NCBI GenBank assembly: GCA_002104905.1
Contig: MCFE01000243.1
Coordinates: 53,349-117,348 of the forward strand
Direction of reading: 5' to 3'
DNA length: 64,000 nucleotides
From: Basidiobolus meristosporus CBS 931.73
Taxonomy: Eukaryota; Basidiobolomycota; Basidiobolomycetes; Basidiobolales; Basidiobolaceae
Below, in pieces: positions 1 to 64,000 of this stretch. A model generated the notes under the pieces. That model was not told where the DNA came from, searched no databases, and saw only the letters and a program-made list of their open reading frames with translations. The position numbers and the translations under genes were made by a program. Each line of letters starts with the position of its first letter. The first letter of the stretch is position 1.

Positions 1-1
1 G

Positions 2-343
2 AAGGCGGCGGAGTGCGCCGTGTTCGATTTGAATCACATCACCCAGGCCTCCAACCTGTGCGTGGCCAGAGAGGAGCTCGTGCTGGCCATCCACGAGCTA
101 GGGGTTAGCTTCCAGAACGGCTGGGGGGTGGTGAGGAACAAGACCACCGCCGCGTACTACTTCGAGATCGCCGCCAACCTGGGGGACCCGGACGCGCAAA
201 ACGACCTGGCGTTCTGCTACCTGCACGGGCACGGGGTAAAGAAAGATCGCTACAAAGCGGCCAAGTATTACCGCATGGCCCACGCGCAGGGTATGGGCGT
301 GGTGGGAAATAGCTGGATATTCAAGGAGAAATACGACCCTTGA
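2..343 (+). CDS. Sel1-repeat protein, C-terminal part (5' end outside window)
   Basis: The reading frame is open from the left edge and stops at 341-343, so only the last 113 or so residues are present. Two Sel1-like repeats are visible: each has the pattern of a short helix, an A-x-x-Y-F/Y core and a G-D/G-x-x-x-A-Q/L-G turn (for example AYYFEIAANLGDPDAQNDLA, then AAKYYRMAHAQG). Sel1 repeats form TPR-like helical scaffolds that bind other proteins. The ending, in which a last repeat is followed by a short W-I-F/Y-K-E-K-Y tail, resembles the fungal DSF2/Nif1-type Sel1 proteins linked to cell-cycle and polarity control; that assignment is by recall and is tentative. No splice sites are seen in this part. 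Confidence 0.75.
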   Translation, partial: KAAECAVFDLNHITQASNLCVAREELVLAIHELGVSFQNGWGVVRNKTTAAYYFEIAANLGDPDAQNDLAFCYLHGHGVKKDRYKAAKYYRMAHAQGMGVVGNSWIFKEKYDP

Positions 344-963
344 CCTATTCAACATTCGCTAATACTCGTACATATCTGTCCTATATTCATTGTATTCCAC
401 TTCTTTTGTTTCATATTCGACCCAGCATTTGTATGTCATTTAATTAAACCCTTCATGCTCTCGGTAGCTAATCTCATCCCAAGTTGCAAGTGGTTGGTGG
501 CTGGTGGGGATAGATGCAAAGAAGGGGTTGGGTGCGGGTGCGGGTGTGGGTGTTGATGTGGATGTATGGGCTTCATCGTGATTCATCTACGCATAAATAT
601 GCGGAGTTGCGCGTTGCCATGGACAACGGCCAGGCAGCTCGAAGGGGAATTGATGATCACCTCATCAGAATTACCATGGATATAGGATCGAGATTGGATG
701 GAGTGGGATGAGCTAATTAAGGGAGAAATGAAATTGGCCATTCAGGTGAATTCCCTCCCACTTCTCACCACCCTCACCCACACCCACACTTCATTTGCGG
801 TAACGATTTTCCCATATCCTGACGAACCACCAGAGCCAAGTGGACCCTCCATTTACCACTCCCCAACCTTGCTGCATCCATTTGAAGAGAAATAGCGGCT
901 TGCAGGGCGAACCACCCATTCGTCGCCTCCCTGAAGAGTAAATAGAAAGCGAAGCTAACTAAT
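344..963. other. Intergenic region, no gene seen
   Basis: Between the Sel1-repeat gene and the formin. It contains CACCC-rich and GT-rich simple stretches but no convincing coding frame. It presumably holds the terminator of the first gene and the promoter of the formin; I see no clear TATA box near 964. Confidence 0.5.
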
Positions 964-3900
964 ATGGAAGTCCCGGAAATTATCCAGGTTTTGCTGGCTG
1001 ATGGAAGAGTCAAGGCGGCACTACTCACTGCAAACACCACAGCACAAGAGCTGATGACCAGTATACTAGAAGAGGCGGCCGCAGATCCATCAGAACCATT
1101 GGTCAACGAGAATTATGACCCAAAAGATTGGCTGCTCATTGCGTTACCCATAGTAACTTATGCAAACAGTAAGTGTCCACAAGTGAGATGGAGTGTCAAG
1201 TCACTGACCAAAAGTCGAACCTGAATTGTTAGAATGCTGGACTGAGGAGGAGCTTCAAAAAACCGAGGAAGGTAGGCGGCCGTTTCTTTCTTTCTTCTTC
1301 TGGCAGGTCTGTTAAGCGGGCTGGCAATTTTAGAGCGTATCGTCCGGTCGAACGCCAGAATCCTGGACGAGATCCAGCTCCTTAGTGAGTGCGGCAAAGA
1401 TAAGGAGCCTTCCACCAGCCCTTTGGTACACGACACACATGCCTTCTCTGAACATCTGCATGTGCCCAAGTTCAAGTTGGTCAACGCTAATCACACGATA
1501 CGAACCGCATTTCGGGATGTCCCGGAGATACCGGACAACTACACTAGAGATATTTACGTAACCCCAACAATGTCGGCAAAATCGGTGGTCCAATGCTTGG
1601 TCGATGAGTTCAGTTTAAACAAGGCCAAAGATAAGGAGTCGGGCAGTCAGGGAGACTACGTGCTCTACGAGGTGGTGGTATCGGAGAGTGGAGCAGAAAG
1701 TAAGCTTACAGTGATGGGATTCTTGGCGGGACCTATGGATTGACATTGATTTCAGATATCAGGCAGCTGGGGGACAACGAGCTTCCCCTGATACTCAAAG
1801 AGAAGACCTCCTCGTCGTTCGAATCGAACGCCATCAACGATTACTACTTTTACATAGGAGTCCCGGAGTCGTGGTTCTCTAGGGCAACCAGATTCACCAA
1901 GGCATATCTGAAGAGTCCGTCCCAAAGGCCCCTTTCTGTATACACATTGTTTGGCGGGTACTCCAGCGGGCCCACGTCGCCAACCTCCTCCCCTACAACC
2001 AAACATATGTCAGTAGGATCGCAAATCCCCCCGGACTTCGACCCCACGAAAGTAAAAACCTGGATCAATGGTGATCTGGTGAAGGATCGCCGTTCGGGCG
2101 TGCACGACAAATCCCGCAATTCACTATACCTGGGCGACACCAAACGCATGAGCGTGGTCAGTAGGAAAAGTCCACTCTCCCAGATGGAGCCCGGCCTGGA
2201 GGATGGAGACTACTTGGACGACATGACTGAGGAAGAGCTCAATGAGGCGTTCCTGACATTGATGGTAAATCCAGGATAATTTGATGCTTGTGCGTGATGG
2301 CTTACTAACCTGTGGTTGGTCGTCCGTAGGACGAGCTTGAGATGAAAGAGGAGCGTAGAGAAGCCGCTATGAAGATGCCCGCTGAGTCCAAAAAGATCCT
2401 GATTCGGCAGAACGAAATTAAACGGATGTCCACCGAATCGCTGATACAGTCCCCGGCGGTGAGCAGACGAAACAGCTTGCAGCAGCCGGCTGTGACCAGA
2501 TCCGAGAGCTCCAGTACTCTGACAGAATCTCGTGTCGACAGTCCCTCAGCCGAGTCTTCATCGTTCCTCTTTGAGAAGCCGGAGAAAGCCTCATCTTATG
2601 GGTTTTTCTCCTCTTGGTGGGGGCCAACCGCCACCAAGTCTGAAGCCACTCCAGAGCATTACATCGACCAGATCACCCAAAAGTAAGTCTGCCCGATGGC
2701 GACAAATCCGAGCCCCGGCTAACCCTTCCCTGCAGGAACCCCAATCTCCGTATTCTGGTCAAGGATCTTCTGGCTCTGAGAGTTACGCTGTCTACCGCGC
2801 CCCTGACGTGGATCCGGGGTTTTCTAGAGGACAAGCGAGCGATCGCTGCTTTGGAGACGCTTCTGGAGCGCAGCACCATCAACAGAAAAGGGTAACGAAC
2901 ACTTGGGGGTTTAGAAGTGGCGAGCATCAACTGAAAGCCACCATTTATTTGTAGAAACGGCTCGACCAGAGGCTCGGACGTTGACGAGGATATTCAAATG
3001 GAATGCATCCGGTGCTTAAGAGTGCTGCTAAACACAGAGGTAATGAGACCAACCACTGGTCCTGTGGGAGGCTGTGGAAACTGACTGGTTGACCTATTGC
3101 AGGCCGGATATTCCCAAGTCCTAAAATCGGAGAAGCTGACCGTATACATCACCTACTGCCTGTACACGACGAGGAACAAGCTGAGGAATCTGGTGGCCGA
3201 GGTGCTGGCTGCAATCTGCATTCTCTCCAGCAACGGACATAAGGTAGTGCTCCATGCGTTGTCCGAGTTTCGCATCGCTTTCGAGGAGAAGTTTAGGTTC
3301 GAGTATCTTGTGGAGTCATTGCGGGAAGAGGTTGAAGAGGATAACTCGGGGGCTTATGAGTACAAAACCACGTGCATGTCTTTCATCAATGCAATAGTGA
3401 ATTCCCCGGAGGACGTGGAGGAGAGAGTGATGCTGCGCGACGAGTTTGCCAGAAGAGATTTCATCAACGTTCTGAGCTCGCTCCGTAGCTCTTTGCCCCC
3501 CGACGGACTTCTGCACCAGATCGATGTGTACGAGGAGGAAATGCTGGAGGACGTCAAAGAGCTTCAGGACCTGCTCGTCTTGAAGAACTATGACCCCAGC
3601 GATCCGATGTACTCCGTAGTGGATCTACTGAAGAGGCTGGATCCGGACATGCCGATCTACGATACTGTGTTGAGCACGTTGCAGAACATTTTGGCCATGG
3701 CCAACTCCGAGGCAACCGACGAGTGGAAGTCTGATGTGTGGTCGCTATTGGGTAGATTCGCCAATCACCTGTTTTATATGGGCGATGTCCACGAGGACTG
3801 GCCTCACATCTTGAAGGAGTTTCTCGCATCGATCCAGGACATTGTCGCCAGAGACGGGAGTCCAGCCGACTCGTCAGACAGTAGTAGCCTGCACGGTTCA

Positions 3901-6541
3901 CAGAACGCCTCGGTTTTGGTTGAGGAGTTGACTGCGCAAGTGAAGAAACTTGACGAGGATAACAAGAATCTCAAGGAGGATCTCTGCTTCTTTAGAGACC
4001 TTTATGCCACCAGAAATAAGAGAGTGAAGAGTGGATCGAGTGAGCATTTTCCCGGGATTGTGAACCGGCTGCTCCATGAAAAGAAGCAGGTGGCCCGATT
4101 GACCGAGCAGATCGAAAAGATGACCAAGACCCCTGGGGAGGCCATCGATTTATCGCTCCTGGAGGATCGAAAGGGAAGACCAAAGGAGAAAGACAACAAG
4201 TGGTCGGCGATTATGGAGGAGCTAGAGAAGCAGAGGGAAAACACTGCCGAACTAACCAATCTCGCTGAGAGTAGGGCGAAAGAAATCGCCTATTTGAAAA
4301 GAGCGCTCGAGGCAGTCTGTGCTCGGTTCCACTTCAGCACGGGGAATGTGAAGCGGTTGATGGAGGAGGAGACAGCCGCAGTCGTTGCAAGTCCTTCGAA
4401 TCTGCTGATGCTCGAGGCGGCCAATGGTAGTACCACCTCTCTGAGCACCATGTTCGAGGGATTGGCTGAGAAGGAACAGGAGATCAGTAGCTTGAAGAAA
4501 ACCATTGACTCTATGAAGAAGGAGATTGATATGGGAACCGCCTATCACAACGAGATTACTGCTCTAAGAGAACAGCTGGACGAGGCTAACAAAACCATTA
4601 AAGACTTGCAAGTGCCTATCTCAGCCTCCCCTCCTGCCCCTCCCCCTCCTCCACCCGCCCCACCTGTTAGCACAACGCACATGAACCAGTCTACCGCTCC
4701 TCCGCCTCCACCCCCTCCTCCACCGGCACCTGTGCTTCCAAGCATAGCTCAGAAGGTGGCGCAGCTTCAAGCCGCGAAGCAAGTTGCATCGCACCAAGGT
4801 AATGGCATTCCTCACCCACCCCCACCCCCACCCCCGCCTTCAATGCCAGCTGGTGCAGTGCCTCTGCCGCCGCCACCACCACCACCACCACCATCAACAT
4901 CTATGGGCGGAGCACCGCCCCCACCCCCTCCACCACCACCACCAGGACCCTCCATGATCAATTCAAAGCCCGGACCACCCCCGCCACCACCACCACCCAC
5001 CATTGTTGGGTCGAGTATGACTGGATCGCCTACTACACCTACTTCGAAGCCATTGCCCACCATGCCCATGCGCCAAATATTCTGGAAAAAACTGGCACCC
5101 TATCAAACCAAGAACACGATCTGGCACAAGGTGACCTTCGAGGAGATCTCGCTGGATACGGCGGAGCTGGAGGAGCTCTTCTCCAAGCCGGCAAGTAACC
5201 CCAAAGCGAACCCCTCCCAACCAATGAAATCCCCCCAACAAAGAAAGAAACCACTGGCCACCACGCTGCTAGACATCACCCGGGCCAACAACATTGCCAT
5301 CATGCTCTCCAGAATCAAGGCCACCTACGGCGAGATCTGCAACGCGATCTTGGCCATGGATGAGAGCCTGTTGTCCATCGAGAATCTCAAATCCATCAAG
5401 CAGCACATCCCGCAAAAGGAGGAGCTGGAGACGGTGCGCGCCTACGACGGGGATCCCAGCACGCTGGGGAATGCGGAGAAATACTTCCTCGAGGTGATGC
5501 GCATCCCCAGGATGTCGGAGCGACTCTCATGCATGATCTTCAAGCGACGGTTCGAGCTGGATGTGGAGGAGTTGAAGCCGGAGCTGAAGATCCTCTTCGA
5601 GGCGGTCGCCGAGCTGAAGAAGTCCGATCGATTCTTGGTGGTTTTACACACGGTGCTGAGCATCGGGAATTTCATGAACGGGAACTCGTTTCGTGGTAAC
5701 GCCAGCGGGTACATGCTGGACGCATTGCTGATGCTGAAGGATGTGCGAGCCAAAGACGGAAACAAGAAAGGAATCCCCTCATTGTTGCATTACCTGTGCT
5801 ACCAATTACAGGAAAACAACCCCAAACTCTTGGCATTCATGGAACAGCTGTCACATGTAGAGGCAGCAGCCCGGGTTTCAGTGCCTTCTGTGGTCAGCGC
5901 TATCGAGGTTCTAGAGACAGGTCTCCAACAGGTTCAAAAAGAAGTCGAGGAGCTGACTAACCGCAAAACCGCCGATAACAGCGACAGGTTTGTCCCCGTC
6001 ATGACGGTAAGCACACGCTCCCACAGGAAGGTAGCCTTGTATCTTGTCTAACCACCACGATCAGGAATTCATTCGCTCCGCCGAGAGCACGGTCAAGACC
6101 ATCTCAGATATGCGGGTCAAGCTGGAGAAAGAGCTGAATCACATGTTAACCTACTTTGGGGAAGACCCGGCCACCACCAAACCGGAGGATTTCTTCGCCA
6201 CCATCGTGTCTTTCTCATCGGCCCTGCAAAAGGCCCATAAGGAGAATGAGGAGAGGAAGCAGAAGTCCCTGCGACGTCGCCAGAACCTGATCAAGAAGGT
6301 AGAGCCCGGGAGACTGCTGTGTGCATTGTGCATGATCCACTTACTAACCTCCACTCCACAGCCTACGGCGAAAAAGCCGCTTATGGGGCCCAAGATCATG
6401 GTCCAGGGAGAGTTCGACGACGCCATCCGTGAACTTCGGTTTGGGATCCGGCGGAAAAGAAGCGATCGACCCAAGTCCGCCGTTCTCAACGATCTCAGTC
6501 TGCTGGATAGCTTGATTAAGAAGCCGATGCATGCAACTTGA
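964..6541 (+). CDS. Formin (RA-like, GBD/FH3, coiled coil, FH1, FH2, DAD), nine exons
   Basis: Formins nucleate and elongate unbranched actin filaments and act under Rho GTPases. Proposed exons: 964-1168, 1307-1699, 1756-2264, 2330-2682, 2736-2891, 2955-3039, 3103-6006, 6065-6298, 6362-6541. All have GT..AG borders and matching phases, giving about 1672 residues. An RA-like segment (about 146-205, DIYVTPTMSAKSVVQCLVDEF) precedes GBD/FH3 (about 487-820), a coiled coil (about 834-1070), proline-run FH1 (about 1074-1212, DNA 4621-5035) and FH2 (about 1218-1611). The FH2 hallmark is GNFMNGNSFRGNASGYMLDA. The last exon carries a DAD (FDDAIRELRFGIRRKR), implying autoinhibition relieved by Rho binding. 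The start at 964 is the first ATG in an open frame leading into a good donor; an upstream exon cannot be excluded. Confidence 0.92.
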
Positions 6542-6860
6542 TTCTGAAACCAACACTCGGTTGATTGAACCACTGCATGTCACTTGACGTCACCCTAGCC
6601 ACCACCGTACCCATCACCATCACCCCAGCTCTTAACAGCCACCACCCTCACCCCAGCTCTTAACAAATACCCGTCTGCAGATCCCACCACTCGCACAATG
6701 TATATTATATTCAAGTAAATGATTACCGCAATTTGGTTGGAAAATGATGGAAACAGTAGCGATCTTCCTCTCCAGGATTGGCAATATAATACGGCATCCA
6801 TTGACCCCTTGATATCTGGCCCATAAAAAGCCCACGTCAAGCCATCACCTTCACAGCGCA
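6542..6860. other. Intergenic region with a short direct repeat
   Basis: A roughly 17-bp motif (CACCCCAGCTCTTAACA) occurs twice, near 6620 and 6650. A TATA-like element follows at 6822-6829. Nothing else is supported. Confidence 0.5.
6822..6829 (+). promoter_or_regulatory. TATA-like box of the peroxidase gene
   Basis: CATAAAAA lies about 35 bases before the ATG at 6861, within an otherwise non-coding leader. Assignment rests only on motif and distance. Confidence 0.4.
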
Positions 6861-7529
6861 ATGTCTCAAGACAACCAATTCCAACCTCCGGGTGGCTCCG
6901 CCTCTCGCGGTCCGTGCCCAGCGCTAAATGTCCTTGCGAATCATGGCTATTTCCCGCGTGACGGTAAGAATCTGGACAGGGAAACCATCATCAACGGCCT
7001 GACAACCGTCTACAATATTGACCTGGGCTTTGCTCAGTTTCTCGCCGACAGGGCGTTAGAGCTCCTGGGTACGAAGAATGACAACGGGAACGTGGTGCTG
7101 GAGGACCTGGAAAAGCTGTCCACCCACAATGTAATTGAGCACGATATCTCACTCTCCCGACTGGACTTGAGTCTAGGGGACAACAACAACCCCAACGCGG
7201 AGTTGGTGGAGCAAGTAAGTCAGGCTTCGAAAGACGGGTTCAGCATGACGTTTGATGACTTCGCCCAACTGCGAAGGCTCCGTTACGACCAGTGTAAGAA
7301 CAACCCGGGCTTGACCTGGAACCTCAAGCAAAAAATAACCGCCTACGGCGAGTCTGCTCTCCTACTAAACGTGTTCGGCGACGGGACTACCACAAAGAGG
7401 TCGGAGCTGGACACGCTCTTCAAGGAAGAGAGGCTGCCGGAAACGTTCGTCAAACCCGAAAAACCAGTGACGTTTAGCCAGGTGCGCTGGACTGCCTTCA
7501 AGCTACTGTTCAAGAATAGATTCAAATAA
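6861..7529 (+). CDS. Heme-thiolate peroxidase (chloroperoxidase / short unspecific peroxygenase type)
   Basis: A single-exon protein of 222 residues, typical in length for the short peroxygenase family. The heme-ligand motif PCPALNVLANHGYFPRDGK is at about residues 19-37, with the proximal cysteine in P-C-P. The distal E-H-D motif followed by S-x-S-R is at about 93-100 (EHDISLSR). The ERLPETF ending is also family-typical. These enzymes use hydrogen peroxide to halogenate or oxygenate small aromatic or aliphatic substrates through a cysteine-ligated heme. Most known fungal members are secreted, but no N-terminal signal peptide is visible here (the N-terminus is polar), so this one may be intracellular or have an unseen upstream exon. 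It lies between two intron-rich housekeeping genes and has no evident link to the NRPS. Confidence 0.9.
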   Translation: MSQDNQFQPPGGSASRGPCPALNVLANHGYFPRDGKNLDRETIINGLTTVYNIDLGFAQFLADRALELLGTKNDNGNVVLEDLEKLSTHNVIEHDISLSRLDLSLGDNNNPNAELVEQVSQASKDGFSMTFDDFAQLRRLRYDQCKNNPGLTWNLKQKITAYGESALLLNVFGDGTTTKRSELDTLFKEERLPETFVKPEKPVTFSQVRWTAFKLLFKNRFK

Positions 7530-7870
7530 AGACCAGGCTCTTTCCTCACCTCCTCACCTCCTCACCTAACGACACGATGGTTGAGTCTCTTCAGTCCTAA
7601 GCCCCCCTGTGGGTTGGCATGAATGTTGACCCGGTTCGGAAAGGTATCCGGAACGATACCTTGGGATCATCAGAGATCTTTGATTCACACCCATTGTGTA
7701 CGAAATCAGGGGCCCTTTGTTAGCGTACCATATGAATTTCCATCCACCCAACTTCCCTCTTTGATCAGACAACCAGTTTGTTTGAAAAGCTGAAGTTAAA
7801 TAAAGTTCCGGTCACCAAGTTCATGTTAGCGCGCTCCGATTAGCAGTCTACCCCCAGCACCCTACTTGGA
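7530..7870. other. Intergenic region, no gene seen
   Basis: Terminator of the peroxidase gene and promoter of the protease gene are expected here. A CTCCTCACCT-type short repeat follows the stop codon at 7527-7529. No coding frame is supported. Confidence 0.5.
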
Positions 7871-10003
7871 ATGACCCCGACCCATTTTTTCCTCTCTCTG
7901 CTTCTATTCTGGGGCTTGCTCCCCCTGGCAAGCCGGTTGCTCCGCAGGCTGAAAAAGGTGCCGGTATGAAAAGGCTTGATTTGATCGGTTCTCGTTAGAT
8001 GTGTAACCCGCCCCTCTCTTCCCTGTAGACCCAAAAAAGAGATGCGCTGCTCATAGAGGAGACCTCCCTGGAGCACGAGAACGAGAATTCCACCTTTAAC
8101 TCACGTCACCTGTTTCAAACCTCTCTATTTCAGTTCCGGTACACGACCACCTCCCTCAACGCTTTCTTTCGTAAGGTGGCCAAATGTTCGCCTACCTTTT
8201 GGAACCACTGGTTCACAGTCGGAGTTTGCTTTGGCTTGGCGGCGATGTTGTTTGGAATGGGACTGATAGCGCTGGCAAGCTGGAGAGTAGCCCTGTTGCT
8301 AGGTCAGAGATGGTTGGTAACCAGTGGGGGGATAGAGAGTGGGATCCCGAGCGATTCTATAGACCCGGAGCAGTCTGGGCAGGTGCTCATCCCTATGGTG
8401 GGTTTGTTCGTTGTGAGGTGGCTTGTGTAAGCTCTCTTAACATTTTTGCTCTGACCATAGATTCCTGGGGTGACTCTACCACTGTCCCATATGGTTTATT
8501 ACCTCCTGGCGCTATTCCTCTCGGGGCTTGTTCATGAGATGGGCCACGCGGTCGCAGCAATAGGGTATTTTGTGCACTGCAGTACTTTCCCCTCACGCAC
8601 GTGACTCAACGGTCCCCCTTCACAGAGAACGAGTGCCGGTGCATTCGTTCGGAGCATTTCTTATCTTTCTATACCCGGGCGCGTTTGTGGACATCTCTTC
8701 GCGCAACCTCGGCCTGCTAACTCCGTTTCGAAAGCTCCGGGTGATCTGTGCGGGGGTGTGGCACAACGCGGTTCTCTTTCTCATCATATGGTGCCTGTTA
8801 TCAAGCGGAGTGATTGATCTCACCTTTAGTCTGGTCGGCTGGTCAAGGATCCACCCTCATGATGGGGTGGCGGTCGCCAATATTGCCCAGGTAACGGTGC
8901 CTTATGCACAACAGCCAGCCACCATCCGCTAACTTTTTTCGGTAGGGCTCACCGCTGGCCGCGTTTCTTCCACAATCCTCCCTGATCACCCGACTTGACG
9001 ACACCCCTCTGGATGATGGGATCGACTCATGGAATCGCTTTTTATCGGGCGCCAGCCTCCCGAATGCCCGGCAGAATCGAAAAGGGTTCTGTGTATTGCA
9101 ACCAGATAGTGAAGGTAGCTCGATGATCTGCGTATCTTTATATCGTGCAACTTACGGAACTTCTACCTTCAGCGGAGCCACAGGATTGCTGCGAGATCTC
9201 ACGAGAGTACCCGTTCGGGAAGAGTCACAACGAGTCGATCAGCTGCTTTACATCGTTACTCGAGGAGCAAGGGGTTGGCGATTTTATTCTTGATGGAATT
9301 GCACATGACGAATGGATCCTCACATTGCTTTCAACTAGAATCCCGCGAGATTTGCTTGTCTCCCGTCAATCCACACCCTGACCAAAGGCCAACGCTGCCA
9401 GCACAACACGGATTGCGATATCTATCATCGGGATGGATTCACCAGTGGGAATTGCATGGTGCCGTACAATCCAGAGCTTAACGCGAAGCTACTGAGGATC
9501 TATTTCCGAGAGCCAGAGTGGATGACCGATTCGGATGACGACAAGATGGTCGTGTTCACTGGAGATTACGCGGAAGTGTGGAATACAGGTAAGTCTTAAT
9601 TGAGGGTTGATTTTATCTCGGAGACTGAATGTTCGATTGTATAGTCCGAGTTGGCGTCCTCAGACCTCGCTGGTCATTTATCCCCGCGACTCTTCCTCTG
9701 ATGGTCGATACCATTTTAAGGCGAGAGCAGAGATTGCATGTTGTGTGGAGGATTTGATACTAACAGAGTTGCTTTAGGTACATACTTTCATTCACGCTAG
9801 CGCTGTCAATTCTGAACATCCTTCCTGCGTACCATTTGGACGGACATCATGCTTTAAGTGCGATACTTACTATGATGTTTTCCGCCGGAGAAGGCAATGG
9901 GCCTAGAAGGACGGTGGAAAAAGCCGTCCTGATGGTCACCAGCTTTCTTATGGGCTGGGTGATCATTGGTAGTCTTATCTTGGTTATTCTTGGTCTGTAC
10001 TGA
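7871..10003 (+). CDS. Site-2 protease (S2P/MBTPS2-type intramembrane zinc metalloprotease), nine exons
   Basis: S2P cleaves membrane-tethered transcription factors such as SREBP within the lipid bilayer. Exons assembled by eye: 7871-7963, 8029-8397, 8461-8564, 8626-8890, 8946-9114, 9173-9273, 9339-9588, 9645-9744, 9778-10003, giving about 558 residues (human S2P has 519). The zinc motif HEMGH (about 179-183) sits in a hydrophobic segment. The FRYTTT block after the first membrane helix and the YPGAFVD block match S2P. The third metal ligand is in NILPAYHLDGHH (Asp about 505). A cysteine-rich lumenal region (about 340-450, with QRCQHNTDCD) lies between the two catalytic parts, as in animal S2P. 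Donors at 9274 and 9745 are not the usual GTAAG type, so those two borders are the least certain. Confidence 0.9.
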
Positions 10004-10886
10004 AGGCAGATTTGTACATGTCAGCTATATATTCAATTGTTTATTGCCTTAAATGTAAATTCATCATTGATCCCACTCCATGGAAATCGATTCCCTTGTT
10101 CAAGTTATCCAATAATAACAATCGGAGTGAAAATTGGGGAAGCGATATGTTGGAATATTCAGAAATGCTTTGTTCCATATCGCATCAAGCCTATGTTGCG
10201 TCATACCAGGAATCCTTCCACAGCATCCGATTTTAGCCATGTTTGTAGTATTCTCGTGTGGTGCAAAGGGTCAGTATTCGGCGTAACCTTGTTTCAGTCA
10301 TAAAGATTTTGAATTTCCGTCAATGTTCATTTGGTCCAATTGGATACATTAAGCGTGGTTCCTGAAATCCACATAAGCGTAACTCTAGAAGATCATGAGA
10401 ATGAGTCTGCTCACATCATTCGCTAGTGGGGTGTGCGATGGAGACACTGCAGCGGTAATGCGGGCGCGACCATGGCTTTAAATGATGATGTCTTAGCATA
10501 GAGTGGCAAGAGGGAATTGGACTCAAGTCAAGAGTAGTATGCTTGGTGTGTGCTACGGTAGGTCAACAACCAATGGAGTGGTATGCCTCGAAATAGTAAC
10601 AATGGAAATGCATACCGCAGAAATTATATCCATTGTAAACATACAACTTGACGAAGGCTTGTATGGTGGTAAGACGCATTCTCTACCGCGGCTTCAATCG
10701 ATTAGTGGTTCATTTCACAGGGCTTGCTTGCCTTTTCCTGTCGTTGCGCTCTGTTTTTAGCCAGGGACAAAAAACAATAGCCAATTCTTTGAACTGGGCG
10801 CTGCTATTCTAAGCATGGGTAGAAGTGCTCTATAAAGAAGGCGGTAGACATTCGGTGGAGAATTATTCACGATCTTCCATACAAAG
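10004..10886. other. NRPS upstream region
   Basis: About 880 bases separating the protease gene from the NRPS, with lower apparent G+C than the genes to the left. Small open frames occur but have no recognisable content. The distal end holds the TATA box at 10831. Confidence 0.5.
10831..10837 (+). promoter_or_regulatory. TATA box of the NRPS gene
   Basis: TATAAAG, 50 bases before the ATG at 10887, with no intervening ATG in a long frame. Confidence 0.55.
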
Positions 10887-13800
10887 ATGTCTGAAACAAT
10901 AATATCCAATGTCACATTTTACTACCAAAGACCAGGATGTTCAGATCCCCAGAGGATTGCAGAAGTTGAGGAACCGTTTGACGTTGAACGGCTGGTCGCC
11001 GTTTTTGCTGTGCTGGGTAGCCGGTACAAAGCAGTCGCAGAAGACGAACAGGTAGTGTTGGCAACGCTCGAAGGGAGGCCAGCCGCCACCTCTCTACTGT
11101 TGCCATGTCGCGAAACACCAAGCGCCAACCTAGATGCAGTACAGGAAATCATTTCCCCCGCTTTCCGGGAAATAGCCAGCGAAGAAAGACTTCTCTTTGG
11201 GCTATGGTGGGGGAGCCATATTGAAGAATACCCCCTAGAGCAAGATAATAGATGGGGCATTAGATTTATCAAGGAGGATGGTCACTGCTCGATCATCCTA
11301 GGGTCCGAATTAATTGAGAGCGAGGAGTTGGCGAAGGTTCTTGTCAGCCATTCTGGTATTCTGCTTATTGGAGAGGCCTTCTTCTTCGAGGAGTCCCTGA
11401 TCAGCTTGTACCGGTTCGAACTGCCTGATGGGGATCTGTTATGGAAAAAAAATGTGCGTAAGCGCCAGTTCGTAGACAACAATTTGCTGCTTCATGAGTT
11501 ATTCGAGAAATCCGCCCGTTGCTGCAGAAGAAATATTGCGGTGAGATTTGGTGAATCAGCCTATCTAACATACGATGAGCTGAATAGGGATTCCGAGAAG
11601 CTTACGCTGCAACTACGACAGCTAGGCGTTGGACCGGGTACTGTGGTTGCCGTGTGTATGGAGAGATCTCTTGAGATGATTGTTGCGGTGATTGCAGTGC
11701 TCAAAGCGGGCGCTGCGTATGTGCCGTTGGATCCGTATAATCCACCCGACCGTCTGAAGTTCATGATTTTGGATTCCGGAGCTAACAGAGTGATCTTGAC
11801 CCAACGCAGTCTAAAGCGCAATTTTGAAGAGTTTGTGGACCACGTCCTTTGCCTGGATGCCTGGGAAGATACCGATTTCCCAGCAATACCGATGGTGACT
11901 CCCCGTGCCTCTTTGGATGATCTGGCGTACATCATATATACATCTGGCTCTACGGGCACTCCCAAAGGAGTGATGATTAGCCATTTGAGTGCTGTGAACA
12001 CCATTTTGGACATGAATGAAACCTTCCGAGTCAGCAGCACTGACAGTGTATTAGCTGTAGCTTCGCTGAGCTTCGACTTGTCTGTTTACGACATTTTCGG
12101 ACTGCTGGCGTGTGGGGGCACCATTGTTATCCCCGAGCCTGTTGCGAACGGGGCTCCAAGCCCTGAACAATGGTTGCGGTTGATGAAATTGCACAATGTC
12201 ACCATATGGAACTCTGCTCCACCGGTGATGACTCTTATGGTTGACTACCTATTGGAGTATTCCGAAATCCTCCACAGATCTTTAAGGTGGGTGTTCCTTA
12301 GCGGGGATTGGATCCCGTTGCGGCTTCAGGGGACCATCAAGGAGATGGTCCCGGAGTGTCAGTTGATAAGCTTGGGAGGGGCCACTGAGGCGTCCATCTG
12401 GTCGATATTTTTCCCGGTGGACAAGATCGAGCCCTCGTGGAAGAGTATCCCGTACGGAAGACCTATGACAAACCAGACCTTCTACATAGTCAACGATGAA
12501 CTTGACCATGTACCGCTGGGTGCTCCGGGTGAGCTTTGCATCGGAGGAGTGGGGGTTGCGCTCGGGTATTACAATCGAGACGAGATAAACAAGAAAAAGT
12601 TTGTTCCAAACCCATTCGCGCCTGGTCGACTCTATCGAACTGGTGACTTGGGTCGGATGAGACCGGACGGAAATATTGAGTTCTTGGGACGGATGGATAC
12701 CCAGGTGAAAATCCGTGGACACAGAGTGGAGCTTGGGGAAATCGAGACGCTTATCAATGGCTCGGAAAACGTCCGAGATAACCTCGTCATCCTCCATAAC
12801 AACAACTTGGCCGCGTTTTTGATTCCCGAAGAGGTCAACATTCCACCCATTAGGGCTGCGCTCTCAGCCGCGTTACCTGCATACATGGTTCCTTCTCAAT
12901 TTATCCCATTAAGTTCCTTTCCAATCACCCTCAATGGCAAAATCGACCGTAAAGCTCTGGTAAATATTCTGGAGCAAAGATCTAAAGAGCTTCAGAAGCC
13001 CAACATCCCTACCACCTCTGTACAGTCAAAGCTGTGCGAGTTATATGCAGCCACGCTGAACTACTGCCCCAACAGCGTTGGGATTCACGATTCATTTTTC
13101 GAACTTGGAGGCGACTCGATCTCCGTCATGCGCTTGACCTTTCTATGTCGGAAAGCTGGTTTGGAGGTAACTGCACAGCAGGTTTTCACGAACCCAACCA
13201 TCTTGAAGCTATCTTCTGTGGTGAACATGGCCCAGAAAGCCGTTGAACACACATTTGATCAAGGGGCAGTCACTGGCACTGTCCCTTTGACGCCAATTCA
13301 GCAGTGGTTCTTCGAATTGGAGCTCATCAATAGAAATCATTGGAATCAATCGTTTTTGATTCGACCCAGAGAAAATGTTCAATACCAATCCTTGAAAGAC
13401 GCTATAAATACTGTTGTGAGGCATCATGACATGCTCAGATGTCGCTTCACCGAGATGGATACCCGCTGGGTGCAGAAAATCTTCCCAATTGAGGAGGAGA
13501 TTCCTCTACTATACGAGAAAGTAGAAGGTGGACAGCTACAAGAGAGCATTCTCAGACTGCAGAGCTCCTTGAATATCTCCGACGGTCCGATTATTGCTGG
13601 TGCCCTATGGGAGATTGGCGATGAGCAGCGCATCCTGATTGTCATTCATCATTTAGTTGTTGATTTAGTGTCTTGGCGTGTTCTTTGGGAAGACTTGCAG
13701 GCAGCAATGGAAGGAAAGTGTCTTCCATCGAAGGCAACGTCGTTTAAGAAATGGTCGGAATCGTTGTTCCTGCGCGCCCAAGATATCGACCCGAGATCAT

Positions 13801-16800
13801 TGCTTATTCCGTATCAACATGAGCCGCTGTTGATTAATCCACCAACCGACGAAGTCCTGATGGGTAATCCTATGAGATCAGCCTCGTTCGCACTGGATCC
13901 CACGTACACGAAGTATCTCCAGAGCCACGTACATGACGCGTATCGGACCAACGTACCCGAAATACTACTCTCTGCACTCCTTCTCTCCTACCATCAGGCC
14001 ACTGGGGGACTCTCACTGAAGCTGGATATGGAAGGCCACGGCCGTGAGCCATGGGATGACAGTATGGATGTATCTCGCTGCATTGGCTGGTTCACCACCA
14101 TGTTCCCAGTGTTTCTACGCATGGAAAAATCAGACTCCATGGGAGCAGCAATCATGAGAGTGAAGGAGACTTTGAGAAGTATTCCCCACAAAGGTCTATC
14201 ACACAGCCTACTAAAGTATAGTAAGGTGAATGGTGTGTCGGAAGAAGAAAATGATCTGGTCCGAGCAATCCAAAATCACCCGCCATCAGAGATCCTTTTT
14301 AACTATTACGGTAGGTTCGACCAGTTTGAATCTTCAGCCAGTATGTGGGATCTTGCTCCCGAGTATGATAACGGCCGAGATGATTTTGCCGAAGGAGAGC
14401 GCTGGACCCACGGAATCGTCATAGAGGGATTCATCATCAAGAACCAGTTGAAGGTTGTTTGCAAATACGATTCGAGCAGATACGACACGATATTATTGGA
14501 AGCATGGGTGTCAAGGACGGAAGCCGTGTTATCCAAGTTGATCACCCATTGTTTAAGCCCAGAGGTCGGAGGCTTCACCAAATCTGATCTGTCCTTAGTA
14601 AAGTTATCTTCGTATGGGCTGGATGAGCTGAATACCTTTCTTTCCACTAAATCGAAGCAAATCGAAGATATCTACCCTTGTACGCCTATGCAACAAGGCT
14701 TGCTTTCGAGCTTGGCTCGAGACAAATCGTCCTATTTGGTGCAGGTTGCCTTGAGTATCCACGGTGACTTGGATCAGGACCGCTTTCGACACGCATGGGT
14801 GCAGACCGCTGAAAACAATTCCGCGTTACGCACCTTCTTCGCAGTAGATCTTTCGCATTCTGAAGCTTGCCAATTAGTGTATCGTTTGCCCACGCTCAAT
14901 TGGACTATGGGGAGTTGGGAGATAGACTATTGGCAGGAGTTGGAAGCCAAATTCCTTCAGCAAGATCGTGCTCGAGGGTTTGATGTTTCGGAGCCGATGA
15001 CTAGGTATGCGCTGTTCAGTGTATCAAAGGAGCATCATCGATTCGTATGGACTGTTCATCATTCAATTCTTGATGGTTGGTCGATCCCTCTGGTCTTGCG
15101 CGACGTCGTCAGAGCATATCTTGGTCATTCCTTGAACGCTGCCCCAAGATTCCGTAGCTACATCGAATATCTGCTTCAGAATCCTAATGAATCGGCAGCG
15201 GTCTTCTGGAAAGAGAAGCTCAACGGAGTAGTCCCATGTAATCTTCAAGGTTTCCCAGAGCCAAACGCCAGCAAACAAGGGCTTCGAAAATATGATTTCC
15301 AATGTCCAATCCAATTCAGCGACCTTGTAGCATTTGGAAGGGCTAATGGACTTACCATTTCAACCATCCTAAAAGCAGCATGGGCCATAGTGCTTGCGTA
15401 TTATACCAATGAATTGGACGTTGTCTTTGGTGTGGTGATGTCGGGAAGAAGTATCGCCATCGATGGCATCGATAAAATGACCGGAATGTTAGTAAATACT
15501 CTTCCACTGCGCCTAAAGCTGAGGACAGACATGGAGATTCTCACCTGGCTCCAAGATGTTCAAGATGAGCAGGCAAAAATGGTTCAATACGAATGTTGCA
15601 GTCTGGCACAGATCCAGCAATGGGCCAGTTGTGGGAACCACAGTAATCTATTCTCTACAATCCTCGGATTTGAGAACTACCCAGAATTGGAGATTGTCGA
15701 AGAGTCTTCTATCCAAATTAACGGTCAAGAGGTACATGAGGTTACGGAATATTCGTTGGCACTGAATATCACTCCAATGGATTCATCGCGGCTACTGGCG
15801 AAGTTCCTCTATGATTCTTCAGCAATGGATGAAGCTTTAATCAAGAATCTAGCTAAGCACTTCGGCACCGTACTATTGGCTTTGACAACGACTACAACAG
15901 AGAGACTTCAGCTATCAGATATCCAATTTAACACTCGAGAAGAAGAGATACATTTAGTGCATACAGTTAGCTCCAACAAGGCTAGTTTCCCAGAGCAAGC
16001 TAGTATTCATGGATTATTCGAGGAATGGGCACGAGTGTCACCATCAAGTACCGCATTGCAGCAGGGTGGAGCTGAGCTCACCTATCAAGAGCTTAACGAG
16101 AAATCCGATGCCTTAGCTTGGCACCTTTGTCGGATGGGCTTCCAAAGCTCGCCAGTAGGGCTGTACATTTCAAAATCAATTGATATGATTGTTGGAATCT
16201 TTGGTATTCTCAAGTCGGGAGCAACCTATGTACCAATTGATGCTGCATTGCCTATATCTCGAGTCAATTACATGCTAAATGCAGCAAAATGCCAATCTGT
16301 GGTGACTACTTCTCGATTATCTGGCGCATTATCCGAAAGTCTTGACCCTAGCCAAAGGATTGTTCCGATGGATCGGATTCATGGTGAGCAACACCACCAA
16401 CTTCCTAAAGTAGGCAGCACCCAATTAGCTTATATAATATTCACTTCTGGAACTACCGGGAAGCCCAAAGGCGTTATGGTTGAGCACAGGGGCTTGGTCA
16501 ACCTAACGCTACAAGCACCTAATTTGTTCTCGATTGGGCCAGGCAGCAAAGTAATGCAATTTTATGCCGTTAGCTTCGACGGGTGTGCTTGGGAGATCTT
16601 CAATACCCTATGCAATGGCGGAACTCTTATTATCCCCGAACAGGACGATATCTATACCGCAATGACTCTGGCTGATACGTTGTTTATTACTCCATCGATA
16701 CTGGCTACCATGCACACGAAAGACTATCCCCTCCTGAAGCGTGTAATAGTTGGTGGAGAGCCCTGCCCGTCAAACATAATCAAGGCGTGGAGTAATTCTG

Positions 16801-19800
16801 TTGAGCTGATAAATGCTTATGGTCCAACAGAGATTACCGTGTGCTCCAATGTTGGCCGACTTTCCACGGATGAGCGTACGCATGTTGGTAGGCCGGTGGC
16901 GAACGTGGAATGTTACATCTTGGATTGCTTCATGAAGCCTTGTCCGGTTGGGGTGGTTGGCAACCTATACATCGGAGGGGTAGGAGTTTCCCGTGGTTAC
17001 GTCAATAATCACAGCCTTACACAAGAGAACTTCTTGGCTAATCCCTTCGGTCCTGGCAAGATCTACAATACAGGCGATCTAGCTAGATGGTCGTTCAAGG
17101 AAAAGCTAGAAATCATTGGGCGCCAAGATACTCAGGTTAAAATTCACGGGTATCGCATTGAGTTAGAGGAAATAGAGTCAAATTTATGCGGCTTACCTGG
17201 CATTCAAAGTGCAGCCGTCATTGTTCACGAGGAGAAGTTGCTTGCTTTTGTGACCCCAGAAAGCATATTAGAAGCAAATGTGAAGAAAAAACTGCGGCAA
17301 CTACTGCCAATATACATGGTTCCCAACCGAGTGATCCCTAAAAGCTCCCTACCAGTAACAGAAAATGGGAAATTGGACCGACGTGGACTAAGTGCTTATA
17401 CACAGACCAAGTCAGATGGAGGTAGTAAATCAAAGCGCCTTGCCACGAACCATGTTGAGGAGACAATACTTGCGGCGTTTGCTATTGTACTTGGGAAATA
17501 TCCCGAGGAAATTGGTTCAGACGACTCATTTTTCGAGCTAGGAGGTGACTCTATCTCTGCAATGCGGCTAATATCTATTCTCAAAAGGGGAGGGCTGCTT
17601 GTGAATGCACACGAGGTCTTTGAAAATCCAAGTTCTGACGAGCTAGCCAAGGTAGCTAAGCAAAACAATCCCAAATCCAATCTTCCAATCTACAGTAGCG
17701 AAGTGATAAAAGAAACCTCACTGACACCGATTCAATTCTGGTTTTTGGAAGAATGCAAGATTCGCAACAAGCATCATTTCAACCAATCCTTCCTGTTGAG
17801 ATTGAGATCTCCCCTGAAGGTCGATCAGATTCACAATGCACTCAATATGCTGGTGGCACATCATGACGCGCTTCGTTCTCGGTTCAGGAAGAATGGCTCT
17901 CATTGGGTTCAGTTTGTTCCCGCTGCTGGCGAGGAGGTGGTATTCCACCAGAGCCTGGTGAGGAGCCTTGCGGAGATGGAGCAGGAGATACTTGCCATGC
18001 AAACCTCACTCAACATCGAGACAGGCCCAATGATCGCTGGGTGTCTATTCGACCTGGAGTTTGGCATGGATGGGGGCTCCTCGGGTGATGAGCACCATGG
18101 CCAGCGCCTCTTCCTCACCATTCACCATCTGGTGGTTGATCTTGTATCGTGGCGTATTATACTTGAGGATCTCCAGTCGCTGATTGAAGGAGAGCAGTTG
18201 CCACCAAAGACAATGCCATTCCAGCAATGGGCAATGATATTGCGTAACTACGGGTCCTCACTTGACATCTCAATTTGGCCTGTAAAGCCAACTATGCATT
18301 TACCTCAACTAGAGATTATGGATGTTGCTGTTGAAGACCTTGACTCAAGTATATCTCAGAAACTTTCAGTTACCTTGGATGCTCAAATGACAAAAGATCT
18401 CTTAGAGATCGCCAATCAGGCGTATAGAACTACACCGATGGATCTATTGCTGGCAGGCTTCATCACATCATACATGCACACTTTCAACGAGGATAGCATC
18501 AGTGTCGACCTTGAAGGCCATGGTCGTGAGCCATGGGATCCTATGATTGATATCCATCGTACTGTCGGATGGTTTACGTCAGTATATCCCTTCTTCATAC
18601 AATTGGGTTCATCTCGCTTAATTGCTGATACGATAATTCAAGTCAAAGAAGCCCTTCGCGCAATTCCCCAAAAAGGATTTCCTTACGGTGTCATTACATA
18701 TTGCAAAGAGAAGAATCGCAGCAACAAGCCTGTCGATAGAAGCGATATATCCTTCAATTACTTTGGTCGATTTGACCAGCTTGAATCTGCTAATAGCCTT
18801 TGGGATTACCAGTTCAATTTTGACAGCAAAACCAATGATGTTGGAATTGAAGAAAAGCCGCTCTATCCGGTCACTGCTGAGGCAGTGGTGAGCAAAAACT
18901 CTCTGTTGCTTAGCATTGAGTTCGACTCTAGTATCGCCCAGCGCTGCTATGTTGAACAATGGGCGGATGCCTGGAAAGAATCGTTGGTTGAGATTGTTAA
19001 GCATTGCAGGGATTCTCGAAATGGGCATCCAACCAAATCGGATTTACCATTGCTTTCCATGTCGCAGCCTCAGATAACCGCACTAATCAATTCGCTGGAC
19101 CGGAACGGATTTTCAGGGCGCGATATCGAAGACCTCTACCCGTGCACACCCTTGCAGTCAGGCCTTCTGATGAAAACCATCGACGACCCTTCGGCATATA
19201 TGGTGCAATCGGCGACTACTGTGATAGGTGAATTAGATCCAATGCGTTTTCAGCAAGCATGGCAGCAGGTGGTAAATCATCAAGCTATTCTGAGGACTAC
19301 TTTCCTTGTGGGTTCGGCGCCTCAAGATGTGCAACTTGTACGAAGGGCTGTCAGTTATTCCTGGACTTGGGGGAGTTGCTCTGAAGACGAATTGGCCAGA
19401 CTTGAGTTGGATTACATCAAGCAGGATCGGCACCGTGGCTTCAAGGTGACCGAAAACCTGATGCGATTTGCATTATTCAAATTCAGTGCAAACAAAAACC
19501 GGTTTATCTGGACTTTCCATCACGCCCTATTGGATGGCTGGTCTGTTTCCCTGGTGTTGAGAAGTGTAATGGACGCCTACTATGGCCTCAAGCAACGCCC
19601 AGAGATCAAATTTAGGCGCTTCGTAGAAAATTACTCCGATAGCCAATCAAGTGAGGCGCAAAACTTTTGGTGCAACTATCTTAAAGAGGCTAGACCATGC
19701 ATCATTCCAAAATTGATCCAAACCACATACCGTAAATCAGATATCAGTGATCCAGCGGAGGGAGCTTTCACAAGGAAGATACCAGGCATCTACGACATCG

Positions 19801-22800
19801 TAGAAGCAAAAGCACATGCAGCAGGCTGTACCATATCCACAATCACTCGGGCAGCCTGGGCGCTTTTACTTCGATGCTACACTGGTCAGGATGATATCCA
19901 ATTTGGAGTGACAGTTTCTGGGCGGAATAGTGATATAGAGGGGATTGAGAATGTCGTCGGCCTTTGCATCAATACAATTCCTTTCCGAGTTCATTTCGAC
20001 CCATCACTTTGCATCCTCGATTGGTTAAGAAAGTTACACTCTCTACATGCTGCCATCTTACCTCATGAACACTACAGTTTAGCCAAAATTCTCTCTTTGG
20101 CTGAAGGAGCTGCACGTGGAGGCCTGTTCAACAGCATTTTTGTATATGAGAATTATCCTCCATTGCAACATGATGAAAGATGCCTGGCTATCCGAGACAA
20201 TCAGAGCTACGAGAATACCGAGTATCCTCTATCTCTAGCTGTTGAGCGAAGCACAAACGACCTGATACTGACGTTTATGTACAACAATGAGTTGTACGAT
20301 CAGGGCTCTATCGCGCGTATTTCACATCATTTCGAAACAGCCCTCCACTCTTTAGCCACCATGAATCTGTCAGAGAGCATAGCAAGGATATCAGTTATGG
20401 CTGCAGAAGAGGAGAATCTTGTCTCCAGCTTCAGTAATCCGACGGTAACTGCAGAACACATCGTCTCTACCACTGAAAGCTGCTTTCTGGGATTATTTAA
20501 GCATCAGGTGCACAGCATTCCTGAAAATATTGCTGTGCAACACAAGGATAGTTCATTGACTTACCAGCAGCTTTGCCGGTATGCCACGTTGGTTGCAGGT
20601 TGCTTGCTGCAAGTGGGACTGAAGCTAGAAACCCCAGTAGCATTGCTAACCGATCGCTCCATGGGTATGATTATTGGAATTCTAGGCATTCAGATGGCTG
20701 GTGGGGCATATGTACCAATCGATTGCACGCTACCGCAGTCACGCATTGAGTATATGCTCAAGGACTCCGGATGTACACTGATGATCAACGTATCAACAGA
20801 GAGGACGTTTTCACCATCCGGAGTACAAACAATTCAACTGAGCAATCTTATACAAGCTACTGCGACGGATGTATCTTTACCTGCAGTGAATGGAGAAAAC
20901 CTGGCTTACATTGTCTATACATCTGGTACCACTGGCAACCCCAAAGGTGTCATGGTTGAACACGGAGGACTATATAATTTTGCCAAGGCTAACGTCGCTG
21001 GTGTAACTCCCGGAAAAAAGGTGCTACAATTTTTCTCGGTTGGGTTCGATGGGTGTGCCATGGAGATCTTTATGACTCTTGGAAATGGTGGTTGCTTAAT
21101 ATTGAGTAACGAAGACTCGATTTTTGACTCCATATCTCAAGTTGAAGTAATGATGGCTACTCCTTCAATGCTCAGCAACTTGGATCCCTCAGAGTACCCA
21201 GCCGTCAACACAGTCGTTGCAGGAGGTGAGAAATGCCACCCAGCACTTGTAGCCAAATGGGAAAAGCATGCGGTATTTCTAAATGCCTATGGACCTACGG
21301 AGGCAACAATCTGTACCAATATTCAGCGCTTGACTTCCGAAGATCCCATTTCAGTTGGCCCTCCATTACCAAATGTTCAATGTTATATATTGGATAGCGA
21401 CTCACGCCCAGTGCCCATCGGTATTGTCGGAGAGCTGTATATTGGAGGAATTGGAGTTGCCAGAGGCTATGTTGGCCGCGAGGAACTGACTATTGCAAAG
21501 TTCATTAAGAACCCATTTGCAGAGGGACGCCTCTATGTAACTGGCGATAGAGCACGCTGGCTAACTAGTGGGGCAGTTGAGATACTGGGCCGTATGGACA
21601 GCCAAGTGAAGATTCGTGGATATAGAATCGAAATTGAGGAAATTGTGTCAACTATGAACAGTCATGATGGAGTTAATGAGGCCACTGTAGTTGCCCGTGA
21701 TGCACAATTGATAGGCTTGATATCTCCCAATGATGTGGATATTGAGAGCATATACAGCCATCTTCGAGATACTCTTCCGTCTTACATGGTTCCTTATCAC
21801 ATCTATACCTGTGATACTCTACCACGGACCACCAATGGGAAAATTGATTTGCAACAAGTTTTGGAAGACACCAAAAAGATGCAGGCGGTTGAAATCAAGA
21901 ATAATCCCATTATTCAGCCCGCCAGTGAACTACAAGGTTTAGTCTTGAGTGCCTTTGAGGACGTTCTGTCGCAGACCAAATTATCAATGTTGAGCGATTT
22001 CTTTGACTTTGGCGGTTGCTCTCTTTCAGCAATGCGTCTACGGAATTCCATTCAGGTGCTTTTCGACGTTCGGATCTCTATGTCAGATGTCTTCAGGTAT
22101 TCAACTGCACTGGAGATGTCTGGTCTCATCAGCAAGCTGAAAAGTACAGGAGTAGATAGAAAATTCATAATTAGTCGAACTCCACTGACTCGTATGCAAG
22201 ACGTCTCCAGCGAGTGCGTTACTTCTTTTGCGCAAGAACAGATGATCCTACTATATGAATTGGATCCCTCCTCGCCAGTATATAATGTTCCCGTAGGGCT
22301 AAAAATCAGAGGAAACTTGGACGTGGGTACACTGACTGGTGCTCTCAGGAGCCTCATCCAAAAGCACACCTCATTGCGCACCTATTTTGCATGGATGAAT
22401 GACCAGACTTATCAGAAGATTGTGTTAGAAGATAGATTTGAGCTGAACCTAAATATAGTGGACATTTCAAGTCTCCAGTCCTCTGAGAAGGCTAATCAAT
22501 TGGATAAGCAATTTGCCAAACATGTCAATGAACCTTTCGATCTCTACCAGCCACCATTGTACCGACTGCTACTAATCAAGTGGGCCGAGGATATTTACTA
22601 TTTTCTATTCAACATGCACCATGCTATTACTGACGGTAGATCATGCGCCATCCTATTGCGTGAGTTATTTGACAACTATACCGCTATGCAAAAGGGAATT
22701 CCGATAGAAATATGCCCAGACATGGCTCAATACGCCGATTTTGCTTACTGGCAGCGCCAGTGGCTCAGCGAGGATATCCAGAATTCCCAAATCAAGTATT

Positions 22801-25800
22801 GGAAGCAAAAGTTACAAAATGCTCCAACGTTCACGACTCTCCCACTGGACCTACCTAGACCACAGTACCAGACCTTCTGTGGTACTTCCTACACATTTGA
22901 TCTCAATCAAGAAGTGGCAGAAAGAATGGTGACCTATTCGCAAAAGGCTAATGTGACGGTTTTTACCTTCTTTTTAACTGTGTTTAAGGTGCTGCTGCAT
23001 AGATATACCGACTCCGACGATCTAGTAGTGGGCACAGTGACCTCTGGGAGAAATCAGCATGACGTTCAAAATATTGTTGGTTATTTCGTGAACACCTTGG
23101 CATTGCGAACTTATGTATCGAGCGATCATACATTTGAAGAATACCTTTATCAAGTGAAAGAGACTCTACTCGAAGCCATGGAAAATGTGGATTTACCCTT
23201 CCAGCACATGGTTTCCGAGTTATCCCCGGAAAGAGACCCATCTTACCACCCACTGTTCCAAACCATGATTCTACTTCAGGAAAATCCAATTGGTAGTGTG
23301 GATGTCCCGGGACTAGATATAAGCTTATATGATACTGACTTGACTTCTGCAAAGTTCGACTTTGTCTTGGAGCTAGCACGGAACTCAGTAGGTGGATATT
23401 CTGGAACCATAACATACAGCGTGGATATCTTTGACCAGTGTCGAATCCATGATTTCGCACAACATTTTGCTTCGCTAGTGGCCACATTAGCTGATTCGCC
23501 GAAAACCCCCGTAAGATATGTCGAATACATGAGTGCCAATGAAAAGCGGAGAATTCTCGAGGAATTCAATGAAACTGATCGACCAATTTCCCAAGAAGGA
23601 ATCCATCAAATATTTGAACAACATGCCCTGCTATATCCCAATAATATTGCAGTAGAACATGGTGCTACCAACCTAAGATACTTGGAACTAAACAGAAACG
23701 CAAACGCTGTTGCAATGCAACTCAAGATGATGGGCGTGAATCCAGGAGACAATATAGCGCTATTTACTAACCGCGAGGTAACCATGATTATCGGCATCAT
23801 TGGCATCCTGAAGGCTGGAGGTGTGTACGTCCCTATTGATGCTACCTTGCCGAAAGCACGCGTCAAATTTATGATTCAGGATAGTAATTGTAAGCTTGTC
23901 CTGACATCGGAAAACTTACTGCACCAATATCATGACTACATATCGAACAGGCCTAATCTCTGCTTCGAGCAGGTTGATCAACATAGTATTGGGCAGACGA
24001 GCTGCTCAATGACAAAGACTCAGCATAAAGACGCCGCCTATATAATTTACACCTCGGGCACTACCGGCAAACCCAAAGGGTGTATGGTCAGTCATCGCGG
24101 CCTCTGCAATCTGGTTACTTCCAACTTTATTCAAATATGTCCCAAGATGAAGGTGATGCAATTCTTCTCCATTGGATTCGACGGTTGCGCTTTTGAGATA
24201 TTTATGACTCTGTGTAATGGGGGAACGTTGGTTCTGCGCGATGAGGATTTTGGCGCTACACTCTTGGGTGTGGATACAATTGCCATTACACCTTCTGTAC
24301 TGCTAACTCTAAGCCCTGCGCAATATCCTAATCTTAAGTCTATTATTGTGGCAGGAGAGCCTTGTCCAAAGAGTATAGTGGCCTCCTGGGCTAGCACAGT
24401 GAAGCTTTACAATGCATATGGACCTACGGAAGCCACTATCTGTACCAACATCAAGCTATTGGACTATGATACCCAGCATGTAACAGTAGGAAAGCCTATT
24501 GCAAATGTCAAATGCTACATACTTGATCGCCACATGCAACCTGTTGCAAACGGAGTAATCGGAGAGCTCTATTTAGGAGGAGTAGGAATTGCAATCGGAT
24601 ATGTAGGCTTACCAGAATTGACTGGATCCCGATTTATCCCCAACCCATTTGGTTATGGTCGCTTGTACAAGACAGGCGATTTAGCAAAGTGGACTAGGGA
24701 TGGTGAGGTAGATCTTATCGGTCGTATTGACAATCAAGTTAAGCTGAGGGGATACCGTATCGAATTGTCAGAGATTGAGTCTGCGTTAGCCGAATACCAT
24801 GGTGTTGAGGCTACTGCGGTGATGTTACATCACAAAAAGCTGTTTGCCTTTGTTAGGCCAGAATGTGTGGAATCCCAAGGATTACAAGAATACTTGCTCC
24901 GAGTCTTGCCGTCCTACATGATCCCTTCACAAATCCTCAAATTACCGAAGTTTCCACGTACAAGTAATGACAAGATAGATTACCAAGCTTTGTCGGAAAT
25001 AATCAGCTCTGTTCAGTTGGCTACAAAAGAAGTTATCACAGCAACTAATGCTGTACAAGAAATCATTACAAGAGCATTCAGTGCAGCCCTTGGCCTACCT
25101 CTTGAGTCGATTAGTATCTATGATTCCTTCTTTCAGTTGGGAGGTGATTCCATTACTGCCATGCAGGTAGTATCCTTTGCAAGAAAGAAAAGCATCAGCA
25201 TCAAGGTCCAGAACATCTTCCAGACACCGACAATTATTGAACTCTCCTGTCAGGCTCAGTGGCTCACCGCCTCCTCTGGAAATAGCTACGATACACCATT
25301 TGTTGGTGTCAGTAGCCTGATCCCTATCCAACTATGGTTCTTGGAAGAATGCAAGATTCGCAACAAGCATCATTTCAACCAATCCTTCCTGTTGAGATTG
25401 AGATCTCCCCTGAAGGTCGATCAGATTCACAATGCACTCAATATGCTGGTGGCACATCATGACGCGCTTCGTTCTCGGTTCAGTAAGAATGGCTCTCATT
25501 GGGTTCAGTTTGTTCCCGCTGCTGGCGAGGAGGTGGTATTCCACCAGAGCCTGGTGAGGAGCCTTGCGGAGATGGAGCAGGAGATACTTGCCATGCAAAC
25601 CTCACTCAACATCGAGACAGGCCCAATGATCGCTGGGTGTCTATTCGACCTGGAGTTTGGCATGGATGGGGGCTCCTCGGGTGATGAGCACCATGGCCAG
25701 CGCCTCTTCCTCACCATTCACCATCTGGTGGTTGATCTTGTATCGTGGCGTATTATACTTGAGGATCTCCAGTCGCTGATTGAAGGAGAGCAGTTGCCAC

Positions 25801-28800
25801 CAAAGACAATGCCATTCCAACAGTGGGCACTGAATCTATACAAGTATGCTCCTTTGATTGATTCTCCTTGGCCCCAAAGTACGCAAATATTCTCATTAGT
25901 CTCTGACCCCTATGCTCAGGAACAATTGCCTACAATTGAGTTCTGCTCTATTGACTTGGAGCCAAACCTAACGGCAAAACTACTGCATGCAAGTATGGTA
26001 GCAAATATCAAAATACAGGAAGTCTTGATTACAACACTGCTGCTTTCTTATCATAGGCTTTCGGGCGAAAAATCTCTAACTCTGCATATGGAGGGTCATG
26101 GACGCGAGCCATGGGACAACAACGTGGATATCTCACGAACTGTCGGATGGTTTACATCTATATACCCAGTATCTTTTATTCTCGATACCCCAGACAACAT
26201 CCCAGCCTCCATAATTCATGTCAAAGAAGTGCTACGCTCCATACCACAAAACGGCTTCATTTTTGGATTACTTCAAAGCTGCTTACCCGCAGATACCATC
26301 ACTAAGAGCTATCCAGATATTGCATTCAATTATCATGGAAAGCTATGGCAAACTAGCTCCAACGATAGCCTCTGGGAATTACAACTCAACAGCCCATTGA
26401 AAAACTCCGACATTGCACAAAATGAGCATCTTACTCACAAAATAACCGCTGATTGCACTATGTATGACGAACAGGCGACACTGAGATTTGGGTATGACAC
26501 CAGCTTTTATTCACGTAGAACAGTCATGAGGTGGATGAAGCTCTGGAAGGCCGCTGTACTAGAGGTTCTAGAGTATTGTCAGAGCCGTGGCATCTCCCTT
26601 CGCTCTCCCTCGGACTTTCCGCTTCTAAACATATCACAGAAACAGTTGGAAGATGTGATTACGGTTTATCTTCCTCAATATGGCCTTGACGCCAATGATA
26701 TTGAGGATATGTATCCATGTACGCCATTGCAATCCGGGCTACTAATGCAGCTAATTGATGACCCCTCATCTTATCTAGTACAGTCGATGATAACACTTGA
26801 AGGCACCCTGGATCTTGAGCTGTTCAAGGACTCCTGGAAGAAGACTGCCCAACACTACGACATTTTACGCACCGTATTTCTCATCGGTGTATATGATAAT
26901 GACCTTCAGATTGTCCGTAAATCATTCGAGCCAAATTGCTTACTAATGGATTGTCCTGACATTGGCGCCGATCAATTTGTAATGAGCTTTGTCCAAAATG
27001 ATCGAAAGCGTGGGTTCGAACCTGTAGAATTACTTATGCGACTTACAGTATTCCAGTTCTCCCCAACTCATCATCAACTATTGTGGACGGTACATCATTC
27101 CTTACTTGATGGGTGGTCGATTCCTCTAGTACTCAATACACTCATGGATTTCTATCGCGGAGAGACCCCACTACCAACAACACGCTTCCGTGACTTTGTT
27201 CAGTACAATGAGGCACAAGATCATGTAGCCACCCGGGCCTTTTGGGAGTCATATTTGGAGGGTGTAAACTCTACTTTTATCCCTTCTTCCCTAGCAATCG
27301 ACACAAAGCGGAAATGTAACGGACAGTCCATCCATGGGATTAAGGGAGTTTTTGATTCTCTTGAAAGTTTAGCCAGAAACTGCAGGGTCACCATATCCAC
27401 TCTTATACGTGCTGCATGGGCAATAGTGCTTAGTCATTGCACCAATCAATTAGATGTAGTTTTTGGCGTCACTGTATCTGGCCGCGCTGGAGAACTTATG
27501 GGTGTTGAGTCCATAGTTGGTCTTTTGATCAATACAGTGCCATTCCGCGTTCAAGTCAATGGATCCTCTAGCCTTGCGCCTTGGTTGAAGCAACTTCATG
27601 ATAGCCAGACATCCATGCTTCCACACGAATACAGAGCACTGACGGACAATATCTCTACGTCTAGGACCTCTCCTTATGGAGGGTTATTCAATACTATAAT
27701 AGTATATGAGAATTATCCCTCGTATGTTAGTAATGCATCACTAGCTTGTCATGAGGAGTTGAGATTGACAAGTGCTGGTGGATTCGAGTTCACCGAGTAT
27801 CCAATGGCAATATCATTTGCAAAAGACGGAGAGGATTTGGCTTTCAAGATTTTGTACAATGAGAGTTTTGGTGAAGATGATGTTTCCCTATTTTCGCATT
27901 ACATTGAGAATGTGATTTTGGGTATGGTCAGCCATGCGCCCAGTGGCTCCATTTCAGATCTCTCCATTGTATCTTCATCAGAAAGAAAAACCCTCTTGCA
28001 TGACTTCAATCCACCCAACACCTGCAATGCGGAAGAGCTGACTATATTGGATTTGTTCAATGCCCAAGTGAAAGCAAACCCCAATGGAGTTGGCGTAGAG
28101 CAGGGGAATTGCTCCTTGACATATTCCGAGCTTTATCAGCAGGTGGAGCAGCTTCAATACACCCTCGGTTCTTTATTGCAAACACCAAATCCCGCCATAG
28201 GCCTCTTAACAGTCAGGTCACCCGAAATGATTGTTGGAGCATTGGGAATCCTAAAAGCAGGCGGAGCTTATGTGCCAATTGATGCCTCTCTTCCTCTTGG
28301 CAGGATAACACACATGATAGATACCTCCGGATGCCCCATCATTGTGACAACAAAGAAGATTCATGGTGATTTTGTGGAACTACTGAAGGCAAAGACGGTT
28401 GTTCACATTGATGACTTGATTGAATCTGCAGAGCCCGTCACCTGCATGGATATAAACTCGGATTCTCTGGCGTACATTATATTCACATCTGGTTCGACCG
28501 GTATGCCTAAAGGGGTCATGGTGGAGCATAGAGGCCTATACAACGTGATAATGGCCAACATCGCTAATGTCCAACGCGGTGCTAGAGTGATGCAATTCTT
28601 TTCAATTGGTTTTGACGGCTGTGTCATTGAGATATTCACAACTCTGTGCCATGGAGGCACACTGGTTTTGTGCGATAATGATGATTTCACATCGACAATT
28701 TCAATGGTTGACACCTTGCTGATCACCCCCTCTGTTCTCAATGATCTGAAACCTGGGGATTTCCATAATCTGAAAACCGTTCTAGTTGCAGGTGAAAGTT

Positions 28801-29600
28801 GCAGCGGGAGGATTGCCTCTACTTGGGCTGGCCACGTCAACTTCGTTAATGCTTATGGCCCTACGGAAGCTACGGTTTGCTCAAACTTCACTACTCTTCA
28901 TGCCGGAGACAAGATCAATGTAGGAAAGCCTATTCAAAATATGAAGTGTTACATTTTGGATGACTATCAACGCCTATTACCAATTGGTGCGAAGGGTGAA
29001 TTATACCTTGGAGGTGTCGGTATAGCTCGAGGATATATCGGAAGTGAGGAGCTGAATAGGAAAAGCTTCCTTCATAATCCCTTTGAATATGGAAGGTTGT
29101 ATCGCACTGGCGACAAAGCTAGATGGTTGCCAGATGGTATGTTAGAGATTCTTGGCCGAAGCGACAACCAACTCAAGATTCGCGGATACCGTGTTGAATT
29201 GGATGAAGTCAGATTGGCTTTTGAAAAATGCAACTTATTGCACCAGTCTAGTGTGGTGGTGGTAGAAGATGCGTTAGTTGAAATGAAGTTGGTTGCTTTT
29301 GTTACCCCCAAGGCGGTTGATCTGACTGCGGTGAAGAGCTATCTTGCAAAAGTACTTCCAGCATACATGATCCCTAATCATATCTATTCGTTGGATATGC
29401 TCCCATTGACTACCAACCAGAAGGTGGATGACAATGAGCTCAAGAAGCATGCCATCTCTTTAAGTTTGTTGACAGAAGCCAAGAGATCAAAGATCTATCC
29501 TGTAACTGCCCTAGAGAGGAAAATACTCTGTGCTTTCATGGAAGCTCTTTCCCTTCCCAAGACGATGGACCTATCTATGATGATAACTTCTTTGAGCTAG
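10887..29600 (+). CDS. Giant nonribosomal peptide synthetase, modules 1-5 (to a frameshift in the fifth carrier domain)
   Basis: One intronless frame of 6237 residues. An unrecognised N-terminus (1-200) precedes these domains (approximate residues): A1 200-690, T1 Ser 742, E1 796-1240, C1 1260-1670, A2 1706-2180, T2 Ser 2219, E2 2278-2700, C2 2747-3170, A3 3199-3670, T3 Ser 3709, C3 3779-4220, A4 4238-4710, T4 Ser 4752, E3 4809-5220, C4 5272-5700, A5 5718-6180. E domains carry HHLVVDLVSW and EGHGREPW. C domains after E (C1, C2, C4) carry HHxxLDGWS; C3 carries HHAITDG, as expected when the donor is not epimerized. A1 resembles the cysteine pocket (D-L-Y-N-F-S-L-I-W-K, read by eye against GrsA); the other A pockets begin D-G and look hydrophobic or aromatic. 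The frame leaves the fifth carrier domain at about 29575 and stops at 29598-29600. Confidence 0.93.
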   Translation: MSETIISNVTFYYQRPGCSDPQRIAEVEEPFDVERLVAVFAVLGSRYKAVAEDEQVVLATLEGRPAATSLLLPCRETPSANLDAVQEIISPAFREIASEERLLFGLWWGSHIEEYPLEQDNRWGIRFIKEDGHCSIILGSELIESEELAKVLVSHSGILLIGEAFFFEESLISLYRFELPDGDLLWKKNVRKRQFVDNNLLLHELFEKSARCCRRNIAVRFGESAYLTYDELNRDSEKLTLQLRQLGVGPGTVVAVCMERSLEMIVAVIAVLKAGAAYVPLDPYNPPDRLKFMILDSGANRVILTQRSLKRNFEEFVDHVLCLDAWEDTDFPAIPMVTPRASLDDLAYIIYTSGSTGTPKGVMISHLSAVNTILDMNETFRVSSTDSVLAVASLSFDLSVYDIFGLLACGGTIVIPEPVANGAPSPEQWLRLMKLHNVTIWNSAPPVMTLMVDYLLEYSEILHRSLRWVFLSGDWIPLRLQGTIKEMVPECQLISLGGATEASIWSIFFPVDKIEPSWKSIPYGRPMTNQTFYIVNDELDHVPLGAPGELCIGGVGVALGYYNRDEINKKKFVPNPFAPGRLYRTGDLGRMRPDGNIEFLGRMDTQVKIRGHRVELGEIETLINGSENVRDNLVILHNNNLAAFLIPEEVNIPPIRAALSAALPAYMVPSQFIPLSSFPITLNGKIDRKALVNILEQRSKELQKPNIPTTSVQSKLCELYAATLNYCPNSVGIHDSFFELGGDSISVMRLTFLCRKAGLEVTAQQVFTNPTILKLSSVVNMAQKAVEHTFDQGAVTGTVPLTPIQQWFFELELINRNHWNQSFLIRPRENVQYQSLKDAINTVVRHHDMLRCRFTEMDTRWVQKIFPIEEEIPLLYEKVEGGQLQESILRLQSSLNISDGPIIAGALWEIGDEQRILIVIHHLVVDLVSWRVLWEDLQAAMEGKCLPSKATSFKKWSESLFLRAQDIDPRSLLIPYQHEPLLINPPTDEVLMGNPMRSASFALDPTYTKYLQSHVHDAYRTNVPEILLSALLLSYHQATGGLSLKLDMEGHGREPWDDSMDVSRCIGWFTTMFPVFLRMEKSDSMGAAIMRVKETLRSIPHKGLSHSLLKYSKVNGVSEEENDLVRAIQNHPPSEILFNYYGRFDQFESSASMWDLAPEYDNGRDDFAEGERWTHGIVIEGFIIKNQLKVVCKYDSSRYDTILLEAWVSRTEAVLSKLITHCLSPEVGGFTKSDLSLVKLSSYGLDELNTFLSTKSKQIEDIYPCTPMQQGLLSSLARDKSSYLVQVALSIHGDLDQDRFRHAWVQTAENNSALRTFFAVDLSHSEACQLVYRLPTLNWTMGSWEIDYWQELEAKFLQQDRARGFDVSEPMTRYALFSVSKEHHRFVWTVHHSILDGWSIPLVLRDVVRAYLGHSLNAAPRFRSYIEYLLQNPNESAAVFWKEKLNGVVPCNLQGFPEPNASKQGLRKYDFQCPIQFSDLVAFGRANGLTISTILKAAWAIVLAYYTNELDVVFGVVMSGRSIAIDGIDKMTGMLVNTLPLRLKLRTDMEILTWLQDVQDEQAKMVQYECCSLAQIQQWASCGNHSNLFSTILGFENYPELEIVEESSIQINGQEVHEVTEYSLALNITPMDSSRLLAKFLYDSSAMDEALIKNLAKHFGTVLLALTTTTTERLQLSDIQFNTREEEIHLVHTVSSNKASFPEQASIHGLFEEWARVSPSSTALQQGGAELTYQELNEKSDALAWHLCRMGFQSSPVGLYISKSIDMIVGIFGILKSGATYVPIDAALPISRVNYMLNAAKCQSVVTTSRLSGALSESLDPSQRIVPMDRIHGEQHHQLPKVGSTQLAYIIFTSGTTGKPKGVMVEHRGLVNLTLQAPNLFSIGPGSKVMQFYAVSFDGCAWEIFNTLCNGGTLIIPEQDDIYTAMTLADTLFITPSILATMHTKDYPLLKRVIVGGEPCPSNIIKAWSNSVELINAYGPTEITVCSNVGRLSTDERTHVGRPVANVECYILDCFMKPCPVGVVGNLYIGGVGVSRGYVNNHSLTQENFLANPFGPGKIYNTGDLARWSFKEKLEIIGRQDTQVKIHGYRIELEEIESNLCGLPGIQSAAVIVHEEKLLAFVTPESILEANVKKKLRQLLPIYMVPNRVIPKSSLPVTENGKLDRRGLSAYTQTKSDGGSKSKRLATNHVEETILAAFAIVLGKYPEEIGSDDSFFELGGDSISAMRLISILKRGGLLVNAHEVFENPSSDELAKVAKQNNPKSNLPIYSSEVIKETSLTPIQFWFLEECKIRNKHHFNQSFLLRLRSPLKVDQIHNALNMLVAHHDALRSRFRKNGSHWVQFVPAAGEEVVFHQSLVRSLAEMEQEILAMQTSLNIETGPMIAGCLFDLEFGMDGGSSGDEHHGQRLFLTIHHLVVDLVSWRIILEDLQSLIEGEQLPPKTMPFQQWAMILRNYGSSLDISIWPVKPTMHLPQLEIMDVAVEDLDSSISQKLSVTLDAQMTKDLLEIANQAYRTTPMDLLLAGFITSYMHTFNEDSISVDLEGHGREPWDPMIDIHRTVGWFTSVYPFFIQLGSSRLIADTIIQVKEALRAIPQKGFPYGVITYCKEKNRSNKPVDRSDISFNYFGRFDQLESANSLWDYQFNFDSKTNDVGIEEKPLYPVTAEAVVSKNSLLLSIEFDSSIAQRCYVEQWADAWKESLVEIVKHCRDSRNGHPTKSDLPLLSMSQPQITALINSLDRNGFSGRDIEDLYPCTPLQSGLLMKTIDDPSAYMVQSATTVIGELDPMRFQQAWQQVVNHQAILRTTFLVGSAPQDVQLVRRAVSYSWTWGSCSEDELARLELDYIKQDRHRGFKVTENLMRFALFKFSANKNRFIWTFHHALLDGWSVSLVLRSVMDAYYGLKQRPEIKFRRFVENYSDSQSSEAQNFWCNYLKEARPCIIPKLIQTTYRKSDISDPAEGAFTRKIPGIYDIVEAKAHAAGCTISTITRAAWALLLRCYTGQDDIQFGVTVSGRNSDIEGIENVVGLCINTIPFRVHFDPSLCILDWLRKLHSLHAAILPHEHYSLAKILSLAEGAARGGLFNSIFVYENYPPLQHDERCLAIRDNQSYENTEYPLSLAVERSTNDLILTFMYNNELYDQGSIARISHHFETALHSLATMNLSESIARISVMAAEEENLVSSFSNPTVTAEHIVSTTESCFLGLFKHQVHSIPENIAVQHKDSSLTYQQLCRYATLVAGCLLQVGLKLETPVALLTDRSMGMIIGILGIQMAGGAYVPIDCTLPQSRIEYMLKDSGCTLMINVSTERTFSPSGVQTIQLSNLIQATATDVSLPAVNGENLAYIVYTSGTTGNPKGVMVEHGGLYNFAKANVAGVTPGKKVLQFFSVGFDGCAMEIFMTLGNGGCLILSNEDSIFDSISQVEVMMATPSMLSNLDPSEYPAVNTVVAGGEKCHPALVAKWEKHAVFLNAYGPTEATICTNIQRLTSEDPISVGPPLPNVQCYILDSDSRPVPIGIVGELYIGGIGVARGYVGREELTIAKFIKNPFAEGRLYVTGDRARWLTSGAVEILGRMDSQVKIRGYRIEIEEIVSTMNSHDGVNEATVVARDAQLIGLISPNDVDIESIYSHLRDTLPSYMVPYHIYTCDTLPRTTNGKIDLQQVLEDTKKMQAVEIKNNPIIQPASELQGLVLSAFEDVLSQTKLSMLSDFFDFGGCSLSAMRLRNSIQVLFDVRISMSDVFRYSTALEMSGLISKLKSTGVDRKFIISRTPLTRMQDVSSECVTSFAQEQMILLYELDPSSPVYNVPVGLKIRGNLDVGTLTGALRSLIQKHTSLRTYFAWMNDQTYQKIVLEDRFELNLNIVDISSLQSSEKANQLDKQFAKHVNEPFDLYQPPLYRLLLIKWAEDIYYFLFNMHHAITDGRSCAILLRELFDNYTAMQKGIPIEICPDMAQYADFAYWQRQWLSEDIQNSQIKYWKQKLQNAPTFTTLPLDLPRPQYQTFCGTSYTFDLNQEVAERMVTYSQKANVTVFTFFLTVFKVLLHRYTDSDDLVVGTVTSGRNQHDVQNIVGYFVNTLALRTYVSSDHTFEEYLYQVKETLLEAMENVDLPFQHMVSELSPERDPSYHPLFQTMILLQENPIGSVDVPGLDISLYDTDLTSAKFDFVLELARNSVGGYSGTITYSVDIFDQCRIHDFAQHFASLVATLADSPKTPVRYVEYMSANEKRRILEEFNETDRPISQEGIHQIFEQHALLYPNNIAVEHGATNLRYLELNRNANAVAMQLKMMGVNPGDNIALFTNREVTMIIGIIGILKAGGVYVPIDATLPKARVKFMIQDSNCKLVLTSENLLHQYHDYISNRPNLCFEQVDQHSIGQTSCSMTKTQHKDAAYIIYTSGTTGKPKGCMVSHRGLCNLVTSNFIQICPKMKVMQFFSIGFDGCAFEIFMTLCNGGTLVLRDEDFGATLLGVDTIAITPSVLLTLSPAQYPNLKSIIVAGEPCPKSIVASWASTVKLYNAYGPTEATICTNIKLLDYDTQHVTVGKPIANVKCYILDRHMQPVANGVIGELYLGGVGIAIGYVGLPELTGSRFIPNPFGYGRLYKTGDLAKWTRDGEVDLIGRIDNQVKLRGYRIELSEIESALAEYHGVEATAVMLHHKKLFAFVRPECVESQGLQEYLLRVLPSYMIPSQILKLPKFPRTSNDKIDYQALSEIISSVQLATKEVITATNAVQEIITRAFSAALGLPLESISIYDSFFQLGGDSITAMQVVSFARKKSISIKVQNIFQTPTIIELSCQAQWLTASSGNSYDTPFVGVSSLIPIQLWFLEECKIRNKHHFNQSFLLRLRSPLKVDQIHNALNMLVAHHDALRSRFSKNGSHWVQFVPAAGEEVVFHQSLVRSLAEMEQEILAMQTSLNIETGPMIAGCLFDLEFGMDGGSSGDEHHGQRLFLTIHHLVVDLVSWRIILEDLQSLIEGEQLPPKTMPFQQWALNLYKYAPLIDSPWPQSTQIFSLVSDPYAQEQLPTIEFCSIDLEPNLTAKLLHASMVANIKIQEVLITTLLLSYHRLSGEKSLTLHMEGHGREPWDNNVDISRTVGWFTSIYPVSFILDTPDNIPASIIHVKEVLRSIPQNGFIFGLLQSCLPADTITKSYPDIAFNYHGKLWQTSSNDSLWELQLNSPLKNSDIAQNEHLTHKITADCTMYDEQATLRFGYDTSFYSRRTVMRWMKLWKAAVLEVLEYCQSRGISLRSPSDFPLLNISQKQLEDVITVYLPQYGLDANDIEDMYPCTPLQSGLLMQLIDDPSSYLVQSMITLEGTLDLELFKDSWKKTAQHYDILRTVFLIGVYDNDLQIVRKSFEPNCLLMDCPDIGADQFVMSFVQNDRKRGFEPVELLMRLTVFQFSPTHHQLLWTVHHSLLDGWSIPLVLNTLMDFYRGETPLPTTRFRDFVQYNEAQDHVATRAFWESYLEGVNSTFIPSSLAIDTKRKCNGQSIHGIKGVFDSLESLARNCRVTISTLIRAAWAIVLSHCTNQLDVVFGVTVSGRAGELMGVESIVGLLINTVPFRVQVNGSSSLAPWLKQLHDSQTSMLPHEYRALTDNISTSRTSPYGGLFNTIIVYENYPSYVSNASLACHEELRLTSAGGFEFTEYPMAISFAKDGEDLAFKILYNESFGEDDVSLFSHYIENVILGMVSHAPSGSISDLSIVSSSERKTLLHDFNPPNTCNAEELTILDLFNAQVKANPNGVGVEQGNCSLTYSELYQQVEQLQYTLGSLLQTPNPAIGLLTVRSPEMIVGALGILKAGGAYVPIDASLPLGRITHMIDTSGCPIIVTTKKIHGDFVELLKAKTVVHIDDLIESAEPVTCMDINSDSLAYIIFTSGSTGMPKGVMVEHRGLYNVIMANIANVQRGARVMQFFSIGFDGCVIEIFTTLCHGGTLVLCDNDDFTSTISMVDTLLITPSVLNDLKPGDFHNLKTVLVAGESCSGRIASTWAGHVNFVNAYGPTEATVCSNFTTLHAGDKINVGKPIQNMKCYILDDYQRLLPIGAKGELYLGGVGIARGYIGSEELNRKSFLHNPFEYGRLYRTGDKARWLPDGMLEILGRSDNQLKIRGYRVELDEVRLAFEKCNLLHQSSVVVVEDALVEMKLVAFVTPKAVDLTAVKSYLAKVLPAYMIPNHIYSLDMLPLTTNQKVDDNELKKHAISLSLLTEAKRSKIYPVTALERKILCAFMEALSLPKTMDLSMMITSLS
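17745..18223 (+). repeat. Near-identical block in E2 (pair of 25341-25819)
   Basis: These 479 bases match 25341-25819 with a single difference seen (G at 17888, T at 25484, changing Arg to Ser). The sequence diverges sharply on both sides. It encodes the front half of the epimerization domain through HHLVVDLVSW. Confidence 0.9.
25341..25819 (+). repeat. Near-identical block in E3 (pair of 17745-18223)
   Basis: Second copy of the 479-bp block, offset by 7596 bases. The flanking carrier and condensation regions of modules 2 and 4 are clearly diverged, which points to gene conversion limited to this block. Confidence 0.9.
29571..29578 (+). repeat. CTAT microsatellite at the NRPS frameshift
   Basis: Two CTAT units stand exactly where the upstream frame (from 10887) and the downstream frame (through 29771) part inside the carrier-domain core DNFFELGGHS. 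The offset equals a loss of four bases (or of one base), so slippage by one CTAT unit explains it. No GT..AG intron is needed or suggested, because the protein homology is continuous across the site. Confidence 0.8.
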
Positions 29601-32600
29601 GTGGTCACTCACTCAAGGCAGTCCGCCTTCGTAACTTCATTCAGCAAGAGGAAAATATTGCGCTGACTATATCCGACATTTACAAAAACCCGACTCCACT
29701 TGAACTGGTCAATATAATCGCATCCCATGAGGGTAACTCTACCAAGAGACAATTACTACGCATATCCCCTATGGCGGATCCACATCAAAGCAATCTTTTG
29801 TCACTTGCACAGGAGCACCTAGTGGTATTGCATGAGCTGCAGCCTGAAAGCTCGGCTTACAATGTTCCTCTTTGCATCAAGATCAAAAACACACTCAGCA
29901 TCAAATGGCTAATCGAAAGCTTTATGAGACTTGTCAAGCGCCATGCTTCTTTAAGATCCTTCCTCACTCTAAAAAATGGAGAGCCCTATCAGAAGGTTGT
30001 TCCAATTTCGGAATTTATGCTTCCTTTAGAGACAATTAATTTGGAGCAAGATCGACGAGAGGCACAGAGACTGTTAGCAGAATTCATCTCCAGACCCTTT
30101 GATTTGTATTCTGCTCCGCTGTTCCGAGCTTTGCTTCTAAAGCTAGAAGATCAGGAATACCACTTGATTCTTAGCATGCATCACATCATTACCGATGGTT
30201 GGACTTGTAACATTCTACTCAAGGAGCTCTTTGCGTTCTACCAATATTTATCGATCGGAATTGAGCCAGTATTACCTACTCTTGACATATCTTATGCCGA
30301 TTTTGCTCTTCATCAACGTAGGTGGGTAGACGGTGGCGAAGGAGAGCGTCAGATGGCATATTGGAAAGAACTGCTAAGCAATGCCCCCTCGATATCCACT
30401 GTCTCTCCTGATCATTCCAGGCCACAATATCCTAGCTATCGAGGCGGCGCCTGCCCTATTAATATCACAGGCACCATATCTCCACGTCTTAAGAAGTTCT
30501 CTGAATCTTGCAACACAAGCTCATTTGTGGTCCTCTTAGCAGTGTATCAGCTACTTCTCCACCAATACTGTAACTCGGATCGTATTGTTGTGGGAACTGT
30601 TACTTCTGGTCGCAACCATCCGGACATTCAAAATTTGGCAGGCTATTTTGCAAATACCCTGGCGATTCCTTCAACTCTGGTTGGAACACAGTGTTTTAAG
30701 AAGTTTGTTCAGAAGGTCAACGATGTCTTCATGGAAGCAATAGAAAATCAAGATGTCCCATTCCAGCAAGTCGTTCAAGAAATGCTACCTAACCGGGATC
30801 CAAGTATCCACCCGCTATTCCAAACAATGTTCGTTCTTCAAGATGACTCGGCCACTCCTGCTAACACCAATCTCGATATCAGTATCTTACCTATTCATGA
30901 CGAAATTGCCACCTCTGCCAAGTTTGATCTAACTATGGAGCTGGTGGAGTTAGGAAACCAACTTACTGGTACGGTAACCTATAGTAAGGATCTATATGAA
31001 GAGTCTACAGTAATTCGGTTGCTCAAAAATTACGAGTTTCTATTATCCAAACTGCTCGATTCTCCGGATATACCTCTCACTAATATTCAGTGCATCACTC
31101 CCGAAGAGTTATGTCTAGTGACAGACTCATTCAACAACACTCAGTCGGAGATGTCTGATACGGAGTGCCTTGTTCATGAATTATTCGAGCGGTGGGCTAA
31201 GCGTAATCCTGACCAGTTGGCTGTTGAGTTGGGAGAAGACAGAATAAGCTATCGAACACTTGATGAGAAATCATCGTCATTGGCAATTTACTTGCAATCC
31301 CAGCGAATTCAACCTGGAGACACTATCGCTCTCTTCACTGAAAGATCTATAGAGATGATCATTGGCATATTGGGAATTTTGAAGTCGGGCGGTGCCTATG
31401 TGCCCATCGATGCAACACTACCACAGTCTCGTATTAGATACATGATTGAAAATGCGGAGTGTAAGCTTTTGGTGACCAGCGAGAAGCTAAAGCAAAGACT
31501 CCCACTAGAAAATGAGCTGCCAGTAATATTGGTGAATGGTCCTGAGATGTTTGCTATTGGAGAATTGAGCCATCAACCGCGCAGTACAGATCTAGCCTAT
31601 GTCATCTACACATCTGGATCCACAGGACTTCCAAAAGGCGTAATGGTTGAGCATCAAGGAATATGCAATCTTGCTCAGCAAGCTGCCACCCTTTACAATA
31701 TTTGCCCCTTGTCTCGAGTGATGCAGTTCTTCTCTATTGGGTTTGACGGGTGTGCGTGGGAAATCTTCAACACTCTGTGCAATGGCGGTACTCTGGTATT
31801 ACGAGATGAAAATTTCTTCCACGCTTTATCCCAGGTAGATACGGTATTTACCACTCCCTCAGCCTTACTGAGTGTCCAACCAGAGGACTATCCAAATCTG
31901 GTATGCGTCGTTGTAGGCGGAGAGCCGTGCCCCCCTAGCCTTAGTACTACTTGGTCCATGGCAACCCGCTTTTGTAATGCTTATGGTCCAACCGAGGTTA
32001 CTGTGTGCTCAAATGTGGCTATTCTTCAAGCTGGTGAGCGTATCAATGTAGGAAGCCCACTCCATAACGTACAATGCTATATCTTAAATCACTCCCTAAC
32101 TCCTCTTCCCATTGGCGCTATTGGGGAACTCTACATTGGCGGCGTGGGAGTTGCTCGAGGATACATCAATAACCAAGCACTGACCCAATCAAACTTCATC
32201 CCTAACCCGTTCAACTACGGAAGATTATACAAAACTGGTGACCTTGCCAGATGGATGGACAACGGAAAAGTAGAGGTACTTGGTCGCAGCGACAGACAAG
32301 TGAAGCTACGTGGCTTCCGTATCGAGCTGGATGAAATCGAATTCGCGCTTTCAGCATTACCTATGGTTCAAAATTCTGCAGTAATACTCCATGAACAGAA
32401 ACTCCATGCATTCCTGACACCAAGCACCCTGAACACAGATCGTATCAAGATGATGTTACAGAAATGTCTCCCGCTATACATGGTTCCCTCTGTAATTGAT
32501 CTCATGGATTGCTTGCCACAGACTAGCAATGGAAAAGTCCACTATGCTGCATTACGTCCTACAGGTCTGCAAAAGCCAACACCAGTCAAGTCCACTAGCC

Positions 32601-33622
32601 TCAAATTGCCCTATTCTATCCATGGGAAACTTGTTCAACTTTGGAGTGAGACTTTGGGTATATCCAAGGATGATATTGACATCAAGGATAACTTTTTCGA
32701 GCTTGGCGGAAATTCCATAGCAGCTATGCGCATGCACCACTTGTCTAAATCAATCATCACTGACTTGGTGTTTGATGTTCCTACATTATACAGGTATCCA
32801 ACCATCTACGAGCTTGGTAACCACCTGATGAGCTCTCTACAGGACTTCTCTATAGATTTCTTGAATCAGAATGATCAGCCCATGCTAGCTTTAAATGGCG
32901 CTGCCCAGGATCTCTGCCGCAAAATTACACACACTTTACCTCCGGTCTTTTTGATACACGGTAGTGATGGTGGTAGCTCCTCATTCATACCTTTATCTGC
33001 TGCATTCCAGAATAGCTGTCCATTATTTGCATTCCAATATGTAAAAGGTGTAACTCCTGTAGATTCGGTGATTCAATACGCAACATTTTGTGTTGATCGG
33101 ATCCAGTCTGTGCAGCCTTATGGCCCATATACCATTGTGGGTTACTCCTCCGGGACTATGATTGCTTATGAGATCGCTAAGCAGCTCCAGACCGCGTGTG
33201 AACAAGTCAAAAAGCTGATATTTATTGACAGTAGTCCGTCATTGACACTCTCGTCATATCGCGATATCACTGCCTTTGATTCACAAAGCCTAGAGCAGAG
33301 TATCGAAGCAATGAACATATTTAACCATGAGCAATACGAGTACTTCCGAGCCTCCAAACTCATGTATTCATCATATCAATTGCTGCGCCGCTCAACCTAT
33401 GTTGGTCATGTCGTTCTTGTCAAAGCAGAGTCGTTGGTAGAAAACAGAGAAGGGAACCCAGTGTTGAGTGCATTGCACTATAGAAGTACTAAGAGCAGAA
33501 CAAGTGACCTGGGATTATCTTCATACTGCGCTGACCCAGTTGAAATTCTAACTGTTCCTGGTAATCACAATACTTTACTGCAAGAATCTAGGGATCAAAT
33601 AGCGGAAATTATTCTATCATAA
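29576..33622 (+). CDS. NRPS modules 5 (rest) and 6 with thioesterase, in the shifted frame
   Basis: This frame has no ATG at its natural beginning; the first in-frame ATG is 29771, which gives 1283 residues. Before it lies the rest of T5 (FFELGGHSL, with the phosphopantetheine serine). From 29771 the order is C5 (about residues 11-450, MHHIITDGWT, the form that follows a non-epimerized residue), A6 (about 466-940, TSGSTGLPKG and NAYGPTEVTVC), T6 (about 965-1040, FFELGGNSIAAM) and a type I thioesterase (about 1055-1283, IHGSDGG and the nucleophile motif GYSSG). The thioesterase would release the peptide by hydrolysis or cyclization. If the frameshift is real, this part is translated separately or not at all; if it is a sequencing error, the protein is one chain of about 7580 residues. 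Confidence 0.9.
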   Translation, partial: YDDNFFELGGHSLKAVRLRNFIQQEENIALTISDIYKNPTPLELVNIIASHEGNSTKRQLLRISPMADPHQSNLLSLAQEHLVVLHELQPESSAYNVPLCIKIKNTLSIKWLIESFMRLVKRHASLRSFLTLKNGEPYQKVVPISEFMLPLETINLEQDRREAQRLLAEFISRPFDLYSAPLFRALLLKLEDQEYHLILSMHHIITDGWTCNILLKELFAFYQYLSIGIEPVLPTLDISYADFALHQRRWVDGGEGERQMAYWKELLSNAPSISTVSPDHSRPQYPSYRGGACPINITGTISPRLKKFSESCNTSSFVVLLAVYQLLLHQYCNSDRIVVGTVTSGRNHPDIQNLAGYFANTLAIPSTLVGTQCFKKFVQKVNDVFMEAIENQDVPFQQVVQEMLPNRDPSIHPLFQTMFVLQDDSATPANTNLDISILPIHDEIATSAKFDLTMELVELGNQLTGTVTYSKDLYEESTVIRLLKNYEFLLSKLLDSPDIPLTNIQCITPEELCLVTDSFNNTQSEMSDTECLVHELFERWAKRNPDQLAVELGEDRISYRTLDEKSSSLAIYLQSQRIQPGDTIALFTERSIEMIIGILGILKSGGAYVPIDATLPQSRIRYMIENAECKLLVTSEKLKQRLPLENELPVILVNGPEMFAIGELSHQPRSTDLAYVIYTSGSTGLPKGVMVEHQGICNLAQQAATLYNICPLSRVMQFFSIGFDGCAWEIFNTLCNGGTLVLRDENFFHALSQVDTVFTTPSALLSVQPEDYPNLVCVVVGGEPCPPSLSTTWSMATRFCNAYGPTEVTVCSNVAILQAGERINVGSPLHNVQCYILNHSLTPLPIGAIGELYIGGVGVARGYINNQALTQSNFIPNPFNYGRLYKTGDLARWMDNGKVEVLGRSDRQVKLRGFRIELDEIEFALSALPMVQNSAVILHEQKLHAFLTPSTLNTDRIKMMLQKCLPLYMVPSVIDLMDCLPQTSNGKVHYAALRPTGLQKPTPVKSTSLKLPYSIHGKLVQLWSETLGISKDDIDIKDNFFELGGNSIAAMRMHHLSKSIITDLVFDVPTLYRYPTIYELGNHLMSSLQDFSIDFLNQNDQPMLALNGAAQDLCRKITHTLPPVFLIHGSDGGSSSFIPLSAAFQNSCPLFAFQYVKGVTPVDSVIQYATFCVDRIQSVQPYGPYTIVGYSSGTMIAYEIAKQLQTACEQVKKLIFIDSSPSLTLSSYRDITAFDSQSLEQSIEAMNIFNHEQYEYFRASKLMYSSYQLLRRSTYVGHVVLVKAESLVENREGNPVLSALHYRSTKSRTSDLGLSSYCADPVEILTVPGNHNTLLQESRDQIAEIILS

Positions 33623-34176
33623 ACTGAAGTTTGTCACACGTAAATAAATGGATTCGCCATCAATCAATAATGCCATATTCGAACCAACGCACTGACGTGT
33701 TTGTAATCTACAAATTAGAGTAGTCGATGAATCAAGAGAAATCCCAGATTAATGTCAATTAGGAAGCCAAATTGTAACAACAATTCTCTCAAGAAGCCGA
33801 ATCATAACAACAATTCTCCCAATCCATCAATTCGACCCATCGTGATGCATGCTGTCCATGCACGGATATCCAACTGCTCAGTACATAGGTTGTTGGTGTG
33901 AGATACCTGAGATTCACAAAGATATGATTGCTGCAACAAGCAAAGAGGAAGGAAAGCTGCATGACTGGATGGGGGATTCCCTCAGAAAGTTGCCATACCT
34001 CTATTGCTTTCTCAATGCCATTCAAGTAACCATTTATTTATTCGTGACACTAACTTCATGCTAGTCAAGCAACAGGTATCATATATCGCATAAAATTAGT
34101 TTCAGTCATCCATTGGTCGATTGTACGTAGCCATGTAACAGAGCCTGCTTAAATAATGCGGAGGAAAAGGGCTTGA
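33623..34176. other. NRPS downstream region, largely featureless
   Basis: Contains an imperfect short direct repeat (AAGCCRAAT..TAACAACAATTCTC, near 33760 and 33790). A small open stretch (about 33849-34064) with a hydrophobic segment near its end may belong with the next feature. Nothing firm. Confidence 0.4.
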
Positions 34177-34836
34177 TGGCTAAAATTAGGTGGTGACGGC
34201 AATGGAAATAGCGGTAGCAGTGGTGATAATGGGAATGGTAGTTGTGGTAGTAGTGCTTTTGATACTGGTAACAGTAGCAGCGGTAGTGATGGTGGGAGCG
34301 GAGGGGTTAGCAATGGTGGTAATAACGGAAACGGGGCTGGAAGCTGTGATTTTGAAGGTAATGACAATGGCGGTGTCAATCAGAGCGGAGACAGCAGGGA
34401 TGATTGTGTTATATTGAGAGCCAGGGCCATTGTGGAATCATGCCATAAAAGCAATAGATGGCTTCCGTTATTCTCAATGTTTGCACACTGCCTAAACTTT
34501 GGATATGTGATAAGCACCATTGGCTACATTGCTATCCTCAATGGCCTTTTGGCTGAAGGGGCTTATCCAGACGCCACCTCCCTAGAGAACCATGCGGGAT
34601 TACAAACAGGAAAGCCATCATATGGATTCTTCATCTGTGTGGTGTTGTTCTCTTGCACAATTGGCGTGGAAGCAAGTGCGCGGATGTGGTCAAGAGTAAT
34701 CCTAATGGTCTTATCTATGGTGGAAGTAGTAAGCAAGAAAAATATATTTCAACATGCTTCGGACAGTAGACAGGTCAGGCAAGATAAAATGATCAGCAGT
34801 GACACTCTCCAAGTAGTGAAATTCAGAGAACTATAG
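34177..34836 (+). pseudogene. Possible membrane-protein remnant with Gly/Ser/Asn-rich segment
   Basis: The frame is open from just after a TGA at 34174 to the stop at 34834-34836 (about 219 residues) but has no ATG at its beginning. The first 75 or so residues are Gly, Ser, Asn and Asp-rich. At least two hydrophobic stretches follow (around FAHCLNFGYVISTIGYIAIL and SYGFFICVVLFSCTIGV), which look like membrane helices. A splice acceptor (AAATTAG) sits at 34187, so this could be a later exon of a gene whose front part overlaps 33849-34064, where another hydrophobic stretch precedes a possible donor. I do not recognise the family. It may equally be a decayed gene. Confidence 0.35.
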
Positions 34837-36365
34837 TTGGCAAACTACATACTGGTATAAAAAGTCTGACAAACAGGCTCCTTAAGATAAAAGCACGCTA
34901 AAAGTGTGAGAGTGTGTTGTGCTTTACACCACAACTGGCCATACCCATTGACTCCAAACACTGCTAACTAATCAATCATAATGATAGCATTGAGGCTATT
35001 GATGATGTCTTGTGGCTCCTTTGCTAGAGTCATCTCTATAAAATTAAAAAGCTGTCCTTGGAGAACCCCAGCAATTCCATCAATGGATCGAGCACAACAC
35101 CGCCTCCAGCACTCCAGTATTTCTTGAAGAGTAGCTAGAACGCTCACAGGACTGCTTCTGATGGTCGCATTTGCGCATCATAACTTTTACATTGGTGTGG
35201 ATTTCCGCTTCACTGGCAAGGTATCTTCAAATTTTCTCATCCTAAAAACCAAGCAACAACTTGACGAGGTCTACTCAATTACAACTTGACAGGGTTTATT
35301 CAACCGCAACTTGACGAGCCCTACTCACTGCTGTGTTCAAAAGCTATATAACCACAGTACAAGGCCTCAGCAATCAAGGCCCCTAAGAAGCCAGTCAGAA
35401 CTCATGTTAAACGTGGCTTTACCCTTGAGGTGGAAGTCTATTAACTCATACTCTCCAGGGTCTAGCGAAGATTCACAGTCGGTGCTTTGATTGGCTGCCA
35501 GATGGTATCATGCTTCCTGACTCTGTAAAAGTATGGTCATTACCGATTTTGTACGCAAGCATGTCAAGGATATTTGCCCACAACCCTTGAGTACGACCTA
35601 GCTTGCGGTATTTTCATTAGAAGGATCAGTGGATGATCTCATATGACTACTGAATGCCCTGAATCACTGTGCTTCTTATGATCTCAGTAAGACAGAAAAC
35701 CCTTTGTATGAGTTACTGGCACCCAACAGTGTACTATTTACTCCGCGGCGGTAACTCCTACATTGTTGATAAAGCTGGATATAGCAGATTCCCCAAAGCT
35801 GCAAGGTCTCTTAAGTGCCCTTGCGTGTGATTTCTGAGTAAAATATTGCATGTATGGACCTATGTTTATGGATAAGCATTTATCAACACTTGCCTAGTTC
35901 ATAAATCTTATGGTGAGAACCTAGCACTCGCAATCTCTAACAATATTATCACCACTCTTGCAATAGTGCCCGGGGCCTTTTAGAGCATTTTCCAGACCGG
36001 TGGATTCTATTAGGTTACACTTCCCCATGTGGTAATACGACAACAATTATAGCATTGCCATGAGTTTAATCCAGGGCAATAGTGGTAGTCATGCTAGTGT
36101 GGCACCAGCCTTTAGCCATACATGGTAGTGTCAGCTCTAAGACTGCATTTGCAACAAAGCATGCTCCTATCGCAGAATGAAATAGATGTTTGACAATGGT
36201 ACCCACATATATGATGCTCTAATGTATAGTCCCGGAGCTTCTTTCCCAGGTTCTTAATTTTTTCTTTGTGTACAGTCATCATATATGGTACTGACAATGT
36301 TGGAGATGTTATTTACCTTAATTACAATGTTTTTTAACAGTTGATACCCTGGCTTTAAACTGTAA
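34837..36365. other. Non-coding or decayed stretch
   Basis: About 1.5 kb with stops in all frames. A 3 x 25-bp tandem repeat lies at 35257-35331. Fragments vaguely recall NRPS text but are too weak to call. Confidence 0.4.
35257..35331. repeat. Three imperfect 25-bp tandem repeats
   Basis: The unit begins CAACTTGACRRG and recurs at 35257, 35282 and 35307, with diverged second halves. Confidence 0.7.
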
Positions 36366-36475
36366 AGGCAGAGATTTTTGGGAATGCAGTCCCCATATAG
36401 CTCCCCTACTCTTTAAAGTCCCTTTAAGTTATCTTACCTTCATTCTTGACTTGGGTCCCCAAGGGTTACAATTTC
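36366..36475. repeat. Dispersed repeat, relative of 41680-41820
   Basis: This stretch aligns by eye with 41720-41820. Shared blocks include the imperfect palindrome around TGCAGTCCCC, then CTCCC..ACTCTTTAAA, TCATTCTTG and a GGTCCC..AGGGTTA end. It lies just left of the copia LTR and could be an older copy of the same short repeat. Confidence 0.5.
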
Positions 36476-36507
36476 TCCTTCTAACTCTAAGCACTCAAAT
36501 TATAAAG

Positions 36508-36839
36508 TGTTGTAAGAGTCTTGGAGATTTTGGAAGTGATTTGGAAGTACAAGTAGAATATGGGGTTTCACTTAATGATTTATTGAATGTAAAAGTTGTA
36601 TTTATACTTTTACATGGTCTTGGCACAACAAACCCATACAATAGGTTAAGGAAGGTCCCAACAACATGTGTGCAAAGTTTGGGGCTGTTTGGACAACTTA
36701 TCTAATTTTAATGTTCTAGGTAAATATTCTAAGTAAATCCTGACATGGAATTCAGTCAGTATTCTCTAGGATATGAAGGTAATGATCTAAGTGACTGAGT
36801 TAGGTAAGTATTTAGGTGGAGTTACAAATCTTTACAACA
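36508..36839 (-). repeat. Copia 3' LTR (332 bp)
   Basis: The segment begins TGTTGTAA and ends TTACAACA, a perfect 8-base terminal inverted repeat of the TG..CA type expected of LTRs. Immediately beside it, on the internal side, a purine-rich tract (GAGTGGGAGTG on the minus strand) fits a polypurine tract. The matching 5' LTR is absent. Confidence 0.75.
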
Positions 36840-38522
36840 CTCCCACTCAGATAAATGTTCATACTGACAAATCCTAATTTTGACCTAAGATATTCAAACT
36901 TGACACTAGCTAGTAGTTTAGTAAATATGTCTGCAATCATTTCATCTGAAGGACGGTAAGCTAATCCAACTAATTTATTCTCTATAAATTCATATATGAA
37001 ACAATGTCTAATATCTATGTGCTTAGTTCCATCATGAAAAGCTGGATTTCTTTTTCATTGTATATATCCTTGATTATCTTGAAATATAGTAATAGGTGCT
37101 TTTTACATAGGCCTAAATCTGTAAAAAGCTTCCTTAACCACATTGCTTCTTCTGTAGCTTCACAGACTGCCATATACTCCGCCTCTGTGGTGGAAAGTGC
37201 TACAGATGGTTGCTTTCTTGAATTCCATGAAATTACTCCTTTGCAGGAAAGAAAGGTGTATGCTCTGGTGGATCTTCTATCATGCAAATTTTGTTCCCAA
37301 TCAGCATCAGAGTATCCCACTTGATCCTGTTCTGAACTCTTTTAAGTGTATCTTGTGCAGATACTAGCAGATCCTTTCAGGTATCTAAAGATCCACTTAA
37401 CCACTGCAATATGATCAGATTCATAGTTTGGATTATGCGGGCTGACAACTCCCACCAAATATGAGGTATCTGGACGTGTTTCAGGCCTAATATACATCAG
37501 ACTACCAACCATAGATTGATAAGGAAAGTCAGGGCTTATAGATGGCACCAAGCTCTCTTTATTTGGTTGAGTTTTGACCAAGTTAGGGTTTGACTCCATT
37601 GGGGTAGCTGCCAGTTTACAGTCTTCCATTTGGTACTTCTTTAGTACATCCTGAATATACTTGGATTGGATTAGGGTGATAGTCTGGGTACTTCTGTCTA
37701 TGGAGAATGTAATCCCTAAGTAGCAATTGAGTTCTCCTAGATTGGACATCTTGAACCCCTCAAATAGGCTGGATTTACTCTCTTCTAACATTGGTAGGTT
37801 ATTAGCAGCTATAATAAAATCATCCACATATAGAGTCAATAGAGCTGGATTTGCCCTATCTGGTTGATAGTATATACTATAGTCAGCATTACTTCTTTTG
37901 AAACTCAAAGATTTGTGATAAAAATCTATCTAGCAATTTCAGGCTCTCAGTGATTGTATAAGACCATATAGAGATTTTTTAAGCTTGCAGACCAAACAGG
38001 GGTTATCTTGGTAAACACACCCATCAGGCTGGTCCATGTACATGTCCTCATCAAGTTCTCCATTCAAAAATGCAGTTTTATATCCATTGATGTATAAAAG
38101 TTTATGCTTGGCTACAATAGCCAATATCAATCTGATGGAATTAAACTTGGTTACTGGTGCAAAGGTCTCAGTATAGTCAAGCCTGTTTGTTTAAGAGTAT
38201 CCTTTGGCCACAAGTCTTGCTTTGTATCTTTCAATGGTACCATCAGCCTTGTATTTAGTCTTAAATCCCAGCTGCATCCAACTGATTTTTAGTTGATTGG
38301 TAATTTGACTAACTCCCAAGCTTGATTTTCAATCAGAGCCTGATATTCCTCTGTCATTGCAGATCTCCAAAACTTTGTCTGAGGGCTATTTATGGCCTCT
38401 TTTAGAGTCTGGGGTTCATCAATATGGACTTAATAGGCATAGGCTAAGTTGGTACCCTCATTGATATAGTAATTTGGGCTGTTTCTTGTCCAGTTGGATC
38501 TCTGAGCATTTGATACTGAAAT
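36840..38522 (-). mobile_element. Ty1/copia retrotransposon remnant (RT and RNase H), 5' part missing
   Basis: Read on the minus strand from right to left. 38130-37939 gives the front of reverse transcriptase (KTAFLNGELDEDMYMDQP, VCKLKKSLYGL). 37908-37342 gives the catalytic part (LYVDDFIIAA, then MVGSLMY..TRPD). 37320-37015 gives RNase H (GYSDADW, SVALSTTEAEYMA). Several frameshifts and stops separate the pieces, so it is dead. Gag, protease and most of integrase are missing: homology runs to the linker before RT and ends at 38522, where TTTAGGGTTAGGGG begins. The element was therefore cut by whatever event placed telomeric repeats here. Confidence 0.88.
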
Positions 38523-38537
38523 TTAGGGTTAGGGGTC
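38523..38537 (+). repeat. Internal telomeric tract at copia / LINE-B junction
   Basis: TTTAGGGTTAGGGG. It joins the truncated copia element to the RNA 3' end of a LINE-B relative. Confidence 0.85.
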
Positions 38538-39328
38538 TATATTCTTTTATTGAATCTGATCAAGTATATTAATACCATTTCAACTTGATTCAAGTTAAAT
38601 AGTGCAAATTGTAAAAAGAAAATATATCTATGGTTATGTGAAGGTAAAAGATTTATCAAGTTGAGTTGAGTTCTGAAAAGAAATTTGTCAACAAATTAGG
38701 CTAGAAATGAAGTAAAGCTGGGAGTTATTTGAATGCAAAGAACCAAGTGAAAGTGTAGAGATATACTACCACTTCCTGGAAGGCAGGGATCTCACAGGAA
38801 GGCAGAAGCTCAGATCTAATTGCAGATATGATAGTGGAAAGTCTCTGTATGAGCTCCCTTTGTTTGTGAAATTGGAACAAAGAATAGGTATCTTTGAATC
38901 CAAAGCAGCTCTCTACATAAGAGAAGTAAAAATACCTGCTACAGTGGGGGCACTTGGAACCCAAGCAAAGTGTGCTCATTCTCCACCTTATGGCCAGGAA
39001 GGTAAAGAAGGAACTCCTGATGTAAAGGGATATGTCTGCTCCACTATGGGAATGTCTACTCTCATGAGAAATAAGCACAACTCTGTCTTTTGAGCTAGTA
39101 ACTCTGGAGATACTCTCCAGCTTCCTTTTATGCATTGCTATAGAGAGAGGAATATGCTCTCTAGGTGGCTTGGCACTGTTAGAGGCCAGATAATCTCTAT
39201 AACCATCAGGAAAGTGTATCTTCTTTCTCACCAATGACTTTCAGGTAGCTTGGACCAAGTTGTTAGTAATCTTATTGACTAATATCTTCAAAGGATTATT
39301 GGGTGATGATTTTGCATAGTGCTGCCTG
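38538..39328 (-). mobile_element. LINE-B family fragment (3' end of the element)
   Basis: The reading frame 39234-38725 (about 169 residues) matches the C-terminus of the LINE-B reverse-transcriptase protein at 43391-45634. Both contain RWRMSTLCLGSKCP.C, a C-terminal cysteine/histidine cluster, and then CFGFKDT and LFQFH. The two are clearly diverged, so this is a subfamily or an older copy. The element 3' end is to the left, next to the telomeric tract; the 5' side is cut at about 39328 and joined to TTAGGGGGG and the next element. Confidence 0.8.
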
Positions 39329-41617
39329 TTAGGGGGGAGACAGTCACCAACAGGTGAAATCTTTATTTCAGTTGAAACAAAGAAGCCAGCGCTACTGTTC
39401 TAGCTTTGATACAAGAGTGTGTAGCTGAGGGGAATTTGTAGGTAAGTTAATAAGAAGTGATGATAGTTCTTCAGTGCTCAAGACACTGTTCAGTGGGAAG
39501 GGGGGTAGCAAGAGAGGTAAGAATGACTTGTGAACAACATTAATGAGGGGAATGTGATAAGGGTTGATATTCATCATAAAGGGAGTGTGCTGCTGCAGAT
39601 ATTGCTGCCAAAGGTCTGTCAAGTACTTCAGGTAGGCCAGCTTGGGTTTTTCTGACTGCAGAATAAATTCAGCAAACTTCTTGACTGCAGGATCTCCAAG
39701 TATAGTTCTCCAGCAGGAGCCAGGTGTTGTGTGGTGTGTTCTCTTCCAGGCCTTAATCAGTGGGTTGCTGCAGTTGTGAAGTCTGAGGTATAATCTGGTT
39801 CTAAGGTAGAGAAGTCTGATCTTGTAGGGCATAAACCCAAAAGCACCAAGAATAGCATGTCTGTAGGGGCATTCAGGCAAATGAGGCACCAAGGAGGTAA
39901 TGCACCATACTGCAAACTTGTCAAGCTTAGTGCAGTCTCTAGAAGTAAGAGAGAGAAGTGGTAAGCCAAATTCCAGGACAGGGAAGACAAACTGCTTGAG
40001 TAGAAGGAGGCAGCTGGGCGCTGAAGTTGTAGGAGGAGTAACAGCCAGTAGCTTGTGGAGTGCCTGTCTTGCCAGGATAATTCTCTTCTTCAGGGGTGCT
40101 CCAGAGTCTAGTCCAGTAGGAAGGAAAGGAAAGCCAAGATATGTAGCAGAAACCTGAGCAGGTAGAGTGGAGTTCTCCAAGTTGATGGGAGAGCCCAAAG
40201 GTACTGTCTTTGCAATGGAAAGCTGGAGATTATTCTTCTGCAGATACTGGTGGATGGTCTGGGAGTCTTGTTGCACATTGGAGGAGGATATTCTGATGTC
40301 ATCAGCAAAGAGAGTAACCAGGCAGTCAGCTGAGAGTCTTGGGAAATCATTCAGGAAGATGGCAAACAGTATAGGACCAAGCACAGAGCCTTGAACCACT
40401 CCATTAGGAACTGAGAACACAGCTGATTGCTCACTTGGGTGCAGAATTCTTGCTTGTGGATCCAGAAACAGAGACCTGACAAGGAGCGTGAGAGAGGTAC
40501 TGGAGAAGCATTGCAACTTGGACCAAAGCAGATTTCTGTCAACTGAATCAAAGGCCTTAGTAATATCAAACAGAACTGAGGGATACTTGCACTGGAGAGA
40601 GTGATCTTGGCTAAGTATGACTGCATATTCCAAGGAGAGGCCAGGAACAAAGCCAAACTGTGCAGGATGAAACTTGAGTGAGTCAGAGTAGAGCTCCTGA
40701 GCAAGCAGAAGCTCAAACACCTTCCTGCAGGTGGGCAGCAGAGATATTGGCCTGTAGGAGCTAGGATCCAGGTGCTTTCCTTTACCCTTGTACAGTGGCA
40801 GAACATTTGCAAAGGACCATTCCTCAGGAGTAGAAAGCTGGGCTGAGCATTGTTGAAACAGTGGAAGCAGTAGTGCAGACATGGCCTTGGTACTAGTCTT
40901 CAGAAGCTCATAAGAGATTGTGTCCACACCTGGAGCAGTAGAGTTGGGAAGCCTCTTGAGCACATTATGGATTCTCCTTTGATCAAGTGCAAGTGGGATG
41001 GGCAGAGTCTTGAAGTCAGGATGAAAGCCAGGAGTTGAGTACTGCTTTGTAGAGAAGAAGATGTTAGCCAGCTGTTCTGTTGAAGGTAACTTCCTGGAAG
41101 AGGGCCTCATTGCCCTATAGAGTCTTGATACTGTTCTTGTTATAGAGTTGGAAGATTGCAGAGGCAAAGAACTCATAATATGATCCCAGAGCTGAGTATG
41201 CAGAGTGTGGTGAATTGCCTTGGAGTGATGTATTGCTGTCAGGAGGAGTATCTCTGTTTTTGGGTTAGGGAAACTCAGGTAGCTTTGTTCCAGGGCTGAA
41301 ACAATGGATTCCCATTTTCTTGAGGTAACAGCAGTAGTCTTGCATGGCAGTGAGAGGGAGGCAGACACCAGAATCAGATGCTTCACAAAGAGCCAGGCAT
41401 AGTTGAGATCATCTGGCAGAGAAAGTAGCAAACTGGCAAGCTTCAAGTAGTTCCCAAAGTCTTTCTTCTGATTCTTGGTAGCTTTGTGGGTGAGCACAGT
41501 AAGTTTTGGCAGCTTCTTCTTCACAACTGGTTGCATAGAAAGGGACCAGGCTGGGTGGTCAGAGGCTCTCAAGGATCCTAGCTCAGCTCCAGAGAATTGC
41601 TTAACTTCATCCACAAA
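39329..41617 (-). mobile_element. LINE-A copy 1, 5'-truncated in the endonuclease region
   Basis: Preceded at its 3' end by TTAGGGGGG (39329-39335). The non-coding tail on the minus strand ends TTTCACCTGTTGGTGA followed by CTGTCTCCCCCC and the telomeric complement; there is no poly(A). Homology with the longest copy (55237-59643) stops at 41617, after which GGTTAGGTTAGGG follows. The truncation point lies just upstream of the endonuclease S-D-H motif. Confidence 0.92.
39392..41614 (-). CDS. LINE-A ORF2, end of endonuclease plus complete reverse transcriptase
   Basis: 740 residues. The first part holds the last conserved block of an APE-type endonuclease (RASDHPAW). The reverse transcriptase follows with its usual blocks: WSFANVLPLYKGKGKHLDPS, SYRPISLLPTCRKVFE, LFDITKAFDSVDR, NGVVQGSVLGPILFAIFLND and the catalytic LVTLFADDIRI (F-A-D-D). 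The C-terminal region has a cysteine-containing helical part (CTKLDKFAVWCITSLVPHLPEC). The frame is uninterrupted through the natural stop, the best preserved RT of the LINE-A copies here, but it lacks most of the endonuclease and all of ORF1, so it is not autonomous. Confidence 0.9.
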   Translation of the reverse strand: MDEVKQFSGAELGSLRASDHPAWSLSMQPVVKKKLPKLTVLTHKATKNQKKDFGNYLKLASLLLSLPDDLNYAWLFVKHLILVSASLSLPCKTTAVTSRKWESIVSALEQSYLSFPNPKTEILLLTAIHHSKAIHHTLHTQLWDHIMSSLPLQSSNSITRTVSRLYRAMRPSSRKLPSTEQLANIFFSTKQYSTPGFHPDFKTLPIPLALDQRRIHNVLKRLPNSTAPGVDTISYELLKTSTKAMSALLLPLFQQCSAQLSTPEEWSFANVLPLYKGKGKHLDPSSYRPISLLPTCRKVFELLLAQELYSDSLKFHPAQFGFVPGLSLEYAVILSQDHSLQCKYPSVLFDITKAFDSVDRNLLWSKLQCFSSTSLTLLVRSLFLDPQARILHPSEQSAVFSVPNGVVQGSVLGPILFAIFLNDFPRLSADCLVTLFADDIRISSSNVQQDSQTIHQYLQKNNLQLSIAKTVPLGSPINLENSTLPAQVSATYLGFPFLPTGLDSGAPLKKRIILARQALHKLLAVTPPTTSAPSCLLLLKQFVFPVLEFGLPLLSLTSRDCTKLDKFAVWCITSLVPHLPECPYRHAILGAFGFMPYKIRLLYLRTRLYLRLHNCSNPLIKAWKRTHHTTPGSCWRTILGDPAVKKFAEFILQSEKPKLAYLKYLTDLWQQYLQQHTPFMMNINPYHIPLINVVHKSFLPLLLPPFPLNSVLSTEELSSLLINLPTNSPQLHTLVSKLEQ

Positions 41618-41820
41618 GGGTTAGGTTAGGGTGAAGGTGTTATAGTAAGGGCTAGGAAAAGGTTAGAAGAGCAGGGGGTCTGGGGGACGCAGTCCCCTAG
41701 AGAATAAAAAAGCAGGGGGTTTGGGGGATGCAATCCCCCATACTGCTCCCATACACTTTAAATTCCCATTGGATTACTTTTCTCTCATTCTTGGTTCTGG
41801 TCCCTTAGGGTTAGAATTCC
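41618..41820. repeat. Short repeat with two perfect G/C hairpins between telomeric tracts
   Basis: Bounded on the left by GGTTAGGTTAGGG and on the right by TTAGGGTTAGAATTCCTTAGGGTTAGGG. Hairpin 1 (41683-41697) has GGGGAC / GTCCCC arms with a GCA loop. Hairpin 2 (41722-41740) has TGGGGGAT / ATCCCCCA arms with the same GCA loop. The right half aligns with 36366-36475. It has no coding capacity and its type is unknown. Confidence 0.6.
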
Positions 41821-42218
41821 TTAGGGTTAGGGGGAGGAAAGTCACCAAGTGGTGAAATCTTTATTTACTTATGACAAGTATCTAAAGAAGCCATGTTAAT
41901 CTGAAGTAATTCCTAGAAAGCTAGGTCTGAGAGATATCTTCCTGGTAAGCCAGGTCTGAGAGGTGAGAGGCTGAGTGGTACTATATTTCCTAGTTAGCTA
42001 GGTCTGAGAGAGGTTTCCTGGAAAGCCAGGCCTGAGAAGTGAGAATCTGAATATATCTGAGCTAAGTTATACTGCTTTGCGGTAGCTGAATTGTGGCCGG
42101 AATGGCCAGTAGACTGGGGGAACTGAGATGAATTTCTGGGCGATCACTGGCCAAATTTACTAGGCAAATCTGGCCAATTAGCATTTCAAGGATTTCAGCC
42201 AATCAGAGCCTTTACTTT
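41821..42218 (-). mobile_element. Telomeric SINE copy 1, 5'-truncated
   Basis: Its RNA 3' end (left) is joined to TTAGGGTTAGGGGG. The tail on the minus strand carries TCACCACTTGGTGA followed by a C-rich end. The body contains repeated AGCTAGGTCTGAGAG-like motifs. The tRNA-related 5' part found in copies 2 and 4 is missing; truncation is at about 42218, followed by GGTTAGGGGGG. Confidence 0.85.
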
Positions 42219-42225
42219 GGGTTAG

Positions 42226-43160
42226 GGGGGAGACAGTCACCAACAGGTGAAATCTTTATTTCAGTTGAAACAAAGAAGCCAGCGCTACTGTTGTAGCTTT
42301 GATACAAGAGTGTGTAGCTGAGGGGAATTTGTAGGTAAGTTAATAAGAAGTGATGATAGTTCTTCAGTGCTCAAGACACTGTTCAGTGGGAAGGGGGTAG
42401 CAAGAGAGGTAAGAATGACTTGTGAACAACATTAATGAGGGGAATGTGATAAGGATTGATATTCATCATAAAGGGAGTGTGCTGCTGCAGATATTGCTGC
42501 CAAAGGTCTGTCAAGTACTTCAGGTAGGCCAGCTTGGGTTTTTCTGACTGCAGAATAAATTCAGCAAACTTCTTGACTTCAGGATCTCCAAGTATAGTTC
42601 TCCAGCAGGAGTCAGGTGTAGTGTGGTGTGTTCTCTTCCAGGCCTTAATCAGTGGGTTGTTGCAGTTGTGAAGTCTGAGGTATAATCTGGTTCTAAGGTA
42701 GAGAAGTCTGATCTTATAGGGCATAAACCCAAAAGCACCAAGAATAGCATGTCTGTAGGGGCATTCAGGCAAATGAGGCACCAAGGAGGTAATGCACCAT
42801 ACTGCAAACTTGTCAAGCTTGGTGCAGTCTCTAGAAGTAAGAGAGAGAAGTGGTAAGCCAAATTCCAGGACAGGGAAGACAAACTGCTTGAGTAGAAGAA
42901 GGCAGCTGGGAGCTGAAGTTGTAGGAGGAGTAACAGCTAGTAGCCTGTGGAGTGCCTGTCTTGCCAGGATAATTCTCTTCTTCAGGTGTGCTCCAGAGTC
43001 TAGTCCAGTAGGAAGGAAAGGAAAGCCAAGATATGTAGCAGAAACCTGAGCAGGTAGAGTGGAGTTCTCCAAGTTGATGGGAGAGCCCAAAGGTACTGTC
43101 TTTGCAATGGAAAGCTGGAGATTATTCTGCTGCAGATACTGGTGGATAGTCTGGGAGTCT
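42226..43160 (-). mobile_element. LINE-A copy 2, truncated within reverse transcriptase
   Basis: Covers the 3' tail and the C-terminal third of ORF2 (frame 43090-42383). A one-base loss in a G-run near 42391 relative to copy 1 shifts the last residues, so the natural C-terminus is lost. Homology ends at about 43160, after the equivalent of copy 1 position 40270, and TTAGGGTTAGG follows directly. Confidence 0.9.
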
Positions 43161-43170
43161 TAGGGTTAGG

Positions 43171-43235
43171 GGGGGAGACAGTCACCAACAGGTGAAATCT
43201 TTATTTCAGTTGAAACAAAGAAGCCAGCGCTACTG
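43171..43235 (-). mobile_element. LINE-A copy 3, 65-bp remnant
   Basis: Only the last 65 or so bases of the LINE-A RNA are present. TTAGGGTTAGG stands on the left and GGTTAGGGTTAGG on the right (43236-43248). It is too short to be a recombination relic of an ORF; severe 5' truncation is the simplest reading. Confidence 0.9.
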
Positions 43236-43390
43236 GGTTAGGGTTAGGCTTTTAGATACTTTATTGTGAATTTCATATAGTGCTTACTAATACAAAGAGA
43301 AAAGTACAATAGGTAGCTATACATGAACATCTGAAAGAATAGCTATTGCTGGCTCTATGATGCCTAACTAATACTATAAGGGCACTCTTG

Positions 43391-45634
43391 CTACTCAATA
43401 TATGTTGAATGCAGCAACTCTGGCCTAATTGCTGAGATTATAGCTGACAGCCTCATGATGAGTGCTTTTTGAGAATGAAACTGAAACAGTGCATCAGTAT
43501 CTTTAAAACCAAAGCACTTCTCAGCATGAGTATAGTGAAAGTAGCTATTGCATCTTGGGCACTTAGAACCCAAGCACAAAGTACTCATTCTCCATCTGAT
43601 TGCTTGCAGTGCAAAAAAGCAATCACTGATGTAGAAAGAAACATCTGCCTGGCTATTGGAATGACGACTTGTAGCTGAGATCAGTCCAATTCTGTCTCTT
43701 GATGTTGAGACTCTGGAAATATTGTTAAGCTTTCTGAGAGCCATAGCCACAGAAAGTGGTACATGTGTAGACTCTTTCTCAATCAAATATCCTTGGTAAC
43801 CTTTTGAGCAGTGTATATCTTGATAAATCAGAGAACCTTTGGAGACAGGCATTTTCTCAGTCTTAATGCCTCTCACTAAGCTTTGCAGTGGATTATTTGG
43901 AGATGCTTGGGCATAATGATTGCCAAACTTGATTCCTAGTGTTTCAAATCGATCACAAACTGCTTCAATTCCACATATGCTACAAATCAGTCTTTTATAC
44001 TGCCCAGTGTGATAGTTTGAAGCATTCACTACCCAGCCAAGTGCTTGCTGCTGAATAAGCTCAAGCTTTAGCAATTGCAACTTGCAGAGTGATATATTCA
44101 TGACAGGGGCAGCATACTCCCATCTTGATCGGATATAATCCCTAAATAAATGTAGCTTCACTAGTGGATGCCATCCAGAGCTATTGTGCTGAAGTACTGC
44201 TAGTGTACTTGCTGCCTTAGACACACAGCGCTCAATATGCAGAGGCCAGTCTATTCCTTTGTTGGTAACAGGGAGTCCTAAATAGAAGTATGTGGATGGC
44301 ATTGGGAGCTTTATACCACCCCATGAGATATTCCATGAAGGATCTGAACCGATGAATGCAGATTTGGAAATGTTAACTTCCATTGCATTCTTTGAGCACC
44401 ATAGACTTAGGCTATCCAACATCAAGTTAGCATGCTTGATAGTGCTTGGTATAAGCATAATATCATCAGCAAACAGCAATACGGAAGGAATTGTTGTTGT
44501 ATTTGCAAATGAAGCTAAGTCACCAGCCAAATCATTGATGTAAATATTGAAAAGAAATGGCGACAGCAGTGAGCCTTGAAAAAGACCACGGTATCTTGGA
44601 AATGGCAATGAACGCAAGCCATTAATACTGACAGTAGAGTAGCAGTTGGTAAATAAAGAGTATATTAGCTTCAAAAGCTGCATTGATGCTCCTAGCAGCT
44701 GTAGCTTGTGGAGTAGCTTAGGAATTATTACTCGATCATAGGCCTGTTTAAGATCAATGAATATGCGATTTGCTCTTGTATTTTCTCCCATAAGATAGAA
44801 TAGATCATGGGATATTACTGAGTGTGTAATGGTGGAGTAGCCTTTGCGGAAGCCTGCCTGTAGTGGATGGAGTCTGGACAGCTCTAATGTGTTCATGTGC
44901 TTGAGTAGACATGCTTCAAATAGTCTTCTGAACATGGTGGTTAGAGCCACTGGCCTAAATCCATCAATTGTAGTGGATGAAGTCTTCTTTGGGATTGGAT
45001 GAATATGGGATATGTTCCACTGAGATGGGGTGCAACCCAGTCTAAGGCAGGAGTGAAACAATAGCAGCAGATCATTGAGAAAACTTGATGATTGCGACAG
45101 AGCTTTGATAATGCGGATGTGCAATGGATCCATCCCAGATGACTTAGATGAAGGATATTTGCGGATTACATCCACAAGCGTACTTAGCTCAAATGATGAG
45201 GATGAAGAAAGCAAGTCTTTAAAGTGCATTCTACTTGGAGGTACATAACCTTCCAAAAGCTCAGTTGGAGTGGGCATTGCAAAAATCTGCTTATAATAGT
45301 TGACCGCATCATCTAAAGCAGAAATGCAAGTGTCCCTTGAGTTAATAAATAAATGCGCATTTTGTATTCTTTGTGTACTTTTATAAAGCCTAGAGGCCTC
45401 TTGAGCTGCAGTCCTGGAGTTGCTCATCTTAAATATGCGCATTGTGGACAAGTTTGGTGTCTGATGCTTTTGTTGCACAGAGTAACTTCCAAGGAAATAT
45501 TCACAGGTGGAGACCACTATTGAATTGAAAAGGGTGCTGGTTGCATCAATTGCGGCAGTTATCTTTGGCATTGGGCTCTGGCTATTGAGCTGACTAAGGA
45601 GCTTCCAAGCTGGCACCAGCATTGGTGACTCCAT
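43391..45634 (-). CDS. LINE-B ORF2, reverse transcriptase part
   Basis: 747 residues. RT blocks: ISHIHPIPKKTSSTTIDGFR, FRPVALTTMFRRLFE, RIFIDLKQAYDRV, RGLFQGSLLSPFLFNIYIND and the catalytic LLFADDIMLI. The C-terminus carries a Cys/His cluster (CLGSKCPRCNSYFHYTHAEKC), as in several LINE clades. It is in the +1 frame relative to the endonuclease; either ribosomal frameshifting or a one-base mutation separates them. The RT itself has no internal stop. Confidence 0.87.
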   Translation of the reverse strand: MESPMLVPAWKLLSQLNSQSPMPKITAAIDATSTLFNSIVVSTCEYFLGSYSVQQKHQTPNLSTMRIFKMSNSRTAAQEASRLYKSTQRIQNAHLFINSRDTCISALDDAVNYYKQIFAMPTPTELLEGYVPPSRMHFKDLLSSSSSFELSTLVDVIRKYPSSKSSGMDPLHIRIIKALSQSSSFLNDLLLLFHSCLRLGCTPSQWNISHIHPIPKKTSSTTIDGFRPVALTTMFRRLFEACLLKHMNTLELSRLHPLQAGFRKGYSTITHSVISHDLFYLMGENTRANRIFIDLKQAYDRVIIPKLLHKLQLLGASMQLLKLIYSLFTNCYSTVSINGLRSLPFPRYRGLFQGSLLSPFLFNIYINDLAGDLASFANTTTIPSVLLFADDIMLIPSTIKHANLMLDSLSLWCSKNAMEVNISKSAFIGSDPSWNISWGGIKLPMPSTYFYLGLPVTNKGIDWPLHIERCVSKAASTLAVLQHNSSGWHPLVKLHLFRDYIRSRWEYAAPVMNISLCKLQLLKLELIQQQALGWVVNASNYHTGQYKRLICSICGIEAVCDRFETLGIKFGNHYAQASPNNPLQSLVRGIKTEKMPVSKGSLIYQDIHCSKGYQGYLIEKESTHVPLSVAMALRKLNNISRVSTSRDRIGLISATSRHSNSQADVSFYISDCFFALQAIRWRMSTLCLGSKCPRCNSYFHYTHAEKCFGFKDTDALFQFHSQKALIMRLSAIISAIRPELLHSTYIE

Positions 45635-45647
45635 CTCATAATGGGAG

Positions 45648-46379
45648 CTAATAAGACTTTCGGATTATAGGGTTGTCTAATGGCTGCAAGTAAAGTTTGA
45701 TAGCATCTGATTCATAGTGTGTATGCATGACTTGCTGACGTAAGGAAATATCTGCTAGCATGAATACATGATCTGAGTGTGCCTTAAGTGTCTCACACTG
45801 AAAGGACCACTTACTGGGGTACCTATGGCTGATAAATGCATGATCTGGGGTATTCTTAGGTAGGCTTGGTATGAGATGCCGAAGGCCCAGTTGCAATGCC
45901 AATTGCTCAAAAATATTAATGCGTTCTTGTGGTCCCACCCTCTGTACGCCATGTGCACTACCAAAGTGCGTGTTGATATCTCCAATCAAGGCTGTGAGTG
46001 GTTGGCATGGCAGATACCTCACTAGGGTTGAGCATGGCATAGCTGGGGGGAAATATACCGCCATAATGCTTACAGAGCATAATTCAATAGTGATGGTATA
46101 CTCTGTAGCTATGATGCTTGAAACCTGACTCCGCAACTGGGGAGAAATCAAACATAAAAGACCAGCTTTGTGATGACCACGTACTGGCTTTGGAGCAACT
46201 TGAGATGATGAAGCAAGAAAGCATGGGTGTGACACATGCAATGCTTGGTCTACAAACCATGTTTCAGCTAAAAAAATAATATCATATGGGTTGTCTAATA
46301 AGCAAGTAACTTTTTTCCACTTCACGATGCTTAATCCACAGCAGTTCCAATACCCTATCTTGAGGGATGGCTGGGTCAT
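45648..46379 (-). CDS. LINE-B ORF2, APE-type endonuclease part
   Basis: The start is taken as the ATG at 46377-46379, which shares ATGA with the ORF1 stop; a GTG upstream would add three residues. AP-endonuclease motifs appear in order: W-N-C-C-G-L, A-E-T-W (catalytic Glu), G-D-I-N (Asp and Asn), D-H-A-F and the final S-D-H. This enzyme nicks target DNA so that the free 3' end can prime reverse transcription. The frame ends with TAG at 45648-45650. The RT frame is open upstream of its ATG and overlaps, in the +1 register, so endonuclease and RT are separated by one frame change. Confidence 0.85.
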   Translation of the reverse strand: MTQPSLKIGYWNCCGLSIVKWKKVTCLLDNPYDIIFLAETWFVDQALHVSHPCFLASSSQVAPKPVRGHHKAGLLCLISPQLRSQVSSIIATEYTITIELCSVSIMAVYFPPAMPCSTLVRYLPCQPLTALIGDINTHFGSAHGVQRVGPQERINIFEQLALQLGLRHLIPSLPKNTPDHAFISHRYPSKWSFQCETLKAHSDHVFMLADISLRQQVMHTHYESDAIKLYLQPLDNPIIRKSY

Positions 46380-47968
46380 TGACAGCACTCAGGGGGGGAG
46401 TGCTGCTCAATATCTGTGACAACAATTTCATCCGGGTTGGGTGCAATATCCATTGCACCAGCTGTTGAAGTGGAAGGCTCTTCTACATGTGGGCTAGGTG
46501 ATATGGGAATGCTACATTCATTGCATAGGTCAGCTAAGTACTGCTTATACTGGGAGTTATTTGACAAGGTGTAAGATTGCTGAATTCGCTTCATATATGC
46601 CATTTTCACTTTCTGCGCCACTTCTGCAGAAGCATTAGGATCTAATGGCTCTGAGGGGTTCACCTTTGAGAGCAGTGACAGGAAGGGATACTTGCGCATA
46701 TGAGTAACAAAAGATCGAGCATATGAGGCAGAGAGTGTAAATTCCACAGTACTTTTTCCAATAAAGTCAACACTCCATATTTTGGAGAGTTGGAACCGCA
46801 ATGCATATAAAATAGACTTGACATCCCTAATGGGCTGTCGCTGTATCCCCTGAAGATAAATTTGGCAGCATTGATGCCTTACTTCAGCTCTTGTAGTGGT
46901 AAATGGAGGCTTTGCTCCAACACATTTCCGCATGGCTGCCTCCATTCTTTCCATCTCTGCTTTTGTTCCTGACCTTGCACATCTTTTGGCAATCTCTGCA
47001 AATGTTGGTCTTTTGGATTTTGCTATACATTTGCTATCAGGCGTTTTTATTTGCAAGTCTTTATTGCTAGCTTCTTGTTGCGTCCCATCTATGTGGGTTG
47101 CTGGCTTTTCCACATGGATTGCATTCTTTAGCATTTGCAATTCCCGCTGTTGGGAATTGCATGTATCCTTTATTTGCGCATTCTCTTCTACCAGTGACTT
47201 TTGTACTGCCAAAGCAGTCTTGTCAAGTGCAGAGCTGCTTTGCAACCCAGAAGAGATGGCTGTTTGCAATCCAAGCAGGTTTTCAATCAGCAATGTGAGT
47301 TTCTCTAGTTTGGAGTCAAATGATTGAAGTTTTACATTGACTGACTTCAAACTGTTTTCTAATATATTGATTCGTGAGTGTGCACTTGATACAACCTTAT
47401 CTTCATGTGACGGTGAGTGGGCCTTCCGCCTCTTAGGGTGTTTTGACTGATACACCCTTTCAACACTAAATACATCATTGACCTGTATATCACTGGATTC
47501 ATCATTTGATGAGTAGCCTGAGTACTCCGGCTCTCCAGAGGAGGTAGCAAGAATTGCTGTACTCTCATTATTAATCAGTGTTACTTCTGCAGTGGGAAGA
47601 TTGTTGATCTCTGACGCAGAGCAAGAAGCCCATTTTGATTTATGCTGTGTGTTATTTGCAGGCAGTAGGTCTGCTGAGAGAGAAAGGCATTCGGTCCAGA
47701 ACTGCAAAGCCTTATATTTTGTGGCACAGTTTTTGCAGCGGAAGCAGCCATAAGTAGCTAAACCACTGCCATTTGAGTCTTTTGTAAACCCATAACCTGG
47801 ACCACATTTTAGACAAGTAGCATTGTGTGGATTACTCCTATAGTATGCCAGCGCAGATTTACTTGGCTCCATTTCCCAGTACCACCCTCTGGCAGGGGAA
47901 GTTACAGAAGTGTTAGGGGAACTAGTAGCCGTATTAGAATTGTGATTATTTTCTGATGGTAAAGTCAT
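46376..47968 (-). CDS. LINE-B ORF1 protein (nucleic-acid-binding, zinc-finger-like)
   Basis: 530 residues. A CxxC..CxxCxxC cluster is near the N-terminus (Cys 52, 55, 75, 78, 81), resembling a zinc ribbon. A predicted coiled-coil-like stretch follows (SRINILENSLKSVNVKLQSF and onward), and a C-terminal region around 330-460 may be an RNA-binding fold. ORF1 proteins of LINEs coat the element RNA to form ribonucleoprotein particles. The stop codon overlaps the start of the endonuclease frame as A-T-G-A. Confidence 0.8.
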   Translation of the reverse strand: MTLPSENNHNSNTATSSPNTSVTSPARGWYWEMEPSKSALAYYRSNPHNATCLKCGPGYGFTKDSNGSGLATYGCFRCKNCATKYKALQFWTECLSLSADLLPANNTQHKSKWASCSASEINNLPTAEVTLINNESTAILATSSGEPEYSGYSSNDESSDIQVNDVFSVERVYQSKHPKRRKAHSPSHEDKVVSSAHSRINILENSLKSVNVKLQSFDSKLEKLTLLIENLLGLQTAISSGLQSSSALDKTALAVQKSLVEENAQIKDTCNSQQRELQMLKNAIHVEKPATHIDGTQQEASNKDLQIKTPDSKCIAKSKRPTFAEIAKRCARSGTKAEMERMEAAMRKCVGAKPPFTTTRAEVRHQCCQIYLQGIQRQPIRDVKSILYALRFQLSKIWSVDFIGKSTVEFTLSASYARSFVTHMRKYPFLSLLSKVNPSEPLDPNASAEVAQKVKMAYMKRIQQSYTLSNNSQYKQYLADLCNECSIPISPSPHVEEPSTSTAGAMDIAPNPDEIVVTDIEQHSPPECCQ

Positions 47969-48112
47969 GATTGCATTAAACTGGCGGTAGTTGCAGCTTT
48001 TATAGCAACTAAAACATATGGTGACGTATTCTTGAGAGCATTTGAAGTGAAGGCTGTTTCACTTGAATTGGAACATGCTGCACTGGCTTATTACAACTGG
48101 TCACAGGCAAGG

Positions 48113-48556
48113 ACATTTAATACAAGACATAACTAACGGTTTTGGGGAGTTGGTGCGCATTTGTGTAAGGTGCTAGTAGTAGGTGAAATATAGTTTTGAT
48201 GAAGCTTTGGTATATCACGGCACCACGCGGTAGTAAAGCAAACCAAGATATTATGACAACAACATTTAACACAAGACATAACTAAAGGTTTTGGGGAGTT
48301 GGTACACATTTGTGTATGGCACTAGTAGTAGGTGGAATGTAGTTTTGATGAAGCTTTGGTATATCATGGCACCACGTGGTAGTAAAGCAAACCAAGATTT
48401 TATGACAACATTTAACACAAGACATAACTAAAGGTTTTGGGGAGTTGGTACGCATTTGTGTATGGCACTAGTAGTAGGTAGAATGTAGTTTTGATGAAGC
48501 TTTGGGATATCTTGACACCACGCGGTAGTAAAGCAAACCAAGATTTCGTGACAGGC
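48113..48556. repeat. Three 146-149-bp tandem repeats
   Basis: Units begin ACATTTAA(T/C)ACAAGACATAAC at 48113, 48262 and 48408. They contain GGTTTTGGGGAGTTGGT, a CACTAGTAGTAGGT block and a CACCACGYGGTAGTAAAGC block. Units differ by a few substitutions. They stand directly upstream of LINE-B in its transcription direction and could be 5' UTR promoter monomers, or an unrelated subtelomeric satellite. Confidence 0.85.
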
Positions 48557-48566
48557 TATGCAGTAG

Positions 48567-48985
48567 TTAAGCTCAGTGGCTCTCCACCTCCTCTGGAAAT
48601 AGCTACGACACACCATCTGTGGGTGTCGGAAGCCTGATCTTATCCAACTATGGTTCTTGGAAGAATGCAAGAATTGCGACAATCAATGCTTACTGTTGAG
48701 ATTGAAATCTCCCCTAATCAATGCACCCAATATGTTGATGGCACATCATGACGCGTTTTGTTCTTGGTTCAGGAAGAATGGCTCTCATTGGGTTCAGTTT
48801 GTTCCCGCTGCTGGTGATGAGCACCATGGCCAGCGCCTCTTCCTCACCATCCACTTGTCTAGTACAGTCAATGATAACACTTGAAGGCACCCTGGATCTT
48901 GAGCTGTTCAAGGATTCCTGGAAGAAGACTGCCCAACAGTATCTCTCATCCGTGTATATGATAATGACCTTCAGTAAATCTTAGA
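48567..48985 (+). pseudogene. NRPS relic: pieces of the module-4 carrier/epimerization and following condensation domain
   Basis: Matches 25255-25480 (end of T4, start of E3), then jumps after deletions to the C4 region near 26770-26930. The deletion joins are internal and the frame is broken. It retains G at the site where E3 has T (25484), so it split off before, or was not touched by, the change that distinguishes E3 from E2. It is non-functional. Confidence 0.85.
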
Positions 48986-49059
48986 TATGTAAACATGATT
49001 TACAAAGCGTAAATCAGCAACAACTGTGGGACTATCTTGAGTACTCTTGCCACCCGCAA

Positions 49060-49312
49060 TCTTCCAAACACTTAGTAAACCCTCTGACGCTGATCTTGGG
49101 GGGAGAATCATTCCCAGCATCACTAATTCATAGCCTGCAACCGTTGATCCCAAACAGCCGTATTGTGAATGACTATGAGCCAACGGAAGCAACAGTGAGC
49201 TCGCTGACATGGGGACGTAGTACCAAAGTGTAATTGACTGCCAGTTCCCCTAGGAGCGGCTGGAGAGTTGTACATTGGCGGAGTTGGAGTGGCAAGATCC
49301 ATTTTCAGGTGA
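49060..49312 (+). pseudogene. NRPS adenylation-domain relic
   Basis: Fragments of A-domain text can be read in shifting frames: TLILGG near 49083, N-D-Y-E-P-T-E-A-T-V (a worn N-A/E-Y-G-P-T-E-A-T-V motif) at about 49168-49198, and GELYIGGVGVAR at about 49263-49300. It is not a direct copy of any A domain in the intact NRPS as far as I can see, so it may come from another synthetase. Confidence 0.7.
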
Positions 49313-49409
49313 GCAAGATGCAAGAATGTACAAGGCAGGCAATGTTGCTTTCCTTAGTCAAGTCAAGGTTCATATTCTTTAGCATGTCAGTGTTTTGTTA
49401 TGGGATTCT

Positions 49410-49719
49410 TCAATGCCAACAATGAACCATTAATGTCATATGCACCAACATATTATCACTATTGTCCCCAGACGCCTACCCATTGTTAGACAATGCTCAG
49501 GCATATTCCGCACAGAACACACAGGTGCATTTTGACAAGAATCAGTATGACCAGGTGCACCAAGTAGATCAAACTTTGTACCAACCATCTACGCCAACAT
49601 TTGTGCAATTTTTTACTCCCGATGAGGATGACACTCAAGACTCGAGTGACGACAACGGATCATTGGATTTGACACGCACCGCATTCTCCTTACATTATCA
49701 TGTATCCTACCCTCTATAA
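49410..49719 (+). pseudogene. Small secreted-protein family, decayed copy 1
   Basis: Shares the block AYPLLDNAQ..SAQN..Q..QVDQTLYQPS.PT.VQ..TPDEDDTQD with the copies at 52069 and 52947. The signal-peptide region is missing and the region before it is out of frame. The tail differs (SSDDNGSLDLTRT) and lacks the basic ending of the 52069 copy. Confidence 0.7.
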
Positions 49720-49839
49720 TAGCTGACCCTAGCTTGGGGTGACAATACACTCAAGGAGACCCGATTTCCCCACATAAATTGAATAAGCTACTCATTACCT
49801 TCATGACGTTTCTTACCCTTCGCCTGGATTGGTTGCTAG

Positions 49840-50043
49840 CAAGGCCCAAGACCAATGAATGTACGCATCTTTGAGTACAACTGAGCTCATTGCTTGGGTA
49901 TATATAGCATGAGAACCATTATAACATGGTTACAACCTTGATGGTAGCAATAGTTAGTTAACTTTGATGAACTCACACTATATCTGATTGAAAATTGGCA
50001 TTCTCTCTACCATCATCGGCTCAATCGCATTGATATCGCGTAG
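49840..50043 (-). pseudogene. Duplicated promoter and first codons of the secreted-protein gene at 53963
   Basis: Aligns with 54495-54690: same TATATATA box context, GTTAGTTAACTTT, ATCATCGGCTCAATCGCATTGATATCGCG and the start of the signal peptide (M-R-T-F-I). After roughly ten codons the homology ends. This copy continues past the point (50043) where the 54690 copy is cut by telomeric repeats. Confidence 0.75.
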
Positions 50044-50280
50044 TCTACATGATTACAGTATGATAAATACACGGATAAATACACGGATAAATACACCAAT
50101 GTATACCCTAATATATACGCATATGCTTTTGATATTTCAGCAGTAGTGTGGTAATTCACGAACCACGGCTGATGATGTTTCATATTAATATAGGGTGACC
50201 AAATGATACATTTATTTAATCAATGTATTGATTCCCACTGAAATATCTGATCTTGATGTGCCGACCTCTTGTACTTCTTC

Positions 50281-50757
50281 TTAGCTACGGGCGGCTGGCT
50301 GGGTGATGATGATCCGGGGCTGTTGCTGCTTAGGCTGATAGAGGGTTTGGTCGACTACCTGCGCTTGGTCAAACTGATTAGAGTTCGACAGGGCATCAGC
50401 ATCACTGGATGACTGAGCGTTCACTCTGTCCAACAAGGCCTGTCTTGGTTGCAGGTCGGCTATATTGAAGTTGGGCATCTCGTAGGATGATTCTGGCTGA
50501 GTTGTAGTGCCATCCATCGAGTCTTCACCTTCACCTTCGCCTTCATCTTCACCCCCATTCTCATCCATATAGTGATCACCCTCGTCCTGTTCCGGCTAAT
50601 AGTCATCTGCAGGCAATTAAGTTTCTTGGTAGCAAGGACTTACTTGCTCCCCGCACAAACTGTCACCATAGCTAACCTGAGAAGAGGTATCTTCTGTGTC
50701 AGTGAATGCATGGATGGAAGCAAAGTACAAAGCGAGTAAAGTTAGAGTAAGCTGCAT
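50281..50757 (-). CDS. Small secreted acidic protein, two exons, intact
   Basis: Exon 1 is 50644-50757 and exon 2 is 50281-50595, with a 48-bp GTAAGT..TTAG intron in phase 0; the product is 142 residues. Residues 1-17 (MQLTLTLLALYFASIHA) form a clear signal peptide. The mature part is acidic (a Glu/Gly/Asp run around 50-60) and then carries NQFDQAQVVDQTLYQP, the motif shared with the decayed plus-strand copies. It ends in a Gln/Pro-rich basic tail. Function is unknown; short, fast-evolving, secreted and subtelomeric are features often seen in fungal effector-like or surface proteins, but no activity can be inferred. Confidence 0.75.
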
Positions 50758-51126
50758 TTTGATGAATAGCGTAAAACCAGTCGTAAGCTCACTTTATGGT
50801 GGTATTTGGCATAGTCTACTATACTACACCCTATATCTGACTCACTTGAGGCCATGAATTCACATTCTATGTCCTGCTTTTGTTACCCATCAACTAACGA
50901 CTTGTGAAGATATGAGCCCACAAAGATAAACAAAGGTAGTCCCTTAATCAAGCAATGGTGTTTATTTTGTTCTATTGCAATATAGTGTTTCTCCAGTTGT
51001 AGGACGTTCATCCTTGGCTCTATTAGTCGATGATCATTATTTCGAACAACCATTTAGATTTTGACATGGTTTAGTCATTAGCAATCAAGTTAGAGCAAAT
51101 GGTATGGATGATCGAGGTTTATTGAA
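50758..51126. other. Spacer upstream of the small secreted gene
   Basis: Presumed promoter of the minus-strand gene ending at 50281. No gene, repeat or convincing TATA box is seen. Confidence 0.4.
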
Positions 51127-51445
51127 TTATGTGCAGTTGTTGGTACACTGAGTGTCTTCCATAAATTCAGTATACAGCGAGTCCTGCTGAGCACAATCAC
51201 TGTCACACTGAGCATCTTCCACGGGTTCAGTGTACTGCATATCCTGATCAACGCATCCCTCAGCGTACAATATTACTTAGACATTCGAAGTCTCAACAGT
51301 TGGCAGAGCTTGGACTTGCAGGTGGCAATTACATGCTCGGTCGGATCATGACGAACTACGATAATGGACTCTTTTATGGTTGTTTTGGAGCAGCGATGAT
51401 GGCCAGAAGAAAAGTAAAAAAAGTTGGTGTGATAAATACACATTG
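51127..51445 (-). pseudogene. Decayed copy of the cysteine-repeat secreted protein at 53963-54523
   Basis: On the minus strand, fragments correspond to the basic Tyr/Arg segment and T-V-E-T-x-N-V of the intact gene, then, after loss of its middle, to the C-terminal Cys repeats (E-P-V-E-D-A-Q-C-D-x-D-C pattern). Frame breaks and the missing signal peptide make it non-functional. Confidence 0.7.
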
Positions 51446-51844
51446 ATACCCTCAGCAATTACTATTCCCATGAATCTATGATTTCAAACTAACACGACAC
51501 TAGGTTCATGTTTCGACTTAGCTAAGCGGACTTAAGGTGGTTGATGCAAAGCATAATGCAAAATCGTAAATCTGGCTCAGTATACTATCAATTCATTCAT
51601 AATCCCATAATACTCATAAAAATAGCCACAGGTTACTATATCACCGGAGTAGCTTAGCGCCCTTCGACAATGAGATCAAGAACGAAGCCATTCCTGTGTG
51701 CTCACCTCAAGTCATTGTCCCTTCACTACCGTGTATGTCATTCCAAAGTGGTACCGCAAGCCCAGAAATGAAGAGGATTGTTTATTTTTCTTGATGTACT
51801 GAAGTGGTTGGCCGCCTGGATTACGGTGTGAATCAACACCTATT
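51446..51844. other. Spacer, no gene seen
   Basis: No coding frame, repeat or regulatory motif that I can support. Confidence 0.4.
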
Positions 51845-52021
51845 CGCTGATGATTGCAATGAAAGTGAAATGCTGACTAACTCTACTCGCCTTTGCTTCA
51901 TAATTTAGTAAGCTGGGTTTGGTTGCTGATAATCGCTGATGATTGCAATGAAAGTGAATGCTGACTAACTCTACTCGCCTTTGCTTCATAATTTAGTAAG
52001 CTGGGTTTGGTTGCTGATGAA
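51845..52021. repeat. 89-bp tandem duplication
   Basis: The unit beginning CGCTGATGATTGCAATGAAAG occurs at 51845 and again at 51934, almost identical. It sits about 50 bp upstream of the ATG at 52069, in the promoter region of that gene copy. Confidence 0.85.
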
Positions 52022-52068
52022 TCTAGCAAAGCAACTGTTTGCCTTGCAGTGTGTCATCCAGAGCCAAC

Positions 52069-52469
52069 ATGCAACGCACTTTCCACATTCTATCAGCCCT
52101 AGTATTCCTATTTGGTGTATCTTATGCATCGCCCATTGCAACGTATGACAACCAGCAAGTAGACCAATGGACGGCAATGAACCATCAATGTCATACACTC
52201 CAACATACTATCAACTAGAGTCCCCAAACGCCTATCCATTGTTGGACAACGCTCAGACAAATTCGGCACAGAATGCTCAGGCACTTTCCAACCAGAATCA
52301 ATTTGAGCAAGTGCAGCAAGTAGATCAGACGTTGTACCAGCCATCTGTGCCAACATATGTACAATCAATTACTCCCGATGAGGATGACACTCAAGACGAC
52401 GACGATCAGTCTTCGTGTAAACGTTGCCAACGACGCCATCGTAAACGTAGATACAGAGGCAGCTTTTGA
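52069..52469 (+). pseudogene. Small secreted-protein family, copy 2 (frameshifted after the signal peptide)
   Basis: The ATG at 52069 opens a good signal peptide (hydrophobic core LSALVFLFGVSYA). The mature frame (52167-52469: YPLLDNAQ, QFEQVQQVDQTLYQPS, TPDEDDTQD, basic Cys/Arg tail) is in another register. Compared with the copy at 52947, 13 bases are missing near 52150, which explains the break. As it stands the peptide from 52069 ends at a TAG near 52217. It is a recent pseudogene unless an unrecognised intron restores it. Confidence 0.65.
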
Positions 52470-52946
52470 CTCAATCGTAAACACTTATTTGGCATTCACA
52501 ATCATTCCCATCATATAATCGCTATCTCTGCAAGCTATCCAACACATACATTTCTTCTGCAAACAAGATTACACCAACTGATACCAGACAGCGTGACCAC
52601 AGGGATGAGTGGAATGAGCATCGTGAAGATTCTGGCAATGACTCCTCAAGCAATAGTGTGAATCATTTTGGTTTTGTACCCTCCAATTTGCGAGCAATAT
52701 TGAATAAACTACTAAAATGGAATAGTGGTGAGCAATCGTGGTGAGCAATCGTGGTGAGCAATAAATCGATGATGGTATTAGCAATGAAGTACGTAGATTG
52801 ATGATACATAGGTTTAATTGGCTGTGGATTGTTTTTATTGATGATTGGCCACATAGAATAGCTATCAACTGAGCTTCGGCTGCTGCTGATGGTTGATAAA
52901 AACAAAAGCAACTTTTTGCATTCCAGTGTGTAACTAAGAGCCAATA
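52470..52946. other. Spacer with a short triplet of GTGGTGAGCAATC
   Basis: Three adjacent near-identical 13-bp units occur at about 52725-52762. Otherwise featureless. Confidence 0.5.
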
Positions 52947-53373
52947 TGTGACGTAATTTCCGAATTTTATCCACGCATTTTAGCCACGCATTTTATCCAC
53001 GCATTTTAGCCACGCATTTTAGCCACGCATTTTATCCACGCATTTTAGCCACCTTAGTATTCCTATTCGGTGTATCCTATGCATTGCCCATTGCTACGTA
53101 CGACAACCAATAAGTAGACCAGGGTGTCCAAGTGGACTATGAGACTGAACCATCGATGTCATATGCGCCGACAGGTTACCAGCTGGAGTCCCCGATCACC
53201 TATCCCTAGTTGGACAATGTTGAAACTAATTCCGTACAGAATGCTCGGGCACTTTCCAACCATCTACGTCGACATATGTGCAATCATTTACCCCAGACGA
53301 GGATGAAAACCAAGACTTGGTTAACCACGATGATCAGCCATCGTGTAGACGTAGATACAGAGACAGCTATTGA
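52947..53373 (+). pseudogene. Small secreted-protein family, copy 3 (minisatellite in the signal peptide)
   Basis: The start is ruined (ATG immediately followed by TGA at 52947). The signal-peptide core is interrupted by the 13-bp minisatellite, a further TAA follows at about 53110, and the middle of the mature part is deleted. Recognisable parts are LVFLFGVSYALPIA, EPSMSYAPTGYQLESP, TPDEDENQD and the CRRRYRDSY ending. Confidence 0.75.
52964..53053. repeat. 13-bp minisatellite, about seven units
   Basis: The unit is ATTTTAKCCACGC, alternating between ATTTTATCCACGC and ATTTTAGCCACGC. It lies where the related copy at 52069 has a single CATTCTATCAGCC. Confidence 0.95.
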
Positions 53374-53962
53374 TGAGAACAGGTTGTTGGTATTTCTACA
53401 TTTTATTACTTACATGTAATCGATGTCACACCAGTTTCCCTATTTATGTAGACTATCAAGTACACACAATTATTGTGTAAATAAGCTGTCAAATATGAAC
53501 ACTGGAAAAAAAGACACATAAGAGATGTGCCCACAGGGATGGGTGGAACAATGGCGAGTATCAACAGAGATCGAAGTAAGGGAAAGAGTCGCTTAAGCGC
53601 TAATTTGCATAATTATCACACGAATCGCTCGTCTGTGACGCATATTATATGTGCGCTCAGGACACTCTAGGATGCCCAATCTCCAAATTGAATAAGCCCG
53701 GGTTGAGCTTATTAAATAAGCCACCCAATACCTCCAAGCAGTACTTCGATACGTGCACAGCCAAGTCTTATCAGTTTCTTACCCTTCCCCTGAATTGGTA
53801 GCTGGATTTCGGGTCATCGGAAGGAAGTATGGAAATTGGCGTGGTGTTGAGTTTGTCAAACGCTCTTGTTCCCATGCCGGTAATGGCTATATTTCTGCTA
53901 TCATATATGAGGCGAAAAATAATGAAACTTTATTGGATTTGGACTTAAGTGCAGTCGTTGGT
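53374..53962. other. Spacer, partly similar to 49735-49855
   Basis: Two short blocks (TTGAATAAGC..CCAATACCT and GTTTCTTACCCTTC) recur near 49770 and 49805. This suggests the two secreted-gene neighbourhoods arose by duplication. No gene is seen. Confidence 0.45.
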
Positions 53963-54523
53963 TCATTGAGTGTCTTCCATGGGCTCCGTATACTGTGAAT
54001 CCTGATTAGCACAGTTATCGTCACATTGAGCATCCTCCATGGGCTCAGAGTACTGTGTATCTTGGTCAGAGCATCCTTCGATGCATTGGGTGTCCACTAC
54101 TGGTGTGGAGTACGTCTCATCTTGTGCAGGCTGAACCATAACTATGGGGTAACCAGAGCCATCTTCGGAGTGTTCAGCACCCTTCTGTTTGGCTGAACCT
54201 TCTACTTCGAGGCTAGGGCCTGCTTGAAACTGAACATCGAGACTCTTGTCACTGTTGGCGTTGGCAGTGTTCAGATTGTCATGCTTTCTGGTCACGGTGG
54301 TGAACACCTGACGCAACAATGGCACTTGAACGTTTGGCGTTTCAACAGTGGGTTGAACCTGGACTTGTTGGTAGCAGTTTCTTGCTTGGTCTGAGCATGA
54401 ATACCTGCGATAACGGACTCTTCTATGCTCACGGTTGCATGACTCGGAGCATGGGACTGGAGCAGCAACGGCGGCTTGAAGAGAGGCAAGGCCCAAGATC
54501 AATGATACAATGAATGCACGCAT
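53963..54523 (-). CDS. Small secreted protein with C-terminal cysteine repeats, intact
   Basis: A single exon of 186 residues. Residues 1-20 (MRAFIVSLILGLASLQAAVA) form a signal peptide, followed by a Cys/Arg/Tyr-rich basic segment (about 25-52). The middle is polar with no recognised domain. The C-terminus has two 20-residue repeats of the form Q-C-x-x-x-C-x-x-Q-D-x-Q-Y-x-E-P-M-E-D. A partial decayed relative lies at 51127. The protein is probably secreted; function unknown. The gene is the last intact cellular gene before the telomeric array. Confidence 0.75.
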   Translation of the reverse strand: MRAFIVSLILGLASLQAAVAAPVPCSESCNREHRRVRYRRYSCSDQARNCYQQVQVQPTVETPNVQVPLLRQVFTTVTRKHDNLNTANANSDKSLDVQFQAGPSLEVEGSAKQKGAEHSEDGSGYPIVMVQPAQDETYSTPVVDTQCIEGCSDQDTQYSEPMEDAQCDDNCANQDSQYTEPMEDTQ

Positions 54524-54564
54524 CTTTGAGAACTGCTGAGTTCATTGCCAAGTACACTCGGGAA

Positions 54565-54570
54565 TATATA
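54565..54570 (-). promoter_or_regulatory. TATA box of the 53963 gene
   Basis: TATATA lies about 42 bases upstream of the ATG at 54523. It is conserved in the duplicated promoter at 49840-50043. Confidence 0.6.
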
Positions 54571-54696
54571 GCATGGGAACCATTATAACATGGTTACAAC
54601 GTTGATGGTAGCAATAGTTAGTTAACTTTATCAGATTGAAAATTAGCATTCGCTCTGCCATCATCGGCTCAATCGCATTGATATCGCGTACTTTAT

Positions 54697-54714
54697 TTAG
54701 GGTTAGGGTTAGGG
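54697..54714 (+). repeat. Internal telomeric tract cutting the promoter duplication
   Basis: TTAGGGTTAGGGTTAGGG. Homology with 50043 stops at 54690, six bases before the tract begins. Confidence 0.9.
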
Positions 54715-55236
54715 GGGAAAGTCACCAAGTGGTGAAATCTTTATTTACTTATGACAAGTATCTAAAGAAGCCAAGTTAATCTGAAGTTATTCCTAGAAAG
54801 CTAGGTCTGAGAGATATCTTCCTGGTAAGCCAGGTCTGAGAGTTAAGAGGCTGAGTGGTACTGTATTTCCTAGTTAGCTAGGTCTGAGAGAGGTTTCCTG
54901 GAAAGCCAGGCCTGAGAAGTGAGAATCTGAATATATCTGAGCTAAGTTATACTGGTTTGCGGTAGCTGAATTGTGGCCGGAATGGCCAGTAGACTGGGGG
55001 AACTGAGATGAATTTCTGGGCGATCACAGGCCAAATTTACTAGGCAAATATGGCCAATTAGCATTTCAAGGATTTCAGCCAATCGGAGCCTTTACTTTGC
55101 CCAATGGTTGATCAAGCCATCTCCCAATGAGCACATATCAATTTATTAATCAAATTTTGCTGGATCCAGGATTTGAACCCACAACCATGGGTATGGATGG
55201 GTTAGGGATAACCACAAGGCTAAGTGTTCTTGGTTG
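54715..55236 (-). mobile_element. Telomeric SINE copy 2, full length
   Basis: Its RNA 3' end (left) abuts the telomeric tract. The 5' end (right), read on the minus strand, begins AACCAAGAACACTTAGCC and holds a tRNA-like promoter. TAGCCTTGTGGTTA fits an A box, and GGTTCAAATCCTGG (about 55160-55174) is a near-perfect B box. Copy 4 begins at the same base, which defines the 5' end. The body of about 370 bp is non-coding and the tail resembles that of LINE-A. Confidence 0.88.
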
Positions 55237-55295
55237 GGGGGAGACAGTCACCAACAGGTGAAATCTTTATTTCAGTTGAAACAAAGAAGCCAGCG

Positions 55296-58030
55296 CTACT
55301 GTTGTAGCTTTGATACAAGAGTGTGTAGCTGAGGGGAATTTGTAGGTAAGTTAATAAGAAGTGATGATAGTTCTTCAGTGCTCAAGACACTGTTCAGTGG
55401 GAAGGGGGGTAGCAAGAGAGGTAAGAATGACTTGTGAACAACATTAATGAGGGGAATGTGATAAGGATTGATATTCATCATAAAGGGAGTGTGCTGCTGC
55501 AGATATTGCTGCCAAAGGTCTGTCAAGTACTTCAGGTAGGCCAGCTTGGGTTTTTCTGACTGCAGAATATAGTGAGCAAACGTCTTGACTTCAGGATCTC
55601 CAAGTATAGTTCTCCAGCAGGAGTCAGGTGTTGTGTGGTGTGTTCTCTTCCAGGCCTTAATCAGTGGGTTGTTGCAGTTGTGAAGTCTGAGGTATAATCT
55701 GGTTCTAAGGTAGAGAAGTCTGATCTTATAGGGCATAAACCCAAAAGCACCAAGAATAGCATGTCTGTAGGGGCATTCAGGCAAATGAGGCACCAAGGAG
55801 GTAATGCACCATACTGCAAACTTGTCAAGCTTAGTGCAGTCTCTAGAAGTAAGAGAGAGAAGTGGTAAGCCAAATTCCAGGACAGGGAAGACAAACTGCT
55901 TGAGTAGAAGGAGGCAGCTGGGAGCTGAAGTTGTAGGAGGAGTAACAGCCAGTAGCTTGTGGAGTGCCTGTCTTGCCAGGATAATTCTCTTCTTCAGGTG
56001 TGCTCCAGAGTCTAGTCCAGTAGGAAGGAAAGGAAAGCCAAGATATGTAGCAGAAACCTGAGCAGGTAGAGTGGAGTTCTCCAAGTTGATGGGAGAGCCC
56101 AAAGGTACTGTCTTTGCAATGGAAAGCTGGAGATTATTCTTCTGCAGATACTGGTGGATGGTCTGGGAGTCTTGTTGCACATTGGAGGAGGATATTCTGA
56201 TGTCATCAGCAAAGAGAGTAACCAGGCAGTCAGCTGAGAGTCTTGGGAAATCATTCAGGAAGATGGCAAACAGTATAGGACCAAGCACAGAGCCTTGAAC
56301 CACTCCATTAGGAACTGAGAAAACAGCTGATTGCTCACTTGGGTGCAGAATTCTTGCTTGTGGATCCAGAAACAGAGACCTGACAAGGAGGGTGAGAGAG
56401 GTACTGGAGAAGCATTGCAACTTGGACCAAAGCAGATTTCTGTCAACTGAATCAAAGGCCTTAGTAATATCAAACAGAACAGAGGGATACTTGCACTGGA
56501 GAGAGTGATCTTGGCTAAGTATGACTGCATATTCCAAGGAGAGGCCAGGAACAAAGCCAAACTGTGCAGGATGAAACTTGAGGGAGTCAGAGTAGAGCTC
56601 CTGAGCAAGCAGAAGCTCAAACACCTTTCTGCAGGTGGGCAGCAGAGATATTGGCCTGTAGGAGCTAGGATCCAGGTGCTTTCCTTTACCCTTGTACAGT
56701 GGCAGAACATTTGCAAAGGACCATTCCTCAGGAGTAGAAAGCTGGGCTGAGCATTGCTGAAACAGTGGAAGCAGAAGTGCAGACATGGCCTTGGTACTAG
56801 TCTTCAGAAGCTCATAAGAGATTGTGTCCACACCTGGAGCAGTAGAGTTGGGAAGCCTCTTGAGCACATTATGGATTCTCCTTTGATCAAGTGCAAGTGG
56901 GATGGGCAGAGTCTGGAAGTCAGGATGAAAGCCAGGAGTTGAGTACTGCTTTGTAGAGAAGAAGATGTTAGCCAGCTGTTCTGTTGAAGGTAACTTCCTG
57001 GAAGAGGGCCTCATTGCCCTGTAGAGTCTTGATACTGTTCTTGTTATAGAGTTGGAAGATTGAAGAGGCAAGGAACTCATAATATGATCCCAGAGCTGAG
57101 TATGCAGAGTGTGGTGAATTGCCTTGGAGTGGTGTATTGCTGTCAGGAGGAGTTTCTCTGTTTTTGGGTTAGGGAAGCTCAGGTAGCTTTGTTGCAGGGC
57201 TGAAACAATGGATTCCCATTTTCTTGAGGTAACAGCAGTAGTCTTGCATGGCAGTGAGAGGGAGGCAGACACCAGAATCAAGATGCTTCACAAAGAGCCA
57301 GGCAAAGTTGAGATCATCTGGCAGAGAAAGTAGCAAACTGGCAAGCTTCAAGTAGTTCCCAAAGTCTTTCTTCTGATTCTTGGTAGCTTTGTGGGTGAGC
57401 ACAGTAAGTTTTGGCAGCTTCTCTTCACAACTGGTTGCATAGAAAGGGACCAGGCTGGGTGGTCAGAGGCTCTCAAGGATCCTAGCTCAGCTCCAGAGAA
57501 TTGCTTAACTTCATTCACAAAGTAGAGGGCAGCAGCAGAAGGGCAGATCCAGTCAACACATCTTTTCTCAGATTGAGCACCTAGTGCTAGCAGATGGCTT
57601 TCTCTCAGGAAGTTCAGTAGGAATGTAGACCTTGGCTTCATTCTTGCAGTCAGAGTAGTCTTGTTCTCAGGATGGGGAATGTTGAGATCTCCAAGCAAGA
57701 TAACAAGGTGTTGATATAGACTGTTGGTATTGCTGAACCTTCTGGCATATAACTTGCACTTCCTGAAGGGCTAGACTTGGAGGCAGATAGCAGAGCACCA
57801 GACTGATAGTTGGCAACTGGAGAGCAGCACAGTAAGGGGAGTAAAGAGGAACACAGAGCTGAGGAGTATTGATGGTAGAAGAGATGAAGCAGATAGAGGA
57901 GGTATTCTTTGTTCTAGGAGTAGAAAAGCAATATAGATTAGTCAAAAGTATAGAGGGTAGCTGGACATCAATCAAACACAGGCAGGGAAAATCTTGAAAG
58001 AAGTCTCTCTAGAGTTGGTCTTGATGGCTG
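55296..58030 (-). pseudogene. LINE-A ORF2, endonuclease and reverse transcriptase, broken
   Basis: Endonuclease pieces lie at 57975-57667 and 57698-57348 (MLGDLNIPHP with the G-D-L-N motif, and RASDHPAW). The RT frame 57281-55296 (661 residues) is intact and nearly identical to copy 1, including LVTLFADDIRI. Against copy 1, an extra A near 57281 and a missing base near 57421 throw the endonuclease out of frame with the RT. Confidence 0.85.
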
Positions 58031-58066
58031 TATGCTGTTGCAGTTAAGCAACAGAACTTCAGGTAG

Positions 58067-59603
58067 TCAGGCAGAGGTTGTAGCTTCTTCAGAGGCAGCA
58101 TTAACAATGTGACCTGCAGAGTCCCAGAGCTCTTCAAATGGTGGATCACTTAAGTCAGCAAGGAGGGAAATGGCATGGTTCTTGAGGAAGTATGCCACAT
58201 CATAGGAGGGGGCTTGTCTCTTGATGGCAGCAAAGAAAGACAGAATGGCAACATGGGCTGGAGGCTTGTTGAACAGTAGAGAGTCAGAGGATTCAGATTC
58301 TTCAGGCACTATCTTGAAGTCAGTTTTCAGCCAGTTAAGGTTCTTCTCCACAAAGGCAACAAATGGGTCAGCAATGTTTTGGTCTAGGATAACCTCCAGA
58401 ATCTTCCCTTTTCTCCAGGCCAGGTTGACAATTCTTGAGAGCTGAATATTGCATGCCTTGAGTGCTTTCCTGATGTTGGAAATGGGGGTCCAGGGAACTT
58501 GCTTCAAGTACACCACAGTCCAGGTAGAAGCTGGTGGTAGGTTTGCTGGGGGCTTGTAAGTCCTTCTGTGTTGCAATGGAGCTGCAGTAGTCAGATTGGA
58601 GTCCACATTCTCAGTAGAAGGTTTTCTTGATGGTGTCTTGCTGAATAGTACTGGAGCTGGATGTGCTGATAATTCTTGCTAGAACCTTGCCTGCATAAGT
58701 CTGAGGTATAGCTGAGGTGACTGTAGAGGTGGTGGCAGCTGGTGCAGGTGGAGAGGCAGAGACTGAAGCAGGAACTGAGGTCACCTGGGAGAAGGCAGTA
58801 GAAGCAGGTTTTCTGGGAGGAACAGAGTTCACTATCCAGTTGTTCTGTAAAACACTGGAGTAGCTTTTCTGTGGAACAGGATCTTGCTCTTGAACAGGAA
58901 CAGAAGCAGGAGGCTGGGGCTGAGCAGTAGTGGTAAGGCAGTGGCACTCCAAGGAAGCTTTTTGCAAGGCATCTCTGGCAGTTTTCAGGGCAGTATTGGC
59001 TTCATTCTTGAGCTTCTTGCATTGGGCATCCAGTCTCTTGTTTTCAATAGCCAGGGCAGTATTGGCAGCCTCTAAATCAGCAATTCTCTTCTCAATTGCA
59101 AGGAATCTCTGAAGAAATGCATCAGTAGAAGTGCTGGCATCTGGGAGAGCAGTGGCAGGAATAGAGTCCATTGACAGTGGGCTTCTTGGAGGCAAGGAAA
59201 GTGGACTGGCAGATTCAGGCACAAAAGGAGATATCCTGGCAGGAGGAGAAGGAGTATCCAAGGCAGTAACAGAGGCAATTCTTGTTGGTGAAGCAGCAGC
59301 AGGGGAGGCAAGCCTGTTCAAAAACTGGGCAGGAGAGAGTGCTTGAGGAGAGGGAGTCTTCAGCTTGCCAAGCATGTCTTCCATCAGAGTGATACCAATA
59401 TTCCTGGTGCATTTGCAGAGAAAAGTAAGCTTCCTGAGTCTGCCAGCTCTTCCATTCCTTCTGATAGTTCCTTTGTTTCCACAGTTGGGGCAAGAAATCT
59501 TCTTGACAGACTTGTCAAAGCAATCAAGAACCTTCCTTTCAGGTGTAGTGGGCTCCTGTTGAGGTTTTGGTGGCATATCCAGAGTTTCAGCTTCAAATTT
59601 CAA
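58067..59603 (-). pseudogene. LINE-A ORF1 (two frames: 59603-58611 and 58606-58067)
   Basis: The first frame (330 residues) has a Cys cluster at 38, 41, 63 and 65 (C-P-N-C and C-K-C), then Pro/Ser-rich linkers and a coiled-coil-like stretch (FLAIEKRIADLEAANTALAI). The second frame (about 179 residues, open upstream of its apparent GTG start) begins with an RNA-binding-like segment (STWTVVYLKQVPWTPISNIR, ILEVILDQ). The frames are shifted by +1 at about 58611. The second part is homologous to the ORF1-like protein at 59877-60440. Whether the shift is mutational or programmed is unclear. Confidence 0.75.
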
Positions 59604-59643
59604 TTTTTGAGATTTTTGGGTGATTTTGATGGCGGGATCAAAA

Positions 59644-59658
59644 TTAGGGTTAGGGTTG
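59644..59658 (+). repeat. Internal telomeric tract
   Basis: TTAGGGTTAGGGTT at the truncated 5' side of LINE-A copy 4. It is followed by about 120 bp of unrecognised sequence (59659-59780) containing an ATGG tetranucleotide run. Confidence 0.85.
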
Positions 59659-59780
59659 CGCGCTGTGACTGCTTTTTACGATCGCAAGGTCAGATCTAGG
59701 AAAAATAAAATAGTTAGTAAGGTGATTTAATGGATGGATGGATGGATTCGGAGTCAGATCATCAATCGTGATATAGAGGA

Positions 59781-60753
59781 TTAGGAGGGGATGATCATCA
59801 CCAAAGGGTGAAATCTTTATTTAAATAATAAATAAAGAAGCCAAGTTTGAATATGAATATCTGAGATGCAGGAAGCCTACAAGATAAACTTGGACTTTGC
59901 TGTATCCCAAATATCCTCAATATCAAAGTCTAGAGGAGAGTGTAGCAAGACTGCTTGCTCACTGTAGTATTTCTTGAGGAAGTTTGTGACTTGAAGGGAA
60001 GGAGAGTTTTTCAACAAGCTGGTAAATCTTTTGAGGAGTTCTTTTTCCAGAGAGAATGGCACAAAGAGTGGAATGTCCAAATGATGTCTGAATATATGCT
60101 CTGAGAGCTCCCAATCCAGCATATTTTTGACTTCTTCTGTAAAATCTTCAACAATATCTTTGTCAAGAATAACTTCCAAGAGATCTCTGGCAATGTACTG
60201 AATGTTAATAATCTTAGGCATATGAATACCTAGGTCCTTGAGGTAGTTTCTTTGTTCTGATACTGGGAGATATCCTGCATTTCTGAAATAGCAAACAGCC
60301 CAGTTGGCAGTAGGAGGAGTATCAGGGCTGACAGGGAATCTTCTTCTGGCTTTAGAGTGCACTGGCTTAGGAGACTGTCTTGATGGAAGGCAGCTGGTTT
60401 TGGATGAGCTTGAAGTGCTTGGGAGTAGGTCTGAGTACAAGTAGTAGAAGTTGCTGGTTGCTGAGAATTTTCAGATTGACTGGATGAAGAGCTAATTGAG
60501 GGGTTGCAAGGTAAGGAAGAAGCTGAAAGAGAAGTGGAGAGGGCTGGGTGAAGTTCAGAAAGAGTTTTGAAAAGAATTTGGATCTGAGATTTCAACATTG
60601 AGTTTTCAGCTTCAAGAAGAGAAACTCTTTGTTCAAGGTAAGAAGTCTGTAAAGCGTGAAAGTTGGGTAAAGACATGGAAGAAGTAGATAATAAGAAGAA
60701 AAGAGTAGTTGGGGTGGGAGGGTGGGAAAATAGTTAAGAAGAAAAGAGAGGGG
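59781..60753 (-). mobile_element. ORF1-only retroelement with LINE-A-like tail
   Basis: The RNA 3' tail (left) reads, on the minus strand, TTTCACCCTTTGGTGATGAT then CATCCCCTCCTAA, the same hairpin-plus-C-run design as LINE-A. It is adjacent to GATTAGGAGGGG, a worn telomeric motif. The stop of the ORF1-like frame is only about 90 bases from this end, so no endonuclease or RT was lost between them. The 5' side ends at GGGTTAGGGTTAGGG (60752 onward). About 970 bp in all. Confidence 0.8.
59877..60676 (-). CDS. ORF1-like protein of the ORF1-only element (two overlapping frames)
   Basis: The N-terminal frame 60676-60230 begins MSLPNFHALQTSYLEQRVSL with a short coiled coil and then a Ser/Gln-rich region. 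The C-terminal frame 60440-59877 carries the conserved domain: NWAVCYFRNAGYLPVSEQR and DLLEVILDKDIVEDF match STWTVVYLKQVPW and KILEVILDQNIADPF of LINE-A ORF1, and FLKKYYSEQ..DIEDIWDTA matches FLKNHAIS..FEELWDSA. The frames change (-1) between about 60440 and 60330. It lacks the N-terminal Cys cluster of LINE-A ORF1. It would bind RNA but cannot reverse-transcribe it. Confidence 0.75.
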
Positions 60754-60783
60754 GTTAGGGTTAGGGTAGGGGTTAGGGTTAGG
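60754..60783 (+). repeat. Internal telomeric tract (imperfect)
   Basis: TTAGGGTTAGGGTAGGGG followed by TTAGGGTTAGGG: five units with one altered. Confidence 0.9.
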
Positions 60784-61109
60784 GGGGAGGACAGTCACCA
60801 AGTGGTGAAATCTTTATTTACTTATGACAAGTATCTAAAGAAGCCAAGTTAATCTGAAGTAATTCCTAGAAAGCTAGGTCTGAGAGATATCTTCCTGGTA
60901 AGCCAGGTCTGAGAGTTGAGAAGCTGAGTGGTACTATATTTCCTAGTTAGCTAGGTCTGAGAGAGGTTTCCTGGAAAGCCAGGCCTGAGAAGTGAGAATC
61001 TGAATATATCTGAGCTAAGTTATACTGGTTTTGCGGTAGCTGAATTGTGGCCGGAATGGCCAGTAGACTGGGGGAACTGAGATGTATTTCTGGGCGATCA
61101 CTGGCCATA
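60784..61109 (-). mobile_element. Telomeric SINE copy 3, 5'-truncated
   Basis: Tail and body match copies 1, 2 and 4. Homology stops at about 61109 (after CACTGGCCATA) and TTTAGGGGGG follows. The tRNA-like part is absent. Confidence 0.9.
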
Positions 61110-61114
61110 TTTAG

Positions 61115-61642
61115 GGGGGAGGAAAGTCACCAAGTGGTGAAATCTTTATTTACTTATGACAAGTATCTAAAGAAGCCAAGTTAATCTGAAGTTATTCCTA
61201 GAAAGCTAGGTCTGAGAGATATCTTCCTGGTAAGCCAGGACTGAGAGTTGAGAAGCTGAGTGGTACTATATTTCCTAGTTAGCTAGGTCTGAGAGAGGTT
61301 TCCTGGAAAGCCAGGCCTGAGAAGTGAGAATCTGAATATATCTGAGCTAAGTTATACTGGTTTGCGGTAGCTGAATTGTGGCTGGAATGGCCAGTAGACT
61401 GGGGGAACTGAGAGGAATTTCTGGGCAATCACTGGCCAAATTTACTAGGCAAATATGGCCAATTAGCATTTCAAGGATTTCAGCCAATCAGAGCCTTTAC
61501 TTTGCCCGATGGTTGATCAAGCCATCTCCCAATGGGCACACATCAATTTATTAATCAAATTTTGCTGGATCCAGGATTTGAACCCACAACCATGGGTATG
61601 GAAGGGTTAGGGATAACCACAAGGCTAAGTGTTCTTGGTTTT
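61115..61642 (-). mobile_element. Telomeric SINE copy 4, full length
   Basis: Joined to copy 3 through TTTAGGGGGG and ending on the right at the same 5' base as copy 2 (..GTTCTTGGTT), followed by TTAGGGGGGG. The A and B boxes of the tRNA-like promoter are present (B box at about 61570-61584). It is the best copy for defining the consensus. Confidence 0.9.
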
Positions 61643-61649
61643 AGGGGGG

Positions 61650-63756
61650 GGGGAGACAGTCACCAACAGGTGAAATCTTTATTTCAGTTGAAACAAAGAA
61701 GCCAGCGCTACTGTTGTAGCTTTGATACAAGAGTGTGTAGCTGAGGGGAATTTGTAGGTAAGTTAATAAGAAGTGATGATAGTTATTCAGTGCTCAAGAC
61801 ACTGTTCAGTGGGAAGGGGGGTAGCAAGAGAGGTAAGAATGACTTGTGAACAACATTAATGAGGGGAATGTGATAAGGATTGATATTCATCATAAAGGGA
61901 GTGTGCTGCTGCAGATATTGCTGCCAAAGGTCTGTCAAGTACTTCAGGTAGGCCAGCTTGGGTTTTTCTGACTGCAGAATATAGTGAGCAAACTTCTTGA
62001 CTTCAGGATCTCCAAGTATAGTTCTCCAGCAGGAGCCAGGTGTTGTGTGGTGTGTTCTCTTCCAGGCCTTAATCAGTGGGTTGTTGCAGTGGTGAAGTCT
62101 GAGATATAATCTGGTTCTAAGGTAGAGAAGTCTGATCTTATAGGGCATAAACCCAAAAGCACCAAGAATAGCATGTCTGTAGGGGCATTCAGGCAAATGA
62201 GGCACCAAGGAGGTAATGCACCATACTGCAAACTTGTCAAGCTTAGTGCAGTCTCTAGAAGTAAGAGAGAGAAGTGGTAAGCCAAATTCCAGGACAGGGA
62301 AGACAAACTGCTTGAGTAGAAGGAGACAGCTGGGAGCTGAAGTTGTAGGAGGAGTAACAGCCAGTAGCTTGTGGAGTGCCTGTCTTGCTAGGATAATTCT
62401 CTTCTTCAGGTGTGCTCCAGAGTCTAGTCCAGTAGGAAGGAAAGGAAAGCCAAGATATGTAGCAGAAACCTGAGCAGGTAGAGTGGAGTTCTCCAAGTTG
62501 ATGGGAGAGCCCAAAGGTACTGTCTTTGCAATGGAAAGCTGGAGATTATTCTTCTGCAGATACTGGTGGATGGTCTGGGAGTCTTGTTGCACATTGGAGG
62601 AGGATATTCTGATGTCATCAGCAAAGAGAGTAACCAGGCAGTCAGCTGAGAGTCTTGGGAAATCATTCAGGAAGATGGCAAACAGTATAGGACCAAGCAC
62701 AGAGCCTTGAACCACTCCATTAGGAACTGAGAACACAGCTGATTGCTCACTTGGGTGCAGAATTCTTGCTTGTGGATCCAGAAACAGAGACCTGACAAGG
62801 AGGGTGAGAGAGGTACTGGAGAAGCATTGCAACTTGGACCAAAGCAGATTTCTGTCAACTGAATCAAAGGCCTTAGTAATATCAAACAGAACAGAGGGAT
62901 ACTTGCACTGGAGAGAGTGATCTTGGCTAAGTATGACTGCATATTCCAAGGAGAGGCCAGGAACAAAGCCAAACTGTGCAGGATGAAACTTGAGAGAGTC
63001 AGAGTAGAGCTCCTGAGCAAGCAGAAGCTCAAACACCTTTCTGCAGGTGGGCAGCAGAGATATTGGCCTGTAGGAGCTAGGATCCAGGTGCTTTCCTTTA
63101 CCCTTGTACAGTGGCAGAACATTTGCAAAGGACCATTCCTCAGGAGTAGAAAGCTGGGCTGAGCATTGCTGAAACAGTGGAAGCAGAAGTGCAGACATGG
63201 CCTTGGTACTAGTCTTCAGAAGCTCATAGGAGATTGTGTCCACACCTGGAGCAGTAGAGTTGGGAAGCCTCTTGAGCACATTATGGATTCTCCTTTGATC
63301 AAGTGCAAGTGGGATGGGCAGAGTCTGGAAGTCAGGATGAAAGCCAGGAGTTGAGTACTGCTTTGTAGAGAAGAAGATGTTAGCCAGCTGTTCTGTTGAA
63401 GGTAACTTCCTGGAAGAGGGCCTCATTGCCCTGTAGAGTCTTGATACTGTTCTTGTTATAGAGTTGGAAGATTGCAGAGGCAAGGAACTCATAATATGAT
63501 CCCAGAGCTGAGTATGCAGAGTGTGGTGAATTGCCTTGGAGTGGTGTATTGCTGTCAGGAGGAGTTTCTCTGTTTTTGGGTTAGGGAAGCTCAGGTAGCT
63601 TTGTTGCAGGGCTGAAACAATGGATTCCCATTTTCTTGAGGTAACAGCAGTAGTCTTGCATGGCAGTGAGAGGGAGGCAGACACCAGAATCAGATGCTTC
63701 ACAAAGAGCCAGGCAAAGTTGAGATCATCTGGCAGAGAAAGCAGCAAACTGGCAAG
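61650..63756 (-). mobile_element. LINE-A copy 5, truncated in ORF2
   Basis: Runs from the C-tract RNA 3' end to the region just before the RT N-terminal extension. Homology ends at 63756 (GGCAAGC), where TTAGGGTTAGGG starts. Reverse-transcriptase blocks are intact. A substitution near 61784 turns a Glu codon into a stop 24 codons before the natural end. It is the second element from the chromosome end. Confidence 0.92.
61783..63756 (-). pseudogene. LINE-A ORF2 fragment in copy 5 (reverse transcriptase)
   Basis: The frame covers the RT from before WSFANVLPLYKGKG through LVTLFADDIRI to the C-terminal helical region, ending early at 61783. It has no start codon of its own: upstream in frame lie the telomeric repeats and the 34-bp copy 6, so any start in that direction is chimeric. 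It lacks ORF1 and the endonuclease. Confidence 0.85.
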
Positions 63757-63768
63757 CTTAGGGTTAGG
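63757..63768 (+). repeat. Last internal telomeric tract
   Basis: Exactly TTAGGGTTAGGG, between truncated LINE-A copy 5 and the 34-bp copy 6. Confidence 0.95.
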
Positions 63769-63802
63769 GGGGGAGACAGTCACCAACAGGTGAAATCTTT
63801 AT
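63769..63802 (-). mobile_element. LINE-A copy 6, 34-bp terminal remnant
   Basis: GGGGAGACAGTCACC and onward to GAAATCTTTAT: only the last 34 bases of LINE-A RNA, with the terminal hairpin and C-tract. TTAGGG repeats stand on both sides. It is the outermost non-telomeric sequence of the chromosome. Confidence 0.93.
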
Positions 63803-64000
63803 TTAGGGTTAGGGTTAGGGTTAGGGTTAGGGTTAGGGTTAGGGTTAGGGTTAGGGTTAGGGTTAGGGTTAGGGTTAGGGTTAGGGTTAGGGTTAGGGTT
63901 AGGGTTAGGGTTAGGGTTAGGGTTAGGGTTAGGGTTAGGGTTAGGGTTAGGGTTAGGGTTAGGGTTAGGGTTAGGGTTAGGGTTAGGGTTAGGGTTAGGG
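63803..64000 (+). repeat. Telomere, 33 uninterrupted TTAGGG repeats
   Basis: 198 bases of perfect TTAGGG running off the window with the G-rich strand pointing outward (5' to 3' to the right). The orientation shows this is a true right chromosome end and that telomerase-type repeats are in use. Confidence 0.98.

Follow-up and report, generated by a model that had tools for sequence, protein, structure and literature searches.

The right end of a contig of Basidiobolus meristosporus CBS 931.73 (C473, positions 53349 to 117348 of 117348; this whole stretch of 64,000 nucleotides is here called the window) carries a retroelement array on a chromosome end, in which same-facing LINE and SINE copies are stacked and mostly joined through telomere repeats, as expected if elements are written onto the tip and then capped. 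We consider it probable (about 0.68) that the array reflects a telomere-dwelling community of non-LTR elements added by reverse transcription primed from the G-strand 3' end, followed by telomerase capping. Under this mechanism, the 3' end of the telomere G strand would prime copying of the element RNA and, because copying begins there, the RNA 3' end would always come to lie toward the centromere; cDNA synthesis would halt at varying points, from 13 nt to full length, telomerase would seal the cDNA 3' end with TTAGGG, and wear or breakage of the end would lead to addition of the next element. Our direct observations concern orientation, position, G-strand junctions, cap microhomology, very short copies, one healed break and a telomerase gene.

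The minus strand of the window carries 12 element copies (six LINE-A, two LINE-B and four SINE) and one ORF1-type element, with RNA 3' ends pointing to the centromere. This count, put forward in the earlier note, was borne out by alignment of the six LINE-A copies, the four SINEs and the ORF1-type element (over 59,799-60,753) each to a reference, which gave a single orientation, and by the relatedness of the two LINE-B copies (58% amino acid identity across 149 aa of their C-termini). TTAGGG was also found at the junctions as claimed; 41 copies of TTAGGGTTAGGG were counted in the window, all on the plus strand and all at or to the right of 38523 (shuffle mean, 0.01), and 33 perfect TTAGGG units terminate the window at what is also the contig end. 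On its left, the array abuts a Copia-type pol fragment, cut off at the first TTAGGG. The proposed span of the array, 38523..64000, held for the elements but not for approximately 48.6-54.7 kb, which is subtelomeric DNA also present on contigs C474, C187 and C1176. TTAGGG at three further positions was rejected as junctional, and the earlier junction list omits all three: the one at 59,644 lies within the LINE-A 5' region, with TTAGGGTTAGGGTTGCGCGC next in 3/3 full-length copies seen, and those at 55,202 and 61,607 lie within the SINE head. The features are, from left to right:

37342..38520, minus: Copia-type pol fragment at the base of the array (RVT_2, E 1.3e-19 for ORF 37342-37908; sequence to 38520)
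38521..38535, plus: TTAGGG tract, first junction of the array
38536..39328, minus: LINE-B copy 1, 5'-truncated, with C-terminal ORF2 fragment 38725-39234 (58% aa identity to copy 2)
39332..41619, minus: LINE-A copy 1, 5'-truncated at reference position 2274 (98.6% to the full-length copy; RVT_1, E 1.6e-25)
41620..41820, minus: telomere-like tract and 188-bp piece (41,633-41,820) of FAM7, another short family, whose relatives lie on three of the contigs examined, namely C45, C32 (a pair, one measuring 63 bp) and C1 (115 bp)
41821..42219, minus: TTAGGG tract and SINE copy 1, truncated at 377 of 513
42220..43162, minus: TTAGGG tract and LINE-A copy 2, truncated at 925
43163..43235, minus: TTAGGG tract and LINE-A copy 3, reaching just 53 nt beyond the hairpin start
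43236..48553, minus: TTAGGG tract, LINE-B copy 2 (RVT_1, E 3.2e-27) and a 146-bp tandem repeat in its 5' flank
46376-47968, 45648-46388 and 43391-45634, minus: LINE-B copy 2 ORF1, endonuclease-like ORF and RT, respectively
48600..54693, no strand: subtelomeric block, non-retroelement (one probe; also on C474, C187 and C1176)
54694..54716, plus: healed break, AGGGTTAGGGTTAGGG on ..GTACTTTATTT, where C187 goes on ..GTACTTTATTTGGTTACAACACG
54717..55235, minus: SINE copy 2, full length (513 nt from the hairpin), with A and B boxes
55236..59750, minus: LINE-A copy 4, full length as far as 59643 or beyond, with a 5'UTR that includes TTAGGGTTAGGG and with ORFs broken by frameshifts
59785..60753, minus: FAM4, ORF1-type short element (ORF 59877-60440)
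60754..61112, minus: TTAGGG tract (~34 bp) and SINE copy 3, truncated at 317
61113..61640, minus: SINE copy 4, full length, with tRNA-like A and B boxes
61641..63760, minus: TTAGGG/G-run and LINE-A copy 5, truncated at 2100
63761..63804, minus: AGGGTTAGGG and LINE-A copy 6, reaching just 24 nt beyond the hairpin start and capped directly
63803..64000, plus: terminal telomere, 33 x TTAGGG

Across the genome, TTAGGG lies 0-10 nt before 503 of 639 exact LINE-A 3' ends and CCCTAA before none of the 639, with no TTAGGG within 10 nt at the other 136; the geometry claimed for priming from a G-strand 3' end is upheld by this polarity. Among the first 100 matches listed, all 38 LINE-A copies on contigs of at least 50 kb (24 contigs, with exact lengths) lie no more than 18.2 kb from a contig end and face inward, where the chance of such proximity alone is 0.19 per copy; on contigs below 50 kb, where the nearest-end rule is hardly informative and lengths are mostly interpolated, 15 of 62 listed copies are misoriented toward the nearer end. 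LINE-A is confined to telomeres with telomere-repeat junctions except on C726, which holds an inverted copy, and C558, where a copy lies 97 kb within a 218-kb contig, yet both of these copies are joined to CCCTAA-type sequence. The check suggested earlier, that copies at contig ends share one orientation and are preceded by TTAGGG, came out positive for most copies (503/639, and 38/38 among the matches listed) and negative for C726 and C558. The chromosome ends examined in detail were mostly selected for holding LINE-A.

The claim that truncated right ends are capped with TTAGGG gained support from comparisons of joins and tracts. Microhomology of at least 2 nt with the telomere phase was found in 24 of the 32 joins that could be scored (from 39 truncated joins to telomeric sequence), compared with 25.9% of simulated joins passed through the same pipeline with its BLAST steps (binomial, 9e-9), and mean overlap was 2.06 versus 1.07 in this null (176 of 100000 resamples). 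The latter null superseded a simpler one with a mean of 0.75; it weakens the mean-overlap test but leaves the tally of joins sharing 2 nt or more strong. Ordinary LINE insertion also shows microhomology at 5' joins. Very short copies include one on C2 of approximately 13 nt and another, 38 nt long, beneath the present telomere, and the outer side was non-telomeric in 8 of 63 copies examined. A TERT RNA-binding domain on C880 marks a telomerase gene and, together with the TTAGGG ends, agrees with the claim that a telomerase-type telomere is retained; we infer that telomerase produces the caps.

A telomere-targeted insertion, in which an APE endonuclease nicks the G strand of double-stranded repeats, ordinary target-primed reverse transcription follows, and the outer flank is the remainder of the old telomere (a mechanism as proposed for TRAS, MoTeR and FoTeR), is possible but in our view doubtful. 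Similar arrays occur in MoTeR and FoTeR, and the enzymes also speak for it. The full-length type of LINE-A encodes ORF1 and an ORF2 with an endonuclease and a reverse transcriptase; the endonuclease is probably APE-type, as judged on relatives and a predicted structure. Exo_endo_phos was found in relative P0002 (from a metagenome, 64% identical, standing in for the window's protein) with an E of 7e-5, below the Pfam cut-off, and Exo_endo_phos_2 in relative P0006 with an E of 3e-6, while the predicted P0002 model matches L1 ORF2p with EN and TRAS1 EN, TRAS1 (1wdu) being its best endonuclease-only fold match; the window's own endonuclease fragment (57348-57770) gave a weak match (E 0.027). Pfam, which may have no REL model, reported no REL domain in the LINE-A relatives. 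By PDB sequence matches, the RT is nearer to L1 ORF2p (E 4e-13) than to R2 (E 0.07). The LINE-B endonuclease ORF had neither a PDB sequence match nor a Pfam domain.

Against targeted insertion, tracts between consecutive elements measure at most 10 nt in 25 of 27 cases, versus 196-235 bp in eight terminal tracts examined (a ninth, on C23, is split), so that random insertion into a full telomere does not fit unless sequence was later lost. Short tracts by themselves were dropped as proof of end-addition because MoTeR tracts are likewise short after breakage; the excerpted MoTeR source reports that fragile long tracts break and leave short ones (PMC7367193), and by analogy the short inter-element tracts could be remnants of this kind. 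The join at 54,697 also counts against insertion, as it is a broken end rather than a site within an old telomere, and LINE-A-type endonucleases have Asp in place of the Glu present in 10 of 10 further LINE endonucleases in the alignment, although other conserved residues are kept. We rejected the view that the LINE-A endonuclease is dead, given a single Asp-for-Glu site with the remaining conserved residues intact; since the relatives keep an APE-type fold, nicking of the G strand within the telomere could still occur. For addition at the G-strand 3' end, the primer would usually be a free worn end rather than a nick.

More tentatively, element RNAs could act as mobile telomerase templates, with the LINE enzyme writing the TTAGGG of joins and the SINE patching worn ends without a nick, a reading that we regard as rather unlikely. 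The RNA 3' end, a hairpin and C-run probably reading into CCCUAA, would base-pair over 2-4 nt with whatever chromosome 3' end lies exposed. The 3-10 nt of TTAGGG present at most joins would be the product of the LINE enzyme, made ahead of the element copy itself; telomerase would be required for the final cap alone, and the SINE would ride on the LINE.

Recombination or duplication probably has a share in the window. Two probes, from the LINE-B 5' flank and the block at approximately 48.6-54.7 kb, match C474, C187 and C1176 at 98-100%; this sharing among four contigs points to a contribution of recombination or duplication, and hence to an array not built by addition alone. C187 also provides, as a sister locus, the unbroken sequence at the 54,697 join, which this comparison shows to be a healed break; C474 (116,636 bases) was discarded as the empty-site comparison, as it ends short of the matching point. 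That recombination did everything, with an ancestral array shuffled between ends by break-induced replication and telomerase healing and with little recent retrotransposition, is nevertheless improbable. Such shuffling would accommodate the near-identity of flank and block on four contigs, the near-identical 120-bp tandem copies on C2 and the SINEs approximately 525 bp apart on C96, but LINE-A truncation points vary between the ends examined, from 24 nt beyond the hairpin start to full length, copies that are approximately 98-99% identical have different neighbours, and join sequences differ even between the two tandem copies on C2. An assembly artefact through repeat collapse or chimeric joins is highly improbable: C558 and C726 resemble possible chimeric or fused arrangements and contigs show an odd right-side telomere bias (6978 versus 73 matches), but the succession of element, short TTAGGG and element is found again on many contigs whose sequences differ, and one polarity holds across 503 junctions. 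Taken together, the reading proposed in the earlier note was partly supported; G-strand priming, end position, telomerase and capping stood, whereas C726, C558, the probable share of recombination or duplication and a Bombyx parallel that was half right went against it.

A two-hairpin RNA 3' end is common to LINE-A, an abundant tRNA-like SINE and the short families FAM3, FAM4 and FAM5; the LINE and SINE 3' ends share both sequence and hairpins, and we infer that the SINE and the short families borrow the LINE-A enzyme. Pair 10 of hairpin H2 occurs as CG, GC, AT and TG across 20 distinct sequences; the SINE has 2 of the 10 pairs in this hairpin disrupted, and 3 in one copy. Among the first 100 matches listed, 3' ends correspond to a plus-strand run of 5-10 G, and the RNA terminates in a C-run, with no poly(A). 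The SINE has an A box at 14 and a B box at 57, each a single mismatch away from the consensus (0 of 2000 shuffles). A tRNA origin was set aside, as neither ARAGORN nor Rfam found a tRNA in the SINE, leaving just the two box motifs.

Whether telomerase and end-adding retroelements can share chromosome tips, and how handover between them works, is an old question that bears on the divergence of telomerase and LINEs. One telomerase-bearing fungus here offers hundreds of natural end-additions for reading, some of them just tens of nt in length, and the findings would extend fungal telomere elements to an APE-type LINE and add a telomere-living SINE. A phrase search of an open-access paper collection found no report of a telomere-dwelling SINE and, for Basidiobolus with telomere, three papers with a single mention of Basidiobolus each.

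Among known systems, Drosophila HeT-A, TART and TAHRE are co-oriented, their RNA 3' ends facing the centromere, and are regarded as extending free ends, but Drosophila lacks telomerase, whereas Basidiobolus has TERT and TTAGGG ends. In UnaL2/UnaSINE-type pairs, the SINE 3' end copies the LINE hairpin tail; the Basidiobolus pair differs in residing at telomeres. The excerpted account of MoTeR1 and MoTeR2 of Magnaporthe oryzae describes head-to-tail arrays in TTAGGG telomeres with 5' ends outward, 5'-truncated copies, short interstitial tracts, retained telomerase and a non-autonomous partner with a common 3' end (PMC7367193), all as here; however, the MoTeR endonuclease is REL-type and belongs to the CRE/SLACS group, whereas the LINE-A relative is predicted to fold as APE-type, and MoTeR2 shares 77 bp of 3' end, whereas at least four non-autonomous families, one a tRNA-like SINE, share approximately 60 nt with two hairpins in Basidiobolus. 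FoTeR of Fusarium oxysporum is likewise a telomere-confined fungal non-LTR element with TTAGGG at both junctions, but belongs to the REL/CRE clade with MoTeR1 and Cnl1 and has 3-7 repeats at its 3' junction, and the excerpt of its source describes no SINE (PMC12857005). Cnl1 of Cryptococcus, in the excerpted source, also forms truncated copies and subtelomeric arrays, but is R2/MoTeR-related and inserts into a reporter gene too (PMC12810828). The parallel drawn earlier to TRAS and SART of Bombyx is half right: these are telomere-repeat elements with an APE-type endonuclease, and TRAS1 EN gave the best endonuclease-only fold match, but, from excerpts of the sources, SART and TRAS have opposite insertion orientations (PMC10088271), and SART1Bm is described as inserting into the telomere, not at its end, carries a poly(A) tail and requires three repeats or more (PMC7265360), unlike the Basidiobolus RNA with its C-run and no poly(A). 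Compared with these systems, a predicted APE-type LINE at fungal telomeres would be new, the known fungal telomere elements being REL-type, as is an abundant tRNA-like SINE with three short families that share its two-hairpin 3' end.

The window corresponds to G000:C473:53349-117348, i.e., to part of contig C473 in the genome assembly searched (G000; 89,006,234 bases in 1311 contigs), and because C473 stops at 117,348 bases, the right end of the window is the contig end. An earlier note had described a minus-strand array of retroelements; all the elements it listed were located, while about 6 kb inside the array proved to be subtelomeric DNA that it had not listed. The features are as follows:

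38,536-63,804, minus strand: LINE-A (six copies), LINE-B (two), SINE (four) and an ORF1-type element; the base of the array is a broken Copia-type pol gene
48.6-54.7 kb: ordinary subtelomeric DNA, flanked by array on both sides
window right end: 33 perfect TTAGGG, outside the elements
10887-33622, just inside the array: two ORFs of very large size, 6237 and 1283 aa, that by eye resemble non-ribosomal peptide synthetases; a similar-looking piece is seen again near 48.8 kb

The telomere-type motif TTAGGGTTAGGG matches the window 41 times, always on the plus strand and never left of 38,523. With regard to the subtelomeric block, a 501-base probe from within it and a 601-base probe from the LINE-B 5' flank both found 98-100% matches on contigs C187, C1176, and C474; near-identity of flank and block (48020-51400) on four contigs makes exchange between chromosome ends likely. 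The same block continues as GTACTTTATTT-GGTTACAACACGACAAATACACTG on C187 (90 bases compared) and as GTACTTTATTT-AGGGTTAGGGTTAGGG-SINE in the window, whose chromosome lost the DNA beyond GTACTTTATTT, gained telomere repeats and then elements, i.e., carries a healed break.

The expectation that copies lie at chromosome ends in a single orientation was confirmed for most, though not all, of the copies listed. Among the matches for LINE-A, the first 100 places were evaluated; of the 38 on contigs of at least 50 kb (24 contigs, exact lengths), none is more than 18.2 kb from a contig end (median distance 4.1 kb), and in every one the RNA 3' end points inward. On contigs below 50 kb the nearest-end rule fits 47 of 62 listed copies, which says little because lengths were mostly interpolated and short contigs may be wholly array. 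Only one of 62 contigs (C291, one copy per end) carries both strands among the matches listed. A second set comprised the first 65 of 225 LINE-A-type protein matches, with lengths mostly interpolated by size rank; on contigs of at least 50 kb, 52 of 53 face outward, the same sense as in the first set, and 50 of 53 lie within 25 kb of an end. Exceptions were an inverted copy on C726, 11 kb from its end, a copy 97 kb inside the 218-kb contig C558, and, on contigs of interpolated length, two copies whose distances to an end are 27 and 33 kb. Since the 3' ends of the C726 and C558 copies still adjoin CCCTAA-type sequence, beyond which other element sequence lies, these two copies look like displaced array pieces. 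At C558:97132-98079 a LINE-A copy is joined to CCCTAACCCTAA, a possible chromosome fusion or chimeric contig.

That copies are preceded by TTAGGG was upheld genome-wide for most LINE-A 3' ends. Exact matches to the 28-nt LINE-A 3' end number 639 (596 forward, 43 reverse; 807 with up to one mismatch), and 503 of the exact ones have TTAGGG 0-10 nt upstream; neither substitution of CCCTAA nor the pattern read backwards gave any match genome-wide. With up to one mismatch, 469 SINE 3' ends were counted. LINE-B forms a small family, matched at 11 places when up to three mismatches are allowed. On C96 (10654-12799), five SINE 3' ends about 525 bp apart form a tandem of full-length-sized SINEs. Five consecutive TTAGGG units match 6978 times forward vs 73 reverse; at about 25 matches per terminal tract, roughly 280 contig ends would be telomeric, almost all of them right ends, which suggests a very large number of chromosomes and, behind the right-end excess, a habit of the assembler.

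Junctions were compared in 63 hairpin-bearing copies from 16 contig stretches and the window. On the inner side, TTA immediately precedes the G-run in 49 of 63; among the 100 listed places the G-run is 5-10 long, most commonly six (42 places). Outward, 39 of the 63 are truncated copies that pass into telomere-like sequence, eight end in other sequence, and the remainder are seven full-length SINEs, three full-length LINE-A, three at a contig end, and three references. Telomere phase could be scored in 32 of the 39 truncated joins; it overlaps the element by at least 2 nt in 24, vs 25.9% in simulated joins taken through the same steps (binomial 9e-9), with a mean overlap of 2.06 vs 1.07 (176 of 100000 resamples). 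Such microhomology is what one would expect if telomerase primed on a cDNA 3' end, but template jumping onto telomere DNA could also yield it. Some copies are very short: a piece of LINE-A 3' end measuring about 13 nt (GGGAGACAGTCAC) lies on C2 between TTAGGGTTAGGG and the TTAGGG that leads into the next copy, and the outermost copy in the window, about 38 nt, directly bears the present telomere. Terminal tracts measure 196-235 bp at eight ends (that of C23 is interrupted by other bases), but the 27 tracts between consecutive elements have a median of 7 nt, and 25 of them do not exceed 10 nt. On C14 and C25 (L038, L041), sequences starting TTGTAA/TGTTGTAA interrupt LINE-A and FAM4 (ORF1-type) copies at differing positions; they could represent a distinct mobile element.

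An RNA 3' end bearing two hairpins is common to LINE-A, SINE, and the short families FAM3, FAM4, and FAM5, and the common hairpin pattern has 1636 matches genome-wide; the outer stem is CACC/GGTG and the inner has 10 pairs (z -2.5 to -4.3 across the five families). Among 20 distinct sequences, inner-stem pair 10 is CG in six, GC in six, AT in seven, and TG in one, the other pairs being mostly invariant; in SINE, two of 10 pairs are broken (three in one copy). Boxes resembling those of pol III promoters, scored against the consensus, are present in the head of the SINE; neither ARAGORN nor Rfam found a tRNA in it. A seventh short family lacks the shared hairpin, yet is also preceded by TTAGGG. 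We infer that SINE and the short families are served by the LINE-A enzyme.

A full-length LINE-A on C29 encodes a 502-aa ORF1 with a Cys-rich start and an ATG-initiated 781-aa ORF with RT; many genomic copies have a 922-codon open frame. The LINE-A 5' region holds its own TTAGGGTTAGGG (window 59644-59655; 5'UTR on C3 and C29), and on C29 includes a tandem repeat with a unit of about 120 bp. The proteins nearest to LINE-A are metagenome sequences (60-80% identity). Relatives of about 900 aa carry an APE-type endonuclease, as judged by a domain match and a predicted structure. In the relative P0002, Exo_endo_phos scored E 7e-5, under Pfam's cut-off, and the predicted model (pLDDT 83.9) matched human L1 ORF2p at E 1.5e-29 and the TRAS1 endonuclease at TM 0.68 by target. 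P0002 and P0004, another relative, have Asp where the 10 others in a 12-sequence alignment have Glu, which we take to be the metal-binding Glu; a window LINE-A copy has Asp at the same site. The closest matches of LINE-B are metagenome proteins and, among fungi, elements from Smittium; its endonuclease motifs were assigned by eye, as a Pfam search of that ORF found no domain.

The elements combine one polarity, chromosome-end position, G-strand joins, and variable 5' truncation with capping at the truncation point and one healed break, in a genome where a telomerase RNA-binding domain is present (C880; two pieces, both above the Pfam cut-off). Element copying would usually be primed by a free worn or broken chromosome end. 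The main rival is that the APE endonuclease nicks inside the telomere; short tracts do not decide between free end and nick, since interstitial MoTeR tracts of at least three repeats are reported to break (PMC7367193). A bolder version of free-end priming has the C-rich RNA tail pair with the exposed end and itself write short TTAGGG, which, if true, would explain tracts of 3-10 nt and microhomology of 2-4 nt.

Searches of one open-access paper library found no report of a telomeric SINE and, among the papers listed, no description of Basidiobolus telomere elements. HeT-A shows the same geometry as the array here, in a host not known to have telomerase. MoTeR, FoTeR, and Cnl1, fungal telomere elements of the REL/CRE group, work like LINE-A, which is, however, of another kind by its endonuclease. 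In having an APE-type endonuclease LINE-A resembles TRAS/SART; by contrast, SART1Bm carries a poly(A) tail and requires at least three repeats.
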